Shown: one piece after another, positions 1 to 64,000 of the stretch
Layout of the letters: the number at the start of each line of letters is the position of its first letter
Numbering within the stretch: the first letter of the stretch is position 1
NCBI GenBank assembly: GCA_003313425.1
Contig: NHZP01000051.1
Span: 62,001-126,000 of the forward strand
Direction: 5' to 3'
DNA length: 64,000 nt
DNA from: Pseudopyrenochaeta lycopersici
Lineage: Eukaryota > Ascomycota > Dothideomycetes > Pleosporales > Pseudopyrenochaetaceae
Translations under genes and position numbers: made by a program
The notes under the pieces: model-generated
Told to the model about the DNA's origin: nothing
Databases searched by the model: none
The model's input: the letters and a program-made list of their open reading frames with translations, nothing else

Positions 1-102
1 ACTGCACAGGCAGGGCTGCTCCTGTTATTCACGCACATTTGAGTCCAGCGTCACCTCTCATTCACAACACCAGAACTGCGGGATTGTGCCGAACCACCTT
101 GT

Positions 103-1345
103 TAACTCTACAATAGATAAGAAAGGCTTCCTTATTAGGATACTAGGTAAGTTAAAGCGCGTGTTCTTAAGGAGTAACTATAAGTAAGGAAAGATAAGGT
201 ATATTATCTAGGGTAGTAATCGCGAGTAGATTACTACCTTAGCCTGTATCTATACTAATAGTAGTGCTCGTGCGCCTACTCTTATCTATTAGGCTACCTT
301 AGGTACCCTATAAGGCTTATAGTTATAAATTTTAAGCCTTAATACTATAAAGCCTTCTTTATCTTAATATTAAGTAGATAGATAATAATACTATAAGCCT
401 ATCTTAGCTTAAGGAGGTATTTAATCGCGAGATAAAAGCTAAAGCTTATTAATTCTATTAATTATTTATCCTTAATAGTCATAGATCTCACCTTATAATA
501 GATTTTATAAGCTACTGTAATTAAAATAAGATTCTCCTTACTATCTATCCTCCTTATTCTACGTATACCTTACAGCCTCTTAATATAAGCGTATTTAGGC
601 CTCTTACTACTACCTACTACGCTAAGCTATCTTACTTTATCTCTTAAGCTTAAAGTCTAACTTATATTACTAAAAAGGATTTCTTTTACCTCTTTTATTA
701 AGCTTAGAGCTTATCTATTAAAGAAATAATAATCTATAAGGCCTTTATAATAATAACTTAATAAGTATTAAGCTTTTCAATTTAATATTATCTTCTACTA
801 CTTTACTATAGTACTAACTTTAAGAGATAGACTCTCCTTACGTAATAGCTCCTTCTTAGTACTTAGTTTAAGTAATTAGAGAAAGATAGAGCACCTCCTA
901 AGGCAGGCTGTAGATAATATCTATAGTAGTTACTTAAAAAAGCTTAATTAAATAATCTATACTATCTTAGCTTAAAATTAGCTACTTTAATATAAAAATA
1001 CTTAGCTTAAAAAGGCCTTTAATAATAAGAAGAAGTATAAGAAGCGTAGTAAAGCCTTAATCTTTAAGTATCCTAATAAGTACTATAGTATAGCTTAATT
1101 CTAGTTGCCTAGTAAGGTTTAAGCAGCTTAAGCTTAAAAGGAGAGAAAAGAGTATCAGAATAAAGAGCTATAATACTAAAAAAGTAAAGTAATTAAGCTT
1201 TATAATTAGTAAAAGTAGCTTAAAGTTTTATAGCTTAAAGAGAAGGTAAGGATGAGGCTAGTAGCTAGAGAGATAAGAGAGGTAGAAAGAGCTTAGAAAG
1301 CTATATCTTATAAAGAGTAAAAGAAGGCTTATAAGCTTTAAAAAT
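103..1345 (+). pseudogene. RIP-degraded pogo/Fot1-like DDE transposase (5'-truncated)
   Basis: Reading through many stops, the decayed frame keeps the order of a fungal pogo-like transposase. Around 109-130 is a relic of the Y-N-x-D-E-K-G motif (first catalytic Asp). It is followed by a relic of the N-R-E-W-I-T segment, then at about 470-580 a PPYSTYTLQPLNISVFRPL-like run matching the PPHSTHxLQPLDVxxFxPL signature with the third Asp changed to Asn. A 'DFFYLFY' stretch follows. At about 1080-1340 lies a Lys/Glu/Arg-rich tail resembling the usual coiled C-terminus. The N-terminal helix-turn-helix is absent because non-RIPed sequence meets the relic near 100. It cannot be functional. The family call rests on motif order, not on an alignment. 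Confidence 0.6.
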
Positions 1346-1680
1346 AACTCTAAAGTAATATAAAATTATCTAGATTAAGTAAGAGGTAAAGCCTTAAGCC
1401 TGCTAAGGGTTAAAAATCTATTATAGTAGACGAGGAGCCTATTATTACTTAAGAAGCTCTTTATACTTAATCTTAACGAGGTTAGCTAATTAGGCTGCTA
1501 TAAAGGCTTATTGTGTAATCTAATGCTGCGCAATTACTCTATATACCTAGTAAAGATTGCTACTAAAATATCTTATAATAATAGCTATTGTTAGTGCCTC
1601 TATAGCCTTATAAAGTTAAGAGCGTTTATAGCTGTTCGCGTGTATTAGGTAGTCGTGTGCACTAGGTAGTGGGGCACGTT

Positions 1681-3188
1681 AAGCGAGCGGGCCACCCTAC
1701 TAACTTTGCGCAACGCATCAACTTTAGTTAATTATGTCTCTACCAATTTAACCTTAACTAGCTCCTCGCGAGGCTAACGTTAATCTCGCAATCTTAGCTC
1801 TTAATCTAGATTAAATTTAGACGAAGCGAGTCGCTGCACAGACGTTTAAAGTCCTTTAAACTACTCTTTAGCGCCGCGGCGCTGGCGTGCTTACCTAACA
1901 CAATTGCTAGCCTAATTTAAAGAAGCTTACCTAGCTAGAAGAGGAGGTAATAGTTAATTATATATTTAATCTAGATTAGCGTAGATTTCCGCCTACGTAC
2001 GCAGCTATAGGTGATATGGCTAATAAGCTGCTAGCAGCGCGCAGTGGACGGTAACGCGGTCCTACCCTTCCTAATCTTTGCTAGCTAGTATTACCTGTCT
2101 GCCTAGTACTAGGAGGATACTATTCTACGCAGCTAGGCTATTTTAGTTAGTAATAAAAGCTAGATAACTAATTAGCTTAGAGTAGCGTGGCTAAAGCACT
2201 TTAATGCTTACACAAAGTTAAGGGTAGTAGGCGCGCGTTAGCTGCTTATCCTTAATAGCTATAAGAGCTATTACTCTCTTATATTTTAAGAGATCTGCAG
2301 AGAGAGTAACATCTATACCCTCTGCATGCTACTACACTTATCTTATTTACTGTAACCTCTTAACGTTAGCTACTTCTCTCCTCTTAAGAAGGCGTACAGC
2401 TGCTAGATAGAGAGCTTAATTAAGGCCTATATTAACTATATTACTAAGCTTAAATTTTTGCCTGCCTTTAAAGCAGCCTTTAAATAAGCTTTTACTTTAG
2501 TAAATATACGCTCAGCGTTTTAAGGGGCAGGCCTTATCCCCTCCAGCTAGACGTTGTCTTATTAAAGCTAGATATCTAACTACGTACGCTATTACCAGCA
2601 GCTTAACTCGCAGCTTAGCAAGGAGTTTAGTTAGGGGCTTAGCTAGGAGCTCTCTAGGAGCCTTAAACACTAAGGAACGTATGTAAGCTTAAGGCTTGGT
2701 TAATTCTAATTAGCGATCGCCGTAAACAGCATAATAGCTTATTAGTAGCTTTCATTATTAAGGCGTTTATTTAGTTTAAGATAGGGGCTATAGTAAAGAT
2801 ATATAAAGCTAAGCTAATAGAAGATAAGATTACTAGCCTTAAGTAAGCTAATAAGGTAGTAACTTAGCAGAAGAAGTGTAAGAGAAGGTAGATTTAGAAA
2901 AGAGGAGTCTTAATAAAAGGAGCTAAAGAAGATTTACTTACTTAGTAAGAGGTTAAGTAATAAATAGAGCGTAAACTGCGCTAAAGTAGAGGGTAACTAC
3001 AGCCTAGCTATAAGACTCTAGCACGCTATAAAAGATGTAGAGAGACTAGATATAACTTACGCATATATAAAAAAGATACTATAGGTGCTACTAAAGCTAG
3101 CATCTGGATATCTATATAGTAATTAATTTTATAGTTAAGTAGGGCACTTATAGAGGTGCGTAAAGTTAGTAGAGTAGCCTGCTCGCTT
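1681..3188 (+). mobile_element. RIP-degraded pogo-like DNA transposon, internally deleted, with TIRs
   Basis: Terminal inverted repeats of about 32 bp are visible. The left end (1681-1712) starts AAGCGAGCGGGCCACCC, and the right end (3157-3188), read in reverse complement, starts AAGCGAGCAGGCTACTC, with only a few transition differences. The element encloses one degraded transposase frame in the correct orientation. At about 1.5 kb it is shorter than a full-length pogo-like element, because the frame jumps from the end of the helix-turn-helix region directly into the DDE domain. Confidence 0.7.
1734..3085 (+). pseudogene. pogo-like transposase relic with internal deletion and RIP stops
   Basis: An ATG at 1734 opens a frame with an HTH_psq/CENP-B-type N-terminus, including a relic of the T-x-R-R-A-A-x-T-F-x-V-x-x-T-T-L helix-turn-helix and a G-D-M-A-N-K-L-L-A-A segment near 2030. 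It then switches directly to the DDE part: a VLPFLIFAS-like strand, [26 protein letters not shown] (second Asp lost), LLHLSYLLxPLNVSYFSPLKKAY (third Asp to Asn) and KLKFLPAFKAAF. The C-terminus ends near 3070 in a C-x2-C zinc-knuckle remnant. The section that should carry the first catalytic Asp (Y-N-x-D-E) is missing. Numerous TAA and TAG codons replace Gln, Trp and Arg. It is dead. Confidence 0.65.
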
Positions 3189-3215
3189 TCATAGCCCGCT
3201 CGCTTGCTATATACG

Positions 3216-3706
3216 TTATTAATATATTACTTCTACCTCTTTATACTTTTGTTACTTTAATAATACTAATTTAAGGTAGCTAATGCTAGGAAGCGTGTTT
3301 AAGTACTTTTTTTCTTTCTTCTAGTACTTATTAATATATTACTTCTACCTTCTTATATTTTCTCTACCTTAATAATACTAATCTAGAGTAGGTAATACTA
3401 GTAAGTATATCTAAGTACTCTGGCCTAAGCACCTTCCTAGACTTTTCTAATTCTTATTAATATATATTACTTTTACTTTCTTATACTTTTTTTACTTTAA
3501 TAATACTAATCTAAAGTAACTAATACTAGTAAGCGTATCTAGGTACTTTAGATTAGGTACTTTCTTATACTCTTTTAGTTCTTATTAATATATTACTTTT
3601 ACTTTTTTATACTTTTTTTACTTTAATAATACTTATATAAAGTAGCTAACGCTAGTAAGCGTATCTAGGTACTTTAGTTTAAGTACTTTCTTATACTTTT
3701 CAGCGC
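3216..3706. repeat. Tandem repeat, four copies of a ~125-bp unit
   Basis: Copies begin at about 3216, 3328, 3454 and 3582 with TTATTAATATATTAC, followed by a pyrimidine-rich stretch, an ACTTTAATAATACTAAT block, and an AAGCGTATCTAGGTACTTTA-like end. Lengths are 112, 126, 128 and 125 bp. Copies differ mainly by C/T and A/G changes, as expected of RIP. No coding content is seen. Confidence 0.8.
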
Positions 3707-3795
3707 TTATTAATATAGTCTCTTAGTATTAATATATAGCTCTTAATAGCTTAGTACTTAACTAAGAAGGCCTAAAGCCTTTAGCTTATCTACTC

Positions 3796-3796
<1 letters not shown>

Positions 3797-3887
<91 letters not shown>
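3797..3887. repeat. (ATT)n microsatellite, about 30 units
   Basis: An uninterrupted trinucleotide run of roughly 90 bp lies immediately 3' of the 125-bp tandem array. Confidence 0.95.
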
Positions 3888-3888
<1 letters not shown>

Positions 3889-4228
3889 TTTAGCTTTTAC
3901 AACTCTTTCCTAGCTTATAAATTACCTCTTTTATAGTCTTATCTCTTCTTTATATAATTAGTAAAAGACCTAAATTACGTAACTTATGTAAAGACTCTAA
4001 AGAGCTAGTTCTAATTAATATCTTTACTTTAAAGATTTACTCTCATAAGTACTCTTTTTTATCTTATTTATATTAAGGTTATATTTTAATATTTATCTAG
4101 CTCTTAAAGGCGCTTAGAGTATAAATAAAGCCAAATTATAAGTTTAGAAGAAATTAATATATAAAAGCTAGACTTTACTTAGTAAAGATACTATCTTAAA
4201 GCTAGATACTACTTAAGACTAATAATAA

Positions 4229-4478
4229 TGTTATGGGCGAAGAGGCCTAACTAACGAGTGTGCATTTGTCCTATACTACAGAAGGAGAAAGATAGAGAAG
4301 AGGTTACAGGTATCCTTAGAGGATATATATATATGTTCGTACGAGCGAAGAGGAACGTGCTCCTCTGGCTGCTAACTTGTACGAGCTAATAAGAAAAGGG
4401 GGCAGAGGAGATTAAGGAGTTCTTTCCCCGTGCGATAGTAGCGAAGCCTCTCCTGCTTAAAGGGCGCAGCCCATTACA
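4229..4478. mobile_element. Solo LTR (250 bp) with 5-bp target-site duplication
   Basis: The unit starts TGTTATGGGC and ends GCCCATTACA, so it has the TG...CA ends and short inverted termini of an LTR. It is flanked on both sides by AATAA (4224-4228 and 4479-4483), a perfect 5-bp target duplication. Composition is far more GC-rich than its surroundings. No internal retrotransposon domain or second LTR is present nearby, so this is a recombination-derived solo LTR. Copia versus Gypsy cannot be told. Confidence 0.85.
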
Positions 4479-4938
4479 AATAAAGTAAGAGAGAATATTT
4501 ATAAGCTTTATATAGTATAGTAAATAACTCTTAGTAAGAAAGTTAAAGCTACTAGTAAATACATAGAGATTATCATAAAAGAGTTTAATTGAAGATTGTA
4601 TAGTATTCTATAGTAAATAGTATAGATTTAGTATATTAGCAAAAAAGTATACTTTTTATAATTCTTAACTTATATACTACTAAGCTTAGAGTATATAAAA
4701 AGCTTCTAACTACTTTATTTCTCTTTATCTATTACTTAATCTTCTATAGTAGTACTACGCTACATTATACTTTAAAGATAAGCTTAGGTTTATTAATTTT
4801 AATAAGCTTCCTCCTTTAGCGCTTTTTTATAATTACTTATAATTCTTATAGCTTAATATTCTTATTCTTTCTCTAGTACCTAATACGCGTTTAGTACTAC
4901 TACTTACTATAGCTATATCTATATTAGTATAGAGTAGT

Positions 4939-5077
4939 AAATAGGTATAGGTTAGGGTTAGGTTGGGTTTGATTACATAAGACTCGTACCCAACCTAGCT
5001 CTATACCTATTTTTATTCGCTAGTAATAGGTATAGGTTTAGGTTACTATAAATAGGTTAAGGTTAGGGTTAGGGTTA
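4939..5077. repeat. Telomere-like TTAGGG motifs with an inverted repeat
   Basis: GTTAGGGTTAGGTTGG (4951-4966) and GGTTAGGGTTAGGGTTA (5061-5077) contain two to three TTAGGG units. The arm 4939-4968 (AAATAGGTATAGG...GGGT) is mirrored by its reverse complement at 4988-5012, leaving a spacer of about 20 bp. The motif count is too low to call an interstitial telomere with confidence, and it could be the end of a retroelement. Confidence 0.5.
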
Positions 5078-5138
5078 TTAGCCTAGGGTACGTCTAGGTC
5101 TAATATTAACTAATATATATCTAAAAGAGTTAGTTATA

Positions 5139-5150
5139 TTACTCCCTTAA
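5139..5150 (+). other. Candidate Starship target site TTAC(N7)A at the composition break
   Basis: TTACTCCCTTAA fits the TTAC(N7)A consensus I recall for some Starship insertions. It lies exactly where AT-rich RIPed DNA gives way to GC-normal DNA, about 490 bp upstream of a DUF3435 gene that points into the non-RIPed side. A chance match in AT-rich DNA is possible. Confidence 0.35.
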
Positions 5151-5636
5151 ACAAGAAGACGGCAATTGGGCGACCGATTTGGGACGCCTGGGGTGCTGTT
5201 TTCTGACGCCGATTTGCCGCGAAACCTCTCTAACCACACCGCCGTTCTTCGAGCGCACGTTCCCCTTCGGATTCCCATTTTGGGTTAGGCATGACTGCCG
5301 ATCGGTGCAGGGGACAGGCATAGATGAGGTTTAATCTTCCAAGTGCTCAGTCTCCTGTCTTCCGCAACCACGGCGGCACAGCTGCGACAATACCCTCATA
5401 TTATATTCTTAGCGTCAGCATCATGTCGGCCCAGGCTAAGGTCGCTCTGCCAGCGGCGTACTTAAACCTGTTTGTTTCTCGCTGTTTCGCAGACCACAGT
5501 CCCTATGAACGAAATCCCTTCTTCTCGGTCCTCACATCCGGCTTCACCACGGCCGCCCACCCGGCTCCACCATACCTACGTTGTGGTTCCAGCAGCCACG
5601 ATCCTCCCTTCTACTTAGCCCTCAGTGTCAGCCAGC

Positions 5637-8082
5637 ATGTGCTCCCGCCACCCCCCAGTTGAAGACCCTTCCATGGACAGCGACTATACGGAGTCCGACG
5701 TGGGCTGCAGTGGTGATTCAGATACAGATCTGACAGATATTGAAGGTTGTAGCGACAAGGACGAGAATCTCGTACGAGGCAAAGGCGCGGACCAGCAACC
5801 GCCCCAGCCCACCTATGGGAATCGTTCGCCGGAGCACTATTGCCAACAGTTGGAGACGTTCGACGAAACGGAGTTCGCGGCGCAGGACTACGAAGGCAGC
5901 ACCGCCCTTCAGCTAGACCGTATAGAGGATTTGTGGAATCAGTAGGTCACCACTGCCCCGGTGTCCGCAACAAAAGCTTTGTAACGCGACAATTAACACG
6001 GGGGTGTAGATGCTGGAAGTATCTCGGGAAAGAGGGACTTCGCTCCTATAGCACGGTGTCTGTCCGTACACTGCACACCTTCTTCGACTGGCTTCTCGGT
6101 CAGCGCCGAGGAAAGGGGGGCAAGAGGCGTCGAGGGACCAAGTATGAGAGCTCCCTGTCAACGTATTGGAAGCAATTTCGTCTAGTGTATGAGAGGGCAA
6201 CTGGTGGGAAGCTGGACGGGAAGATAAACCGGAGCATGCACAGGGTACGTACGGCCTTGCCTCCTTTCCCGTTTTCTGACCCGGGAGACGACGTCTAATG
6301 CAGACCTCAGGTGCTGAGGAAGCTATCGAAGAAGCATGGCTTAAAGAAGATAGGGCGAGACAAGGCATGTATGTATGTGGAGGATCAGACACTAGTGCTG
6401 CAGACGAACTTAACGACTACCGAGAAGAGGTACCCTCACGGACGCTACAGGATTCAGGCACAGCTCTACCTACAGCTCGGTGGTTTTACCGCGAACCGGC
6501 CACAAGCTATCCTCGGGCTCTGCTATCGACATATACAGGTCACGCTGCTCCGAGATCCAGAGGGCGGACCTCATCGCATCTTGCTAGAGTTTACTTTCGA
6601 ATTCACCAAGAAGTTTCTTGGAATCAAAGATATGTAAGTATCTGAACTGTCTACGCATTTCCTCGGTGTTTACGTTCTTGAAGTCGATTGCAACGCTGAC
6701 CAATATCGTAAGGAACACCTTCCCCCTTCCTGAAATTATGTACGACGATACCCTTGCCTTTAGCCCACATGTCTTCCTGCTCGGGCTCCTCTTCAGCGAT
6801 GGGGCATTTGCGGCATACAACTTGACATCCCAGGAGGAACTAAGCAGACTCGATATTCCACCAGGCAGCAACGAACTGCCATTACGTCTTGATAAGAAAT
6901 TGGACGACTTCCCCGTATTCCGGAAGGCAGTGAAGAGTTCAGATGGCTGGTCCATCTCTCACAATGAGGCTCTCCCGTACTCTACCTTGCTACACTGTCT
7001 TAAAACGTTAGGGCAAATCACGGGTTTTCGGCAAGTGACTCGTCCTTATTCGCTACGATATGGCGGAGGGAAGGCTTTCAATGAAAACGGTAAGCCCTGG
7101 GCGGCTGTAGTAGGCAGATGTGGTGTTAACGCATAAGCCAGGCAATGTCAGCGAGGCGATGCAGAACTTGATGATGGGGCACGCCAGCATAGCAACATTC
7201 TTGAGACATTATCTTTCGCGACGCATTACGGTCGACACGCAGGCTGTCGTGCGAGGCATCCAGCCGCAGGATGCGCTTATGCGGGCTGCATGTACCATGA
7301 GCCGTTCGATCGATCGTCGACGACCACAACGACTTACCTTAGAAGAGTCTTCTTCGGTTAACAATCATCCTATTATACGTTCGCTGCTCAACAGAAGGAA
7401 AGAGATGAAGCGCTGCCTTGAAAATGCAACCAAGCATCCGGACTACATACAATTAAATCTGGAGATCAACCGTGAGAGGCAGCACCAGCGACATGTACTC
7501 TTGAAAGAGAAGAAGGAACGCTGGGAGTACGAACAGCCTGTGCGTGATGTCGAACAGCAACTTGTTGGCATCAAGATCGATGTGCACCCAGTAACACTTC
7601 CCGACACGATGCCGCCAGCACAAAGAGAGTTAGCTGATTCCGTCCTCTCTCAACCGGGATCCTCTATAGAGGAGGAGGTATGCAGGCGTAACAGGGCTAT
7701 TCGGGCTGTCACGCTGTATTGCGGGGTGGAAGAGGGTGGAATGAACCCTTTTCGAACGAAGCGGCGCAGTGAAAACGTTGTTTCGCCGGCTGAAAGCCAG
7801 ATGGTGTACGATGAAGAAATGTTAGAAGCAGCGAAGGTGTCAGTGTTTAAAGAGAAGAGGCCGAGAAGATGTTGGAAATGCGTCGGTAACACGAATCTCC
7901 CGATCAAGGAAAGGATCTACGAATTTAGTCGCGAGGGTGATCTCAGCCGACACTTCAAACGGAAGCACTTGCAGCATATCAAGGAAGGAGACCGTCTCAG
8001 CTGCGAACTATGTCAGGTAGACCTGGTACACAAGATGCATCTGCAGCGACATGGACTCGATGTTCACGGCACCGTGACCTAG
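5637..8082 (+). CDS. DUF3435 tyrosine recombinase (Starship captain-like), five exons
   Basis: Exons 5637-5941, 6010-6244, 6311-6633, 6713-7089 and 7142-8082 join in one frame (2181 bp, 726 aa). The introns are 52-79 bp and use GTAGGT, GTACGT, GTAAGT and GTAAGC donors. The N-terminus is acidic (D-S-D-Y-T-E-S-D). The middle carries W-K-Q-F-R-L-V-Y-E-R-x-T-G, typical of DUF3435. The C-terminal catalytic part has V-T-R-P-Y-S-L-R-Y-G (catalytic Arg region) and L-M-M-G-H-A-S-I-A-T-F-L-R-H-Y-L (His and candidate nucleophilic Tyr). After it come a Lys/Arg-rich helix and two C-x2-C/H-x4-H finger-like motifs. Family proteins are the recombinases that move Starship giant transposons. This one is intact, sits just inside a composition break, and is transcribed away from it, as captains usually are. 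Annotation pipelines often call such proteins 'FluG domain'. The start could instead be the ATG at 5673. Confidence 0.85.
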
Positions 8083-8830
8083 AAAGAGACTGCTCAATCC
8101 GCTCATGTTTATAAGTCGCGTCTCGTCTGAGCATTTCTTACTTACTATGCACGTGGCGTGAAACCTATATATAGGTTTGGAGAGGTAGTTCACACATATG
8201 GTCTAAATTAGATAACGTTAGGTATTTAGATATTCCGCGCAGCCTTCTATTGCTGATGCGCAAACTACGAATGAGAAGCTGGTGATGCAAAGGTTTGGAG
8301 GCGACCTAAGCTCGATTCGGGGTTACGTTGGTTGACAAGACTAAAGGTGGGGATAGTCAGCCAGGTACTGGAACCCGAGGGATGAAACCGTCGAGTTCTG
8401 CAAGCTTGGCATGTCAGCATAGTCGCCCGGGTAACACGTAGTACGTATCTCCAATGACGGCATCTTGATGGGCGGCGGGTTGATGCTTGTTGGCGTCTGA
8501 ATCCCTGCGGTGTGTTAAAATAGACTGGCTTTAGTCCGGGCACCTTTCGATTTGGGCTCCAGGATTTTCTGGGCTGTGGCTATGTGGGAAGGACAAAATT
8601 AGCTAATGGGCTCGAAATTATTGCTTCCCAGCCTGAATGGGCTCCAGGATGAAGACTAGCCCAACGACTAAAATTGGCGTATGAAGCAGTCCCTGCCATA
8701 TCCGAGGAACCAGAAACACGTACTCGCCTATGTTGTCTCCGTCATGGTGTCTTTCGACTCGTGCTATTAATACCTCTTTGCGCCCTCGTTGCACATACAC
8801 TCATTGAGTCCTCAAACTAGACACAATATC
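8083..8830. other. Intergenic, nothing recognised
   Basis: No convincing frame, repeat or RNA gene was seen. The last few hundred bases probably hold the promoter of the gene at 8831. Confidence 0.4.
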
Positions 8831-9376
8831 ATGTCATTGATCAGCCTATACATCGGAGCCCTCGAGATGGAGACCACAAGGGTTCTCGCTTTTGATCAAA
8901 ATGAGTTTAGGGAGTATATTGGCCCTGTCAGCCACTCTTCTCTCTATGAACTATGGGAAAAGGTTCAAAATCACTGCTTTAAGACCAAACTACTCGAATC
9001 GGCCGACCCAGGGACCGTCTCTCGCGCATTGGATATGATGGAATACTCTTCTAAGGCGGATTCACTCAGATATATGAGCAACAATCAGCGTCAGCTTGTG
9101 GTAATGACTTGGTCCGGAGTCCAGCGTCTCGCGGAGCTCGAACGGCTGGAGCCCTGGCAGGAGTTAGAGGAGGAGAACTGGCCGAACCGAATCCTTGATG
9201 TGCGTATCATGACTGGAAAGCTTCCTAATAATTACCCCAAAGACATGGAGAGATGTATCACTTGCAAGAAGGCATACAAGGTCTGGGAAAGCATTTGTGG
9301 AGCACACTGTCTTGCTCATAGTTTATGTTTTGACTGCAGCGAAATTACCGAGGGCCATTGCACTCGCTGTCCTTAG
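8831..9376 (+). CDS. Hypothetical protein with C-terminal Cys-rich (RING-like) motif
   Basis: The 181-aa frame is opened by the first ATG at 8831 (M-S-L-I-S-L-Y-I-G). Most of the protein is helical and acidic, with no family I recognise. The last ~40 residues hold C-I-T-C-K-K, a C-G-A-H-C pair, C-F-D-C and C-T-R-C, that is, C-x2-C pairs with an intervening His, a pattern that could bind zinc like a RING or treble-clef finger. It lies between the DUF3435 gene and the first TIR transposon, on the same strand as the recombinase, so it could be cargo. Function is unknown; a ligase role would be a guess. Confidence 0.6.
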   Translation: MSLISLYIGALEMETTRVLAFDQNEFREYIGPVSHSSLYELWEKVQNHCFKTKLLESADPGTVSRALDMMEYSSKADSLRYMSNNQRQLVVMTWSGVQRLAELERLEPWQELEEENWPNRILDVRIMTGKLPNNYPKDMERCITCKKAYKVWESICGAHCLAHSLCFDCSEITEGHCTRCP

Positions 9377-9537
9377 TCAAGTGCTGGTGCATAGAGCAGA
9401 GTTATATGTGTATAAGTAGTTAGTTTGTTTGGTCTTAAAATAGAAACTTGTTCTGGTCCATTGCCTGTGCTGCCCTGTACTGGCACGCTCCCTATCACCG
9501 CCCTTAGTGAGCTAATCATAGATAAGGAGATGCTAAC

Positions 9538-9600
9538 TAACGTCACTCACTGCGTGGCGGGACACACTGTGTGATGGGACACTTTTTTCTACACCGCACG
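9538..9600 (+). repeat. Left terminus of a possible outer TIR unit
   Basis: TAACGTCACTCACTGCGTGG followed by CGGGACACACTGTGTG and GGGACAC is the inverted complement of 43200-43257 with few differences. Both begin with TA, the pogo/Tc1-type target dinucleotide. No closer partner exists in the window. Confidence 0.6.
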
Positions 9601-9619
9601 TATACAGATACAAGCTGTA

Positions 9620-10793
9620 ACATCCCTCACTGCGTAGCGAGACACACTGCGTGGCGAGACAAATGAGGGGTACTTTGACTTTCAGCAACCGGAAAGCTCA
9701 TGCGCACAACGAATATTGCTATAATTCTACGAAAATAATCTGCTATAGCTAATTCTGAATGTCTATGATCCACTTTGCCCAAAAATCACGTTCGCATCGT
9801 CGCCTCCGCGCCTGATTTGTACAGCGCCTTGCGTCGTGGCATAACAGGCCTCCCTCCCCACAGCGCCAACCTCAAGCCTTTTTCGCTCCGATTTTTTGTA
9901 GAATAGCCTTATCCTAGCCGCACAACCTCCCTCCAATACCAGGAAGGCATCATCAGCCCTATGCGCGCTGCGGGGCGCAATTTCATGCAGCGCCGCCCCG
10001 TCGATTGGTACTTCCAGCGGAAGCGAACCACCGATCCGGGCTAATGCGAGATTTGCACAAGGACTCGGAACATTACTAATCTGACTCAGGATTGGGAGCA
10101 GTGCCAAGGACCCTTAGGGCCACGGCGCTTGTCAGTCCAGCTAACGCATTTCCAGCGTCGAAACCAGCCATCTTGTTGTACATTTCGAGACGCGGTCTAA
10201 CGCACAGCGATACCCACTTTGTAACGTAGACATATACCATTACGACGCCCTTGAGCTCCGGAACCCACTGTTGTTCTCTCCGCTGACCGAACGAAAGACC
10301 TAATCAAGCCCCACCACGTCCTCATGCTTCTCGAGTCCACCAGCGCCGATTCTTAGACCAAGCAGCAGCTGAGCTCTAGGCGGCTCGTTGAAGGGGAATA
10401 CGATGTGATGGGAAGGATACAAGCTAAGATGGAGTGCGGCGGGCCTGGAAATCGAAGCCTGCAATTTGGCAAGTGGGTTCAACCGAGCGCTACTGGCAAA
10501 ACGCCGTCGTTGCAAGCGCATGCGAAGGTGGAAAGGCTCTTGCATGAGCACTGCAATCGTTAGGGCCGTGGAGAGGTGCGGAGTCTTGGATTGTTCATGT
10601 TCGTGAGGGATGAGTGCTGGCAGAGCTGGGATGGTGGCTATGCTTGGCAAGCCACTACGCTATCTAGGGCTGCATGATGTCCTCTATTACCGGAAATAAC
10701 CCTTATGTCTCTTCGCAATGCCATCCATTCCAGACGATCATGACAAGGGTGTGGCCGGAGCGGGTCGGCCGCCCTCCCTGCCAGTAATGGCGG
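9620..10793 (+). repeat. Left TIR of the 5.4-kb NLR-carrying transposon
   Basis: Matches 14981-13925 in reverse complement. Shared blocks include GAGGGGTACTTTG, GGCCACGGCGCTTGTCAGT, CGCTGACCGAACGAAAG, CATGAGCACTGCAATC and GCTATGCTTGGCAAG. Open frames inside it are not shared as proteins and are ignored. Confidence 0.8.
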
Positions 10794-10803
10794 CATGCAG
10801 TGC

Positions 10804-13213
10804 TCAATCACCCTGTGACTCTTCGACCTCATTTGAAGCAGCTAAGCTTATGCCATAGTGATATGTACTTATCACGTTCCCCTCTATCCAGACACCGTCT
10901 CTCATTACACGCTTGACTAATACGTGTGCATCCTCCATACAAAATGCTTCCATCTCGTTACACTCTTTGCAAACATCCCAGTCTCCATTAGCGCAGATTC
11001 GGCAATGATAGTGAAAATCCACTGTCTTGATTTCCGAGGTGCAGATGTCGCATGTGAAATACACCCCAGGTCGTCAGCATTTGCAACCAACGCGGCATTT
11101 GCATCCTTACTCCGAAGAATTATATCGTTCTCTTCATGCTTCCCAAGTAGAAGGTTTACTAAAACATGATGTCCTTTCTTAGCGGCTATTGAGAGCGGTG
11201 TTCGACCAAAGTTGTCTGCTATATTAGGATCGCTGTGATACTCAAGAAGCAGTAACTTGACTGTAGCCTCCTTGCCGCCGGCTGCTGCCCACCACAATAA
11301 TGTACGACCGTAATGGTCTACAGAATCAGGCCTGGCTCCTGGCATCGCAAGTAAGAGCGCTAACACGGTATGATAACCACAGAATGCAGCTCTTGACAAC
11401 GTGGTCTCTCCATATATATTTTGGTGCTCTAGCACAATTCCTTTCAGGAGCAGCAGCTCAACTATCGCCTGATGGCCGTTTGCTGTCGCGTGAAACAGTG
11501 CTGTCTGTCCCCTAGTGGACTCAAAGTTCAGATCAGCACTGTAGTTCTCCAGTAGCAGCTTGACCACTTCGAGATGGCCATTGTTGGCCGCTGCGATGAG
11601 TGGCGTCCAGCCATTGCTATTGGCGACTCCTACATCTGCTCCCTTCTCTAGCAATAGCTTGATGACATCAACATGGCCATTGTTTGCCGCTAAGTTGAGT
11701 GGTGTCCAGCCGTCGTTGGTGGCGACCTTCTATGCGTTGTATAGCTTCCTCGTATGCTTCGTCGAGTGCGGCTGAGCCTCTAGAGAGCTTAGCTAGCGTT
11801 GACTTTACGTCCTTTGCCGTTCTCTTGTCTAGCAGCGAATCAGTGTGGAGGCGAGCAAGAAGAAACCTAAGAATTTGTCAATCTGGGTCATATTACAGGT
11901 TGTCTAGGAAGAACATACATGCCGTCTACCGCCTCCACGATCTTTTCCTGGACTATCTGCTGTAGCGCAGGGTCGCGCTGAATACACCGCGGCAGTCGGC
12001 ATATCTGGCCGGCCACGAATCGCTTCACATCCTTTTTGCTAGCCTGTACCTCCAGCTTCAGCGCTTCGTTAAACCAGTCCACAATCTCCGGAATGAAACG
12101 AGAGGTGGTCATTAGGCGAACGTCCCGTCCCGTCTGAAGATCGCAGAGTTTGGCCAGAAACTGGCGCCGAGTGCCGTCGCTGTCCTGGCATTCATCCAGA
12201 GCATCAACCACAATATAGACAGCGGAGTAATGTGCAAGTACATCTCGGAGTGCGCTGAAGACCTCATCAGAAGATGGCCTGGTTCCTCTGTCAGCATGCT
12301 GTTTGTGCAGCCGTTCCACGGGCCCCACTAGCGATGGTCGAGCCTGCACCAGCTGCTTGAGAATAGCTGCCAACATCCTGGAAACATCCTGCTCCTCCTG
12401 AGCCTTGTAGTTGCAGTACACATAAGCAACTCCATGTGAGCTGCTCTGCACTGATTTCAACAGATGGTCGATTGCAATGGCCGCTACCATGGTCTTGCCG
12501 GCTCCCGGAATTCCTGGGCAGAAGAGTGTTGCCTGGGGTTCGCTGAGCCACCTGGTTGCCTGGGGCGCATCTAGAAACCATTGACCTGTTCCCTCCTGTC
12601 TGCGCTTTATAATGTCGGATTGTTGCGAGGGGTAGTCTGTCGATGATATCCATTCTAGAAGCCTGCGGTGCTCCGCGTTGTCTCCACGTGTCCGAACGGA
12701 GTTGAGCTCGGATTTGATGGCTTCAGTGTCGGTCTTTATCGCTCGAGAGAGTTTGCTTGTACACGTAAGTAGTGCCGCTCTATAGTGCTGGTATAGAGCT
12801 TACAAGTGGTCCCTCTGTAACGCTATCTCAACCAGCGTCTTCAAACGCTCGATTCGACCCAATATGCTATTCACCTCCTCTTTCTTGAACTTCCACATGA
12901 GTATATCTCCAGCCTTCTTTAGTCGACCTCCATCTGTCATCTTAGTCTGCAGCGTTTCCAGCGCTTGCTTGAACTGGTCGAGCGGCCCGTTATCGACTGC
13001 GAGGGCTCGGACGGCGGTGTGCCACGGCGTGTTGGCGTTTCCTTCCTCCAGGTGGAACCTCAGATTAAGAAGGAGACTGTTTAAGTTCGAGACCTCAACA
13101 GCGCACGTTGCGCGCTCTCTCGAGGCATCCTTGACGTCGGTCAGATATCCGACGACCTTGCCCGAGAGCTGAAGGATAGCGATAATGCTAGCAGTGACAC
13201 TAAGCGGGTCCAT
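10804..13213 (-). pseudogene. Helo-like/NACHT/ankyrin/ZZ NLR-type gene, frameshifted
   Basis: From the ATG at 13213, exon 1 (to 12804) encodes a fungal STAND N-terminal domain (M-D-P-L-S-V-T-A-S-I-I-A-I-L-Q-L). It splices over 12756-12803 into a NACHT domain with Walker A G-I-P-G-A-G-K-T-M and Walker B V-V-D-A-L-D-E-C. A GTATGT intron near 11875-11926 leads to a conserved helical segment (F-L-L-A-R-L-H). About six ankyrin repeats (11720-11150) follow, then a C-terminal ZZ-type zinc finger (C-D-I-C...C-R-I-C...C-K-E-C) at about 11050-10900. The ankyrin frame does not join the NACHT exon (shift near 11730; the usual winged-helix segment seems deleted), nor the ZZ frame (shift near 11070). Such STAND proteins act in non-self recognition and programmed cell death. 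It fills the inside of the 9620-14981 transposon. Confidence 0.7.
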
Positions 13214-13924
13214 GTTGGGAAGAAGCCAACATATATAGTAGATGCGTCTGAAAGAGCGGCGGGGTGGGAGAACGGTGACATTGTAGGTAGAGAAGCCGAA
13301 GGGAGAGCGTCAGGCTGAGGGGATACAGCCGCAGCAAGGCTGAACAGCTGCATGCGGCCCAAATTCTGCCGCGCCACACCTTATCGATAAGGCCAACTGT
13401 GGTGTCAGCGTTTATCCGCCGGTGAGGTTGTGATAGCTTCTTAGGCTGATGCATTTGCATGATCTACGTGATAATTTGTTGTATCAATCATCTGTCCATT
13501 AGCGAGATCGATGATGTGGCGGTCCTTACCCAGGTGTAGGAGAGACGTTCATCTAAGCGCTGCGGAACTCCAAAAATATCACTCCGAAGCAAGCCACCTG
13601 TCCCAAAGGTATTGTGAACGCTGCGCATTAATGGACTAATTCACAGTAATTCATTCCCTGAAGCTACTCTAATTAGGTCTTTCATTTGCGATTGGAGGTG
13701 CGGGTTGCGTTGTGGCAAGCAGAGCCATAGTGTTTATCGTAGGAAAGTCTAGACTGTTGCAAGCGAGAAGCTGGTCCACACGCAAGAAAACGCACTGATT
13801 ATTGCGGGTTTATTATTCGCCTTACACAATCATACAAATCAAGTGGTGGCGAGACGGCTATGTTTTGAACGACGTCCGCATGGAAGATTCGCCACTTCAG
13901 CCTCGTTAAACTAATGAACTCCTC
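13214..13924. other. Upstream region of the NLR pseudogene, nothing else seen
   Basis: Unique sequence lies between the NLR start codon and the inner edge of the right TIR. It presumably contains the promoter, but I see no distinct motif. Confidence 0.4.
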
Positions 13925-14981
13925 CGATAACGCTAGCAGGGAGGACGGCCAACCCGCTCTAGCACAGACCTTGCCGTGAACGTCTAGAATGAATGGCGTT
14001 AGGAAGAAATATAACCATCGTTTCCAGTGACAGAACGGCATGGAGCCCTAGATAGTGTAGTGCCTTGCCAAGCATAGCTACTATTACAGCTCTGCTATAC
14101 ATTGCGAATATGAATGATCTAAACCCCTCATGTCCCTTACATGTCAAAGTAAAGCACGTCTCTACAACCCTAAAGATTGCAGTGCTCATGTAGGGAGCCG
14201 TTCATTGTTTAACTATACGACAGCTGTATCACCACTAGGGCCGTCCCACTCTATCCTATCTTATAATTGTATTCCCCTTCTACGACCCGAGGCTAGAGGC
14301 CTTTCGTTCGGTCAGCGGAGGGACAACAGTGGGTTTCGGAGCTTGCTCAGGGCGAGGAAGACATCGTGCGTTGGACCGCATCTCGAAGTGCGTAGGATAG
14401 CTGTGTCAAAGCCGCTTCGACGCTGGAAACACGTTAGCTAACTGACAAGCGCCGTGGCCGTGCGGGTCTCGGCACTGCTCCCAATCCCAAGCCGGATTTA
14501 ATCATATTTCGAGCGCACGTGCGATCTGCACAGCCACGATGTATGAGCCGAGGAGTGCGGGGTCATCTCGCATTAGCCAGAATTAGGGATTCGCTTCCGT
14601 GGAAGTACCAATCAACATGGCGGCCCTGCATGAATTTGCCCGCGACAGCGCGCACTAGGCTGATGATGGCTTCTGAGTATTAGAGGGAGGTTCTGAGGCT
14701 CGGGCAAGGCTATTCTACGAAAATTTGGAGTGATAAAGACTTGACGTTGGTGCTGTGGGGAGGAAGGTCTGCTATGCTACGAAAAAAGGTGCTGTACAAA
14801 TCTGGCTCGGAGGCGACGATATAATTGTAATTTTTAGGAAAGAGTGCATCATAGACATTCAGGATTAGCTACAGCAGATTATTTCCATCGAATTATAGCA
14901 ATATTCTTTGCGCGTATGAGTTCCAAAGTACCCCTCAATTGTCTCGCCACACTGTGTGTCTCGCTACGCAGTGGGTGACGT
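13925..14981 (-). repeat. Right TIR of the 5.4-kb NLR-carrying transposon
   Basis: Inverted counterpart of 9620-10793, ending at 14983 in ...GTGACGTTA. An outer TGTCTCGCCACACTGTGTG segment mirrors the CACACTGCGTGGCGAGACA arm on the left. Confidence 0.8.
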
Positions 14982-15047
14982 TAGTGTTCAACAGGAAGCG
15001 CAAATCGCAGGGCGATTAGCTGAGAACAGCCTTGAGGAACGAAGGTA

Positions 15048-15090
15048 AAGGTAATTGTACCAGGTAATTGTACCAGGTAATTGTAATTGT
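15048..15090. repeat. Short tandem repeat of GTAATTGTACCAG
   Basis: Three consecutive ~13-bp units (GGTAATTGTACCA) lie just outside the right end of the 9620-14981 element. Confidence 0.75.
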
Positions 15091-15183
15091 GTTCATTATT
15101 GACGAGCTTAGCTTGGTAGAAAGCATGGTATGTGGCGGACACCAGTTTCAATGATCCAATCAGAGTTGTTTTCCTGGACTCAT

Positions 15184-16705
15184 TTAGTCAATGTTTAATA
15201 CTTTTTTCGTAGGCTGACGAGTTCGATGTGGTCTTGTCGTTTCCTCCGTAGATTGAATTGGAGATTCGGAGAGAGTAGATCGATTGAAATTAATGGTAGG
15301 GGGATGGGTAGGACTTGATGGTGTTGAAGTGTTATCATGCTTGTTGTTCATTATTATCGCTGGTTGTTGATTCTTTAGGGAGTCAGGATGTGGTTGTTCG
15401 TCGAGAGTACTCGGAGATGACGAGTTTGTATCGGGAAATGTCTTTTCCGTGCTCTCTATACGTGAGCGCTTTGGCGGTGGTGACATATCCTCTGTGTATG
15501 GGGTGTCACGTGTTTGTGCTTGGATTGCAAATTAGAACAAGGTAATAGGTAGTTTGCCAGCGTATCTCACATGGCAGTATGGTTGCAATCCTACCATCCA
15601 TCGAGGGGGTTTCGGGAGTGATTGGTTCGGGGGGCTGATCAGATTTACGTTTGGCTGGGGACAGAAAGTTGGACCGGGGGTCTAAGGAGGACTGCTTAGC
15701 TGAAGAGGCTGTTGAGAGTGACATTGACATAGTACTTCGACCTGGTCTTTCCAGGAAAGACCAGGAGTCAGGAACGACGATAAAAACGTAATCCTGTGGA
15801 AGTTGTGGCGGGTGAAGCATTACATCGTGGTTAAGAAAACCGATAACTCTGCCTGTGCAGTTGATCGTTGTGTTAGCCTGGAACTGCATGTTAGGCCTAT
15901 CCGCCATCTTCTTGCAGCGCATCATCCAAGGGTTCACATGAATGGGGAAGATCACGAAGACCTGGAACTGATGGGGACCTCTGAAAGGGGGCTTGGCTGG
16001 GTTGCCCGGGTTGATGAAGGTTGAAAGCTGTACGAAGCCGCAGCATTTTTGTTGTCTGTCTGAGAGACCAAATGCGGGGTCTTTATGGAGTAATGTTAGG
16101 CCTGAGCCAATTATGGGGCCTGTGAAAGCGACAATGGGCGAGATATTGAGGAAGCAGTCTGCTGTATTGAACATGCGGGGGCCAATCCTGTAAAGTAAGT
16201 GAAAGTCAGTGTATGTAAGGTTATGAAGCTGGGGGGATGAATATACGGCTGGTAACATTGATCACGGACAATGAGAGATGGGATCGTGTAATCCTGTGCT
16301 TCATTGGGTGCGTTCGAGTCGTTGTTGGGACCAATCTCCCATGTTAATGCGTATGGGTGAACTATCCCATAGAGGACGAAGCACTGATCGCTCCAGTCTG
16401 ACGGATCGATGACTGGTTGGTCATAGATAGACAAGTTGTGCTGAGCCGATATTCTCGTCATGTTCTTTGGGCTGAAGAGTCGCATATTCAGGGTTGTGCA
16501 ACCAAGCTGGTGAAGGGAAGTTGACTGTTGCAATGGTCTCGAAATTGAGGCCTTTGATTTGTTGCTCTTCAGGAGATCCAAATCTGTTAAGGGGCGGTAC
16601 GCGTGCTATGAAAAAGATAGACATGCCACCACCGGCAGCCTTTAGGGCTTCGGAGGGGGCGTGTTGATGTGGTGAGGCACCTGGCGATGTAGATGTGAAG
16701 GCCAT
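15184..16705 (-). CDS. Unrecognised multi-exon protein
   Basis: Three exon-like frames lie on the minus strand. The last two junctions are convincing. The exon 16228-15571 follows a 41-bp intron (16229-16269, GTCCGT donor, CCCAG acceptor). It splices over 15519-15570 (GTGAGA donor, CTAAT branch) to 15518-15184. The resulting C-terminal ~330 residues contain P-I-V-A-F-T-G-P-I-I-G-S-G and a Ser/Pro/Thr-rich, basic tail. The N-terminal frame from the ATG at 16705 (M-A-F-T-S-T-S-P-G) changes frame between about 16580 and 16420, through an unresolved intron or a lesion. I do not recognise the family. It lies between two NLR-carrying TIR units, inside the possible outer unit, and could be that unit's own gene. 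Confidence 0.5.
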
Positions 16706-18376
16706 TTCTGGAGAGGATTCCTTAATGGGCTTGCGGGGATCTTTTTTTGGATTTTTTTTTGGGCGAACTATATATGAGATGTCAGTTCGCAAGGCTGTTA
16801 TATTGCGATGAAAAGCAAGTGGGCGGGGTAACGGTCAGGAGACAGATATCGGTGGGGTAATGAGATACCATAAAACTATGCTGTACACGATGGAGGCTTC
16901 CGGCTCGTACAGGGCTCGCTTCAATGTGAATGGCGAAGTGTGGTTGAGGTGGTGGTGAGATATGTATGTAGGGTCTAGATTTAGAGTTTCATAATTTCTT
17001 TTGTAACTTAAACGAAGTGGGGCCTCTAGATGCTATTGGTGGCACTATACTCAGCTAGCTATGGTCACGCTATCAAGATGTAAGTGGCTTGGATTCTGGA
17101 TTCTGGATTCTTAGAAATTTTGTGATGAGTTTCATTTTGGATATAGTTCTAGCGCATGCTTATGTCCTGGCGCTCAGACGATGAGCTGATGGAGGGTATA
17201 ATGCTGCTGTCGAAGGTACGAGAGAGAGATATCATCGGCAACACAGTACCGCAGAATATGATCGCGGCGGAGAAGAGGTTAGAGGATTGCAGCAAAGCGA
17301 CGATCAAAGAAGCGGAAGCGTGGGACTGGACATCCCCGACGTGGCATAGCAATTAGTGTAATAACATCATTAGCGAATAAGTAGGTTCTCTCCAAAATAA
17401 AGCTATCGACAACAGTGTATAGATGCATGATGCATCGTATGATGGCGGCACAAGGAGTGGTATAAACGGAAAACTTGCATGCCTCAGGCAGCAAGCAAAA
17501 TCGCCCAAGAAGATAGAAAACAAGATCAAACGAATGCTACTGGATGAATTGGTTACGCTAGACCAAATTCAACTATACCTAACGTACTGACGATAAAGTG
17601 TTCATTAATTCTAGCAGTAGGAGGGGTAGCAGAAGGCGATAAGCTCAGAGAAATGCAAGGCACTGATTAACGAAGTGCGGTCTATCTAAGAAGATTACAT
17701 GATAGGTAAAAGGATGGAAAAGGAAGTCCAAAGGTGCGATGTTCCACGTACCTTCGGGAAGTGTGGCGTCGAAGTGGCTGCAGTTTTGAGGGGTGGGAGG
17801 GGTCAGAGGCCTTTCGTTCCTCAAGGCACTCCTCTCTTGCCCAGCGATGAATTTTCTGTCGCTGTTTCTTGTGTCAGTATCTTTGGGGATAGAAGTGATA
17901 AATCGAGACGGTCAGTCCCTGATCTAGTCGTTGGAGTTGACATCCTTTTCTATCTTCATCTTTTACTACGAATCGTCTTGATGTAGTCGACCTGATACGC
18001 GTGTTGTTGTCAGAATTTAATGAATGTTTTGGTCAGAAGGGATGAGAATTGATTGTGTTGTTCTTGTTCCCTATTTTTCTCCATTTTATGTAATGTGTGT
18101 GTGCCAAGTGGTTACACCCGAGCTTTGTACTACAATACAGTATCGCGTACCCTCGCTGCTGTGCTGTAGATCAAACAGCATACTTTTTCCGAGCACGCAC
18201 CTTGTATCTGACAATCTGACGGTTGTAGGGCTGGCTCGGTTCTTTTGTCTTTGTGGGCCTTTGGCTTACGCGTCCTAGGGGTTGGCGCTGTGATATCACA
18301 TTTGTGTTTGTGATTGCGAGAGCTCTCATTGGTGTACTAGCTTAGGTTATATGTGTCAGTATCTTAGCTGTAGATA
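16706..18376. other. Intergenic, no supported gene
   Basis: Only short frames occur (for example 17156-17356 and 17699-17986), without family signatures, introns or conserved flanks. No repeats are obvious apart from TGGATTCTGGATTC near 17090-17110. Confidence 0.4.
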
Positions 18377-18378
18377 TA

Positions 18379-18870
18379 ACGTCAGTCCAAGCGTGCCGGG
18401 ACGCACGGTGTAACGGGACACATTCGCACCTCGGAGCCTCGCAACCTTTCATTCCTAGGTCTATAGATATGCAGTCAGCGGAATAATGTTCTAAAATCAA
18501 TGCTCTTTCAATGTACTAGTCTCCGACGAGCCTTACTGTGATGTTAGTCGTGCTGTGAATTATTTCGTTACCGTCGTCAAACAACCTTTCGTCGATACCC
18601 CCCTGTCTATCCGCGAGTTAAAGAGTATGTTAGTAAATCGGAGGGTCTGATGCAAAGTTGAATTGAGGAAGATCATCGCAATCAGCTTCAATACCGGCGT
18701 TAAGCTAGTAGAGATGGAGTCCGGGAGTTTCGCCGGGCGGGAGCAGAGATCGTGAAAAGTGTCCCATTGCGTCGGGATGCGCTAGCAAGTCTTAGCTTGC
18801 AGTAGTGTGCTCAGATGTTGCCGTATGCTATCGTAACGAATTTGACGCCATACCTATAGCAGATTGACAT
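18379..18870 (+). repeat. TIR copy L1
   Basis: Outer ~330 bp are almost identical to R1 (27712-28180, inverted), which marks L1 and R1 as the two ends of one element. The first 60 bp contain two spaced GGGAC motifs (GTGCCGGGACGCAC and GTGTAACGGGACAC), with a third (GCGTCGGGATGCGC) near 18770. These are possible transposase-binding repeats. Confidence 0.85.
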
Positions 18871-19024
18871 CTAAAAATAACTTGTGGCGTAGGCTGGCGG
18901 CTTTCTAGAAGCATCCACAGTGGAATGCTCAGCCTGCTACAGGCAACATGGCCTCATTCACCACACTGAGCTGCGCTGCCTCAGCACACTCTCCGCCGCG
19001 CACAAATCCCCATGTTGTCTTGTA

Positions 19025-20719
19025 ATGGATAAGGCCAGTCGTGTGCTATCGCAAGGCCTTCCGCCTGGCGTACCTAGTTCTTACCGTGCTCTAGCAGACC
19101 ATGGCAATGTTCCCCGCTCTACCCTCCATTCCCGTGCCCACGGCCGCCGCTCGATACAGGAGAAGGCTCAGAGTCAACAGTATCTCTGTCCTTGGGAAGA
19201 GGATGCGTTGGTCAAGTTTCTCTTGCAGATGTCTGATCTTGGGCAGCCAGTGCGAATCAAATTCATACCATTCCTAGCCTTCTGCGTGACCGGCCAGCGA
19301 CCAGAAGGAAACCGACCGCCCAAGCCACCCAATAAGAATTGGGCTCGCGCTTTCGAGAAACGCCACCCAGAAACGCAAGCGAGAAGAGTCAGAGCGCTAG
19401 ACTGGAACCGCCATGAGAAGAACACTTATTGGAAGATGTCTCATTGGTTCGAGGTGATAGGAAGGCTGTTACAAGACCCGGCTATCTTAGCGGAGAATGT
19501 GTACAATATGGACGAGACAGGCGTCCTGCTCTCGATGCTAGGTTCCATGAAAGTGCTAGTAGGTAAGAACGATATACGAGACTACAGAGGTGCACGAGTG
19601 AAGCGTATATTGGTTACCGCGATCGAATGTATCAGCGGCGACGGTAGGTATCTAAACCCCATGATTATTTGGCCAGCGACCACTCACCGGAGTAACTGGA
19701 CTACATTTCCCACTCCTGGGTGGCAGTATGCGTGCTCTAAATCTGGATACACCGACTCGTACATAAGCTTAGAATGGTTGAAGCGTATATTTGATCCGGA
19801 GACTAGAGAGCGAGCTAACAATAAGCCACGTGTTCTGATCTGCGACGGTTTTGGGACGCATGACACCCTAGAGATCCTAGAGTATTGCTTTGCAAACAAC
19901 ATAATTCTGTGCCGCCTTCCGTCTCACACCTCTCACAAGCTCCAGCCCTGCGACGTCGCTGTATTTGCTCCACTTAAAGCTGCCTACCGCGAACAAGTCG
20001 AGCGACTGGAGCGAGGAGGTGTTAACACAATCGGCAAGGAGCATTTTACTTCTCTATTTAGCCCTGCAAGAGTAAAGGCATTTACAGTCAAGAACATCAA
20101 GGCTGGCTTTGCTGCGAGTGGGCTAATTCCATTTAACCCAGATAGAGTGCTTAACAGCATGCCAAAGCCCGTCGCTGAATTAACCGCGTCAGAAGTCGCT
20201 AAAGATATCGTCGGGCCGAGTGCTCAAGAAGCCGTTCCACAGACACCTACCACGCCAGTGTCAGCAGAAGGTCTCTTGTCCCTGCAGAATCTGATCATCA
20301 AGCAGGACGCTCAAGCTTTAGACGAGAAAAGCAAACAAAACCTACAGAGACATCTTCGTAAATTTGCGAAAGCCGCCCAGCTGTCCTTTACCAAAGGGGC
20401 GCTCCAGCAGAACCATATCCAGTTTTTATTGAAGGTTAATAATGAAGCTAAAGTTCGACGGTCCACGAAAACATTGGTACTAGGAACAGCTAAGGTCATG
20501 GGATACGAGGAGCTTCAAGACGCGCGAGCGAAGCGTGCTGAAAAGGACGCTGCTAAAGCGACAAAAACCAAGGGGAAACGAGGTCGGAAGCGAACGAAAG
20601 TGACTTTGGAGGTAGACGCAACAGAGCCACCGGCCAAGGTGGCGCGAATGAGTGAAGTGCTGGAGCCAATGCAAGCGGCGATGTCGTCGTGGAGGGCCCC
20701 TATGGCGCGAATGTATTAG
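19025..20719 (+). CDS. pogo-like DDE transposase (DDE_1 superfamily), intact
   Basis: 564 aa from the ATG at 19025. The N-terminus has a psq-type helix-turn-helix (S-S-Y-R-A-L-A-D-H-G-N-V-P-R-S-T-L) and a CENP-B-like second DNA-binding segment (W-A-R-A-F-E-K-R-H-P-E). The catalytic core has V-Y-N-M-D-E-T-G near residue 160, V-L-I-C-D-G-F-G-T-H near 280, and L-P-S-H-T-S-H-K-L-Q-P-C-D-V-A-V-F near 305, giving the three acidic residues. The C-terminus is a basic coiled region ending in a Lys/Arg cluster. It lies just inside TIR L1 and about 500 bp upstream of an NLR gene on the same strand. That position and the TA-flanked ends make it the likely transposase of this element family. It shows no lesions, so it may be active. 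Confidence 0.9.
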   Translation: MDKASRVLSQGLPPGVPSSYRALADHGNVPRSTLHSRAHGRRSIQEKAQSQQYLCPWEEDALVKFLLQMSDLGQPVRIKFIPFLAFCVTGQRPEGNRPPKPPNKNWARAFEKRHPETQARRVRALDWNRHEKNTYWKMSHWFEVIGRLLQDPAILAENVYNMDETGVLLSMLGSMKVLVGKNDIRDYRGARVKRILVTAIECISGDGRYLNPMIIWPATTHRSNWTTFPTPGWQYACSKSGYTDSYISLEWLKRIFDPETRERANNKPRVLICDGFGTHDTLEILEYCFANNIILCRLPSHTSHKLQPCDVAVFAPLKAAYREQVERLERGGVNTIGKEHFTSLFSPARVKAFTVKNIKAGFAASGLIPFNPDRVLNSMPKPVAELTASEVAKDIVGPSAQEAVPQTPTTPVSAEGLLSLQNLIIKQDAQALDEKSKQNLQRHLRKFAKAAQLSFTKGALQQNHIQFLLKVNNEAKVRRSTKTLVLGTAKVMGYEELQDARAKRAEKDAAKATKTKGKRGRKRTKVTLEVDATEPPAKVARMSEVLEPMQAAMSSWRAPMARMY

Positions 20720-21213
20720 AAAATACTCTCGAGCTTGGCTCCATCGTTATTCTAATCTAGGAGTTGTATCCACTGCATTGAAAGGACCATGTAATTTTAA
20801 TAGAACCAGACGTTAACGATGATTGGACACGCGTTTTGCGGTCATCAGTACTATTTGCCGACTGGTCCATCGCAAGCGTGCACGTGCCACCATAGGCCAA
20901 GCCTGCCAGTCTCTAACTAGTCGCGTATTCACGCAACATTGTTGCGACCGCTGTACAGCCTCACGGCTACCCGCTTGAGGTCTGATGCGCCGCCATCGCC
21001 AACCAAAGAATGTGACACGGTCCATCAGAGCCAGCTTGCGACTCTCAGAACGCTGTTTTATTGTCAAGATATCCGGAGCTATATTGTCAGCTACTCGTTC
21101 TCCTATCACTAGCTGACCTCTACAGTGAAAGGGAAAACTAGCTGCCACACTCTCGTCGAGCCTCTTCTGTCTCTTTCCTACCGCACGCGGCCGCCACATA
21201 TCCATATGAATCG
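20720..21213. promoter_or_regulatory. Leader between transposase and NLR, conserved in both copies
   Basis: The sequence 20825-21213 reappears at 42000-42420 in inverted orientation upstream of the second NLR, for example GACACGCRTTTTG and GCAAGCGTG blocks. Conservation in both NLR copies suggests that it holds the NLR promoter and 5' UTR. No TATA box was assigned. Confidence 0.5.
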
Positions 21214-22931
21214 ATGCGTCTTCTAAAGTACAAAGAAGATGGAGAGCTTATTATCATTAGCTTCGACGATAACGCGATACCTCCATATGCCATACTTTCA
21301 CACACTTGGGGAGCTGATGACGAAGAGGTGACTTTTGCAGACTTTGTAAAAGGCGACGGCAAGGCTAAGCCTGGCTACGAGAAGATTCGCTTCTGCGGAG
21401 AACATGCACGGCATGATGGTCTGCAGTACTTCTGGATTGACACATGCTGCATCGATACATCAGACAAGGCTGAGCATTCGTGGGCTATCAGGTCCATGTT
21501 TCGTTGGTACCGAAACGCGACGAAATGCTATGTATACCTATCAGACGTATCAACAAGGAAGCGGAAAGCCAGCAGTATGCTTAGCGAATTCACTTGGGAG
21601 ACTGCTTTCAGGTCAAGTCGCTGGTTCACACGCGGTTGGACGCTTCAAGAGCTTCTTGCCCCTCGTACAGTCGAGTTCTTTTCTAAAGAACGAGAGAAGC
21701 TTGGTGACAAGGTGACGCTAAAGCCATTAATCTACAAAATCACCAGTATACCGCACGAAGTGCTCGACGGAGCTCCTCTCTCCTGCTTTAGCGTCGACGA
21801 GCGGCTGCGGTGGAAAGGCGACAGGGAGACCAAACGTGACGAAGATGCGTGGTATTCATTATCAGGCATCTTTAGTGTTGAGATAGCGCCGGCTTACAGC
21901 GAAGGGGCGGCAAGCGCGTTCAGACGTCTGATGGACGAGATCCATAAGGGGGAAAGATGCATTCAAGACATACGGCATACGGATCCGTGTGACGACAAGA
22001 AGCGTATTGAAGATACAAAGGGTGGGCTGCTAGCAGACTCCTACCGATGGGTTCTCGACAACTATACCTTCCAGCAATGGCAACAGGACCCGCACAGCCG
22101 ACTATTATGGGTAAAAGGTGATCCTGGTAAAGGCAAGACGATGCTGCTCTGCGGCATCATCGACGAGCTGCACAGCTTGATGCCTCGATCTACCCTTCTG
22201 TCATACTTTTTCTGCCAAGCGACCGATTCGCGCATTAACAGCGCCACTGCTGTGTTACGCGGATTGCTGTACATGCTCGTAAACCAGCAACCGTCACTTG
22301 TATCGCACATCCGCAAGAAGTACGATCACGCGGGCAAAACCTTGTTCGAGGATGCGAATGCATGGGTAGCTCTGACAGAGATCTTCGTGGACGTGCTTCG
22401 AGACCCAAGCCTGAGCACGACGTACCTAATCGTCGACGCACTAGATGAATGCATCACTGATCTGCCTAAACTGCTTAAATTTATAGCAGAGCATTCATCT
22501 ACGTCTCACCGCGCCAAGTGGATTGTCTCTAGCCGTAATTGGCCAGATATCGAAGCACAATTAGAGCGGGCCGGGCAAAAAGTGAGACTAAGCCTTGAGC
22601 TAAACGCAGAGTCGGTCGCTGCGGCGGTCAACATCTTCATCCAGCAAAAGGTGGCCCAGCTGGCGCAGGAAAAGCAATACAAAGTAGAGATTCGATCTGC
22701 TGTGCTCCAACATTTAACGTTAAATGCTAATGGTACCTTTCTCTGGGTAGCGTTAGTATGCCAAGACCTGAAAGCGACACCAAAATGGAACGTGCTAAAG
22801 AAGATAGCGCTATTCCCGCCTGGGCTAGACGCTTTGTACGAGCGGATGATGAACCAAATTAACGAGTCAGATAGTGCTGAGATCTGTCAGCAGGTGCTCG
22901 CGTCTACTGTGCTCTTCTATCGACCAGTTAC

Positions 22932-25385
22932 TTCATCAATCGAGCCTTACAGGCAGGATCGAAACTACTTACATCCCACCTGACGACCATCTTCAACCGC
23001 AGCCTACGTCTGGGTTACTGCCCATCACATTTCCGCGGATCGACTACGGTCGTTCTGCGAAAGCCCGGCAAAGACAACTACACCGTGCCAAAAGCATACC
23101 GACCAATCGCGCTACTCAACACAGTTGGCAAAACGATGGATGCAGTGATCGCCCGGCGGCTCAGTCATCTAGTGGAAACACATTGTGTGCTCCCAGCGAC
23201 ACACATAGGCGGCAGGAAGATGCGCTCCACTGAGCACGCGCTCCATGCCGTCACGAGCAAGATATACAGTGCATGGAACAGAGGAGCTGGTCAAGTGGCC
23301 AGTCTCCTGCTGCTTGACGTCTCTGGAGCCTTCGACAACGTCTCACACACGCGGCTGCTGCACAACCTGCGGAAGCGAAGAGTAGACGAGAAGACGGCCA
23401 GGTGGATTGCAAGCTTTCTCAGTAACAGACATACCCGTATAGCTATCGATGGCTTCAAGTCACAAGAGTATAGCATAAATACAGGCATACCACAGGGCTC
23501 GCCGCTATCGCCTATCCTTTACCTCTTCTACAATGCTGACCTGATAGAGGAGTGCAACCAAGAGACGAACGCGATGTCGACAGGATACATAGACGACGTG
23601 GGCATCCTCGCATGGGGCAACACAACAGAAGAGACATGTAACACATTGAACCGCATTCTTAATAAAGCACAGCGTTGGGCTAGCACCCACGCTTCCATCT
23701 TCGCCCCAGACAAGTTCCAGCTGACTCACTTTACGAGATCGCGCACGCGCATCGATACAGGCAGACTAATCCAAACCGACTGGGGTGAAGTGAAACCCAA
23801 GACAACGTGCAAATACCTGGGACTGACCATGGACACGAAGCTGCAGTGGAAAGAACACCTAGAAGAGGTCAGACGGAAGGCGACAAAGACTGTTAGTGCA
23901 CTCAGCTGCCTCGGAGGTTCGACCTGGGGCATAACCTTTGCAGACATGCGGAAACTGTACGAAGCTACTGCACTTCCCCAGATGATGTACGCGTGCTCAA
24001 TCTGGTCCAATGCTAGCATCAAGGGCAAGACATACACAAAGAAGACACTTAACGTCTTGCAAAGCATACAGGCAAGAGCGGCAAGGGCTATCTGTGGGGC
24101 GTTCAAGGCTACCTCCAGAGTGGCACTCGATGTCGAAGCATACCTTTTACCTATTGAACAACAGATCTGGAAACACAACACGGACGTCATCACCCGACTT
24201 CTCTCGTGCAAGGGTATTGCAGATACAGCCGGCCTTCAGACAAGCAGCATGCAATCTACCACCGCAATAAGAAACCGCATCAGACACATCAACTCTTGGC
24301 AGAAGATCTACGACGACATGAAGAGCCAACACAGCCAGGGCTTCGACACGCAGGAGCCAATCCCACCCTTCATAACCCCGACATGGCAAACTGGCCCCAT
24401 GACATACATAGACAAGAACGCCGACAAGGCACGGAGCCGGCACGACAGAGCGAATGAGACAGGTCAGAGCCTCAGCATCTACACAGACGGCAGCGGCATA
24501 GACGGTGAGATAGGCGCAGCAGCGGTATGCCCGCTCACCCAGCAGACTCGCACCGTACATATGGGATCAGACACAATCTCGACAGTATATGCCGCTGAGC
24601 TACAAGGCATAAGCCTAGCACTGCAGATAGCACGAACGTACGCAGAGCAAAGGGGCGAACGACGAAACGTCGCCATCTACACCGACAACCAGGCGGCCAT
24701 CTGGTCTATAGCCAAAGCCGAGGGACGATCAGGAGCCTACATCCTCGAGGAGATCGCACGACAAGTCCAGGAGCTCCAGGATATGGGACGACCAGTAATA
24801 GTAAGATGGATCCCCGCCCACGTAGGAATCCCAGGAAACGAAGCTGCAGACAGAGCCGCCAAGGAGGCGACCGGATGGAGAGAAGACGGCCGCAGACGTC
24901 CGCCGGTAGGTGCGCCGCCTAGACTCCACCGGCTCAGAACAGCCGTCAAGCGATGGTGCAAGACCCAGACAGAACGAGCGTGGAGAGCCAAGTGGCGAGC
25001 AGAGACAAAAGGTCGCGCGACATATCGACACACACCACTGTCTACCAAGAAGGTGCTCCAGCTCCACGAGGGACTCAGCAAACGACAGAGCGCGATGCTG
25101 GTGCAGCTGCGCACCGAGAAAATCGGCCTCAACGACTTTCTTTTTAGTCGAAGAGTACCAGGCGTCGCCAGCTCCCGCTGCCCATGCGGCGAGAGGCGGC
25201 AGACCGTCGCTCACATCCTCCTCCGCTGCAGGACATACAAGGACCTCCGGAACCAGGTATTCGGCAACCTCTCTGGACGATATAACCACAGGGCCATCCT
25301 GAGCAAGCCACAGCTAGCCACCAAAGCCATCCAGTTTGTAGAGCAGACGCAGATCCTTGGGCAAGGTGGGATCACAGACGCGTAG
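22932..25385 (+). CDS. LINE ORF2 fragment: reverse transcriptase, RNase H, C-terminal zinc motif
   Basis: The frame is open from the insertion junction and is continuous with the ATG at 23085. Residues after the junction give Y-R-P-I-A-L-L-N, L-L-L-D-V-S-G-A-F-D (RT motif A), G-I-P-Q-G-S-P-L-S-P (motif B) and T-G-Y-I-D-D-V (the Y-x-D-D box, here Y-I-D-D). After the thumb comes an RNase H domain (I-Y-T-D-G-S-G, A-E-L-Q-G, Y-T-D-N-Q-A-A, H-V-G-I-P-G-N-E-A-A-D). The C-terminus has C-P-C-G-E-R-R...H-I-L-L-R-C. The endonuclease and ORF1 are missing through 5' truncation. RNase H after RT fits Tad1/I-type fungal LINEs. It is incapable of autonomous movement. Confidence 0.92.
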   Translation, partial: FINRALQAGSKLLTSHLTTIFNRSLRLGYCPSHFRGSTTVVLRKPGKDNYTVPKAYRPIALLNTVGKTMDAVIARRLSHLVETHCVLPATHIGGRKMRSTEHALHAVTSKIYSAWNRGAGQVASLLLLDVSGAFDNVSHTRLLHNLRKRRVDEKTARWIASFLSNRHTRIAIDGFKSQEYSINTGIPQGSPLSPILYLFYNADLIEECNQETNAMSTGYIDDVGILAWGNTTEETCNTLNRILNKAQRWASTHASIFAPDKFQLTHFTRSRTRIDTGRLIQTDWGEVKPKTTCKYLGLTMDTKLQWKEHLEEVRRKATKTVSALSCLGGSTWGITFADMRKLYEATALPQMMYACSIWSNASIKGKTYTKKTLNVLQSIQARAARAICGAFKATSRVALDVEAYLLPIEQQIWKHNTDVITRLLSCKGIADTAGLQTSSMQSTTAIRNRIRHINSWQKIYDDMKSQHSQGFDTQEPIPPFITPTWQTGPMTYIDKNADKARSRHDRANETGQSLSIYTDGSGIDGEIGAAAVCPLTQQTRTVHMGSDTISTVYAAELQGISLALQIARTYAEQRGERRNVAIYTDNQAAIWSIAKAEGRSGAYILEEIARQVQELQDMGRPVIVRWIPAHVGIPGNEAADRAAKEATGWREDGRRRPPVGAPPRLHRLRTAVKRWCKTQTERAWRAKWRAETKGRATYRHTPLSTKKVLQLHEGLSKRQSAMLVQLRTEKIGLNDFLFSRRVPGVASSRCPCGERRQTVAHILLRCRTYKDLRNQVFGNLSGRYNHRAILSKPQLATKAIQFVEQTQILGQGGITDA

Positions 25386-25700
25386 ACGACAGCCAAGCGC
25401 TGGGGGGAGACTGTAGGTATTGCAGCCGCAAAACACGAGGCAGCGTGCCTCTACGAGCCTAGAAGCACAGCATACTGTTAGTAGAACCATTATCTAGATG
25501 AGCGGACCAGGCAAATGTAGATAGCGGTTGAGGGGAAACGGCAGGCCTCTGGGAACAGCTGGCTCCTGTTTAGGGAGTGACGTGGGGCGGCGCGGATTAA
25601 CGTCTGTGCCGCGTCGGCTGTTAGCTAAGCCAGCCAACCGGGCATAGCTGCGGAGAAAACGCGGCTGAAACCGAGTAGGACAAAATCAATCAATCAATCA
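22932..25700 (+). mobile_element. 5'-truncated non-LTR retrotransposon (LINE) with 14-bp TSD
   Basis: It is flanked by TATCGACCAGTTAC at 22918-22931 and 25701-25714. The 5' end starts inside the reverse transcriptase coding frame, typical of truncated LINE insertion. The 3' end is an (ATCA)n tail, AAAATCAATCAATCAATCA. A shorter copy of the same 3' end is at 44609-45305. Confidence 0.95.
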
Positions 25701-26525
25701 TATCGACCAGTTACGATCCCCGAATTAATTACGCTCGTGCAGCTACTCGATGACTTTGTTGATGATATAGAGTCAGTGCGAGAGATTATTAGCCTTTGTG
25801 GATCATTCCTTACTCTTCGAGAAGACACGATCTATTTTGTGCACCAATCCGCAAAGGACTTCCTACACACAAAGGCATTTAAAAAGGTTTTTCCAGATGG
25901 CACTGCAACCGTCCATCAGGTAATCTATTCGAGATCGCTAGCAATCCTATCTAGGACATTGCAAAGGGACATATACGGACTTGAAGCATTAGGATATCCT
26001 GTCAAAAACGTCAAGCCGCCTAATCCAGACCCATTAGCAGGGTTACGCTATCCCTGTATTTACTGGATCGATCATCTCTACAGCTCAAAACATGAGTCTT
26101 GTGCGCGTAGTGTTAGCGATGTACAAGTTACGGCTGTTCTCGATCAGTTTCTACGGAAGAAGTATCTCTACTGGCTAGAAGGACTTAGTCTATGCCATAG
26201 TATAGAAAGGGGTGTAGTATCAATATCTAAACTATGGTCACTTTTACAGGTACAGCATCCAGAAATTATACGTCTAGATAAATGTAATACTTCTAGGAGC
26301 TAACTTCACTAGGAGATGCAGGTCCAAAATAAACTTACTCAGCTTGTCCAAGACGCACGACGATTCCTCATGTACCACAAAGGGGCGATTGAAGGTTACC
26401 CCCTCCAAACATATGCCTCTGCGCTGTTGTTCAGTCCGACGGGTAGTTTGATTAGACAGCTGTTTCAGCACGAAGCGCCCGGAGGAATGGCTATTAAGCC
26501 AGCTATGAGTGACGGCTGGAGTGCG

Positions 26526-27155
26526 TGCCTGCAGACCTTCGAGGGCCATAGCCGCTCTGTCAACTCAGTAGCCTTCTCGCACGACTCGGCCCAGCTGGCG
26601 TCGGCGTCGTGGGACCACACCGTCAAGATCTGGGATGCGAGCAGCGGCGCGTGCCTGCAGACCCTCGAGGGCCATAGCAGCTATGTCAGCTCAGTAGCCT
26701 TCTCGCACGACTCGGCCCAGCTGGCGTCGGCGTCGTGGGACAACACCGTCAAGATCTGGGATGCGAGCAGCGGCGCGTGCCTGCAGACCCTCGAGGGCCA
26801 TAGCGATTCTGTCAGCTCAGTAGCCTTCTCGCACGACTCGGCCCAGCTGGCGTCGGCGTCGGACGACAACACCGTCAAGATCTGGGATGCGAGCAGCGGC
26901 GCGTGCCTGCAGACCCTCGAGGGCCATAGCAGCTATGTCTACTCAGTAGCCTTCTCGCACAACTCGGCCCAGCTGGCGTCGGCGTCGTACGACAGGACCG
27001 TCAAGATCTGGGATGCGAGCAGCGGCGCGTGCCTGCAGACCCTCGAGGGCCATAGCGATTATGTCTACTCAGTAGCCTTCTCGCACGACTCGGCCCAGCT
27101 GGTGTCGGCGTCGTACGACAGGACCGTCAAGATCTGGGATGCGAGCAGCGGCGTA
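26526..27155 (+). repeat. Five in-frame 126-bp WD40 units
   Basis: Each unit encodes 42 residues with a near-constant frame (GHS..V.SVAFSHDSAQL) and differences confined to the residues after GHS and before VKIWD (for example W-D-H, W-D-N, D-D-N, Y-D-R). Confidence 0.95.
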
Positions 27156-27711
27156 TGTCTGCAAACATATAATATTGGCAAGGCTCTTTACAACTTATCC
27201 TTTGACTCTACTGGCTCCTGTCTTTATACTGAAATAGGTCCTATCAATCTTCAGAGCCTAGAAGTTCCTAGCATGAGAGATATCGCGGAACCTAAAAGCC
27301 ACCTGCGCGTAGACACTAATCTTAGCTCAGACGGCATATGGATCAAGCATGCCGGCAACAACGTTCTATGGATACCATCTGAGTACCGGCCATCATGCTC
27401 GTCTGTGTCCGGGAATATGGTTGCAATAGGTGTTGGCTCTGGAAGAGTATGGACTCTCTCTTTCTCGTCTTTTTTTATTTCTTAACTTTATTTTATAGGG
27501 GGACGGGGAAATACACAAATATATAAGCCATGTGTCGCTATATGGAAGCTTCGAGAACAAGAGGGCAGCTGTCGTCATGTAACGCTGCTCGATTGATTCT
27601 AAAAATCAGATTCTTACGGCGCGTAGGTACGAAGCGGGCAGGTAGAGCAGGTGGTCGTAGACGCTTCTAGAAAGCTCTTGGCATGCGCCACAGCTGCTTC
27701 CTGTTGTAGGT

Positions 27712-28180
27712 TTAGCGTTGAATTTGTTACAATAGCATACAGTGATATCTGGGCACGCTACTGCTAGCTGGCTGCACGCTAAGACACATCAGGGTGTCCC
27801 GACGCGATGGGTCACTTTTCAAGACCTTCAGTTCCACCTGGCGGAACTCCTGGATTCTATCTCTACTAGCTTAACGCCGGTATTGAAGCTGATTGCGATG
27901 ATCTTCCTTAATTCAACTTTGCATCAGACCCTCCGATTTACTAACATACTCTTTAACTCGCGGATAGACAGGGGGGTATCGACGAAAGGTTGTTTGACGA
28001 CGGTAACGAAATAATTCACAGCACGACTAACATCACAGTAAGGCTCGTCGGAGACTAGTACATTGAAAGAGCATTGATTTTAGAACATTATTCCGCTGAC
28101 TGCATATCTATAGACCTAGGAATGAAAGGTTGCGAGGCTCCGAGGTGCGAATGTGTCCCGTTACACCGTGCGTCCCGGCA
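27712..28180 (-). repeat. TIR copy R1
   Basis: Inverted copy of L1, nearly identical over the outer ~330 bp. It lacks the final ~17 bp (the CTTGGAC...GACGTTA end) where it meets L2 head to head. Confidence 0.85.
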
Positions 28181-28643
28181 CGCACGGTGTAACGGGACAC
28201 ATTCGCACTTCGGAGCCTCGCAACCTTTTATTCCTTAGTCTATGAATATGTAGTCAGCGGGATAATGTTCTAAAATCAATGCTCTTCTAGCCTATCAGTC
28301 TCCGACGAGCCCTACCGTGATGTTGGTCGTGCTGCGGATTGTTCCGTTACTGTCGTTAAACGACCATTCGTCGATACCCCCCTGTCTATCCGCGAGTTAA
28401 AGAGTATGTTAGTAAATCGGAGGGTCTGATGCAAAGCTGAATCGAGGAAGATCATCTTAGTAAGCTTTAATGCTAGCGTTAAGCTAGTAGAGAGAGAATC
28501 CGGGAGTTTCGCCGGGTAGGATTGAAGATCTTGAAAAGTGACCTATTGCGTCGGGACACCCCAATGTGTCTTAGCGTGTAGCTAGCTTGCAGTAGCGTGC
28601 TCAGTTATCGCTGTATGCTTGTGTAACAAATTCGACGCTAAAC
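28181..28643 (+). repeat. TIR copy L2
   Basis: Same orientation as L1, but with many transition differences from it and without the terminal ~24 bp. With R1 it forms a ~930-bp palindrome with an ~8-bp centre (TCCCGGCA). Confidence 0.85.
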
Positions 28644-28709
28644 CTACAACAGATCGTTGGCTTACAACAGCGGCAAATGACCGCCTTACCACTGCTTGGC
28701 GTAATAATT

Positions 28710-31427
28710 ACGAGTTATATGGGGGTCGATTTGTTCCCGAGATCACGCGCGTTATTAAGCGAGAACCCCCAACCTCTGGGATAACCTCTGGTATACCAAA
28801 AGTCTTGGCACGCCCGGAGGGCCCCCTTTTTTAACTTTTGCACCATGTTGTGCTTGAAATAGGGGCAAAAATATAGGCGATATAGGAGCGCATGGCTTAT
28901 AGCATTCACTACGAAGCGCACTTTTTCTGCTTGTTAAGTAGCTGGTACAGCTGATAGAGCGACAATTGACCCCGTTGCCGAACCAGCTCTACTTCCTCCA
29001 CTGCGGCGCCTATACTCATACCCTGTGCCTGCCGTCTCCGAACTTCATCAATAATAACCTTCCGCCGCCCATAGAACACCTGCTCACTGTGCTTCTAACG
29101 CCAGCGAGAACCGTACAGATCCTCTAATCCTTGCACAGACGGGCCACCTGTAAGACCTACCGTCCACTCCCTCCACAGTTAGGGGACAGTTGTCACCGCG
29201 CGCGAGAGAACGTACGACGGTGGCGGCGCCGGCTGCAGCCGCAGCCGCAGCCGCTCCTGTTCCTGTTCTTACTCCAGCTCTGGCTCCGGCTCCGGCTGTA
29301 GCTGCTCCTAAGAGAAGAGCGCGGCGGCAGCAGCAGGCCTTACCGTCATTACTGCTAAAGCAGGCGTGGCAGAGCCAGAAGAAGCCGTTATCGTCGTATA
29401 ACGCGTAGTAGGATGTAGCGTTAGGGAGATACGGCCCTCAAGCAAGTCCCCCAGCCGTATCTCGATTCTGTTAAGCCGCTCTCTCGTTTCCGCACCCCAG
29501 TCGTTGACCTCTCGCGTAAGGCCCTACTATAGGATGCTCAGACGCTCAGCAATAGCAGGAAGCATCTTCCGAATCTGTACTTCTTCAGGCTCCTCTACGT
29601 CTAGTAGCAAAAGCTCTACTTCCTTTGCAAACGCTAGGTAATCAGCTCAGGCGAAGATAGGGTCAGCCCAGATTAGGTGCGCAGGAAACTCTTGCCTTAT
29701 AACTACCAAGTCTTAGAGGAGGATGATGCGGAGCTGCTGCAGTAAACAGAGAAAGCCCTAAGCCGCGAGGTCGGTGCGGTCGTCGTCGTCGGCGGCGGCG
29801 GCATAGCTACTCTTCTCCTCCTCCCTACCATCCGCGTACGAGTCGAACCACGCCAGCCATTTGTCTACAAAAGGCCACACAGCCTGCTCAAGTGATCGCG
29901 GAGGTAGTACCTTCGCTCGTGGCAGGTAGAAGCTGCCCTGCGCAGACAGGCTAAAGCCAGCCATGCTCCGTATAAACTTGCGCGGAAGTTAGGTAAGATA
30001 GCAGTTCGTTAATAAGTCACTATTCCACCGCCCCGCGCGGCGGATCTGGCCCTCGCTGACGCCCTTAAGCTCAGCATGCCTCGCCCCTTGTGATCAGCCC
30101 GCGTGCGTTTTCTTCAGCGACATAACGTTCGCTCCAGCAAACATCTTGTTAATCCAACCTAGCTGCGTATCGTACGTCATCATCTTTGCTGTATGCTCCC
30201 CCTTAATTAGGTGCAGGCTGTACTATAGCTCGCGCCGACGGAAGCTAGGAGGCGGCTCGCCTGCAACGTTCCAGCAGTAGAAGAAGTAAAAGGCTGTATG
30301 TGCCATAGTGCAGAGCAGCGGATTCCGGTGCCTCATGACGGCCCCGTACTCCAGTCGCCCTATTAGGTTCGTCTTGCTATTATCCATAATCATAATTATT
30401 AGGTAGCAAGGTGTCGGGCCTTCATCCCGTAGCAAGACTGTGAAGAAATTAGGGAGTTTGGCTTGCAGGCGGGCCTCGCTCCGCAGCAGCATGTTGTGGG
30501 CGAGCAGAAAATCGACGGCAGTGCGCAGGTACGGCTCTGTCGACTGCTTCGACTGCTGCTTCCTCTAGCGGTAGCCCTCCCAACAGAACCGTATAGCATC
30601 AATCATCTTCGCCTCTGTATAGCCGTCCTGCAGCGTCCCCGCAGCCCTGTCAGTAAATTCGAGCCAGCGCCGTTTATGCTCGGCGCGCTGGCGAGCCCTT
30701 AGCAGGCCGTTCAGGCCCTCCCCGCGCGGAGTCGGGTGCGTGTTTATGCCTTTACTCTTCTGGAAGGACCACAGGTCGACGATGGCAGCTACGTACGACT
30801 TGATAGCGCTGGGCCCCAGTGTCTGCCGGACCAGCTCGCCGTCCGTAGTCGTACAGTTCACCTTCTTCGTGTATCGCGAGGTCCAAAGCTCTCGGTCCAG
30901 GACGCGCTCGTTCAGGAACCAGATCAACTTGTTTTCGCACACAAGCTCACCGTCTTCGAATCCTTTCTCCGCGCAGAATTGCTGCCACTCCTTCTGCTTC
31001 GGATCGTACGTCTTGTTTGTATTCCTAGGCCGAGTCTCACGCGCCTGCGCGAGCGCGCGCGCGCCCTGCGCAAAGAGCTCGACATCAAGGGCCGCGCGAT
31101 GCTCTACAGCACTAGCAGGGGCAGCAGGGACAGGAAGGAAGGTCGTCACGGCCGTCGCGGCCGCCGTCAGGGCCACTTCCGAAGCTAAAACTTCCGTTAT
31201 GGGAGGGGGAAAGCAGAAGGGAGTCGAAGGCATGCTGACGCGGTGGCACGTGATCGCGCGTTCCAAAGCCAAAGTCAAGGGGGTCCGTGGATAACTGGGT
31301 AATAATCGCGACCGGGGGGGCCTTCAAATAACTATGGGTTCTTGGGGGGGTACTCGGGCCGTAGAACCAGGGTTCTTGGTGAGGGGTTGCGAGAGCCAAG
31401 CCTCTCGCGAGCTCTCGCGCATCGTTT
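28710..31427 (-). mobile_element. Crypton-type element inserted in the left TIR of the MULE
   Basis: The uninterrupted right TIR of the MULE shows what the left one should be. Extra DNA starts after ...GTAATAATT (28709) and ends before the resumed ATAATTCCCC (31428). ATAATT is present on both sides, a 6-bp direct repeat at the junctions. The 2.7-kb insert holds one decayed tyrosine recombinase gene and has no TIRs, as expected for a Crypton. Confidence 0.8.
28909..31278 (-). pseudogene. Crypton tyrosine recombinase (Ndc10-like and GCR1_C domains), RIP-damaged
   Basis: From the ATG at 31278, a basic N-terminal linker leads to N-K-T-Y-D-P-K-Q-K-E-W-Q-Q-F-C, the core DNA-binding part of fungal Crypton recombinases. 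N-M-L-L-R-S-E-A-R-L (catalytic Arg) and R-L-E-Y-G-A-V-M-R-H-R-N-P follow. Further on are K-T-H-A-G...G-A-R (His), Q-I-R-R-A-G-R-W-N (second Arg) and N-C-Y-L-T (candidate Tyr). The C-terminus (about 29180-28950) is a GCR1_C-like DNA-binding domain with F-Y-G-R-R-K-V-I-I-D-E. At least six in-frame stops are seen (after G-Y-R, after R-R-E-L, at H-A-G-stop, after C-Y-L-T, and two in the tail), mostly TAG or TGA in place of Trp or Arg. It is inactive. Confidence 0.8.
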
Positions 31428-33601
31428 ATAATTCCCCATCTACCACTGTTTTCAATACACTACCACACATGTGACCTCGGCTAAAAAAGGACCGAAATAC
31501 CACTGTTTCTTCCCCATTTCTTCCCCAAATGCCACTATTTCGTTAGTAGCCTCACCTCTTACATTAGCGCTTGAGTAGCTTAGAACGCGTCCGACGCGAT
31601 TTAAAATGGACGCGTTTTATCGTAAAATCGCGAGTTGTTGCGACAAAATAATTACGAAGAGTTACAATGGAGACCTCCCAGGGGCTTCCTAATACGCTAT
31701 ATGTTGGGCAGACGTTTATATCAATCCAGGCCGCAAAAGAGGCAGTTTTTCACGTTATGGCCTCCCAGAGACTCTCTTTTAAAGTAACATCCAGCGACCC
31801 AACGAGATTCCACGCTAGTTGCCGTTCTAGCAGCGACACAGGGTGCAAATTCTTCATTCGAATCGCCTATATGAACCGATCCGACCACTTTGAGCTTCGA
31901 AAGTTCGTCCCTCATACCTGCGACCTTAGCTCCCATCACGACTGGAAAGCATCAAGCTCTGCGAGGCTTATTGCCCACCGGCATGGGGATATGGTTAAGA
32001 GCGATTTTCAAACAAAGCCGCGCCAGATCCAGAATGCTGAAAGACTTCAGCACTCAAATCAGATATCGTATAAGCAGGCGTGGCGCGCAAAGAAGAAGAT
32101 CCAAAAGAGTACCTTTATGGACACAGAGAAGTCCTTCCAGCTTATCCTTCCATTCCTTGAGGCCATTACGGATAGCGGCTTAGACTCGAATACGGAGCTG
32201 GACGACGAAGGAAACTACGCCACTTCAAGGGCGAACGCTGCCATATCTAGGGATGACGATGGAACCTTTGAATGGTGCCACGTGGCACCACGAGCTTGTA
32301 TTCATGCATTTTGGCACTCCCGGAAGTTCATTTGTGTTGATGGTGCCCATATGAAATCGGACAACAACCTAGTTCTTCTTGTTATAACAATGCTTGACTC
32401 TAATGAGGAGATCCTGCCATTAATGTGGGGGTTCGCCAGAAGCGAGTCTAAAGAATCGTGGCTCAACTTTCTCCATGGTTTTAGGGAATATTTCCTGGAC
32501 AACCTTGAGACGACTGAGCAAGAACGTACCAATTTTGAATATCTTACAATCGTCAGCGACCGGGCAAAGGGTCTAATTCCAGCTATCTCGGAGGTATTCC
32601 CCAAAGCTTTCCATTATTGCTGCATACAACATCTTGCGGAGAACGTCGGAAACGAATACGGAAAGAAAGTCGAGAGGATATTCCGAGCTGCTTGCCTAGT
32701 CGACACTAAGGCGAAGTTTAAAGCTTGTCTTGACCAAATTGAGTCTCTGTCAGCTCCCGCGCGTCACTACCTCGATCATATCGATAGAGAGCATTACGCA
32801 ACATCATACGCACCACTGGTCGACTTCCCACGGTTTGGGCAAACATGTTCCAACATCTCCGAGTCAGTAAACAGCGCATGGATGGAGGCTCGTAACCTAC
32901 CAATACTCCATTCACTCCACCATCTATGGACATACATGATGTCAAAGTTCTACGAAAGACGTCATAAGCCCCAGAAAGATATAAAGTACACTAACTATGC
33001 CTTTGCATATTTCCAGAAAGAGCTTGAGGATAGCGACCAGTATCTTGTAACTCCTCAGGAGCGCGAGAACTTGGTAGCTATTGTATACCGAGCAAATCCA
33101 GGAGACCGGAATACTCGTCTTGTTCAGCTTAAAGCTCAGAAATGTTCTTGTCTCGCTTTTCAAGATCATAAAATTCCTTGTAGACATGCAATTGCTGTGT
33201 GTCGATTCTTCAATATTAAACCCGAGGATTATATCGCCAAATTCTACGAGATTTCTGAGTATCGTGAGCAGTACAAGTGCTCCCTATTGCCGGTTCTACT
33301 AGATGATCTCGAACCTGATGGGTTTACAAAGCCACCTGTTATCGGTACCTCCCGAGGTCGTCCAGTTAAGAAGAGAATGAAACGAACTACGCGAGAGACA
33401 GAGGCTCGGAGACGAGGAAATTTAGTATCGTCAAGCAACCAGAGGGAACAACAGGATGAAGCTCGAAACCGGTATCAATCAGGCACAACGTATTTCCAGG
33501 AACGAAGGACGGGCCAGGCTCCCAGCCCTCTTAGTCAACCTAGAGTATCCTATCACCGTCCTAGCCAGATCGCGTCTTCCCAGCACCTTACTGCACCTAA
33601 T

Positions 33602-36600
33602 CAGAGTTGCTAACAAGCCGGCCGGCCTGGTTGGCCGGCCTGTTCGGCCTGCTTTTAAGCAAGCAGGCCAAGCCAGGCCGCGACTCGCAGAAAACCAGGC
33701 CGGCCAAGCCAGGCCGAAGGTCGCGGCCTGGTAGCCTGGTTTCGGCCTGGTAGGTATGTATATGAAGCCGTACAAATCAAAGTTCAGTTGAGTTGAGATC
33801 GGATGAACTAGCCGCAAAATTTTGCCAAGGCTCACCGACAGGGTTTAAGCAACACGAGCTAATCATAATTTTCCAGGTGCTACCTGGGAGATTGTGATTG
33901 GCTTAAACCCTTTAATACTGGAACTTCCTCGAGCCTAACTCCTCCGTTAAAGACCTCTACCATGCCATGTCAAGTCCGATCGAAAAAGCGCACCCGTGAT
34001 ACACAGGCTACTCAGGAAAATATTCAAACCTTCGAGGAGGAGCTCCGTAGCGCTCTCCTTGACGCGCCAACCGAGACCGCTGCCGCAACTGCCGCCGAAG
34101 CCCTCCCCCCTAACGATAGCGATATCTCCTCTGATGATGAGCGATATACGGATAATTACGATGGGATTCAGTGGGAAGCGATTAAGCAATACATTAAGCC
34201 TCTCCGAACGCAGAAGAGGCAACCGAGCTGGATCTACAAGTACGGATACCGTGTGGCTTCGCTGAAGAACCCAAAACGGACATTTTTCGTCTGTAGACAT
34301 TGCCATCTTAAGAAGTCCACTCATAATCATATCTTTGATGTTACATCATCTGTTTCAGCTGCCGCACGCCATCTAGGGATGAACAGACCTGGCCATAGAT
34401 TGTGTAAGGACGGAAAAGTTACTGTCCAGATGGAGTCCAGTCAACAAACCTTACGGGGCCTTATTGAAGGCGCGTTTGAGGTCTCTCAGGAGATAGCCAA
34501 TGAGATTGGCCACTTTGACGTACAGTCTTTTCGGATGAAAGCCGTCATCTGGCTCCTTCAAAATAACCATCCGTTACGCGAATTCGAGACTTCTGCGTTT
34601 AAAGAGATGATTGCTGCTGCTAACCCTGAAGCCGCAGCAGCGGTTTGGAAGAACCACCAGTCAGTTACGCATTTTGTAATGACACAATACGATCTACTCC
34701 TCTCTACCGTACGCCGGCATCTCTCATCAGCGCGCTCACTAATACACTTTACCTTTGACGGCTGGACGGCAAAGGGTGGCAAGAAAGCGTTTCTTGGCGT
34801 CCATATACACTATCTTGATGACGATGGCAATAAACACGAATATCCCATTGCGTTACCACAGCTAGCCGGTGCTCACACGGGCGAGAGGCTTGGTGAGGTT
34901 GTCAATGACGTAATCCAGAAGTTCGGGATCGAGTCTAGCCAGGTTGGCTATTTCGTACTCGACAATATTGGCTCCAATAACGTTGCTGTCGACATCCTCG
35001 CAAAACACCACTACTTCAACGGTACCCACCGGAGACTACGCTGCGGCCCTCACACGCTTAACCTTGTTGGCCAAACCGTAATCTTCGGCATTGATAAGAA
35101 AGCACTTGAAGCAAATACTAGGGAGAGCGCTGAAGAAGCCAAATTAGAGGCAAGATATCTGCAAGAGTGGAGAAAAGACGGGCCGTTAGGCATGCTCCGA
35201 GACGTAATAGCGTACATCTCAACTCCGCAGCAACACGACCTCTTACGCGATTTTCAGATCAAGGCCAACGAGCAGCTACCGGATCCAAAGTTTCGAGTCA
35301 AAGAAATCAAGAAACCTAGCACTACCCGCTGGAATTCATATCACGACGCTTTTGAGCGCGCTGTTGAGCTACAACAACCCCTTGACGCGTACATGCAATA
35401 CCATATTGGACAGTATCGGATGGAAATGGCTACTCGGGTCGCCCGCAACCCAAACGCCGCGCTGGTTGACGTACCTGATTGGATGAGGACCGAAGGTTTG
35501 ACGGCCCAGGATTGGCAGGTTATTATAGACTATATTCGGATATTACAGCCACTCAAGGTTGCTTCAAAGAGACTCGAAGGACGAGGAAAATGTGGGCGTT
35601 TTGGTGCTCTTTACGAGGTTATTCCAACTTTTGAATATCTCCTCCGCAAGTACGAGAGCCAGTTTGACTTCTTAAAAGATGTTGACTATAACGAGGCGGA
35701 CGCTCCCGAAGATCATGAGCTTTACAACATTCGCGCTGCTTGGAAGAAGCTTCGCAAATACTACGTCAAGCTCGACGACTCTCCAGCGTATTACACGGCC
35801 ACAATCCTCCATCCCCAGTACAAATTCTATTGCGAAAACTCTTGGCTGGATACCCCTCACTGGCTGAACTATAACAACGCGCAGTTTCAAGCTCTCTGGC
35901 AGTCGTACAAGGGTGAATCTGGTAACTGTTCAGAGACCCCGCCACGGCCAAAACGCGTAAGGTATGACGCTGAGATTGACGACGATATCGATCAATATAC
36001 TGGGCCCGTTAAGACGCCAGGAGACGACGTGGGAGATGAGTTTATACGGTGGAAGAGAGTGGATAACCTTCCAAGAGATCACCCCCACGCAATTGATCCG
36101 ATTGCTTATTGGCTCTCTCTATCTACAGAATACCCGAATCTATCTCGGATGGCCCTTGATATACTCTCAATTCCTGCTGCTTCTGCTGATTGTGAGCGCC
36201 TCTTTTCAGAAGTTGGAGATATGTTAGAACCAAAACGGAGGAAGCTATCCGGCCAGCTTACAGCTGCGTTGACGTGCGTTAGGAGCTGGATCAGCAAAGG
36301 CTTTGCAGGTAAGTTAATACCCTCAATATGGGCGTATTGCTGATCTACTTAGATAACAAAAACTTAAATGCCTCCTCCCTCAGTGACGACGCTGTCGATA
36401 AATTATACAAGCTTTGGGAATGGCCAGAGGAAGACGAATGGTTAGATGAAGAAATGGGCCAATCAAGGTTCAAGAAATTAGATTAGTAATACCAATTCAG
36501 GCTTTTCAGGCTTTTCCCAGGCCAGGCCGGCCAGGCCACGCTCTTTCTACTACTCAGGCCGGCCAGGCCAGGCCGTTGGTTGGCGTAAAACCAGGCCGGC

Positions 36601-36646
36601 CAGGCCAAAAGCATTGGCCGGCCTGGCCGGCTTGTTAGCAACTCTG
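33602..36646 (+). mobile_element. hAT transposon with 8-bp TSD
   Basis: Target duplication CACCTAAT is at 33594-33601 and 36647-36654. Terminal inverted repeats begin CAGAGTTGCTAACAAGCCGG on both ends. GGCC/CCGGCC-rich subterminal repeats lie inside each end (33620-33740 and 36510-36640). Length is 3045 bp. It interrupts the MULE transposase gene. Confidence 0.97.
33962..36486 (+). CDS. hAT transposase, intact, two exons
   Basis: Exon 1 is 33962-36308 and exon 2 is 36353-36486, separated by a 44-bp intron (GTAAGT...TTAG, 36309-36352); the frame joins exactly (826 aa). The N-terminus contains a BED-type zinc-binding region (F-F-V-C-R-H-C-H-L...H-N-H). The RNase-H-like core has H-F-T-F-D-G-W-T-A and F-V-L-D-N-I-G-S-N. 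The C-terminal hAT dimerisation domain reads L-S-I-P-A-A-S-A-D-C-E-R-L-F-S-E near residue 745. After the intron the tail is acidic with W-E-W-P-E-E-D-E-W. No stop or shift is seen. With clean TIRs and TSD this copy looks recent and possibly active. Confidence 0.93.
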
Positions 36647-37560
36647 CACCTAATCAAAGCGTCTCATCTCAACTCCCCTACCCTATCCTTAATCATCACC
36701 ATAATTTCCCTAACCAATTCTCGATTGCGCAACCACCAGACTCAAGAGATCAGGATACCCTCTGGCAACGGATCAGGGCTATAAACGCGCGCCTTAGCGA
36801 AACTGAAGCTATAGGAGAACGCTACCGGGCTCAGATTGGGGCTCAGATTGGAGCTGTTAGACAAGCAGTAAACGAGAACAGAAACAATAACCATAACCAG
36901 CCTCCTACGGCGCAGATACCGACGACGTACGCAGAACAACCAACCTTGCAATCTCAGTCCTCTACAGATCTACCGGCCTCGCAATCAAATAGAGACCGGC
37001 CGTCGCCAGATACTGATGAGCTGCAAAGAAGCGGCACCTCACAGGATGATGCAGCCGCTTCACAAGTCACATACATTGACTCTACTGTTACGAATAATAA
37101 CTTCACGTTTGGAGCATCCAGCTCTGTCCCCAACATTACCATCAACGTCACAGCAAGTCCACCAGGGGGAAACAAAAGACCTATAGTAAGTAGGAACGAA
37201 GACGAGGGTAATATCGAGAGGGAAGAGCCTCCTGCTCTATCAACGCGGTCAAGAAAACGAGCTCGAACAGACCAATTGTAAGCATATAAATAGGGTTCTA
37301 GATCTATCATAATACAATCCCGGACCTATCTCTTCTTATGTGAAGTCGCTGACTGCCTGAGGGCCGCGATGGCCGCCAAATAAAGGTGGGCCATGCGATT
37401 AGTTAAATGGTGGCATTTGGGGAAGAAATGGGGAAGAAACAGTGGTATTTCGGTCCTTTTTTAGCCGAGGTCACATGTGTGGTAGTGTATTGAAAACAGT
37501 GGTAGATGGGGAATTATTACGCCAAGCAGTGGTAAGGCGGTCATTTGCCGCTTACAACAG

Positions 37561-37865
37561 AGAGCGGCTGTGGCAAATGCTGAGATCCTTCTAGAAGTGT
37601 CGATGACCACCTGCTCAACCTGCCCGCATCGTGTACACACGCTGTGAGCAACCCTTCAAGCTGCCCTTAGATGCTGAAGAGAAAAATACGAATAGCGAGA
37701 ATGTGAATTTTAGAATCCACCAAGTAGCGTTACATAGGGACAGCTGCTCCGTCGTAGGATTCTCGAAGCTTCGATATAGCAACACATAGCTTATATATTT
37801 GTGTGTATCCCCGTCCCTCTAAAAAATAGAGTTAAGAAAAGAAAAAAGAAAGAGACAATGAATTG
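37561..37865. other. 3' flank of the NLR gene up to the MULE target duplication
   Basis: This sequence resembles the region after the first NLR copy (27500-27700), including the TATATTTGTGTGTATCCCCGTCC stretch in inverted sense. It is shared element sequence, and no gene is seen. Confidence 0.5.
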
Positions 37866-40800
37866 TTATGTTGTTAATAACATATCACTAAATCGAAGGT
37901 TAATACTGCAAGTCCATACTCTTCCAGAGCCAACACCGATTGCAACTATATTCCCTGACACAGACGAGCATAATGGCCGGTATTCAGATGGTATCCATAG
38001 AATGTTTCTGCTAGCATGCTTGATCCATATGCCGTCTGAGCTAAGATTTGTGCCTACGTGCAGGGAGTTTTTAGGTTCCGCAATATCTCTCATACTAGGA
38101 ACTTCTAGGCTCTGAAGATCGATAGGACCTATTTCAGTATAAAGACAGGAGCCAGTAGAGTCAAAGGATAAGTTATGAAGAGCCTTGCCAATGTTAAATG
38201 TTCGCAGGCAGGCGCCGCTGCTCGCATCCCAGATCTTGACGGTGCTATCGTTCGACGCCGACGCCAGCTGGGCCGAGTCGTGCGAGAAGGCTACTGAGTT
38301 GACCCAATGGCTATGGCCCTCGAGGGTCTGCAGGCACGCGCCGCTGCTCGCATCCCAGATCTTGACGGTGTTATCGCTCGACGCCGACGCCAGCTGGGCC
38401 GAGTCGTGCGAGAAGGCTACTGAGTTGACCCAATGGCTATGGCCCTCGAGGGTCTGCAGGCACGCGCCGCTGCTCGCATCCCAGATCTTGACGGTGTTAT
38501 CGCTCGACGCCGACGCCAGCTGGGCCGAGTCGTGCGAGAAGGCTACTGACCTGACAGAACCGCTATGGCCCTCGAGGGTCTGCAGGCACGCGCCGCTGCT
38601 CGCATCCCAGATCTTGACGGTGTTATCGCTCGACGCCGACGCCAGCTGGGCCGAGTCGTGCGAGAAGGCTACTGAGTCGACCCAATGGCTATGGCCCTCG
38701 AGGGTCTGCAGGCACGCGCCGCTGCTCGCATCCCAGATCTTGACGGTGTTATCGCTCGACGCCGACGCCAGCTGGGCCGAGTCGTGCGAGAAGGCTACTG
38801 AGTCGACAGAACCGCTATGGCCCTCGAGGGTCTGCAGGCACGCCCCGCTGCTCGCATCCCAGATCTTGACGGTGTTATCGCTCGACGCCGACGCCAGCTG
38901 GGCCGAGTCGTGCGAGAAGGCTACTGAGTTGACCCAATGGCTATGGCCCTCGAGGGTCTGCAGGCACGCCCCGCTGCTCGCATCCCAGATCTTGACGGTG
39001 TTGTCGTTCGACGCCGACGCCAGCTGGGCCGAGTCGTGCGAGAAGGCTACTGAGTTGACCCAATGGCTATGGCCCTCGAGGGTCTGCAGGCACGCCCCGC
39101 TGCTCGCATCCCAGATCTTGACGGTGTTATCGCTCGACGCCGACGCCAGCTGGGCCGAGTCGTGCGAGAAGGCTACTGAGTTGACAGAACCGCTATGGCC
39201 CTCGAGGGTCTGCAGGCACGCGCCGCTGCTCGCATCCCAGATCTTGACGGTGTTATCGCTCGACGCCGACGCCAGCTGGGCCGAGTCGTGCGAGAAGGCT
39301 ACTGAGTTGACAGAACCGCTATGGCCCTCAAGGGTCTGCAGGCACGCCCCGCTGCTCGCATCCCAGATCTTGACGGTGCTATCGCTCGACGCCGACGCCA
39401 GCTGGGCCGAGTCGTGCGAGAAGGCTACTGAGCTGACCCAACTGCTATGGCCCTCGAGGGTCTGCAGGCACGCACTCCAGCCGTCACTCATAGCTGGCTT
39501 AATAGTCATTCCTTCGGGCGCTTCGTGCTGAAACAGCTGTCTAATCAAACTACCCGTCGGACTGAACAACAGCGCAGAGGCATATGTTTGGAGGGGGTAA
39601 CCTTCAATCGCCCCTTTGTGGTACATGAGGAATCGTCGTGCGTCTTGAACAAGCCGAGTAAGTTTATTTTGGACCTGCATCTCCTAGTTAAGTTAGCCTC
39701 TAGAAGTAGTACATTATCTAGACGTATAATTTCTGAATGCTGTACCTGTAAAAGTGACCATAGTTTGGATATTGATACTACACCCCTTTCTATACTATGG
39801 CATAGACTAAGTCCTTCTAGCCAGTAGAGATACTTCTTCCGTAGAAACTGATCGAGAACAGCCGTAACTTGTACATCGCTAACACTACGCGCACAAGACT
39901 TATGTTTTGAGTTGTAGAGATGATCAATCCAGTAAATACAGGGATAGCGCAACCCTGCTAATGGGTCTGGATTAGGCGGCTTGACGTTTTTGACAGGGAG
40001 TCCTAATGCTTCAAGTTTGTATATGTCCCTATGCAATGTCCTAGATAGGATTGCTAGCGATCTTGAATAGATTACCTGATGGACGGTTGCAGTGCCATCT
40101 GGAAAAACCTTTTTAAACGCCTTTGTGTGTAGGAAGTCCTTTGCGGATTGGTGCACAAAATAGATCGTGTCTTCTCGAAGAGTAAGGAATGATCCACAAA
40201 GGCTAATAATCTCTCGCACTGACTCTAGATCATCAACAAAGTTATCGAGTAGTTGCACGAGCGTAATTAATTCGGGGATCGTAACTGGTCGATAGAAGAG
40301 TACAGTTGACGCGAGCACCTGCTGACAGATCTCAGCACTATCTGATTCGTTAATTTGGTTCATCATCCGCTCGTACAAAGCGTCTAGCCCAGGCGGGAAT
40401 AGCGCTATCTTCTTTAGCACGTTCCATTTTGGTGTCGCTTTCAGGTCTTGGCATACTAACGCTACCCAGAGAAAGGTACCGTTAGCATTTGACGTTAAAT
40501 GTTGGAGCACAGCAGATCGAATCTCTACTTTGTATTGCTTTTCCTGCGCCAACTGGGCCACCTTTTGCTGGATGAAGATGTTGACTGCCGCGGCGACCGA
40601 CTCTGCGTTTAGCTCAAGGCTCAGTCTCACTTTTTGCCCGGCCCGCTCTAATTGTGCTTCGATATCTGGCCAATTACGGCTAGAGACAATCCACTTGACG
40701 CGGCGAGACGCAGATGAATGTTCTGCCACAAATTTAAGCAGTTTAGGCAGATCAGTGATGCATTCATCTAGGGCGTCGACGATTAGGTACGTCGTGCTCA

Positions 40801-41998
40801 GGCTTGGGTCTCGAAGCACGTCCACGAAGATCTCTGTCAGGGCTACCCATGCATTCGCATCCTCGAACAAGGTTTTGCCCGCGTGATCGTACTTCTTGCG
40901 GATGTGCGATACAAGCGACGGTTGCTGGTTTACGAGCATGTACAGCAATCCGCGTAACACAGCAGTGGCGCTGTTGATGCGCGAATCGGTCGCTTGGCAG
41001 AAAAAGTACGACAGAAGGGTAGATTGAGGCATCGAGCTGTGCAGTTCGTCGATGATGCCACAGAGCAGCATCGTCTTGCCTTTACCAGGATCACCTTTTA
41101 CCCATAACAGTCGGCTGTGCGGGTCCTGTTGCCATTGCTGGAAGGTATTGTTGTCGAGAACCCATCGGTAGGAGTCTGCTAGCAGCCCACCCTTTGTATC
41201 TTCAATACGCTTCTTGTCGTCACGCGGATCCGTATGCCGTATGTCTTGAATGCATCTTTCCCCCTTATGGATCTCGTCCATCAGACGTCTGAACGCGCTT
41301 GCCGCCCCTTCGCTGTAAGCCGGCGCTATCTCAACACCAAATATGCCTGATAATGAATACCACGCATCTTCGTCACGTTTGGTCTCCCTGTCGCCTTTCC
41401 ACCGCAGCCGCTCGTCGACGCCAAAGCAGGAGAGAGGAGCTCCGTCGAGCACTTCGTGTGGTATACTGGTGATTTTGTAGATTAATGGCTTTAGCGTCAC
41501 CTTGTCACCAAGCTTCTCTCGTTCTTTAGAAAAGAACTCGACTGTACGAGGGGCAAGAAGCTCTTGAAGCGTCCAACCGCGTGTGAACCAGCGACTTGAC
41601 CTGAAAGCAGGCTCCCAAGTAAATTCGCTAAGCATACTGCTGGCCTTCCGCTTCCTTGTTGATACGTCTGATAGGTATACATAGCATTTCGTCGCGTTTT
41701 GGTACCAACGAAACATGGACCTGATAGCCCACGAATGCTCAGCCTTGTCTGATGTATCGATGCAGCATGTGTCAATCCAGAAGTACTGCAGACTATCATG
41801 CCGTGCCTGTTCTCCGCAGAAGCGAATCTTCTCGTAGCCAGGCTTAGCCTTGCCGTCGCCTTTTACAAAGTCTGCAAAAGTCACCTCTTCGTCATCAGCT
41901 CCCCAAGTGTGTGAAAGTATGGCATATGGAGGTATCGCGTTATCGTCGAAGCTAATGATAATAAGCTCTCCATCTTCTTTGTACTTTAGAAGACGCAT
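37866..41998 (-). CDS. HET-NACHT-WD40 (HNWD-type) NLR gene, apparently intact
   Basis: The start is the ATG at 41998 (M-R-L-L-K-Y-K-E-D), conserved with the other copy. Exon 1 41998-39713 and exon 2 39674-37866 join in frame (4095 bp, 1364 aa). The intron is only 38 bp (GTACTA...CTAAC...GCAG). Domains are: HET (residues ~10-150: Y-A-I-L-S-H-T-W-G, W-I-D-T-C-C-I-D); NACHT with Walker A G-D-P-G-K-G-K-T-M near residue 305 and Walker B L-I-V-D-A-L-D-E-C near 405; a helical linker; ten WD40 repeats of 42 aa; and a ~110-aa tail shared with the other copy. Family members sense non-self and trigger incompatibility or cell death through HET. The gene sits next to TIR R2 and reads away from it. If the short intron is not used, the product would stop after the linker, without WD40 repeats. 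Confidence 0.88.
38208..39473 (-). repeat. Ten near-identical in-frame 126-bp WD40 units
   Basis: The 42-residue units are almost identical at the DNA level. Variation is confined to the residues after G-H-S (SW, GS, HW), one before SVAF (S, N, D, R), and the S/N-D-S/N-T before VKIWD. The array also leaves a long antisense open frame (38185-39531), a by-product of repeating a stop-free unit. Confidence 0.97.
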
Positions 41999-42539
41999 CG
42001 ACTCATATGGATACGTGGCGGCCGCGTGCGGTAGGACGAGACACGAGGGGCTTGATAGGGCAACCCTGGCAGGAGGATTGTGTGGCGACAACAACTAGCT
42101 TTGCTGTTTACGCAGAGGTCAGCCTAAGGAGAGGAGAACGAGCAGCTGTACAGCTCCAGACACTACGATAGTAAAGAAGCGTTCTGGGAGACGCGAGCTG
42201 AGGCTGGTGTCCTGTATCGTATTCTAGGTTTGACGATGGCGGCGCACCGTACCTCAGGCAGCAGTCAGCTGCCAGGCTGATCTTCAGCGTGACTGCACAC
42301 TGATAGTTTCGCCCATGATGGCACGTACACGCTTGCCGATGGACTAGTTGACAAATAGCACTGATGCCCACAAAATGCGTGTCGAAGACGATGGGGGGAA
42401 TTGTGTACTGTGGAAGCTTGCTGCGGCGTCTCCGGGGAGCGCAGCTCAGTGCTGTGATTAAGGCCTGCCCCATGGCGAGGCTGAGCAGCTGATCGTGCCA
42501 GCTTACCCTACAGCGACTCTCGGCAATTAATCAGTTATA

Positions 42540-43025
42540 GGTATAGCTTTGAATTCGTTACGATAACATACGATAATATTTGAGCACGCTACTGCAGGCT
42601 TGCTGCACGCTAAGACTTACTAGCGCATCCCAACGCTACGGGACACTTTTTACGATCTCTGCTCCCGCCCGGCGAAACTCCCGGACTTCATCTTAACAAG
42701 CTTAAAGGTGTTACTAAAGCTTGCCGCGATTATCTTCTTGAATTGGACTAGGTGTCAGGCCTTCCGATTTTCTTAAAGACCCTCCAACTCGCGCATAGCC
42801 AGGGGGGTTTCGACGAAGGGTTATTTGACGGCAGTAACGAATCAATCGACAGCACGACGAACATTGCGGATCCGCCCTTCGGAGGCTGATGGTCTGAAAG
42901 AGCCTTAACTGAAGAATTTAACCTGATCACTACACGTCTGTAGACCAAAGAACAAGAGCTTGCGAGGCTCCGAAGTGCGAACCTGTCCCGTTACACCGTG
43001 CGTCCCGGCACGCTTGGACAGACGT
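42540..43025 (-). repeat. TIR copy R2
   Basis: Inverted copy of L1 with many differences. It keeps the complete outer end (...GGCACGCTTGGACAGACGT followed by TA). The region 42420-42540 just inside it still resembles the transposase start (CTGAGCTGCGCT), evidence of a deleted transposase. Confidence 0.85.
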
Positions 43026-43199
43026 TATAACGTTAGTTTCAAATTTGTCGCGTGCGAACCCGGGCTCATAACTTTTTGAAGCAAGTGATTGTGTTCATTG
43101 TTATTATTCCTATAGGCGTGGTGCCTCACTCTTATATATACGCCCACGGCCCCTGTCACATATTGCTGTTTCAGTCACTGTGATGTTTGACAGCGATGG

Positions 43200-43291
43200 T
43201 CCGGAAAAAATAGTGTCCCGCCACACAGTGTGTCCCGACACGGAGTGAGTGACGTTACCTTGTGCATCTCGCTGGGCAGTAAGGGACGTTA
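43200..43291 (-). repeat. Two stacked right-hand TIR termini
   Basis: A first end, GTGTCCCGCCACACAGTGTG...GTGACGTTA, closes at 43257 and mirrors 9538-9600. A second, CTGGGCAGTAAGGGACGTTA, closes at 43291 and resembles the terminus at 9618. Both end in the TAACGTC signature (inverted). Confidence 0.65.
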
Positions 43292-43773
43292 TAGCTAAAC
43301 TCTACAAGTCCTAACATCTTGCAAATCCGGCAATGTTGCCTAACATGGCACTCATGAGCACGTTGCTGTCTCGGAACAAATAACGCCGAGCTGCCGGCTT
43401 CTGCTGTTGTTGAATTTGCTGAATCCACAATCGTGCCTTTTGGATTGTCGTTAGGTGATTTCAACCCGCCCTGGAGGTCATTACGAGTGACCACGTCACC
43501 AATCGACATTAGACTCGACTGTTTTCCCCGAGCCTCCCTAGGATACATGGATGGTAGAAGACTGTCGTGTGGCTTAGGAGTCCCAATGCTGCCTGTGCGG
43601 CCCTCGCAAATCCAGCAATGATGCCCATCACTGCCATCACTGATATGAGTACGTTGCTGTCTCGGAACAAATAACGCCGAGCTGCCGGCTTCTGCTGTTG
43701 TTAAATTTGCTGGACCCATAATCGTGCCTTTTGGATTGTCATTAGGTGATTTCATCTTGCGGTCTTCTGGCAT
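43255..43773 (-). CDS. Possible small protein with two duplicated modules
   Basis: The ATG at 43773 opens 172 codons. Two modules of about 50 residues (K-S-P-N-D-N-P-K-G-T-I, then T-T-A-E-A-G-S-S-A-L-F-V-P-R-Q-Q-R) end in H-C-W-I-C and H-C-R-I-C. The DNA repeats are 43318-43463 and 43603-43754. The 3' end overlaps the TIR terminus at 43258-43291, so the reading frame may be partly accidental. I do not recognise it. Confidence 0.35.
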   Translation of the reverse strand: MPEDRKMKSPNDNPKGTIMGPANLTTAEAGSSALFVPRQQRTHISDGSDGHHCWICEGRTGSIGTPKPHDSLLPSMYPREARGKQSSLMSIGDVVTRNDLQGGLKSPNDNPKGTIVDSANSTTAEAGSSALFVPRQQRAHECHVRQHCRICKMLGLVEFSYNVPYCPARCTR

Positions 43774-44608
43774 CTTTTCGACACGGCTATTCGAGGATGC
43801 TCATGCAAAGAATGTGTTGATGGTTTCTTATAGTCTAGGTGGGAGCCCATTCCGGCTAGCAAGGACGATATAGGCTCCCCATGCACTAAGATTAGAATTG
43901 CTTGCAGCTCGATCGGGCTCCTCCAAGACCATTTATCCCGATGTTTCCATCCTTCTTGGCCCCAAACCAGAACAACATTACTAGGATGATGGGTACTGTG
44001 GCCAAGTTCGCTTCTTCATTGTACTGTAGTTCGTATGAAGCTAGCGCCCTCACTCGTACAGCTAAAGACAATGCGCGGCGCGTCGACGTCAGGATGTACA
44101 CTGGCAGCTACGGCTAACCTTAGGTACGGACCCATGCGACAAGGCGCAACAACGATCAGCTGGAGGAACACGACAAACAGTGAGAAATCAGTTTTTGGAA
44201 AACCCATCACAAAAGCATCAAAGCACGTCTGCCAGTGGCCGCAACGGTCTTTACAGTCCATCACGCATCCCTCCGCGTCGATTTGGTACCGTAGAGCTAC
44301 TGTTGCGGCCGCGGCATACACAGAGCAACAAATTTGCGAGCAAGCTACACAACATGACACGTTCATCGAACGCAGCAACAGCCATCCAGTCGCGACACAG
44401 CAACACGAGAGCGACGACGGAGCCCAAACTCCTCTTTCACAGTCACATCACACACAATACAGTCACTGATGGGTTTCCTGGTCAGCCCATCGCCAACCGA
44501 CAATGTTTGCGACGTCCCACTTCGACGAGCCCTTGACTGAACGGCATCACCCTTAACGAATCACTTCACAGACACCCGGCACGCTGTTTGTCGTGTTTTT
44601 TCGGCGCG
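43774..44608. other. No supported gene
   Basis: Overlapping short frames occur on both strands, none with family motifs or splice support. Confidence 0.4.
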
Positions 44609-45305
44609 GATTGATTGATTGATTGATTTTGTCCTACTCGGTTTCAGCCGCGTTTTCTCCGCAGCTATGCCCGGTTGGCTGGCTTAGCTAACAGCCGACG
44701 CGGCACAGACGTTAATTCGACCACTATCTACATTTGCCTGGTCGGCTCATCTAGATAATGGTTCTACTAACAGTATGCTGTGCTTCTAGGCTCGTAGAGG
44801 CACGCTGCCTCGTGTTTTGCGGCTGCAATACCTACAGTCTCCCCCCAGCGCTTGGCTTGTCGTCTACGCGTCTGTGATCCCGCCTTGCCCAAGGATCTGC
44901 GTCTGCTCTACAAACTGGATGACTTTGGTGGCTAGCTGTGGCTTGCTCAGGATGGCCCGGTGGTTATATCGTCCAGAGAGGTTGCCGAATACCTGGTTCC
45001 GGAGGTCCTTGTACGTCCTGCAGCGGAGGAGGACATGAGCGACGGTCTGCCGCCTCTCGCCGCACGGGCAGCGGGAGCTGGTGACGCCTGGTACTCTTCG
45101 ACTAAAAAGAAAGTCGTTGAGGCCGATTTTCTCGGTGCGCAGCTGCACCAGCATTGCGCTCTGTCGTTTGCTGAGTCCCTCGTGGAGCTGCAGCACCTTC
45201 TTGGTAGACAGTGGTGTGTGTCGATACGTCGCGCGACCTTTTGTCTCTGCTCGCCACTTGGCTCTCCACGCTCATTCTGTCTGGGAGGCCCTGTCTGCAG
45301 CCTCA
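44609..45305 (-). mobile_element. 3' fragment of the same LINE family, 5'-truncated
   Basis: It starts (on the plus strand) with the inverted tail GATTGATTGATTGATT and continues as a near-identical inverted copy of the 3' end of the LINE at 22932-25700. It includes the last ~110 codons with the C-P-C-G-E-R-R zinc motif. A short internal deletion is apparent near 45287, after which similarity ends. It is non-functional. Confidence 0.92.
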
Positions 45306-45535
45306 TTTCAGTTGAATCCCATAATCACGTGTGGCTGCCTATAGTTGCCTAGTAGGCAACCAGGTCTATTATCTATATAAGAACACCTAAGTTAGATAGC
45401 TAGTCTTTACAATTAAGCCTGCTACCACATTCCAACTGGTTATGAGCCCGGAGCGCTGATACTGCGCAACAACTTCGCCAGAGCAGGCTTCCGTCCTGGC
45501 TACGATAAGACCAGTCCGTGAACAAGATTAGCAAG

Positions 45536-46396
45536 CTACGTTTTGTTCAAGAAAGATTTGCTACACTCACATTGTGCAGTGTACTTCACATTTATTTCCG
45601 GTTCCTGACCAATACACGTTACAGGCATACTGCCGCCGGCTGTCTCAATACGATAGACAGTGTCGATACCGCCTCGCGATAGATTTTTGGGATCTGTCAG
45701 AAAAAGCCACTTTAGCTGCGGACCTACGCCAGCACATGGGTGAGAGGCTATAGGTGCAACCGTCTCATCGGACTTGTGAACTATGGCAATAGGATGTGAT
45801 GCTTGGTCGAATTGGTCGAGGGCGAAGGCTGGTAGATCTTGACTGAAGTAGTGGTGACCGATTGGCTGCTGGAAATTTGGGCATTGCAGAATTTCACCAA
45901 GTCGTTCAAGCCAGGGGCTCGCATCGAGAGCGAACCTAGACACGAAGCTGATGGTCGCTTGTGCAAGGTCGTTGTCTATCAAGCATGTGCCAATATCGTA
46001 AAGTTGAGCTCCATTAGTGTCAGCATACATAAGGACAAGAGAAGCCTTTCCACAGAAACAACATTCGAGCACACAGACCACGTCATCCCTGTGCTGTGGC
46101 ATTTTAGGATTGCTATTTTCACCGCGGGATCGCTTACCAGTTGCGCCGGTCGTGCCAGGAACATCGTTCTCATCTCCGCTTGTGCAGTATAATTCTGTGT
46201 ACCGATGCCGAGCAGTACGTATTTGAGGTCCAAGTCTAGATCGGTTGGTGAAGGCAAGGCGCTTGCCGGCATCAACTTGACCAGCCCAGAAAGGTCATCA
46301 ACGGGAGTGTAGGCTTTGGTCGACAACGCACCCGTAGAGCTCGCAAGCAGAATGAGAGTGGAGGGAAAAAACGAAAAGTCTGAAGTGCTGCTTCAT
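45536..46396 (-). pseudogene. DUF3455-family secreted protein gene with two frameshifts
   Basis: The body reads as a DUF3455 protein: K-Y-V-L-L-G-I-G-T-Q-N-Y-T, then C-T-S-G-D, A-Q-L-Y-D-I-G-T, G-H-H-Y-F-S, W-L-F-L-T-D-P-K-N-L-S-R-G-G-I-D-T-V-Y-R-I-E-T-A-G-G and V-K-Y-T-A. The N-terminus after the ATG at about 46396 resembles a signal peptide (T-L-I-L-L-A-S-S-T-G-A). Two single-base shifts are needed: one at a run of six T near 46365, and one between N-Y-T and C-T-S-G-D near 46181. Both could be assembly errors, but as written no full protein is made. The biochemical role of DUF3455 is unknown to me. Confidence 0.65.
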
Positions 46397-46497
46397 GGTC
46401 AATTTGAGCAGGGTGTAGTGGCCCAGACTTGATGGTGGATGCAGAAGTAGTGTGACAAAGCGAGCATAATGTATATGCTGAAGGTAACGGAAGGAGT

Positions 46498-46610
46498 AAG
46501 ATGTGAGCTTCCGATGGTGGTGTCATGCTGAGCGGTGACAGGCAGAGTGGTGGCATTCTGAGTGGCGGTATGCTGAGTCGTGCCCAGTGGTGCCCCATAT
46601 GTCGCCGTGT
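46498..46610. repeat. Degenerate minisatellite related to TGCTGAGTGGTGGCA
   Basis: Several imperfect units (TCATGCTGAGCGGTG, GCATTCTGAGTGGCG, GTATGCTGAGTCGTG) resemble the clean array at 54269-54416. Confidence 0.6.
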
Positions 46611-46856
46611 TGCAAAGTGGTGCCAGAACCGTAGTCTGACCAGAACCGAGCCATTGAATCATGCACGCTGCACGTGATAAACTTTCAATATCGATTTTCC
46701 GCAAGCTGTGTTCTCTCCAACCACCCTCACTTAGTACAAGCTTTTCTAAATTGGTCTAGTTTCCACTCGTATAGAAAGTTGGTTAGTCCGGAGGTTTTGC
46801 AACCACACCGGATTGGTGGTTGCTGACGAAGGCTTGAACTACCTAACGTGTTCCAC

Positions 46857-47226
46857 AAGCCAGGCGATCATACAAGCGAGGCGATCAGCCCGATTCTCAC
46901 CAAAACCCATACATTGTATCTCTACAACGACCCAACAGGATTTCCTATGGCTTCAAACTTGGTGTTTCTTGTGTGCCTAGAGATCCTTTCTCGAGTTTCA
47001 GCTTAGTAGAACTGATAATTCTTGAGATCTTGTAGTTCGGCTCGAATTTGGGGGCCAAAACTCGATTTCTCAAGAATCGCTAGACTTACTACTCTTATAC
47101 TCTAAATAGAGGTTGTAAAAAAGTATTCATAACACACCATTGAGTCGTTGTAGAGATACCATGTATGGGTTTTGGTGAGAATCGGGCTGATCGCCTCGCT
47201 TGTATGATCGCCTGGCTTGAACACGT
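46857..47226. repeat. Inverted duplication, ~78-bp arms, ~210-bp spacer
   Basis: 46857-46934 (AGCCAGGCGATCATACAAGC...) is repeated in reverse complement at 47147-47226 with only a few mismatches. The inner sequence is unique. The right arm lies within the frame at 47102-47503. Confidence 0.85.
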
Positions 47227-47503
47227 TAAAGGGAAAGCTGTTGCTAAGCGAGAATTTTACCTCTGGTTCCATCGCTCTTTCGATTTGCCTCAGCTGGTTG
47301 TGGTCGCTGATAGAACGCATGGGGCTCGAATCACCCATGGTACTGAATTTGCCGATAAGATAGATTTTCAGCCTCCTGTTTCCATGCATGTCCTGATATT
47401 TTTTGGGGTCGTTCAATCTTTTCTTGAGATCGTGTACATCATCACCAGCAGCGTTAGCACCATGCCTTCTCGTGATAGCTCTTCCATCTCCGCGATATTC
47501 CAA
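47102..47503 (-). CDS. Possible small hypothetical protein, gene model unresolved
   Basis: The minus frame has a charged central part (D-L-K-K-R-L-N-D-P-K-K-Y-Q-D-M-H-G-N-R-R-L) and ends in an aromatic tail. Upstream, another minus frame (A-W-N-I-A-E-M-E-E-L-S-R-E-G-M) overlaps it, suggesting an intron or a shift near 47450. Part of the C-terminus is copied in the inverted duplication. The opposite strand is also open, so support is weak. Not recognised. Confidence 0.3.
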   Translation of the reverse strand: MEYRGDGRAITRRHGANAAGDDVHDLKKRLNDPKKYQDMHGNRRLKIYLIGKFSTMGDSSPMRSISDHNQLRQIERAMEPEVKFSLSNSFPFNVFKPGDHTSEAISPILTKTHTWYLYNDSMVCYEYFFTTSI

Positions 47504-47879
47504 GCCAGATCACGAACGAACCGCAGGTACGTGTTTCTCTCGGTTGGAGTGAGCGTGAGAAAACGCAACACTTTATAAATAGAACTATAAATAAGGAATT
47601 AGCTGGGTGGCTCGATATGGTCTTTCCACTAATTACGGCACTTTGATGTGGCGCTAAAGGGAGCAAGTAACCGCGGATTGCTTCGATCGCTGAAAAGTTG
47701 TGGGAAGAGTGCATCGTCAGAGCTGCGTCTCCGAAACCTACTCCATAAGCAGTCGCTTCCGCTCACGTTAATGCTTCTACCCAGAAGAACTTGATATGGA
47801 TCACCGCAACGGCATAATGGGACGAAAATTGATTCATATGTGAGTAACCTGGTTAATCGAGTACATGCCATTGGGCAAT

Positions 47880-48625
47880 CTACAAGCTTTGGAAAGACAT
47901 GTCAATCGACCTTGAGTCCAAGTTCGCACTCAAAGGTGGCCAAAGCTGACTGGTTGGATCACCCAGCCTATTGTTATGACAATAAGGAGCAGAGGTCGCA
48001 TGTGCAGGAAACATACATGTTGCGGTGTGCATCAAATCGTAGGTGCCCCCAACCAACTGTGGAACCGGAGAGTGCGAGTTTTCCCCCGGCTGAGACTGCT
48101 TGCTTAGTCCTCGAGCGACATCGAGCACTCTCTTGTTGTCGAGCCAGTCGTAGTCCTGCACTTCTTCTTCTTCTTCTCTTTCAAACCGGAAACATCCTGT
48201 CACCGAAGCTTTATTTTTGCTCATATCGTTTTGGTTTTGCCCATCGAGCACAACCTGCGAGGTTGAAGCCGGTACGTCGAAACAAGACTCATTGCACTGT
48301 ACTCATTCAGAAGAGAGATTTCGCAACGGGATATCGCTTACTGCTTCTAGGGTATCTTGGACCTTCTTCTGGTAGGTGCTCATGCTTTGATGAAGATCTT
48401 TCAAGAGCATAACGACGATGTCTCTTTGCTTCTCCAACTCTTTGAGGCGGTCCCTACGGTCCTGCTTATACACGCATGTCGAGTCACTCATTTCACAAGC
48501 AGAGCATCTTTTCTTGTCGCCTGTACACTTGATTTCTATGGCAATATTAGCCCGGCCACCGCAACAATGACGCCAGTGCTGTTGAGGAAGCATGTGACCT
48601 TACTTCGTTTGCGACAATTCATACA
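47880..48625 (-). CDS. Zn2Cys6 (GAL4-type) DNA-binding protein, short
   Basis: Exons 48625-48604, 48535-48342 and 48254-47880 join in one frame (GTAAGG and GTAAGC donors; introns 68 and 87 bp). They give C-M-N-C-R-K-R-K-I-K-C-T-G-D...C-S-A-C...C, the six cysteines of a binuclear zinc cluster. A basic linker and a coiled-coil (L-K-E-L-E-K-Q-R-D-I-V-V-M-L-L-K-D-L) follow, the usual dimer element. The rest (125 aa) is acidic and Ser/Pro-containing, with no fungal-specific transcription factor domain, so the product is only about 200 aa. The first exon with the start codon is not resolved: TAG immediately before the first Cys looks like a splice acceptor. It is a probable nuclear transcription regulator with unknown targets. 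Confidence 0.65.
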
Positions 48626-49325
48626 CTAGTCGAAACTATCAATATCGTAAGCGTATGTGCTCGGAATGATCAGAACCTACAGCTTTGCTCGTTCGAGAAC
48701 TCCCAGAAACGTTCTGCATAAACGGCGGTTTTTCTTGCCTCGGAATTAAAATGCGTCCGCGAAAGACATCAGGGTGCGAAAGGTCTTCCTGGGTGGTCGT
48801 ATCGTCCATACTCGTTGTCCTTTATTGCTAGATGCAAAGCCTATAGAATTTATGAAGAATTTCGAAGATACAAATTTCTGTGATTAGCAGTGTACGCATT
48901 TAGAGTATTGGCGGGTAGTGACCTATATAACTAGCACGGAACCGATTGCATTCGAACCAATAAGTAGCGATACCGCTTAGTTTTCAACCCCACTAAGCAC
49001 TCGTACCATTTGGCATTCGCACCACATCGAGACCAAACACTGGGCATTCCACCACTTGGCAAGCCACAATCAACACGGGAGGTCTGGCAGATCTCTATCC
49101 GAACAAGCATTTCATTCAGTAACGCTGCCGCCGGCAATCAAATTCATGTACGAGCGCCCTTTGCCCTTCCTCCAGAGTTCCAATCACCTTCCAAATCGAG
49201 TGGCGTGATTACTATCCCAGTAGTGACACCAGAGAGGTGTGCAGAAGCTACAGCAACCGGACCCAGACTACGTCCGGTGCCTCTGACTTGCATCAGCTAT
49301 GGTCGTAATAGCAGCCCGTACGTGC

Positions 49326-49700
49326 TTACGATCTATCTGCAGCAAGGACTTGCAGACAGTGAACCATGTCCTCTTTCACAGGAACTTTCTCTGGGGGACT
49401 TAGAGGGGAAGAGGCCAATGGAGCTGCCTCACGGATATCCGATTGCGCATGCCTCTGTTTTGGAGGCAATGTGATGACTGGGTGGTAGAGCACAGGCGCA
49501 ACCAAAGAATGGAGACACAGCGATTGCTGACCGTCGACCATGACCAAAGGTAAATCTTTGTAGAAGGGGAATGTTCGTTGGGATGGATTAACAACTAAGG
49601 GAAATGCTCGTTGGGATGAATTAACAACTAAGCGTAAAGAAGATCGTATAGTTTCTTTCTTCACGCGAGTCACCTTTTGAGCCGAATGTGAGAAGGACAT
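49326..49700 (-). CDS. Possible small hypothetical protein
   Basis: The 124-codon minus frame has a TATAAA box ~15-20 bp before its ATG (49700) and a tandem 11-residue duplication (L-V-V-N-S-S-Q-R-A-F-P and L-V-V-N-P-S-Q-R-T-F-P). The opposite strand is also open over the same stretch. No family recognised. Confidence 0.3.
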   Translation of the reverse strand: MSFSHSAQKVTRVKKETIRSSLRLVVNSSQRAFPLVVNPSQRTFPFYKDLPLVMVDGQQSLCLHSLVAPVLYHPVITLPPKQRHAQSDIREAAPLASSPLSPPEKVPVKEDMVHCLQVLAADRS

Positions 49701-50452
49701 GGCGAGAGATCCAATTTATAAACATTGACACGGGACAAATGACTTCATTTGATACTTACCACTTGGCACAAGGAAAGCCCCACCAATCAGAATGATACAA
49801 GATCTGCTCATATAGAGGCGTTAATGAGGCCAGTTGATTGGCACGATGCTGTGGAGACGCTCGAAACGACTTCAGGCGTATGCGCCAGACGGCCCATATT
49901 CGCAAATGAGGCAGTTTCAAAGTCTACAAGCTCGTACCACAATAGTTCCCAAGATTTTCCGCTTCACAAAGCTGATCAATCTTTGAAATGCTTACAAACT
50001 TCTACGGCATTACGACTACGAAATGGTATGACCTAAAATTAGCAGATGAGCTGGTTGGAGCGAGCCCCTCTTACCAAAAAGAACGAAAGTATATCAACCC
50101 CAGGGCAGATATCCTATAATAGTACAGCGAACAAGTGCGATGGAGATTTATGACTCTCTCAATGTGCGAGAGAAGAGCTTGATTGTTAGCGCCAGAGCCA
50201 AGTGACAAGCTGATATTACTTTACATCATGCTACAAAAGCTGCTCATATCGCCTTGCTTCGTGGCTCGATCCTTCAAGGGAGGGGGAGGCGTTCGTCCTA
50301 AGGGCATGATACAGGCCGATTCAGCACTAGACTTATTTATAGAGCAGCTCTTTATAGCCTTTTGCAAAGCCCTTTCTGGCAACGGAGCGCTTGCAAATAT
50401 AATTGCACATTCATTTGACTTTCGATCCTCAAGCATATCGATTTCAGTCGCT
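49701..50452. other. No clear gene; possible upstream exons of the cyclin gene
   Basis: The cyclin frame is open upstream to 50183, but that stretch is not cyclin-like. A TTTCAG acceptor just before 50448 suggests that an unplaced 5' exon lies here. Confidence 0.35.
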
Positions 50453-51109
50453 ATGGGGAACTATGCTCATCAAAGATACATGCAGGTATGTGTAAACTAT
50501 AGTGCCATGGATCGAGCTCACGCAGGTCAGAGAAAGCTGATGCCTTCTCCCTCTATGGACCGTACATGGCGGGTGCTCATGGTGGGCCAATTCATGAAGT
50601 ACAAGACCTATTTGAGCTCGCAAACTGTCTTTCTCATGGTTCACATTCTGGACCGTTTACTCGGCACGGGGAAATTGCCGCAGAAGAATCTAGAACTGAT
50701 AGCTGCTGCGATATGCAAGATCGCGATCGCTTATGAAGAGGACAACCGTTACATCTGTATCAAGGACATCTGGGGAGGTGACAGGAACGCCTTCAAGACA
50801 ATGGAAATCCGTATATTGACAGCCCTGGATCATGAGCTGGGTTGGCCAAGTCCTCTCTTCTTCCTCGACGAGCTTGACGAATTGATGGACCTGCCTCGTG
50901 CCAACCAACCATATAGTCCCAAAGAAATCGCCACATACATCTTAGAAGTATCCCTTTTCAATGAGGAGCTAGTTCAACAGCTTCCCAGTAACATAGCTGC
51001 GGCAGCCTACAGCTTAGCATTGTCGATCATTGGGCTGAAGGACTGGGTTTGTAACCATCAGGCCCAAAATAGCGAGACTTGGACTGACCGACGCAGGGTG
51101 AAACGATAG
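50453..51109 (+). CDS. Divergent A/B-type cyclin-like protein
   Basis: Removing a 45-bp GTATGT...CAG intron (50486-50530) joins M-G-N-Y-A-H-Q-R-Y-M-Q to R-K-L-M-P-S-P-S-M-D-R, the usual lead-in of mitotic cyclins (203 aa from the ATG at 50453). The cyclin box follows: W-R-V-L-M-V-G-Q-F-M, then T-V-F-L-M-V-H-I-L-D-R-L-L, L-I-A-A-A-I-C-K-I-A-I-A-Y-E-E, and M-E-I-R-I-L-T-A-L-D-H-E-L-G-W-P-S-P-L-F-F-L. The core M-R-x-x-L-V-D-W motif is altered to W-R-V-L-M-V-G-Q-F. The protein is shorter than normal B-type cyclins and stops within the second fold. It could be a diverged paralogue or a truncated copy; any binding to a Cdk is inferred only. Confidence 0.6.
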   Translation: MGNYAHQRYMQVCVNYSAMDRAHAGQRKLMPSPSMDRTWRVLMVGQFMKYKTYLSSQTVFLMVHILDRLLGTGKLPQKNLELIAAAICKIAIAYEEDNRYICIKDIWGGDRNAFKTMEIRILTALDHELGWPSPLFFLDELDELMDLPRANQPYSPKEIATYILEVSLFNEELVQQLPSNIAAAAYSLALSIIGLKDWVCNHQAQNSETWTDRRRVKR

Positions 51110-51414
51110 AACGAGCTTCCGCAATTTCCTTTCATAAGATTTACCCACTCATCCATTCCATGCACATGTTCCATGGGGAAGGGCACAAGTATCTTGAACC
51201 AGTCGATCAAAGCACAATGGAAATTGCAGAGCTTGTAACTGCAGGTTTCAAGCAAGGACTAGCACCGAATGTAGCGCGGCTATGATTCACCATTTTCCCA
51301 ATTGATGGAGCGGTGCTCATATAACCTTAGTTAGTGTTCAGACTGCCGCAATTGCGGTTGATGGTAGTTAAGACGAGATTATTCAGAACCTCATTTGATG
51401 ATTTTCCTCCAACT
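51110..51414. other. Intergenic, nothing seen
   Basis: No frame, repeat or motif supported. Confidence 0.4.
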
Positions 51415-51685
51415 CAGTGCCCACTGTTGCTAAGATGATTCAAATAATGCAACGCTACGCGTCTACAGAGCTGCAAAGCTATACAGTGCCCTTCGCACCG
51501 ACCTCCGAGACCGCCTCGCTGGTGGCCTCCCTCAAGCTACAGCCAACGCAAAGAAACGAAAGCTACTCCCTACAGAGGAGCAGTCCCTTGTTCAGTGGAT
51601 CCTAGACCTTGGTGGACGAGGTGTTCCAGCTTACAGCATCGACGTACGACGAGTGGCGGACATTTTGTTCACTGCTCGCTAAGAT
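51415..51685 (+). pseudogene. pogo-like transposase N-terminal fragment
   Basis: One forward frame reads A-A-K-L-Y...L-R-D-R-L-A-G, then K-K-R-K-L-L-P-T-E-E-Q-S-L-V-Q-W-I-L-D-L-G-G-R-G-V-P. This is the end of the first helix-turn-helix and the start of the CENP-B-type second DNA-binding domain of pogo/Tc5-like transposases. It stops at about 51680 with no DDE domain downstream. It is a broken remnant. Confidence 0.55.
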
Positions 51686-52281
51686 CTGTCTCTGTAAGAG
51701 GCCAAAGCCTAGTTGTAATGTTCCTCGGTGGAATCTTCGGAGTCCTAGAAACTTCTAGAAGTTTCTCGATCATAGAGTTACGTAAATGCTGCCTTACTCC
51801 TGAGATAGCTTTCTTCATTGAATACAATCCTGTTACCAGGCATCGGCAACCTTTGCGCAGCCCCTTACAGTCTCCTCAACTTGTGAGCAAGAACTGAGAG
51901 GGTTTATGGAGTAACTAGGTCGAGCAATTACTATACAGCCTAGAAACCTTTGGCTGGGCAATCGCACCGTTCATTATCCTGTCACCATCAACATGCAGCA
52001 GCTGTCAAGACAAGGCCACTGTTATATTCTATCGTTGCGGAGTGATCGTACAGAAAGGCACCTTGGGAGCTGTCGGATGACTGGTGTCAAGGCATAGACG
52101 TCAGCTATGAACTTAGAAACCACAATATTGTAAGGCTAGGCTTATGTGATAAGTTATGTCGAAAAACGATTGACATTGAAGTTTTGTGGTTTGAAAAACG
52201 GTCTACCGCCCTGCATCCAAAAAGTTCAGATAACACAAGCATAAAAAAACCAATACAAAAGCATTTCTCGCAATCAGGTCT
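51686..52281. other. No supported gene
   Basis: Contains CTAGAAACTTCTAGAAGTTTCT near 51745-51770, a perfect-looking short palindrome (heat-shock-element-like GAA/TTC pattern), without an obvious target gene. Confidence 0.35.
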
Positions 52282-52662
52282 CTATACTTGGCACTGGAAT
52301 TGGAAGTCGTTCAGTGCAACTGGCTCTAAGAGCGCTACGTTTGGATTTCCATCCAAGTCCACGAGAGGTGTGGTGCTGTTGAGAGGTATAACGACTTCAT
52401 GGTTGTTGAATGAACAGAAGGCGTTGTCCACGAACCGAACGAGCTGGGCGCTAGTGGCAAGTATCTGGCCGCCTTCGTCGATGGGGGTATTCTTGAAGAG
52501 GTCTGGGAGGCGCTTGAAATCCCCATTTGCTGGAACAGTTGCTACAGCTGTCTTTCCAGAAATTTCGTTTTTAACAGCAACGGTGATATGGGGGAAGCGG
52601 TGGGGAGCAGCGAGAGCTGTGGGGCCCAGCAAGGCAATGGCAAAGGCGAGGGTGGATCTCAT
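52282..52662 (-). CDS. Small secreted protein
   Basis: 126 aa from the ATG at 52662. The N-terminus M-R-S-T-L-A-F-A-I-A-L-L-G-P-T-A-L-A-A is a clear signal peptide with likely cleavage after A-L-A. The mature part (~108 aa) has H-I-T-V-A-V-K-N-E-I-S-G-K and L-V-D-L-D-G-N-P and two cysteines (F-C-S-F and Q-C-Q-V), which could form one disulphide. No family recognised with certainty. Size and signal peptide fit a secreted virulence-type or cell-surface protein, but that is inference. A TATTTAAG box lies about 50 bp upstream of the start. Confidence 0.75.
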   Translation of the reverse strand: MRSTLAFAIALLGPTALAAPHRFPHITVAVKNEISGKTAVATVPANGDFKRLPDLFKNTPIDEGGQILATSAQLVRFVDNAFCSFNNHEVVIPLNSTTPLVDLDGNPNVALLEPVALNDFQFQCQV

Positions 52663-53134
52663 ATTGTTTCGAGTTCTGTAGTGTTGTGGAACGAAATCGT
52701 TGGTGGAACTTGAGCTTAAATATTCTTGAGCTGGAGTTTGAGTCTAAGTTTAGGCATGCATGGTGATCGGGGATCCAAGTTCAGAGAATATGCTTATTTA
52801 TAGCTTACCCAAGAACAGCCTCATTGGGTATAAAAATATCGTAAGTTCGGTGAAATTTCTAGAGCGACTTGATCCGCTCTTAACATTAACGTGAAACGAG
52901 AGCCCATGCTCGGAGCATAATGTGGAGCGCTCTTTAGTTGATGACAGTAGCGGCAATCCAATGTATGCGGTATCGCAGGCGGAAGTGGCTCGTCGGGACT
53001 CAGCCGCCCGCACACCCGTCAGCTCCGGTGGCTGGGCTCACTGCTTGGGTATTGAAAAATGAAGGAACGAGCCTGATTCAGTCCATCCCATACACGTTTG
53101 CATCCTCCAACATTCATACCACACCATTCACGCC

Positions 53135-54102
53135 ATGTCGCCTACTTCAGATTCTAAGGGCTGGATGTTTCGCCGGAGTTACATTGGCGCGATTCTGGTA
53201 TTGCTGTCCGCAATTGTGGTTGGTGAGTCGTTCTCCTGAAAAGTGCTGGAGCCGGGCAGCTCTTACTGACTTGTTGACATGCTTCATTGCCAGCGGCGAT
53301 GGCCGGGCACCATCAGTCGAAGCCTACTACGGATCGTGGGAATCGCGCCTCGGATATCCACTCGTCCTGGGGAACACAATGCATTGTGGATTATACACTA
53401 AGGGCTAGCTTTTACTTTTCCCCATATCTACAGCACAGCGCGCTACGGAAGAGAAGCTGTACGAGCGAGTTGGCTTGAAGCCGGGAGCGAAAGTGCTCGA
53501 CGCAGGGGCGGGTTCAGGCTACGTTGCCATGACCATGGCCTGACATGGACTACAAGTGCAAGCTATCGACATCACACTACATCATCTTGCTGACGCACGG
53601 AAAAATGTCAAGAAGTACGGTCTTGAGAGCAAGTTCGCAGTGGATTACGGGAATTATCATGACCTCAGTGCGTTCCCTGATGAATCATTTGACAGAATCT
53701 ACATGGAGAGGTTCGTACACGCCGACGATCCGCTCAAAGTCCTCAACAACTTCAAGCGTCTGCTTAAGCCAGGGGGTTTTCTGGTTCTTCACGAAGCTGA
53801 CCTTGAACGCGACTCGAAGACACTAAAGATATACTTCGACTGTCCCATTGCCCAAACACGCTTCCCCAGGGCGCTTATAAGAAACTCCTGGAAAAGACGG
53901 CTTTCAAGGACTTTTCCCTTGAAGATCTTACGGAAGAAATGTTGCCAACGTGGAGAATTTTGGAATCTTAGGGTATGCGCCTTACCAGATTTTCAAGCTC
54001 CTTGGCATTCAAAATCATTTCATCAAGGTTATGGCGGGAGTTAAGGCGTGGCTGAATTGGGGGACGCTACATCTCGGTCAGAGCTGTACTGTAAAGCCAT
54101 GA
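53135..54102 (+). pseudogene. SAM-dependent methyltransferase (SMT/UbiE-like), broken
   Basis: The N-terminus (ATG 53135) has a membrane anchor (Y-I-G-A-I-L-V-L-L-S-A-I-V-V-G) before a GTGAGT intron. The core gives Y-Y-G-S-W-E-S-R-L-G-Y-P-L-V-L-G-N-T-M-H-C-G-L-Y, then the SAM-binding motif V-L-D-A-G-A-G-S-G-Y-V-A. Q-A-I-D-I-T, F-D-R-I-Y-M-E-R and L-L-K-P-G-G-F-L-V-L-H-E follow. Lesions are a TAG after L-Y-T-K-G (53409), a TGA after A-M-T-M-A (53543), and two frame changes after about 53840 before the recognisable C-terminus (L-G-Y-A-P-Y-Q-I-F-K-L-L-G). The fold resembles sterol C24 or small-molecule methyltransferases with an N-terminal anchor; the substrate is unknown. Confidence 0.75.
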
Positions 54103-54268
54103 CGGTATTTTCTCGAACTGTTCTACCAGGGACACTTTCGAGATCGAACTAGAATGGTGGCTACTGACAATCGCAAGAACTATTTAGTGATGACTCTTCT
54201 CAAGCGAGGAAGGGCTCGCGTTGGGATGACGATCTGTTGCTTACAGTACAGTACTGTATACGGTAGTC

Positions 54269-54416
54269 GCATGCTGAGTGGTGGCATGCTGAGTGGTGGC
54301 ATGCTGAGTGGTGGCATGCTGAGTGGTGGCATGCTGAGTGGTGGCATGCTGAGTGGTGGCATGCTGAGTGGTGGCATGCTGAATGGTGGCATGCTGAGTG
54401 GTGCATGCTGAGTGGT
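54269..54416. repeat. 15-bp minisatellite, about ten copies
   Basis: The unit is GCATGCTGAGTGGTG, perfect in most copies; one copy has GAATGGTG and the last has a 2-bp deletion. Because 15 is a multiple of three, it is open in several frames (L-S-G-G-M and C-H-H-S-A), which does not indicate a gene. Confidence 0.97.
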
Positions 54417-54701
54417 TGCCTGGAAAGCAGCTGCATCTATGGTGGTTATGCCTTTCTCTGTACTATATATCTTTCTGTTCCATTCGGCTCTTTGGCCTTT
54501 TAATAAAAATTATCGCTTTGCATAGACCAGAACTTATCACTCTCTAAAAAGATCATTGCTGACAATCTCAAGATTCGATTTCAGGTATAGCAATTGCATT
54601 CTGGCTATCGAAAGAGCAGCGTTAATGGAATTACATAGATCTCTTCACTATTCCCAGTCGTTCAGACCAGCTCATCGGTGCAACGTTCATTCACGACGAC
54701 A

Positions 54702-56261
54702 ATGACCGCATCAAGTACGAGGCTGCAAACTATCTGGCGATTCTTCGCAGAGTCTGGCGCACAACACTTACTGGCTTTGCTGCCATCACACCACTCAATG
54801 AACTGGGTACCTCATCCCCTAGCAACACCACCCAAAGCCCTTGTAATCGGTGTTCATAACGGACATTACATTCTTGCATTTACGAATCGTTCCAGCGAAA
54901 AAAAATATGGTATCCAGTACTGCCTCTGCCCAGTCAACCGCTCAAGTGATTTGTCAAGTCTGCATCTCCTGATGCAGGAGGAGGTCATTGGCATGGCGCT
55001 CAGTGTGCCCTTCACCTACACCGTTGGAGCCTCTAAAGCGGGTCAGAGCGATTTCGCTGCCGTTATCGAGTGGTACCTGCTTGGCTTGGTCGATAATGAG
55101 ATGGAATTTGATCTCACTAGTCTGTGTACGCGACTAAGGAACGTGCTGCAGAATTTCGATGCTCGAGGGCGCACAAGGCAGACTTCTCAGAGCTGCCAAT
55201 CCACAATCGTGGGCCATGAATACCCTACAGAACAAAATAGATTGCATGCTTCACTACCGTACTACCCTAACAACATTATCGACGGGAATGGTGTAGCTAC
55301 TGAACAGCCTATGATACGAGCAGACGCATCGGCCAATACCGATAACAGAAGGAGTTCTGATCTGAGTAGGCTATACGATTACTTACAATCCTCTGGTAGG
55401 CTACACTTGTTGGACAATATACCTAGGCCAAACGAGGTTCATTTCGTCGAACAGAAATCCTTCCCTAGAGCTCAACCGAAGAAACTACTGGTTGGCCACG
55501 AGAGAGCAACAGGCCGTAACATCTTTGCATACATGCGACCACATGGCGACTTTCATTGGATATTTTTCTATACAGAAGACTCGCTCCTATCTGGTTTGAA
55601 GTATATCAGGGTTAAAAATGTCTTCAAGCAGGTTATTCTGCATCCCTTTGACAAGACTTTCCCTGAAGGATCCGATATTATCGACCACGTTGAGAAAGCC
55701 CATCTTACGATCATAGTACAATGGTACTTCATTTCAGCTGGCATAACAAAAGACTGTGTTCTCCGGGAACTAAAAGAGTTTCCTGTGCGCTTACGCTTGG
55801 CACTTGAATACATTAACAAAAGGATGACGACGGCTACCGACTTAACACCGCGTCCAGGCTCACAGCTCCAAACAAACTCTGGAATCGTACCAGCCGGTGC
55901 AAGCACGGACATCGACGATTACTGTGAATCCATCGTCTCAACCACCGATACATCGTTTTACTCTTGCTGGTCTATCAACTCCAGAACTGTTACGCCGGAC
56001 ACACTTGCCACTGAAGAGCAGAGTCATGCCATGTCAAACCAAACTGAAGCTGAAGTCATCCAAAGCACTAAGCGCAAGGCCAATGACGCAGGACTCGATG
56101 ATTTAGTGGAGGAGATCACACAGGCAGACCGGGTTTGCTCAAGGAATCTGGAACGTATTGATAAAGAGATCGGCGAGCTAAAATCTTTATGTGAAATAAT
56201 TTCAGCGAAGAGAAAATTGTTGATAGGCAAGCTTGAGAGGCAAATATTGGCAGCCGCTTAG
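54702..56261 (+). CDS. Hypothetical protein with an internally duplicated domain and coiled-coil tail
   Basis: 519 aa from the ATG at 54702 (M-T-A-S-S-T-R-L). Two related ~130-aa modules are visible. Residues ~5-150 run from L-Q-T-I-W-R-F-F-A-E-S-G to A-A-V-I-E-W-Y-L-L. Residues ~220-350 run from L-S-R-L-Y-D-Y-L-Q-S-S-G to T-I-I-V-Q-W-Y-F-I. Each has a short helix, a Pro-rich turn, a K-x-L-V-G/I-G strand and a conserved W-Y near the end. The C-terminus (~430-519) has K-R-K and a heptad-rich helix (I-D-K-E-I-G-E-L-K-S-L). No known family. The long uninterrupted frame and the duplication argue that it is real. Confidence 0.75.
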   Translation: MTASSTRLQTIWRFFAESGAQHLLALLPSHHSMNWVPHPLATPPKALVIGVHNGHYILAFTNRSSEKKYGIQYCLCPVNRSSDLSSLHLLMQEEVIGMALSVPFTYTVGASKAGQSDFAAVIEWYLLGLVDNEMEFDLTSLCTRLRNVLQNFDARGRTRQTSQSCQSTIVGHEYPTEQNRLHASLPYYPNNIIDGNGVATEQPMIRADASANTDNRRSSDLSRLYDYLQSSGRLHLLDNIPRPNEVHFVEQKSFPRAQPKKLLVGHERATGRNIFAYMRPHGDFHWIFFYTEDSLLSGLKYIRVKNVFKQVILHPFDKTFPEGSDIIDHVEKAHLTIIVQWYFISAGITKDCVLRELKEFPVRLRLALEYINKRMTTATDLTPRPGSQLQTNSGIVPAGASTDIDDYCESIVSTTDTSFYSCWSINSRTVTPDTLATEEQSHAMSNQTEAEVIQSTKRKANDAGLDDLVEEITQADRVCSRNLERIDKEIGELKSLCEIISAKRKLLIGKLERQILAAA

Positions 56262-57419
56262 TACGGGAGTGTACCTAGAACGATACCCGGATACACCAAT
56301 CCCGAAGGTCGTCTTATCCATCTTCCGTCTGAATTTACGCACCCTTTCTTCGTTCCGAAAACCTGGGTCTGGTAGGTATTACTATTGTGCTCAACGTCTG
56401 CTGATAGCGAAGTAGGCCGACCCCCTGGACTGCAAAGGAATCGGAGACTCTCCTCCAAAGATTTTATGTAGATCGCAATCCAAACTAATAGACAGGCGAA
56501 GTCAAGGGGAGTGCGAATGGCAGTACGTGATCTTATGGAACTTTTTTTTAGGAGGAGAGAAGAGACAATCGAAGGCGTGGTACGAGAAAACCCCATCCAC
56601 GCCCTACACTTGTGAGGAAACAAACAAGATTATAAGCAACCCACAGGAAGTGTATAGATCCCATTACTACAATGGAGATGTTCATGTTTGGTGGAAAACC
56701 AATAGAACTCGGCATCCGCAAAACAGTTGAATATCTCTGTACTTTGCTACCGTGAAGGTTTTAGATGCCATGGGCCTGGCATGAAGCGACGCCTGCCCGG
56801 ATTAATAGCCGCTTTTGCGCTCGCTTTGGACGTGAGCACTGCTGCGGCGCTTGCAAATGGGACCTTTACGCAAAGTCACGAAAGACTCGCTCGTGGAAAG
56901 TCGGATGCGCTGTCCAAGCTGTAGCTAGAACTTCTAAGTTCGTTATTATGTAAAGGAAGTGAGATTATGGACCAGGATTTGATCTTGTGGTTAGTGATGC
57001 AGCTCTAAGCCCCAGCCCCGAATCACTGCCACCCTTTGTCAAATCTGGTGCCTATACCGAGAAGTTCGTCTGCTAATTCCAAACCTGCTGGACGTAAACA
57101 TCCAGGTTCGCCTAGCGGGAGATCAAGCGGTTCATAAAAGACAAGATGCTGCGTGCTCGCACCACCTTCGCTGATCGACCCAGTTTCGGAATCCGCGTGT
57201 TTAGTGTGGCCTGTGGATAAGACAAGGTGCCTTGCCTTGCACGATGTTTAGTGGAGCGAAGGGGTACCTTCGGAAACAAATGCCGCACCCCCAGCTTCCA
57301 AACACTCGCCGCACGGGAAGCAGCCTGGATGCTCCAACATCCTTGTCAAAAATGAGTGGTGTCAGACGAGCGTAAGCCGTGGATCTTTGGCGGTCACTCA
57401 TCCACATGCCATCCTTAAA
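56262..57419. other. Intergenic, nothing supported
   Basis: Several short frames, including a Cys-rich one at 56765-56953, lack support. The last ~100 bp carry the leader of the next gene. Confidence 0.4.
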
Positions 57420-58104
57420 ATGCAGTCAACCCAGCCTGCTCCTGTTCATACCTGCATTTCCTCTACTCATCCGACCGACGACAACTCAATCATTGCCATT
57501 TTCGTGATGGAATTCCAAGCCGCAGCCAACGCCAAGCATCTGTACCAGGTATATCCAAACAACTCTCAGCCCTAAGCCTGACACTCACTCCTCTTGACAG
57601 CTTGACTCTCGACAATTTGACACAGCGCTATATAAAGCCCTGCTTTCCATCGATGCGAGCCGAGCACGATTGTACCAGAAGGATACATTGATTCACCAGA
57701 AGGATGTATTGATTCATAATCTCCAGAACAGAATCCATAGCCTAGAACTGGATCTTCAAACCAGCAGACTGGAGAGAAGTGAAGTACAAACTCAGCGAGA
57801 AGGACAGTCTCCGGCGCGCAACTGCGGAGACAGTTCAGGTCACGTCGACGAAGAGGTGCGCGAGCAAATCGTGGTGGGTGAACATGGAGTGCAGCAGGAA
57901 CTCTCGGTTAGTGCAGGCTCAATTCAGGAGGCAGTGGAACTACACAAGCGTCATGAGATGACTAATTCACTTGCCATTGCCACAAACCGCTATGGGTTGG
58001 CCACTAGTGTGCTTCAGAGCTGGGAGGATGGAGCAAATTTGGATGAAGCGAAAACGGATAAGCCTAGGCGAGGAAAACGAACAAGGCGTGGAACTGGCAA
58101 ATAA
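57420..58104 (+). CDS. Coiled-coil protein with basic tail, two exons
   Basis: Exon 1 (57420-57548) and exon 2 (57601-58104) join across a 52-bp GTATAT...GACAG intron with a CTGAC branch point, giving 210 aa. After F-Q-A-A-A-N-A-K-H-L-Y-Q-L-D, a helix carries two near-repeats (L-Y-Q-K-D-T-L-I-H and H-Q-K-D-V-L-I-H) and leads into a heptad pattern (L-Q-N-R-I-H-S-L-E-L-D-L). The C-terminus is D-K-P-R-R-G-K-R-T-R-R-G-T-G-K, a possible nuclear localisation signal. No catalytic motif is visible. Function unknown; it may be a nuclear structural or partner protein. Confidence 0.7.
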
Positions 58105-59195
58105 GTAACATCATCAACAGAAACAGCAATTTGATTCGAGATGGTAGTTAGTAGTTAGTAGTAGGGTTTGTCAACGATGGCAAGTTTTGACAGTACTCTG
58201 CTATTCGCCGTTCGGTTGTGCAATGTTGTGAGCTGAGCTGTGCTGAAGGCGTGGATCATAGTGGATGTCTCCAGGAAATCGATCGACACACTCAATCATT
58301 AGAGAGGTCAAAAGTATTGCTGTCGGCATGTATACCCGCACAGAACTACGTAATTAGATTTCTGCGAGGACACTCCATGGTAGGCTGAGCCTACTCAGCA
58401 TAGAATACACCACTCGGCATGACCCACACCATACACTGCATGGGCAACATTTCTTGGACGCCACTAGCATGGGATGAAAAATGTCTCACTGCCACTGTGG
58501 TTGCAAGCATTCTAATCAACATTCCCTACCTATGAGCGCGATCAACGCGACGAAAATATTTGCTTGTGGTCAGCCAACAAATCAGCCATCATCCATACAG
58601 GGTAAGCGTTCTCAGCGCTCTCAGTGATGGTTAGCATCTAATGAAGCATGGTCTGATTAGGCGCCCATATGGATCCTGGCAACACCTGTCAAACCGACTG
58701 TCAATCAGGCGTCTCGGTACGATCGTGTGGTTGAAGTAGTTTGCTCACCCACTGATGTCTTCTTAGCCCCGAAGATCGCTTCTTCAAGGCGTGCACTGTG
58801 ACTGTAAAGAGCCTAGCTATGGAGAGTTTGGATGCATAGAATGCACCGAGTGGGTGTTCAAGGAGCTTTCTCAAAGGATTACTCCCTCCACGGTGACAAC
58901 CATCAGAGAAGTAAGCCGTGATAGCAGCGTCAAGGTCTAGATTACATTACAGTCAACAATCGCCAATTGTAGATTCTCAAGCTACGTGCCCTGTGCGGCG
59001 TGTACCCCTATAGCCCATTCGACGAGTCGAAAGAGTCGTGAATGTCCAATTCTCTACCGGCATCTGCCGATTCCCATTGCAGTATTATCTGCAGCTGCAT
59101 GATGACGCTCAGTAAGAGACCTGCCAACGCTGGTGCGGCAGTGTCCGACCCTGCGTTCTCTGCTTAACAGCTCTCGTGTTCCAACATTGAGTGAC
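58105..59195. other. Intergenic, nothing supported
   Basis: No long frame, repeat or RNA gene was recognised. A run of GTAGTTAGTAGTTAGTAGTA occurs at 58144-58163. Confidence 0.4.
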
Positions 59196-59498
59196 TCACC
59201 TCTCCATGTGCCTGTACCGTTCGGTCCAGAACTCATCGATCAGACTAGCATCCTGCACCATCCAGGAAGGCACCCAGCTGTCACACCAAATAACATCGTA
59301 GATGCGCGTTTTCTCGATTTGCCCTGGCGGGAGAAATCTATGCTCAGTTGAGTGAAGTCGCATCTTCCAAGCATAAGTCAGCAGGACAGCTTCGCCGACG
59401 TTTGAGCTCAGCATCGCTCCCGAGAGTATGCTCTGTCTCCAGCGGATTAGATAGGACTGGTTTCCACCTTTCTTCTTGTACTTGACAATGTACTTCAC
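59196..59498 (-). CDS. Possible chromodomain-like fragment
   Basis: The minus frame contains Y-I-V-K-Y-K-K-K-G-G-N-Q-S-Y-L-I-R-W-R and later W-V-P-S-W-M-V-Q-D-A-S-L-I-D-E-F-W, which resemble the two halves of a chromodomain (Y-L-V-K-W and W-E-P-x-x-x-L...L-I-x-E-F). They are separated by ~60 residues that may be an unspliced intron. Upstream exons are not resolved. It could be a gene fragment or a retroelement-derived chromodomain. Confidence 0.35.
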   Translation of the reverse strand: MKYIVKYKKKGGNQSYLIRWRQSILSGAMLSSNVGEAVLLTYAWKMRLHSTEHRFLPPGQIEKTRIYDVIWCDSWVPSWMVQDASLIDEFWTERYRHMER

Positions 59499-59984
59499 CT
59501 CTCGTAACGGAAGCCGGCTCGGCGAGGGCCCGCGGTATAGAGTGTCTCTGGAGGGCAGTTAGCGTAGAGCACCCAGGTGCTTCGAGTGACGTACTGAAAG
59601 TCATCTTCTATCTCAGTAACACTACACATTATTGGGGGCTGTCCTGCGGGAAAGAGGGAAGAGGGAAGAGGAAGCGTTAAGAGATTTTGAGAGTTGGGAA
59701 GACAAATGTGGGCCTGGGTAGCTTTAGTGGTCTGCAATGAATGCACTTGGGACTCGCAAAACTGGAACTAAGTGATCTTTCAGGTTCCGAACTTGAGGTT
59801 CACCCCTGCCTTTCTTACAAGCCGTCATTTCCAGTCATACGACTTCTGTTTGCGGGTTGGTTAGCTTACCGTGCCGCATGGGTAGCGAACAGAAAACGGC
59901 TCATGGAGAACAGCTCAAACCCACTTGTTAGGCTTACAGATGAACGGAATTTTAGGATTCTCTGCACCTGCTTCGCGTCACGAC

Positions 59985-60329
59985 ATGTCCCGCTCTGAGT
60001 GGTCTGAACGCGAAGAATTAACCCTCATCCAATGCGACTGTCTCCGATACCAGCACAAAGACCTACCCGACGTGCTGCTCCGAACTCACGGCACAAGCCG
60101 GACAGTCGTGGCCATCCGCAGCAAGCTGAAAAGACTCAAGAAAGATCCAACTCTCTATGATCCGATACAGAAGGCATGGATAGAGGAGGAAGTTCAGCGC
60201 AGGATTATGGCAATTGGTAGAAGGAATGTCATTGGGTATGTTTATCCCAAGCTAGTATGTTGTAATTATAAGAGTAACTCTAGTCTTACAAGCCTTTACT
60301 CCTCAAATTGCGTACACTTTGGAGTCTAA
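59985..60329 (+). CDS. SANT/Myb-like DNA-binding protein
   Basis: From the ATG at 59985: M-S-R-S-E-W-S-E-R-E-E-L-T-L-I-Q-C-D, then L-P-D-V-L-L-R-T-H-G-T-S-R-T-V-V-A-I-R-S-K-L-K-R-L, a helix-helix-recognition pattern with spaced hydrophobics like a SANT/Myb or trihelix domain. A GTATGT donor at 60236 suggests that the real protein continues in another exon; the plain frame ends at 60329. It converges on the gene at 60326-61394, whose N-terminus is also SANT-like. Confidence 0.5.
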   Translation: MSRSEWSEREELTLIQCDCLRYQHKDLPDVLLRTHGTSRTVVAIRSKLKRLKKDPTLYDPIQKAWIEEEVQRRIMAIGRRNVIGYVYPKLVCCNYKSNSSLTSLYSSNCVHFGV

Positions 60330-61394
60330 GGGTCAGCTTCGCTGTCGCTGAACACGAAATACAACTCTTCAGGAGATATCCACGCTTGTGTATTGTTCCA
60401 TGCAAGAGCTTCTAAAGCAGCCACTGGCTCAACACCGGTACCTTCAAGTGTTAGCGGTGTCTTGCATATGAAGCGTCGGATGCTTACTGGCGAAGCTTGG
60501 GGATAAGAAGGCTCCGCTGTTCGTATATGTCTCCATGGAACTATCAATGAACACACCAGTTTTTGTATTATCAGCCGCTTGTATGGTTGGGTTGTAGGGT
60601 GCGCTCGTAGCCGAGGTGGCGAACATAGCAGCAGCAGGGTCGAAGCCAGCCATAGTCTTGCCGCTATAGTCTGCCATGACCATATTGTTAAAGCCTGTAG
60701 TGGCGGGGTTGTAGTCAGTAGCCATGATGCCGTTGCTAGTTGTGGCCATGCTCGCAATGCCAACCAGGGCTGCTGGATGCATCTCTCTCGTGCCTATGTG
60801 GCCAAGTGTACTCATCGGGTTGACGAACGAAGCCATCGTGGGATCCCATCTTTGAAACATTACGGTGTCCGCCAAGAGACCGGTTACGCCGCTCGCGGTC
60901 GTTGGCCAGCACTCGGGCTGCATGGATGGCAAGGCAGCAGCAGTCGCTGGATTCATTTCTGTAGTCGGCTCCCATGCGGCCGGCGAAGGAGGGTTCGTCT
61001 GTACTGCAAAAGGGCTTTCGACCTCAGGCACTGTCGCTAGGAGACGACACAGAGTGAGTTCGCTCGAAGAGAGCGCCTCCTCCTGCTCCAACCGTCAGCC
61101 ACGTTTTGTTACGGGCGCTTAACTTACATGGTATGCATCTTTTCCAAGCACTTCTTTTACCTGGTTTCTCACTTCAACCCACTCAGCTGTGCTGGTTCTC
61201 GCGTCCATCTCGGCGGCGGCGGCTTCGGTCTGTTTCATAGTTTTGTATTTGCCCTTTACCCCATCCTCTGTCCGAGTACAAGAGGCGAAACGATTGTGTA
61301 TTACTGCGCATTCAGCCCATGTAATAACCCTCGCTGTCGCAGCGTCTCCGAGGATATAGAGTAGATTTTCGTCCTTCTTCGTATATCCAGTCAT
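60326..61394 (-). CDS. SANT/Myb-like N-terminus with low-complexity Ala/Thr/Met-rich region, three exons
   Basis: Exons 61394-61128, 61082-60488 and 60441-60326 join in frame (978 bp, 325 aa). The introns are 45 and 46 bp (GTAAGT and GTAAGC donors, CTGAC and CTAAC branch points). The N-terminal ~60 residues (T-K-K-D-E-N-L-L-Y-I-L...W-A-E-C-A-V-I-H-N-R-F...G-V-K-G-K-Y-K-T-M) look like a SANT/Myb-type helical domain. The middle is rich in N-P-A-T, M-A and T-S-A-T, as in transcription regulators. The C-terminus is acidic (F-V-F-S-D-S-E-A-D-P). Role unknown; a nuclear regulator is a reasonable inference. Confidence 0.65.
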
Positions 61395-62693
61395 TGCTTC
61401 GATAAAGTGAATAAGATATCGTCTTGCTGTGCAAATCGGCCATAGAAGTAGTCAATAAGTGTATACCATTCGCCCAATCAGGATTATCATAGGAGCGCAT
61501 AAGCTGTATGGCCTGCTCTATTGCTGCATGGCTCTTGCCGGAATCGTCGCTGTAACGTCCGCTCAGGCGTCCATGCTGGCCGCGCGACTATGCACTTTAT
61601 TCACCCTGGCTCGTCTGCTCAGTTTCTGCCACACAACCAATCAGGAAAATTCTTACTGGGATCGGCCAGTCTCGTTGTGTTACACCTAGCCTTGGTGATG
61701 TTCTAAGCGAACCAGGGACCTTGTCTGTTGGCGCTTGCATACGACCGTCACGACTTCCGCCGAGGCACGCCACTTATGATGATGCCGCGCGGCACAGGAA
61801 GGACCGGGGTTTCTTTCTGACGCGCTGCCGTTCTGGCCCCCCAACCTCCGCGGCAATGAGACGCTTCGCTGATCAATGGGTTTGCGAAAGCCCAAGTATA
61901 ATTTTTCATGCAAGGATCATTATTGTCAACACTCAATTCAAAGAACGCGGCTAGTGCTTGGCGCTGCAAATTTTTTGACCATAGCTGGTAACTACCGCAA
62001 TAGGCAATTTTACTGAGGAACGAGCGAGTCACGCTTTGACTGTTGCACAGTCTGAGCACTCTGTGCCGCCATCAACTGTCGCATCTCTTCTAAATTTACT
62101 AGATCAAGCAACTCCAGTCATCGAGAGCGCTGTTCAACTAATAAATAATTCTATTCCACTCGTCCTCCACTCGTCTTTCACTCATGCCTCTCCAATTCCT
62201 CAGCACCTCCCCCAGTTCACAGCTACAATGAGGAGGCTTGAGTGTACGCTTGATTATCACCCTGGCGCCGGGACAATTCAAGGTTTGACAGCGGCAAAGT
62301 GTGGGCCGAGTCTCTGGATCCTGGGTGAGTATCTACTAGGCGTTCGTGCTCCGCAGCACTCTGTCGCTTCCCGAGCGGTTCCCATCCGCCTTCGACCAGA
62401 ACCAAGCGGTTTCGCACGGCATTTATAGTGAAGATGATGTTGGCCAAGTGTGCGTCGATCAAACGGAACTGATCTATTATGCTCTATTCACAGGGGGGTC
62501 AGCCTGGGTGCTAAAGCTCGTCGTGATCAACCTTACCTCTGTGCAGTCCCTTCGAGGGAGGATTTTGGAAGTCATGCTGGTTAAGGCCTGCTGAATAGAG
62601 GGGCGAAAAGGATATTGTTAGAGTGATAGAATATAAGATAGATTAAGTAACAATTTGAGCAACGGGCACTTCCTTCCACTATACAGTGCTTAG
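61395..62693. other. No supported gene
   Basis: Short frames on both strands lack family motifs or splice evidence. Confidence 0.4.
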
Positions 62694-62965
62694 CGAATGC
62701 GGCTTCACCTTTACAGGCAGCAAGACCAACTGGAGCCGATCTGCCAACAAGGGTGTGGCTCTAGTACTGTTGATTGCTGACCAATGATATCGTTTGATAA
62801 ATGCTGATGGTTAGCGCTTAGCCACGTACGGAAGGTGGGGCTATAAGCAGATCGGCACGAAACGGTGTTGCAGCTTTTTGCAAGGGGTGAAGCCGCATTC
62901 GCTAGCGACTGTAATAACGGAGATTCGCTAGCGACTGTAATAACGGAAGGGTGAAGCCGCATTCG
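62694..62965. repeat. Direct and inverted repeats upstream of a LINE ORF1
   Basis: The motif GGTGAAGCCGCATTCGCTAG occurs at about 62885 and again at about 62950, with an inverted copy (AGCGAATGCGGCTTCACC) at 62694. Between the direct copies, ATTCGCTAGCGACTGTAATAACGGA occurs twice in tandem. These may be the repeated 5' UTR/promoter of the LINE that starts at 63069. Confidence 0.7.
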
Positions 62966-63068
62966 CTAGGGACTGTATGCCCTCATATTGTGACCCGGAG
63001 GGCTCGACAACTGAAGCGATTATCAGAGACTGTAATTGAATACGACTCCGACTCTTAGAGGAAGGCTG

Positions 63069-64000
63069 ATGGCTGACCCGGCCATTGGGGAGCTCCTTAG
63101 CTCCCCTATTGGCTCCCCACAAGCCACGTGTCCAACTCCACAATGGAGCACACCACCACTCTCAGAATTCAGGCGAGTTACAAGATCACTTAAAAGACGC
63201 AGGAACGACATAACTACTTTCACAGGCACGAAGAAGACGCCCAGCTTCGAGTTCACAGGCGGAGGCGAAGGAAAGGGCACAAACTTAGATGAGGTTGCGT
63301 GGCTTGTCGCGAATCTCAAAGAGACTATATCACAGCAAAATGACATTATTCAAGACATCAGAAACAACCTCACTGAGCTTAAGTCTGAGCAACTAAACTT
63401 GAAGACCCAAAACGCAGAGCTCCTTGAAGAGATCCGGTGCCTCCGAACGCAACTAAGCACCCACTCGGCTTCGGCACCACTAACACGATCATGGGCGACG
63501 ATAGCGGGAGGTGGAAGCACGACAGAACCAAATGTAGACCTCACAAGAACTGTAAATACTAACAATCTAGATAGAGAACGGAACTGCATTCGAATCAGCA
63601 CGCAACGGAAATCAAGCACCGACAGCGACAACACAGCCTTCACAAGATACCTATCTACAGGCTCAGCCAACACCCACATTCGAAGCGCGCTCCTGAACTC
63701 CAGCACTACGGAAGACGTACAAGTGGCAGGGGTTGGGACAACCAAAACAGGGTACGTGATCCGATTCAAGGATCAGCGATCTGCGGAAACAGCAAGGAAC
63801 AACACGGAATGGCTTGAGAAATTAGGAAATGGCACGAAACTGGTCAAACCGCGTTTCGGGGTCGTGGTCCACCGCACCCCAACCGAGGATTTCTGGTTAC
63901 CGGAGAACGAGACACAAGGCATCCAGAAAATCATGGAGGAGAATGATATGACGACCAAGGGCTACAACATACAGGAAATTGCATGGCTCAAGAGCAAGGG
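63069..64000 (+). CDS. LINE ORF1 (gag-like), runs off the window
   Basis: The ATG at 63069 (M-A-D-P-A-I-G-E-L-L) opens a frame that stays open for all ~310 codons to the end of the window. It has a basic stretch (S-L-K-R-R-R-N-D), then a coiled coil from V-A-N-L-K-E-T-I to L-E-E-I-R-C-L-R-T-Q-L, the S-W-A-T-I-A motif common in LINE gag proteins, and an RRM-like region (V-I-R-F-K-D-Q-R-S-A-E-T-A-R). This is the usual layout of ORF1 in Tad1-type fungal LINEs, an RNA-binding chaperone. A zinc knuckle and the RT frame would be expected beyond 64000. It may be the full-length relative of the truncated LINEs at 22932 and 44609. Confidence 0.75.
   Translation, partial: MADPAIGELLSSPIGSPQATCPTPQWSTPPLSEFRRVTRSLKRRRNDITTFTGTKKTPSFEFTGGGEGKGTNLDEVAWLVANLKETISQQNDIIQDIRNNLTELKSEQLNLKTQNAELLEEIRCLRTQLSTHSASAPLTRSWATIAGGGSTTEPNVDLTRTVNTNNLDRERNCIRISTQRKSSTDSDNTAFTRYLSTGSANTHIRSALLNSSTTEDVQVAGVGTTKTGYVIRFKDQRSAETARNNTEWLEKLGNGTKLVKPRFGVVVHRTPTEDFWLPENETQGIQKIMEENDMTTKGYNIQEIAWLKSK

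Follow-up and report, generated by a model that had tools for sequence, protein, structure and literature searches.

Three NLR-type genes in a 64,000-nucleotide stretch of the Pseudopyrenochaeta lycopersici genome (hereafter the window, on contig C51) lie between inverted repeats (TIRs) that most probably mark TA-inserting transposons of the pogo/Tc1-mariner type, each normally carrying a single recognition gene of the NLR or HET class. We place the probability of this reading at roughly 0.86. With single NLR or HET receptors as the usual load of a transposon, receptors for self and non-self can move and multiply.

A transposon family with NLR-type genes as standard cargo had been proposed in a first-pass annotation of this DNA, which looked to further copies, NLR genes at the same position within them, TA target duplications and empty sites for support. 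Our survey covered this one genome (62.7 Mb), and within it all four kinds of support were found.

Two families of long inverted repeats in the window

The seven termini originally read in the window all carry the tip TAACRTC (positions 9538, 9618, 18377, 14983, 43027, 43257 and 43291). We reject this heptamer by itself as evidence, given that it occurs 23 times in the window, compared with 13.0 ± 3.5 times in shuffled sequence. The long ends behind the tips, rather than the heptamer, are the real evidence for elements. These ends fall into two long-TIR families, both tipped TA-ACRTC: TIR-A, of about 500 bp, flanks both HET-NACHT-WD40 genes, and TIR-B, of about 1.1 kb, flanks the NACHT-ankyrin gene. 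A short third type, TIR-C, is a 51-bp end found at 9538 and 43257. A single TIR common to all three NLR genes, as first suggested, is therefore rejected; what the three types have in common is only the tip and the subterminal style. Position 43291 does carry a tip, but by eye it is just a 34-bp TIR-B-like remnant.

The TIR-C ends could bound a possible outer unit of 33.7 kb. Inside them, the TIR-B element is bounded by inverted repeats of 545-568 bp (587 aligned, 74% identity) plus inner blocks. The N-terminus of its gene is weakly HeLo/PigL_N-like (PigL_N E = 0.026, below the cut-off).

9538..9590 (+): TIR-C left end, 51 bp, 90% identical to 43257-43207
9618..14983: TIR-B element enclosing a single NACHT-ankyrin gene (NLR-C), defined by its inverted repeats
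10917..13309 (-): NLR-C, NACHT and ankyrin repeats in three successive ORFs (Pfam NPHP3_N, Ank)
43207..43257 (-): TIR-C right end, 51 bp, 90% identical to the left end

That units with such termini enclose all three NLR genes was correctly recognized at the outset, although two inner TIR-A ends, 28183(-) and 28170(+), had been missed. These ends divide the region into two head-to-head elements, NLR-A (18377-28183) and NLR-B (28170-43027). The inverted repeats headed by 18377 and 28183 match over 483 bp at 90% identity (18391-18862 / 27701-28183), and those headed by 43027 and 28170 over 485 bp at 74% (28170-28654 / 42530-43013). The inner ends overlap by 14 bp, and both lack their outermost 14 nt.

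18377..28183 (+): NLR-A, TIR-A element with pogo transposase and HET-NACHT-WD40 gene A (TIRs; Pfam)
18377..18862 (+): NLR-A left TIR-A, intact tip TA-ACGTC
18893..20719 (+): pogo-type transposase ORF, 608 aa (Pfam DDE_1, E = 2.7e-30)
21142..22983 (+): NLR-A HET and NACHT domains (Pfam HET, NPHP3_N, NACHT)
22881..25385 (+): LINE with reverse transcriptase and RNase H, inserted in NLR-A (Pfam RVT_1, RNase_H)
26313..27485 (+): WD40 array of NLR-A with roughly five 126-bp repeats (Pfam and repeat analysis)
27701..28183 (-): NLR-A right TIR-A, truncated and overlapping the next TIR (inverted repeat)
28170..43027 (-): NLR-B, TIR-A element with HET-NACHT-WD40 gene B
31652..33613 (+): transposase of MULE type, nested inside NLR-B (Pfam MULE)
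33869..36343 (+): transposase of hAT type, nested inside NLR-B (Pfam Dimer_Tnp_hAT)
37866..39683 (-): NLR-B WD40 array, about 10 near-identical 126-bp repeats (Pfam and repeat analysis)
39545..42094 (-): NLR-B HET-NACHT, 849 aa open (Pfam HET, NPHP3_N, NACHT)
42530..43027 (-): NLR-B outer TIR-A, intact tip (inverted repeat)
43028..43035: TAACGTTA beside the TIR tip, missing from the empty site (alignment to L046)

The composite from 18377 to 43027 occupies one target site, and the empty site of this outer unit was found. The TAACGTTA next to its right tip looks like a TA-ACGT-TA excision footprint. Copies 97% identical to the NLR-B HET-NACHT segment are present at C54, C43 and C46.

A pogo-type transposase inside the NLR-A element

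An intact pogo-like transposase had been noted beside one NLR gene. The ORF is indeed open, and its position can be sharpened: it sits within the NLR-A element, immediately after the left TIR and ahead of the NLR gene. The encoded protein is 73-75% identical to Pyrenophora DDE-1 proteins and 67% identical to a protein named transposase tan1. Among the named sources of relatives of the NLR and pogo proteins are Mytilinidion, Pyrenophora, Bipolaris, Alternaria and Paraphaeosphaeria. For an N-terminal HTH/CENP-B DNA-binding region, the pogo protein gives only a weak HTH_Tnp_Tc5 match (E = 0.052, below the cut-off), and a search of PDB sequences returned chance matches only. We suggest that the enzyme of this complete copy would bind the TIR tips and move both itself and transposase-less copies by cut and paste.

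A rather unlikely, though still serious, alternative is that another enzyme moves TIR-A and that the pogo ORF in the window is a bystander. The genome holds dozens of further pogo-type matches; no TIR with such a tip was found in 3.4 kb near a 60%-identical pogo (L039), and at L018 a related pogo is located outside the TIR-A fragment. What speaks against a bystander is that the ORF abuts the TIR and has no TIRs of its own, that the same pogo-NLR junction recurs at L037 (97% over 3.0 kb), and that an enzyme of the Tc1/mariner-pogo kind would account for the duplicated TA target. The pogo-bearing segment of the window (18866-20822) corresponds in position to 144 bp in the C54 copy.

The window copy is the only one with a DDE_1 transposase inside TIR-A, and no pogo match was obtained in the TIR-A loci C54, C43, C46 and C59. 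The same search gave no match in eight TIR-B loci (L029-L036) or in the L040 cargo stretch, and no DDE_1 domain is present in ORFs of at least 150 aa in the TIR-B element of the window. TIR-B copies are accordingly classed only as TA-inserting, non-autonomous TIR elements, which a relative of the pogo enzyme might move in trans.

Cargo of further copies in the genome

The TIR-A end has 29 matches in the genome and the TIR-B end at least 42. Nine inward-facing TIR-A pairs were found, seven of which enclose a HET-NACHT-WD40 gene. Among pairs up to 21 kb the proportion is 7/7, but these copies are related by descent and do not represent seven independent events. One of the seven cargos, at C59, is RIP-degraded. 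The TIRs of L009-L012 are 429-502 bp long and 74-76% identical. Outside the 21-kb count is a 38-kb pair (C28:425232-463086) that has no NACHT domain inside but does have a WD40 remnant near its right end. An 82-kb pair (C51:162098/244424) was rejected as an element, as the same 40-bp outer flank at both ends identifies a large inverted duplication.

Thirteen TIR-B pairs were found and ten were read. Genes with HET, NACHT or NB-ARC domains, in several architectures, occur in seven of these ten, compared with 0.87 expected from contig-specific domain densities (P = 2.5e-6). Two more hold DUF7104 repeats, a repeat protein that adjoins HET elsewhere; a scan of ORFs in these two elements revealed no HET domain. 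The remaining pair (L033) holds neither, and carries DDE_3, HNH_2 and AhpC genes. The count leaves out C29:369539-381000, C68:173875-179184 and C6:235723-239399, which have no NACHT or HET inside among the matches listed (for HET, 150 of 520 candidates), and the pair on C31 was covered as a 3.7-kb cargo stretch only (L040). Cargo architectures comprise HET-NACHT-WD40, NACHT-ankyrin, HET-NB-ARC-TPR, HET and DUF7104 repeats. L034 and L035 have ends that are 98.7-100% identical and cargo that is unrelated.

The earlier annotation had reasoned that TIRs around unrelated DNA, together with the same NLR genes at sites without TIRs, would make the association accidental. Each is seen in part: L033 is the one TIR-B pair in ten around unrelated DNA, and seven of 15 related NLR genes at 75% identity or above have no detected TIRs, including L037 and L038, both of which were read without finding any. 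Among ends that occur singly, a NACHT domain lies within 7 kb on the inner side for just 2 of 11 in TIR-A and 4 of 23 in TIR-B.

An alternative is that TIR elements in an NLR-rich and repeat-rich compartment now and then passively pick up their neighbors in the style of Pack-TIR elements, such that NLR and HET genes dominate by abundance without any tie between element and cargo. We consider this explanation unlikely, somewhat more so than a bystander transposase. Candidate cargo is certainly plentiful (152 NACHT matches, along with the HET candidates given above), L033 carries other genes, related NLR genes are found without TIRs, and the cargo is decayed in L029 and L030 and partial in L040. 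However, abundance predicts fewer than one domain-bearing TIR-B pair where seven were observed. Moreover, several cargos are long open genes rather than fragments (1375 aa in L032, 1127 aa in L034, also L031 and the TIR-A NLR genes), and when TIR-A copies move, the same gene travels with them.

Evidence from selection also weighs against passive capture. The dN/dS ratio is 0.16-0.33 in 21 comparisons among seven copies, and 0.20-0.33 in the ten comparisons among five TIR-bound copies. By these sequence-based estimates, the TIR-A cargo is under purifying selection. The WD40 arrays have 4-13 repeats of 126 bp (83-96% match) in nine copies, of which eight have a TIR-A end and one, L038, does not; no array was found in the RIP-degraded C59 copy. 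Fifty-four of 60 repeats are distinct, and variation is concentrated at five hypervariable positions with entropies of 2.0-2.6 bits, whereas the median position has an entropy of 0.

Target sites and flanking sequences

For three of six elements queried with their flanks joined, repeats elsewhere match across the junction (in 4, 3 and 33 places). Five empty-site alignments for the TIR-A elements L009, L010 and L011 have exactly one TA, and movement of TIR-A is shown by this single TA in matching empty sites. The same pattern is given by L035, the one TIR-B case, which is located in a minisatellite. Joined flanks yielded no empty site for L012, L029, L030, L032, L034, L036 and C37. Beyond the TA, flanks differ between copies with two exceptions: L027/L028, whose match is an inverted duplication, and the left flank of L031 with the right flank of the 9618 element, which is a shared repeat.

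The window might alternatively be part of a Starship, a giant tyrosine-recombinase element with NLR genes on board, in which the TIR elements are minor passengers. NLR genes are known as Starship accessory genes, to judge from the relevant portions of two reports (PMC12506042, PMC12134995), and captain-type DUF3435 ORFs are present in the window at 6588-8082. We regard this explanation as quite improbable because the elements are spread over many contigs, each with its own TIRs and several with their own TA and empty sites, and because neither the TIR-A nor the TIR-B elements of the window include the DUF3435 ORFs. The window locus could be nested within a Starship and still be composed of TIR elements.

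Multiplication of the NLR genes as segmental blocks, with the TIRs merely flanking repeats, is very improbable: fungal NLR families do often expand by duplication, and the 82-kb TIR-A pair is part of one, but the ends are inverted and paired, the flanks of paired copies are unlike (one shared repeat aside), and the single-TA empty sites contradict it for L009, L010 and L011.

A possible route to variable receptor repertoires

As part of the favored explanation, exchange inside the long TIRs would refill the cargo slot, and the cargo would persist by serving the host, the element, or both as a receptor in allorecognition or immunity. Going further, we tentatively propose, at a little under even odds, that these transposons form a lineage specialized in recognition genes and operate as a modular shuttle for receptors. 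The transposase would act on the long TIRs, which would at the same time provide the arms for swapping NLR or HET cargo of unrelated architecture, and transposition would spread and reshuffle the allorecognition or immune repertoire.

Fungi have large and variable sets of NLR and het genes despite the action of RIP on duplicates. A transposable element family with a single hypervariable receptor as its ordinary load would provide a direct mechanism for this, in which transposition multiplies the receptors and repeat turnover diversifies them. The element itself possibly benefits from its cargo. Such a family could explain why het loci are present in some strains and absent from others, and would parallel the mobile defence genes of bacteria.

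Relation to known systems

Our literature search found no prior description of transposon families with NLR or HET cargo like those of TIR-A and TIR-B. Fungal pogo-like Tan1/Fot1 transposons have a related DDE_1 transposase and likewise use TA sites. Standard elements of this type generally consist of a transposase alone with short TIRs, whereas the elements described here are mostly 4-10 kb, with TIRs of about 0.4-1.2 kb and an NLR gene aboard. ToxTA (formerly ToxhAT), which carries ToxA, is a non-autonomous element that the pertinent sections of PMC12506042 describe as presumably of Tc1/mariner type, with TIRs, a TA duplication and host-gene cargo. As portrayed there it is one element with an effector gene, in contrast to two multi-copy families with NLR/HET cargo and one copy with its own pogo gene.

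Larger mobile carriers of NLR genes are also known. Starships fill this role in Pezizomycotina, according to the parts of three reports that concern them (PMC12134995, PMC12506042, PMC9594970), but they use a tyrosine recombinase (DUF3435), are very large and have mixed cargo, whereas the present elements are of DDE/TIR type and usually carry one recognition gene. The 294-kb Icarus of Pyrenophora tritici-repentis resembles them in its TIR edges and DDE endonuclease genes, and has an NLR-HET gene in one isolate (PMC9594970). Per that account it is far larger, is disabled according to its authors, and does not have an NLR gene as its defining cargo.

The closest counterpart of the TIR-A cargo is the HNWD family of Podospora anserina (het-d/het-e/het-r), which has the same HET-NACHT-WD40 order and near-identical 42-residue WD40 repeats in varying number. 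Four of the five hypervariable TIR-A positions form two pairs spaced as in HNWD (8,10 and 26,28 in the register used here; codons 7,9 and 25,27 in the corresponding passages on HNWD), and PMC1805685, where it treats the repeats, places the hypervariable HNWD positions on the propeller surface. The TIR-A NLR genes differ in being transposon cargo; those passages mention no TIR element around the Podospora genes. One NWD pseudogene of Podospora does have the relic of a transposon in front of it (PMC1805685).

Organisation of the NLR elements in the window

The window (G000:C51:62001-126000) belongs to a 62.7-Mb fungal genome, and all seven of the TA-ACRTC tips reported by the first-pass annotation are present in it. 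The tip heptamer is in mild excess there (23 occurrences versus 13.0 expected), and long inverted repeats lie behind the tips. Two long-TIR families, TIR-A and TIR-B, and a third type with short ends are represented:

9538/43257, 51-bp ends marking a possible outer unit around the NLR elements of the window, a candidate from sequence
9618-14983, TIR-B element with a NACHT-ankyrin gene
18377-28183, TIR-A element NLR-A, head to head with NLR-B
18893-20719, pogo-type DDE_1 transposase of 608 aa, within NLR-A
21142-22983, HET-NACHT of NLR-A
28170-43027, TIR-A element NLR-B, head to head with NLR-A

Specifically, NLR-A is ordered as left TIR, transposase, HET-NACHT, an inserted LINE, WD40 array and right TIR. 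NLR-B, in which MULE and hAT elements are nested, contains an open 849-aa HET-NACHT ORF and a WD40 array of about 10 repeats. The inner ends of the two (28170-28183) are fused in opposite orientation and overlap by 14 bp; the outermost 14 nt are missing from both. The N-terminus of the NACHT-ankyrin gene weakly resembles PigL_N (E=0.026).

The MULE (31652-37281 with its companion ORF, interrupted by the hAT) recurs at 99% protein identity, again with the companion ORF, in a different TIR-A NLR element, at L013:7707-9998. One repeat adjoins a TIR-B element both at 14997-15525 and at L031:1-529 (98% over 529 bp). GC skew is strong (up to 0.32) across the ORFs at 15001-18000, which have no Pfam match.

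TIR-A elements carry HET-NACHT-WD40 genes

The left TIR-A end has 29 matches in the genome, and the divergent 5′ end of the copy on contig C54, used as a query, gives 28 matches and no new place beyond that search. By position, NACHT lies inside six of nine adjacent inward TIR-A pairs, and a seventh pair, on C59, encloses a RIP-degraded HET-NACHT-WD40 gene. Thus, all seven pairs of at most 21 kb hold one kind of gene, HET-NACHT-WD40. NACHT is absent from inside the other two, on C28 (38 kb) and C51 (82 kb). The 82-kb pair was rejected as a large inverted duplication. Among single TIR-A ends, NACHT lies within 7 kb inside in 2 of 11, and 7.5 kb inside the one on C69. At the protein level, the HET-NACHT portions of the short copies on C54, C43 and C46 (5.5-6.4 kb) share about 97% identity with NLR-B. 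A TIR-A end is found at 8 of 15 related NLR genes (≥75% identity); the remaining 7 have no detected TIR, and inspection of two of these sequences, L037 and L038, revealed no TIR-A.

Values of dN/dS among seven HET-NACHT copies, of which L037 and L038 are without TIRs, are 0.16-0.33 at dS 0.045-0.22 (21 comparisons), indicating purifying selection on this cargo; the five TIR-bound copies alone give 0.20-0.33 (10 comparisons). The number of 126-bp repeats per WD40 array ranges from about 4 to 13, with 54 distinct sequences among 60 repeats from seven copies (11 of 13 taken from C43). Nearly all of this variation falls at five positions (2.0-2.6 bits versus a median of 0), four of which form the pairs 8/10 and 26/28. 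The sections compared of a study of Podospora HNWD allorecognition genes report positively selected pairs 7/9 and 25/27, which match those found here up to the numbering register (PMC1805685). The TIR-A cargo is thus a receptor of the HNWD kind, with diversifying repeats.

Evidence for transposition

NLR-bearing TIR-A elements have transposed. For six elements (L009, L010, L011, L012, L029 and L030), the two flanks were joined and searched against the genome, and those of three, all TIR-A (L009, L010 and L011, on C54, C43 and C46), match repeats elsewhere across the junction at at least 4, 3 and 33 places, respectively (lower bounds, with 40 of 218 candidates scored). No genomic match was obtained with the joined flanks of L012, L029 or L030. 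The empty sites and TA duplications proposed as a check in the first-pass annotation were borne out within this genome for these three elements, with a single TA in each of five aligned sites versus a TA at each end of the element; the only other departure is in the L011 alignment, where a T run not at the junction differs by 2 bp.

Sites that match the joined flanks of the composite 18377-43027 were found as well, four at 79-81% and one at 70%. In the one site read, the flanks are joined at the same point, and an extra 33-bp stretch, 14 bp left of the junction, is present in the site only. An extra TAACGTTA that adjoins the right TIR-A tip in the window (43028-43035) is absent from the matching empty site, and could be a TA-ACGT-TA excision footprint beside a re-insertion. 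The TIR-B element L035 lies within a minisatellite, where the occupied gag-TA...TA-cttag compares with gagTActtag in the neighbouring unit. The joined flanks of L032, L034, L036 and the C37 element yielded no empty site in the genome.

A candidate transposase

A 1,957-bp stretch of NLR-A with the pogo ORF, directly behind the TIR, stands in place of 144 bp of the C54 copy, and self-comparison found no TIRs of its own. The pogo-NLR junction recurs at L037 (97% over 3.0 kb), where pogo is truncated at residue 336 and the TIR is gone. Another pogo remnant (83%) lies 2.3 kb upstream of the NLR gene at C88:26100, with a different pogo in between. Searches for pogo in the C54, C43 and C46 copies gave no match. 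Two observations count against assigning this enzyme to TIR-A: a 60% pogo relative, L039, has no TIR-A-like TIR in 3.4 kb, and the DNA-binding region of the window pogo is weakly recognised. Nevertheless, this enzyme probably moves TIR-A. The named relatives of the NLR and pogo proteins come mostly from Dothideomycetes and in some cases from Leotiomycetes, which suggests a filamentous ascomycete as host, probably within the Dothideomycetes.

TIR-B elements carry varied NLR and HET cargo

The left TIR-B end has at least 42 matches (40 of 76 candidates scored), and the C14 TIR-B end as a second query also gives at least 42 (40 of 56 scored), which completed four further pairs. Ten of 13 inward pairs were read, nine as whole loci and the C31 pair as its cargo stretch alone.

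Cargo of the TIR-B pairs
Window: NACHT-ankyrin
L031: HET-NACHT-WD40
L029: HET and WD40 remnant
L032: HET-NB-ARC-TPR, open 1375 aa (L032:1582-5706), about 15 TPR repeats
L035: HET
L036: HET (seen by tblastn only) and TPR
L040: two HET domains and a WD40 piece
L030, L034: DUF7104 repeats
L033 (G000:C25:256100-264700): DDE_3, HNH_2 and AhpC-type genes, no NLR; left TIR-B end truncated

A NACHT or HET domain is present in seven of the ten pairs versus 0.87 expected (P 2.5e-6) from contig-specific NACHT and HET densities, the HET density being scaled to the 520 candidates. The ORFs scanned in L030 and L034 gave no HET match. DUF7104 arrays adjoin a HET match at five other loci (C46:96-99 kb, C5:1759-1764 kb, C9:819-824 kb, C50:38-41 kb and C3:1580 kb) and a NACHT match at one, on C47, and were therefore scored as NLR/HET-type repeat proteins; among the matches listed, those on C44, C8 and C29 have no adjoining HET or NACHT. 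DUF7104 seems to form a C-terminal repeat in HET proteins. On this scoring, L033 is the sole exception to NLR/HET-type cargo. Of the 23 TIR-B ends that were single before the C14 query, 4 have NACHT within 7 kb inside.

TIR-B ends are 0.4-1.2 kb long and up to 99.9% identical within one element; those flanking the L032 gene are 87-91% identical. The best hint that cargo may be exchanged between ends comes from L034 and L035, whose ends are near-identical (1,095 bp at 99.4%, 634 bp at 100% and 477 bp at 98.7%) around unrelated cargo.

Relation to known mobile elements

The first-pass observation that the NLR genes lie inside TIR transposons was right in substance, and its reading of them as standard cargo is supported within this genome. 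A specialisation of these elements for NLR/HET cargo is well supported within one genome. We infer that the cargo benefits the host or the element. In the sections compared, NLRs are accessory genes of Starships (PMC12134995, PMC12506042, PMC9594970), ToxTA is a TA-inserting element carrying host-gene cargo (PMC12506042), and HNWD genes are described without TIR elements (PMC1805685). We found no report of NLR genes as the standard cargo of TIR transposon families in the compared sections of the PMC literature, which includes these articles and PMC12222747, PMC9262711, PMC12258605, PMC3599309 and PMC2873952; subscription journals and preprints are outside this scope.

RIP-like mutation

The C59 copy is RIP-like (TpA/ApT 1.77, GC 0.36), with 26 TAG and 22 TAA in 607 codons. 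The other measured elements are mostly without this mark (0.81-1.19), L036 being intermediate (1.41), which indicates that the multi-copy NLR elements mostly escaped RIP or moved afterwards. An AT-rich block with strong RIP-like skew (TpA/ApT 1.96, GC 0.32) occupies positions 1-5000 of the window. Adjoining this block, at 6588-8082, are two DUF3435 ORFs (Starship captain or crypton-type recombinase).
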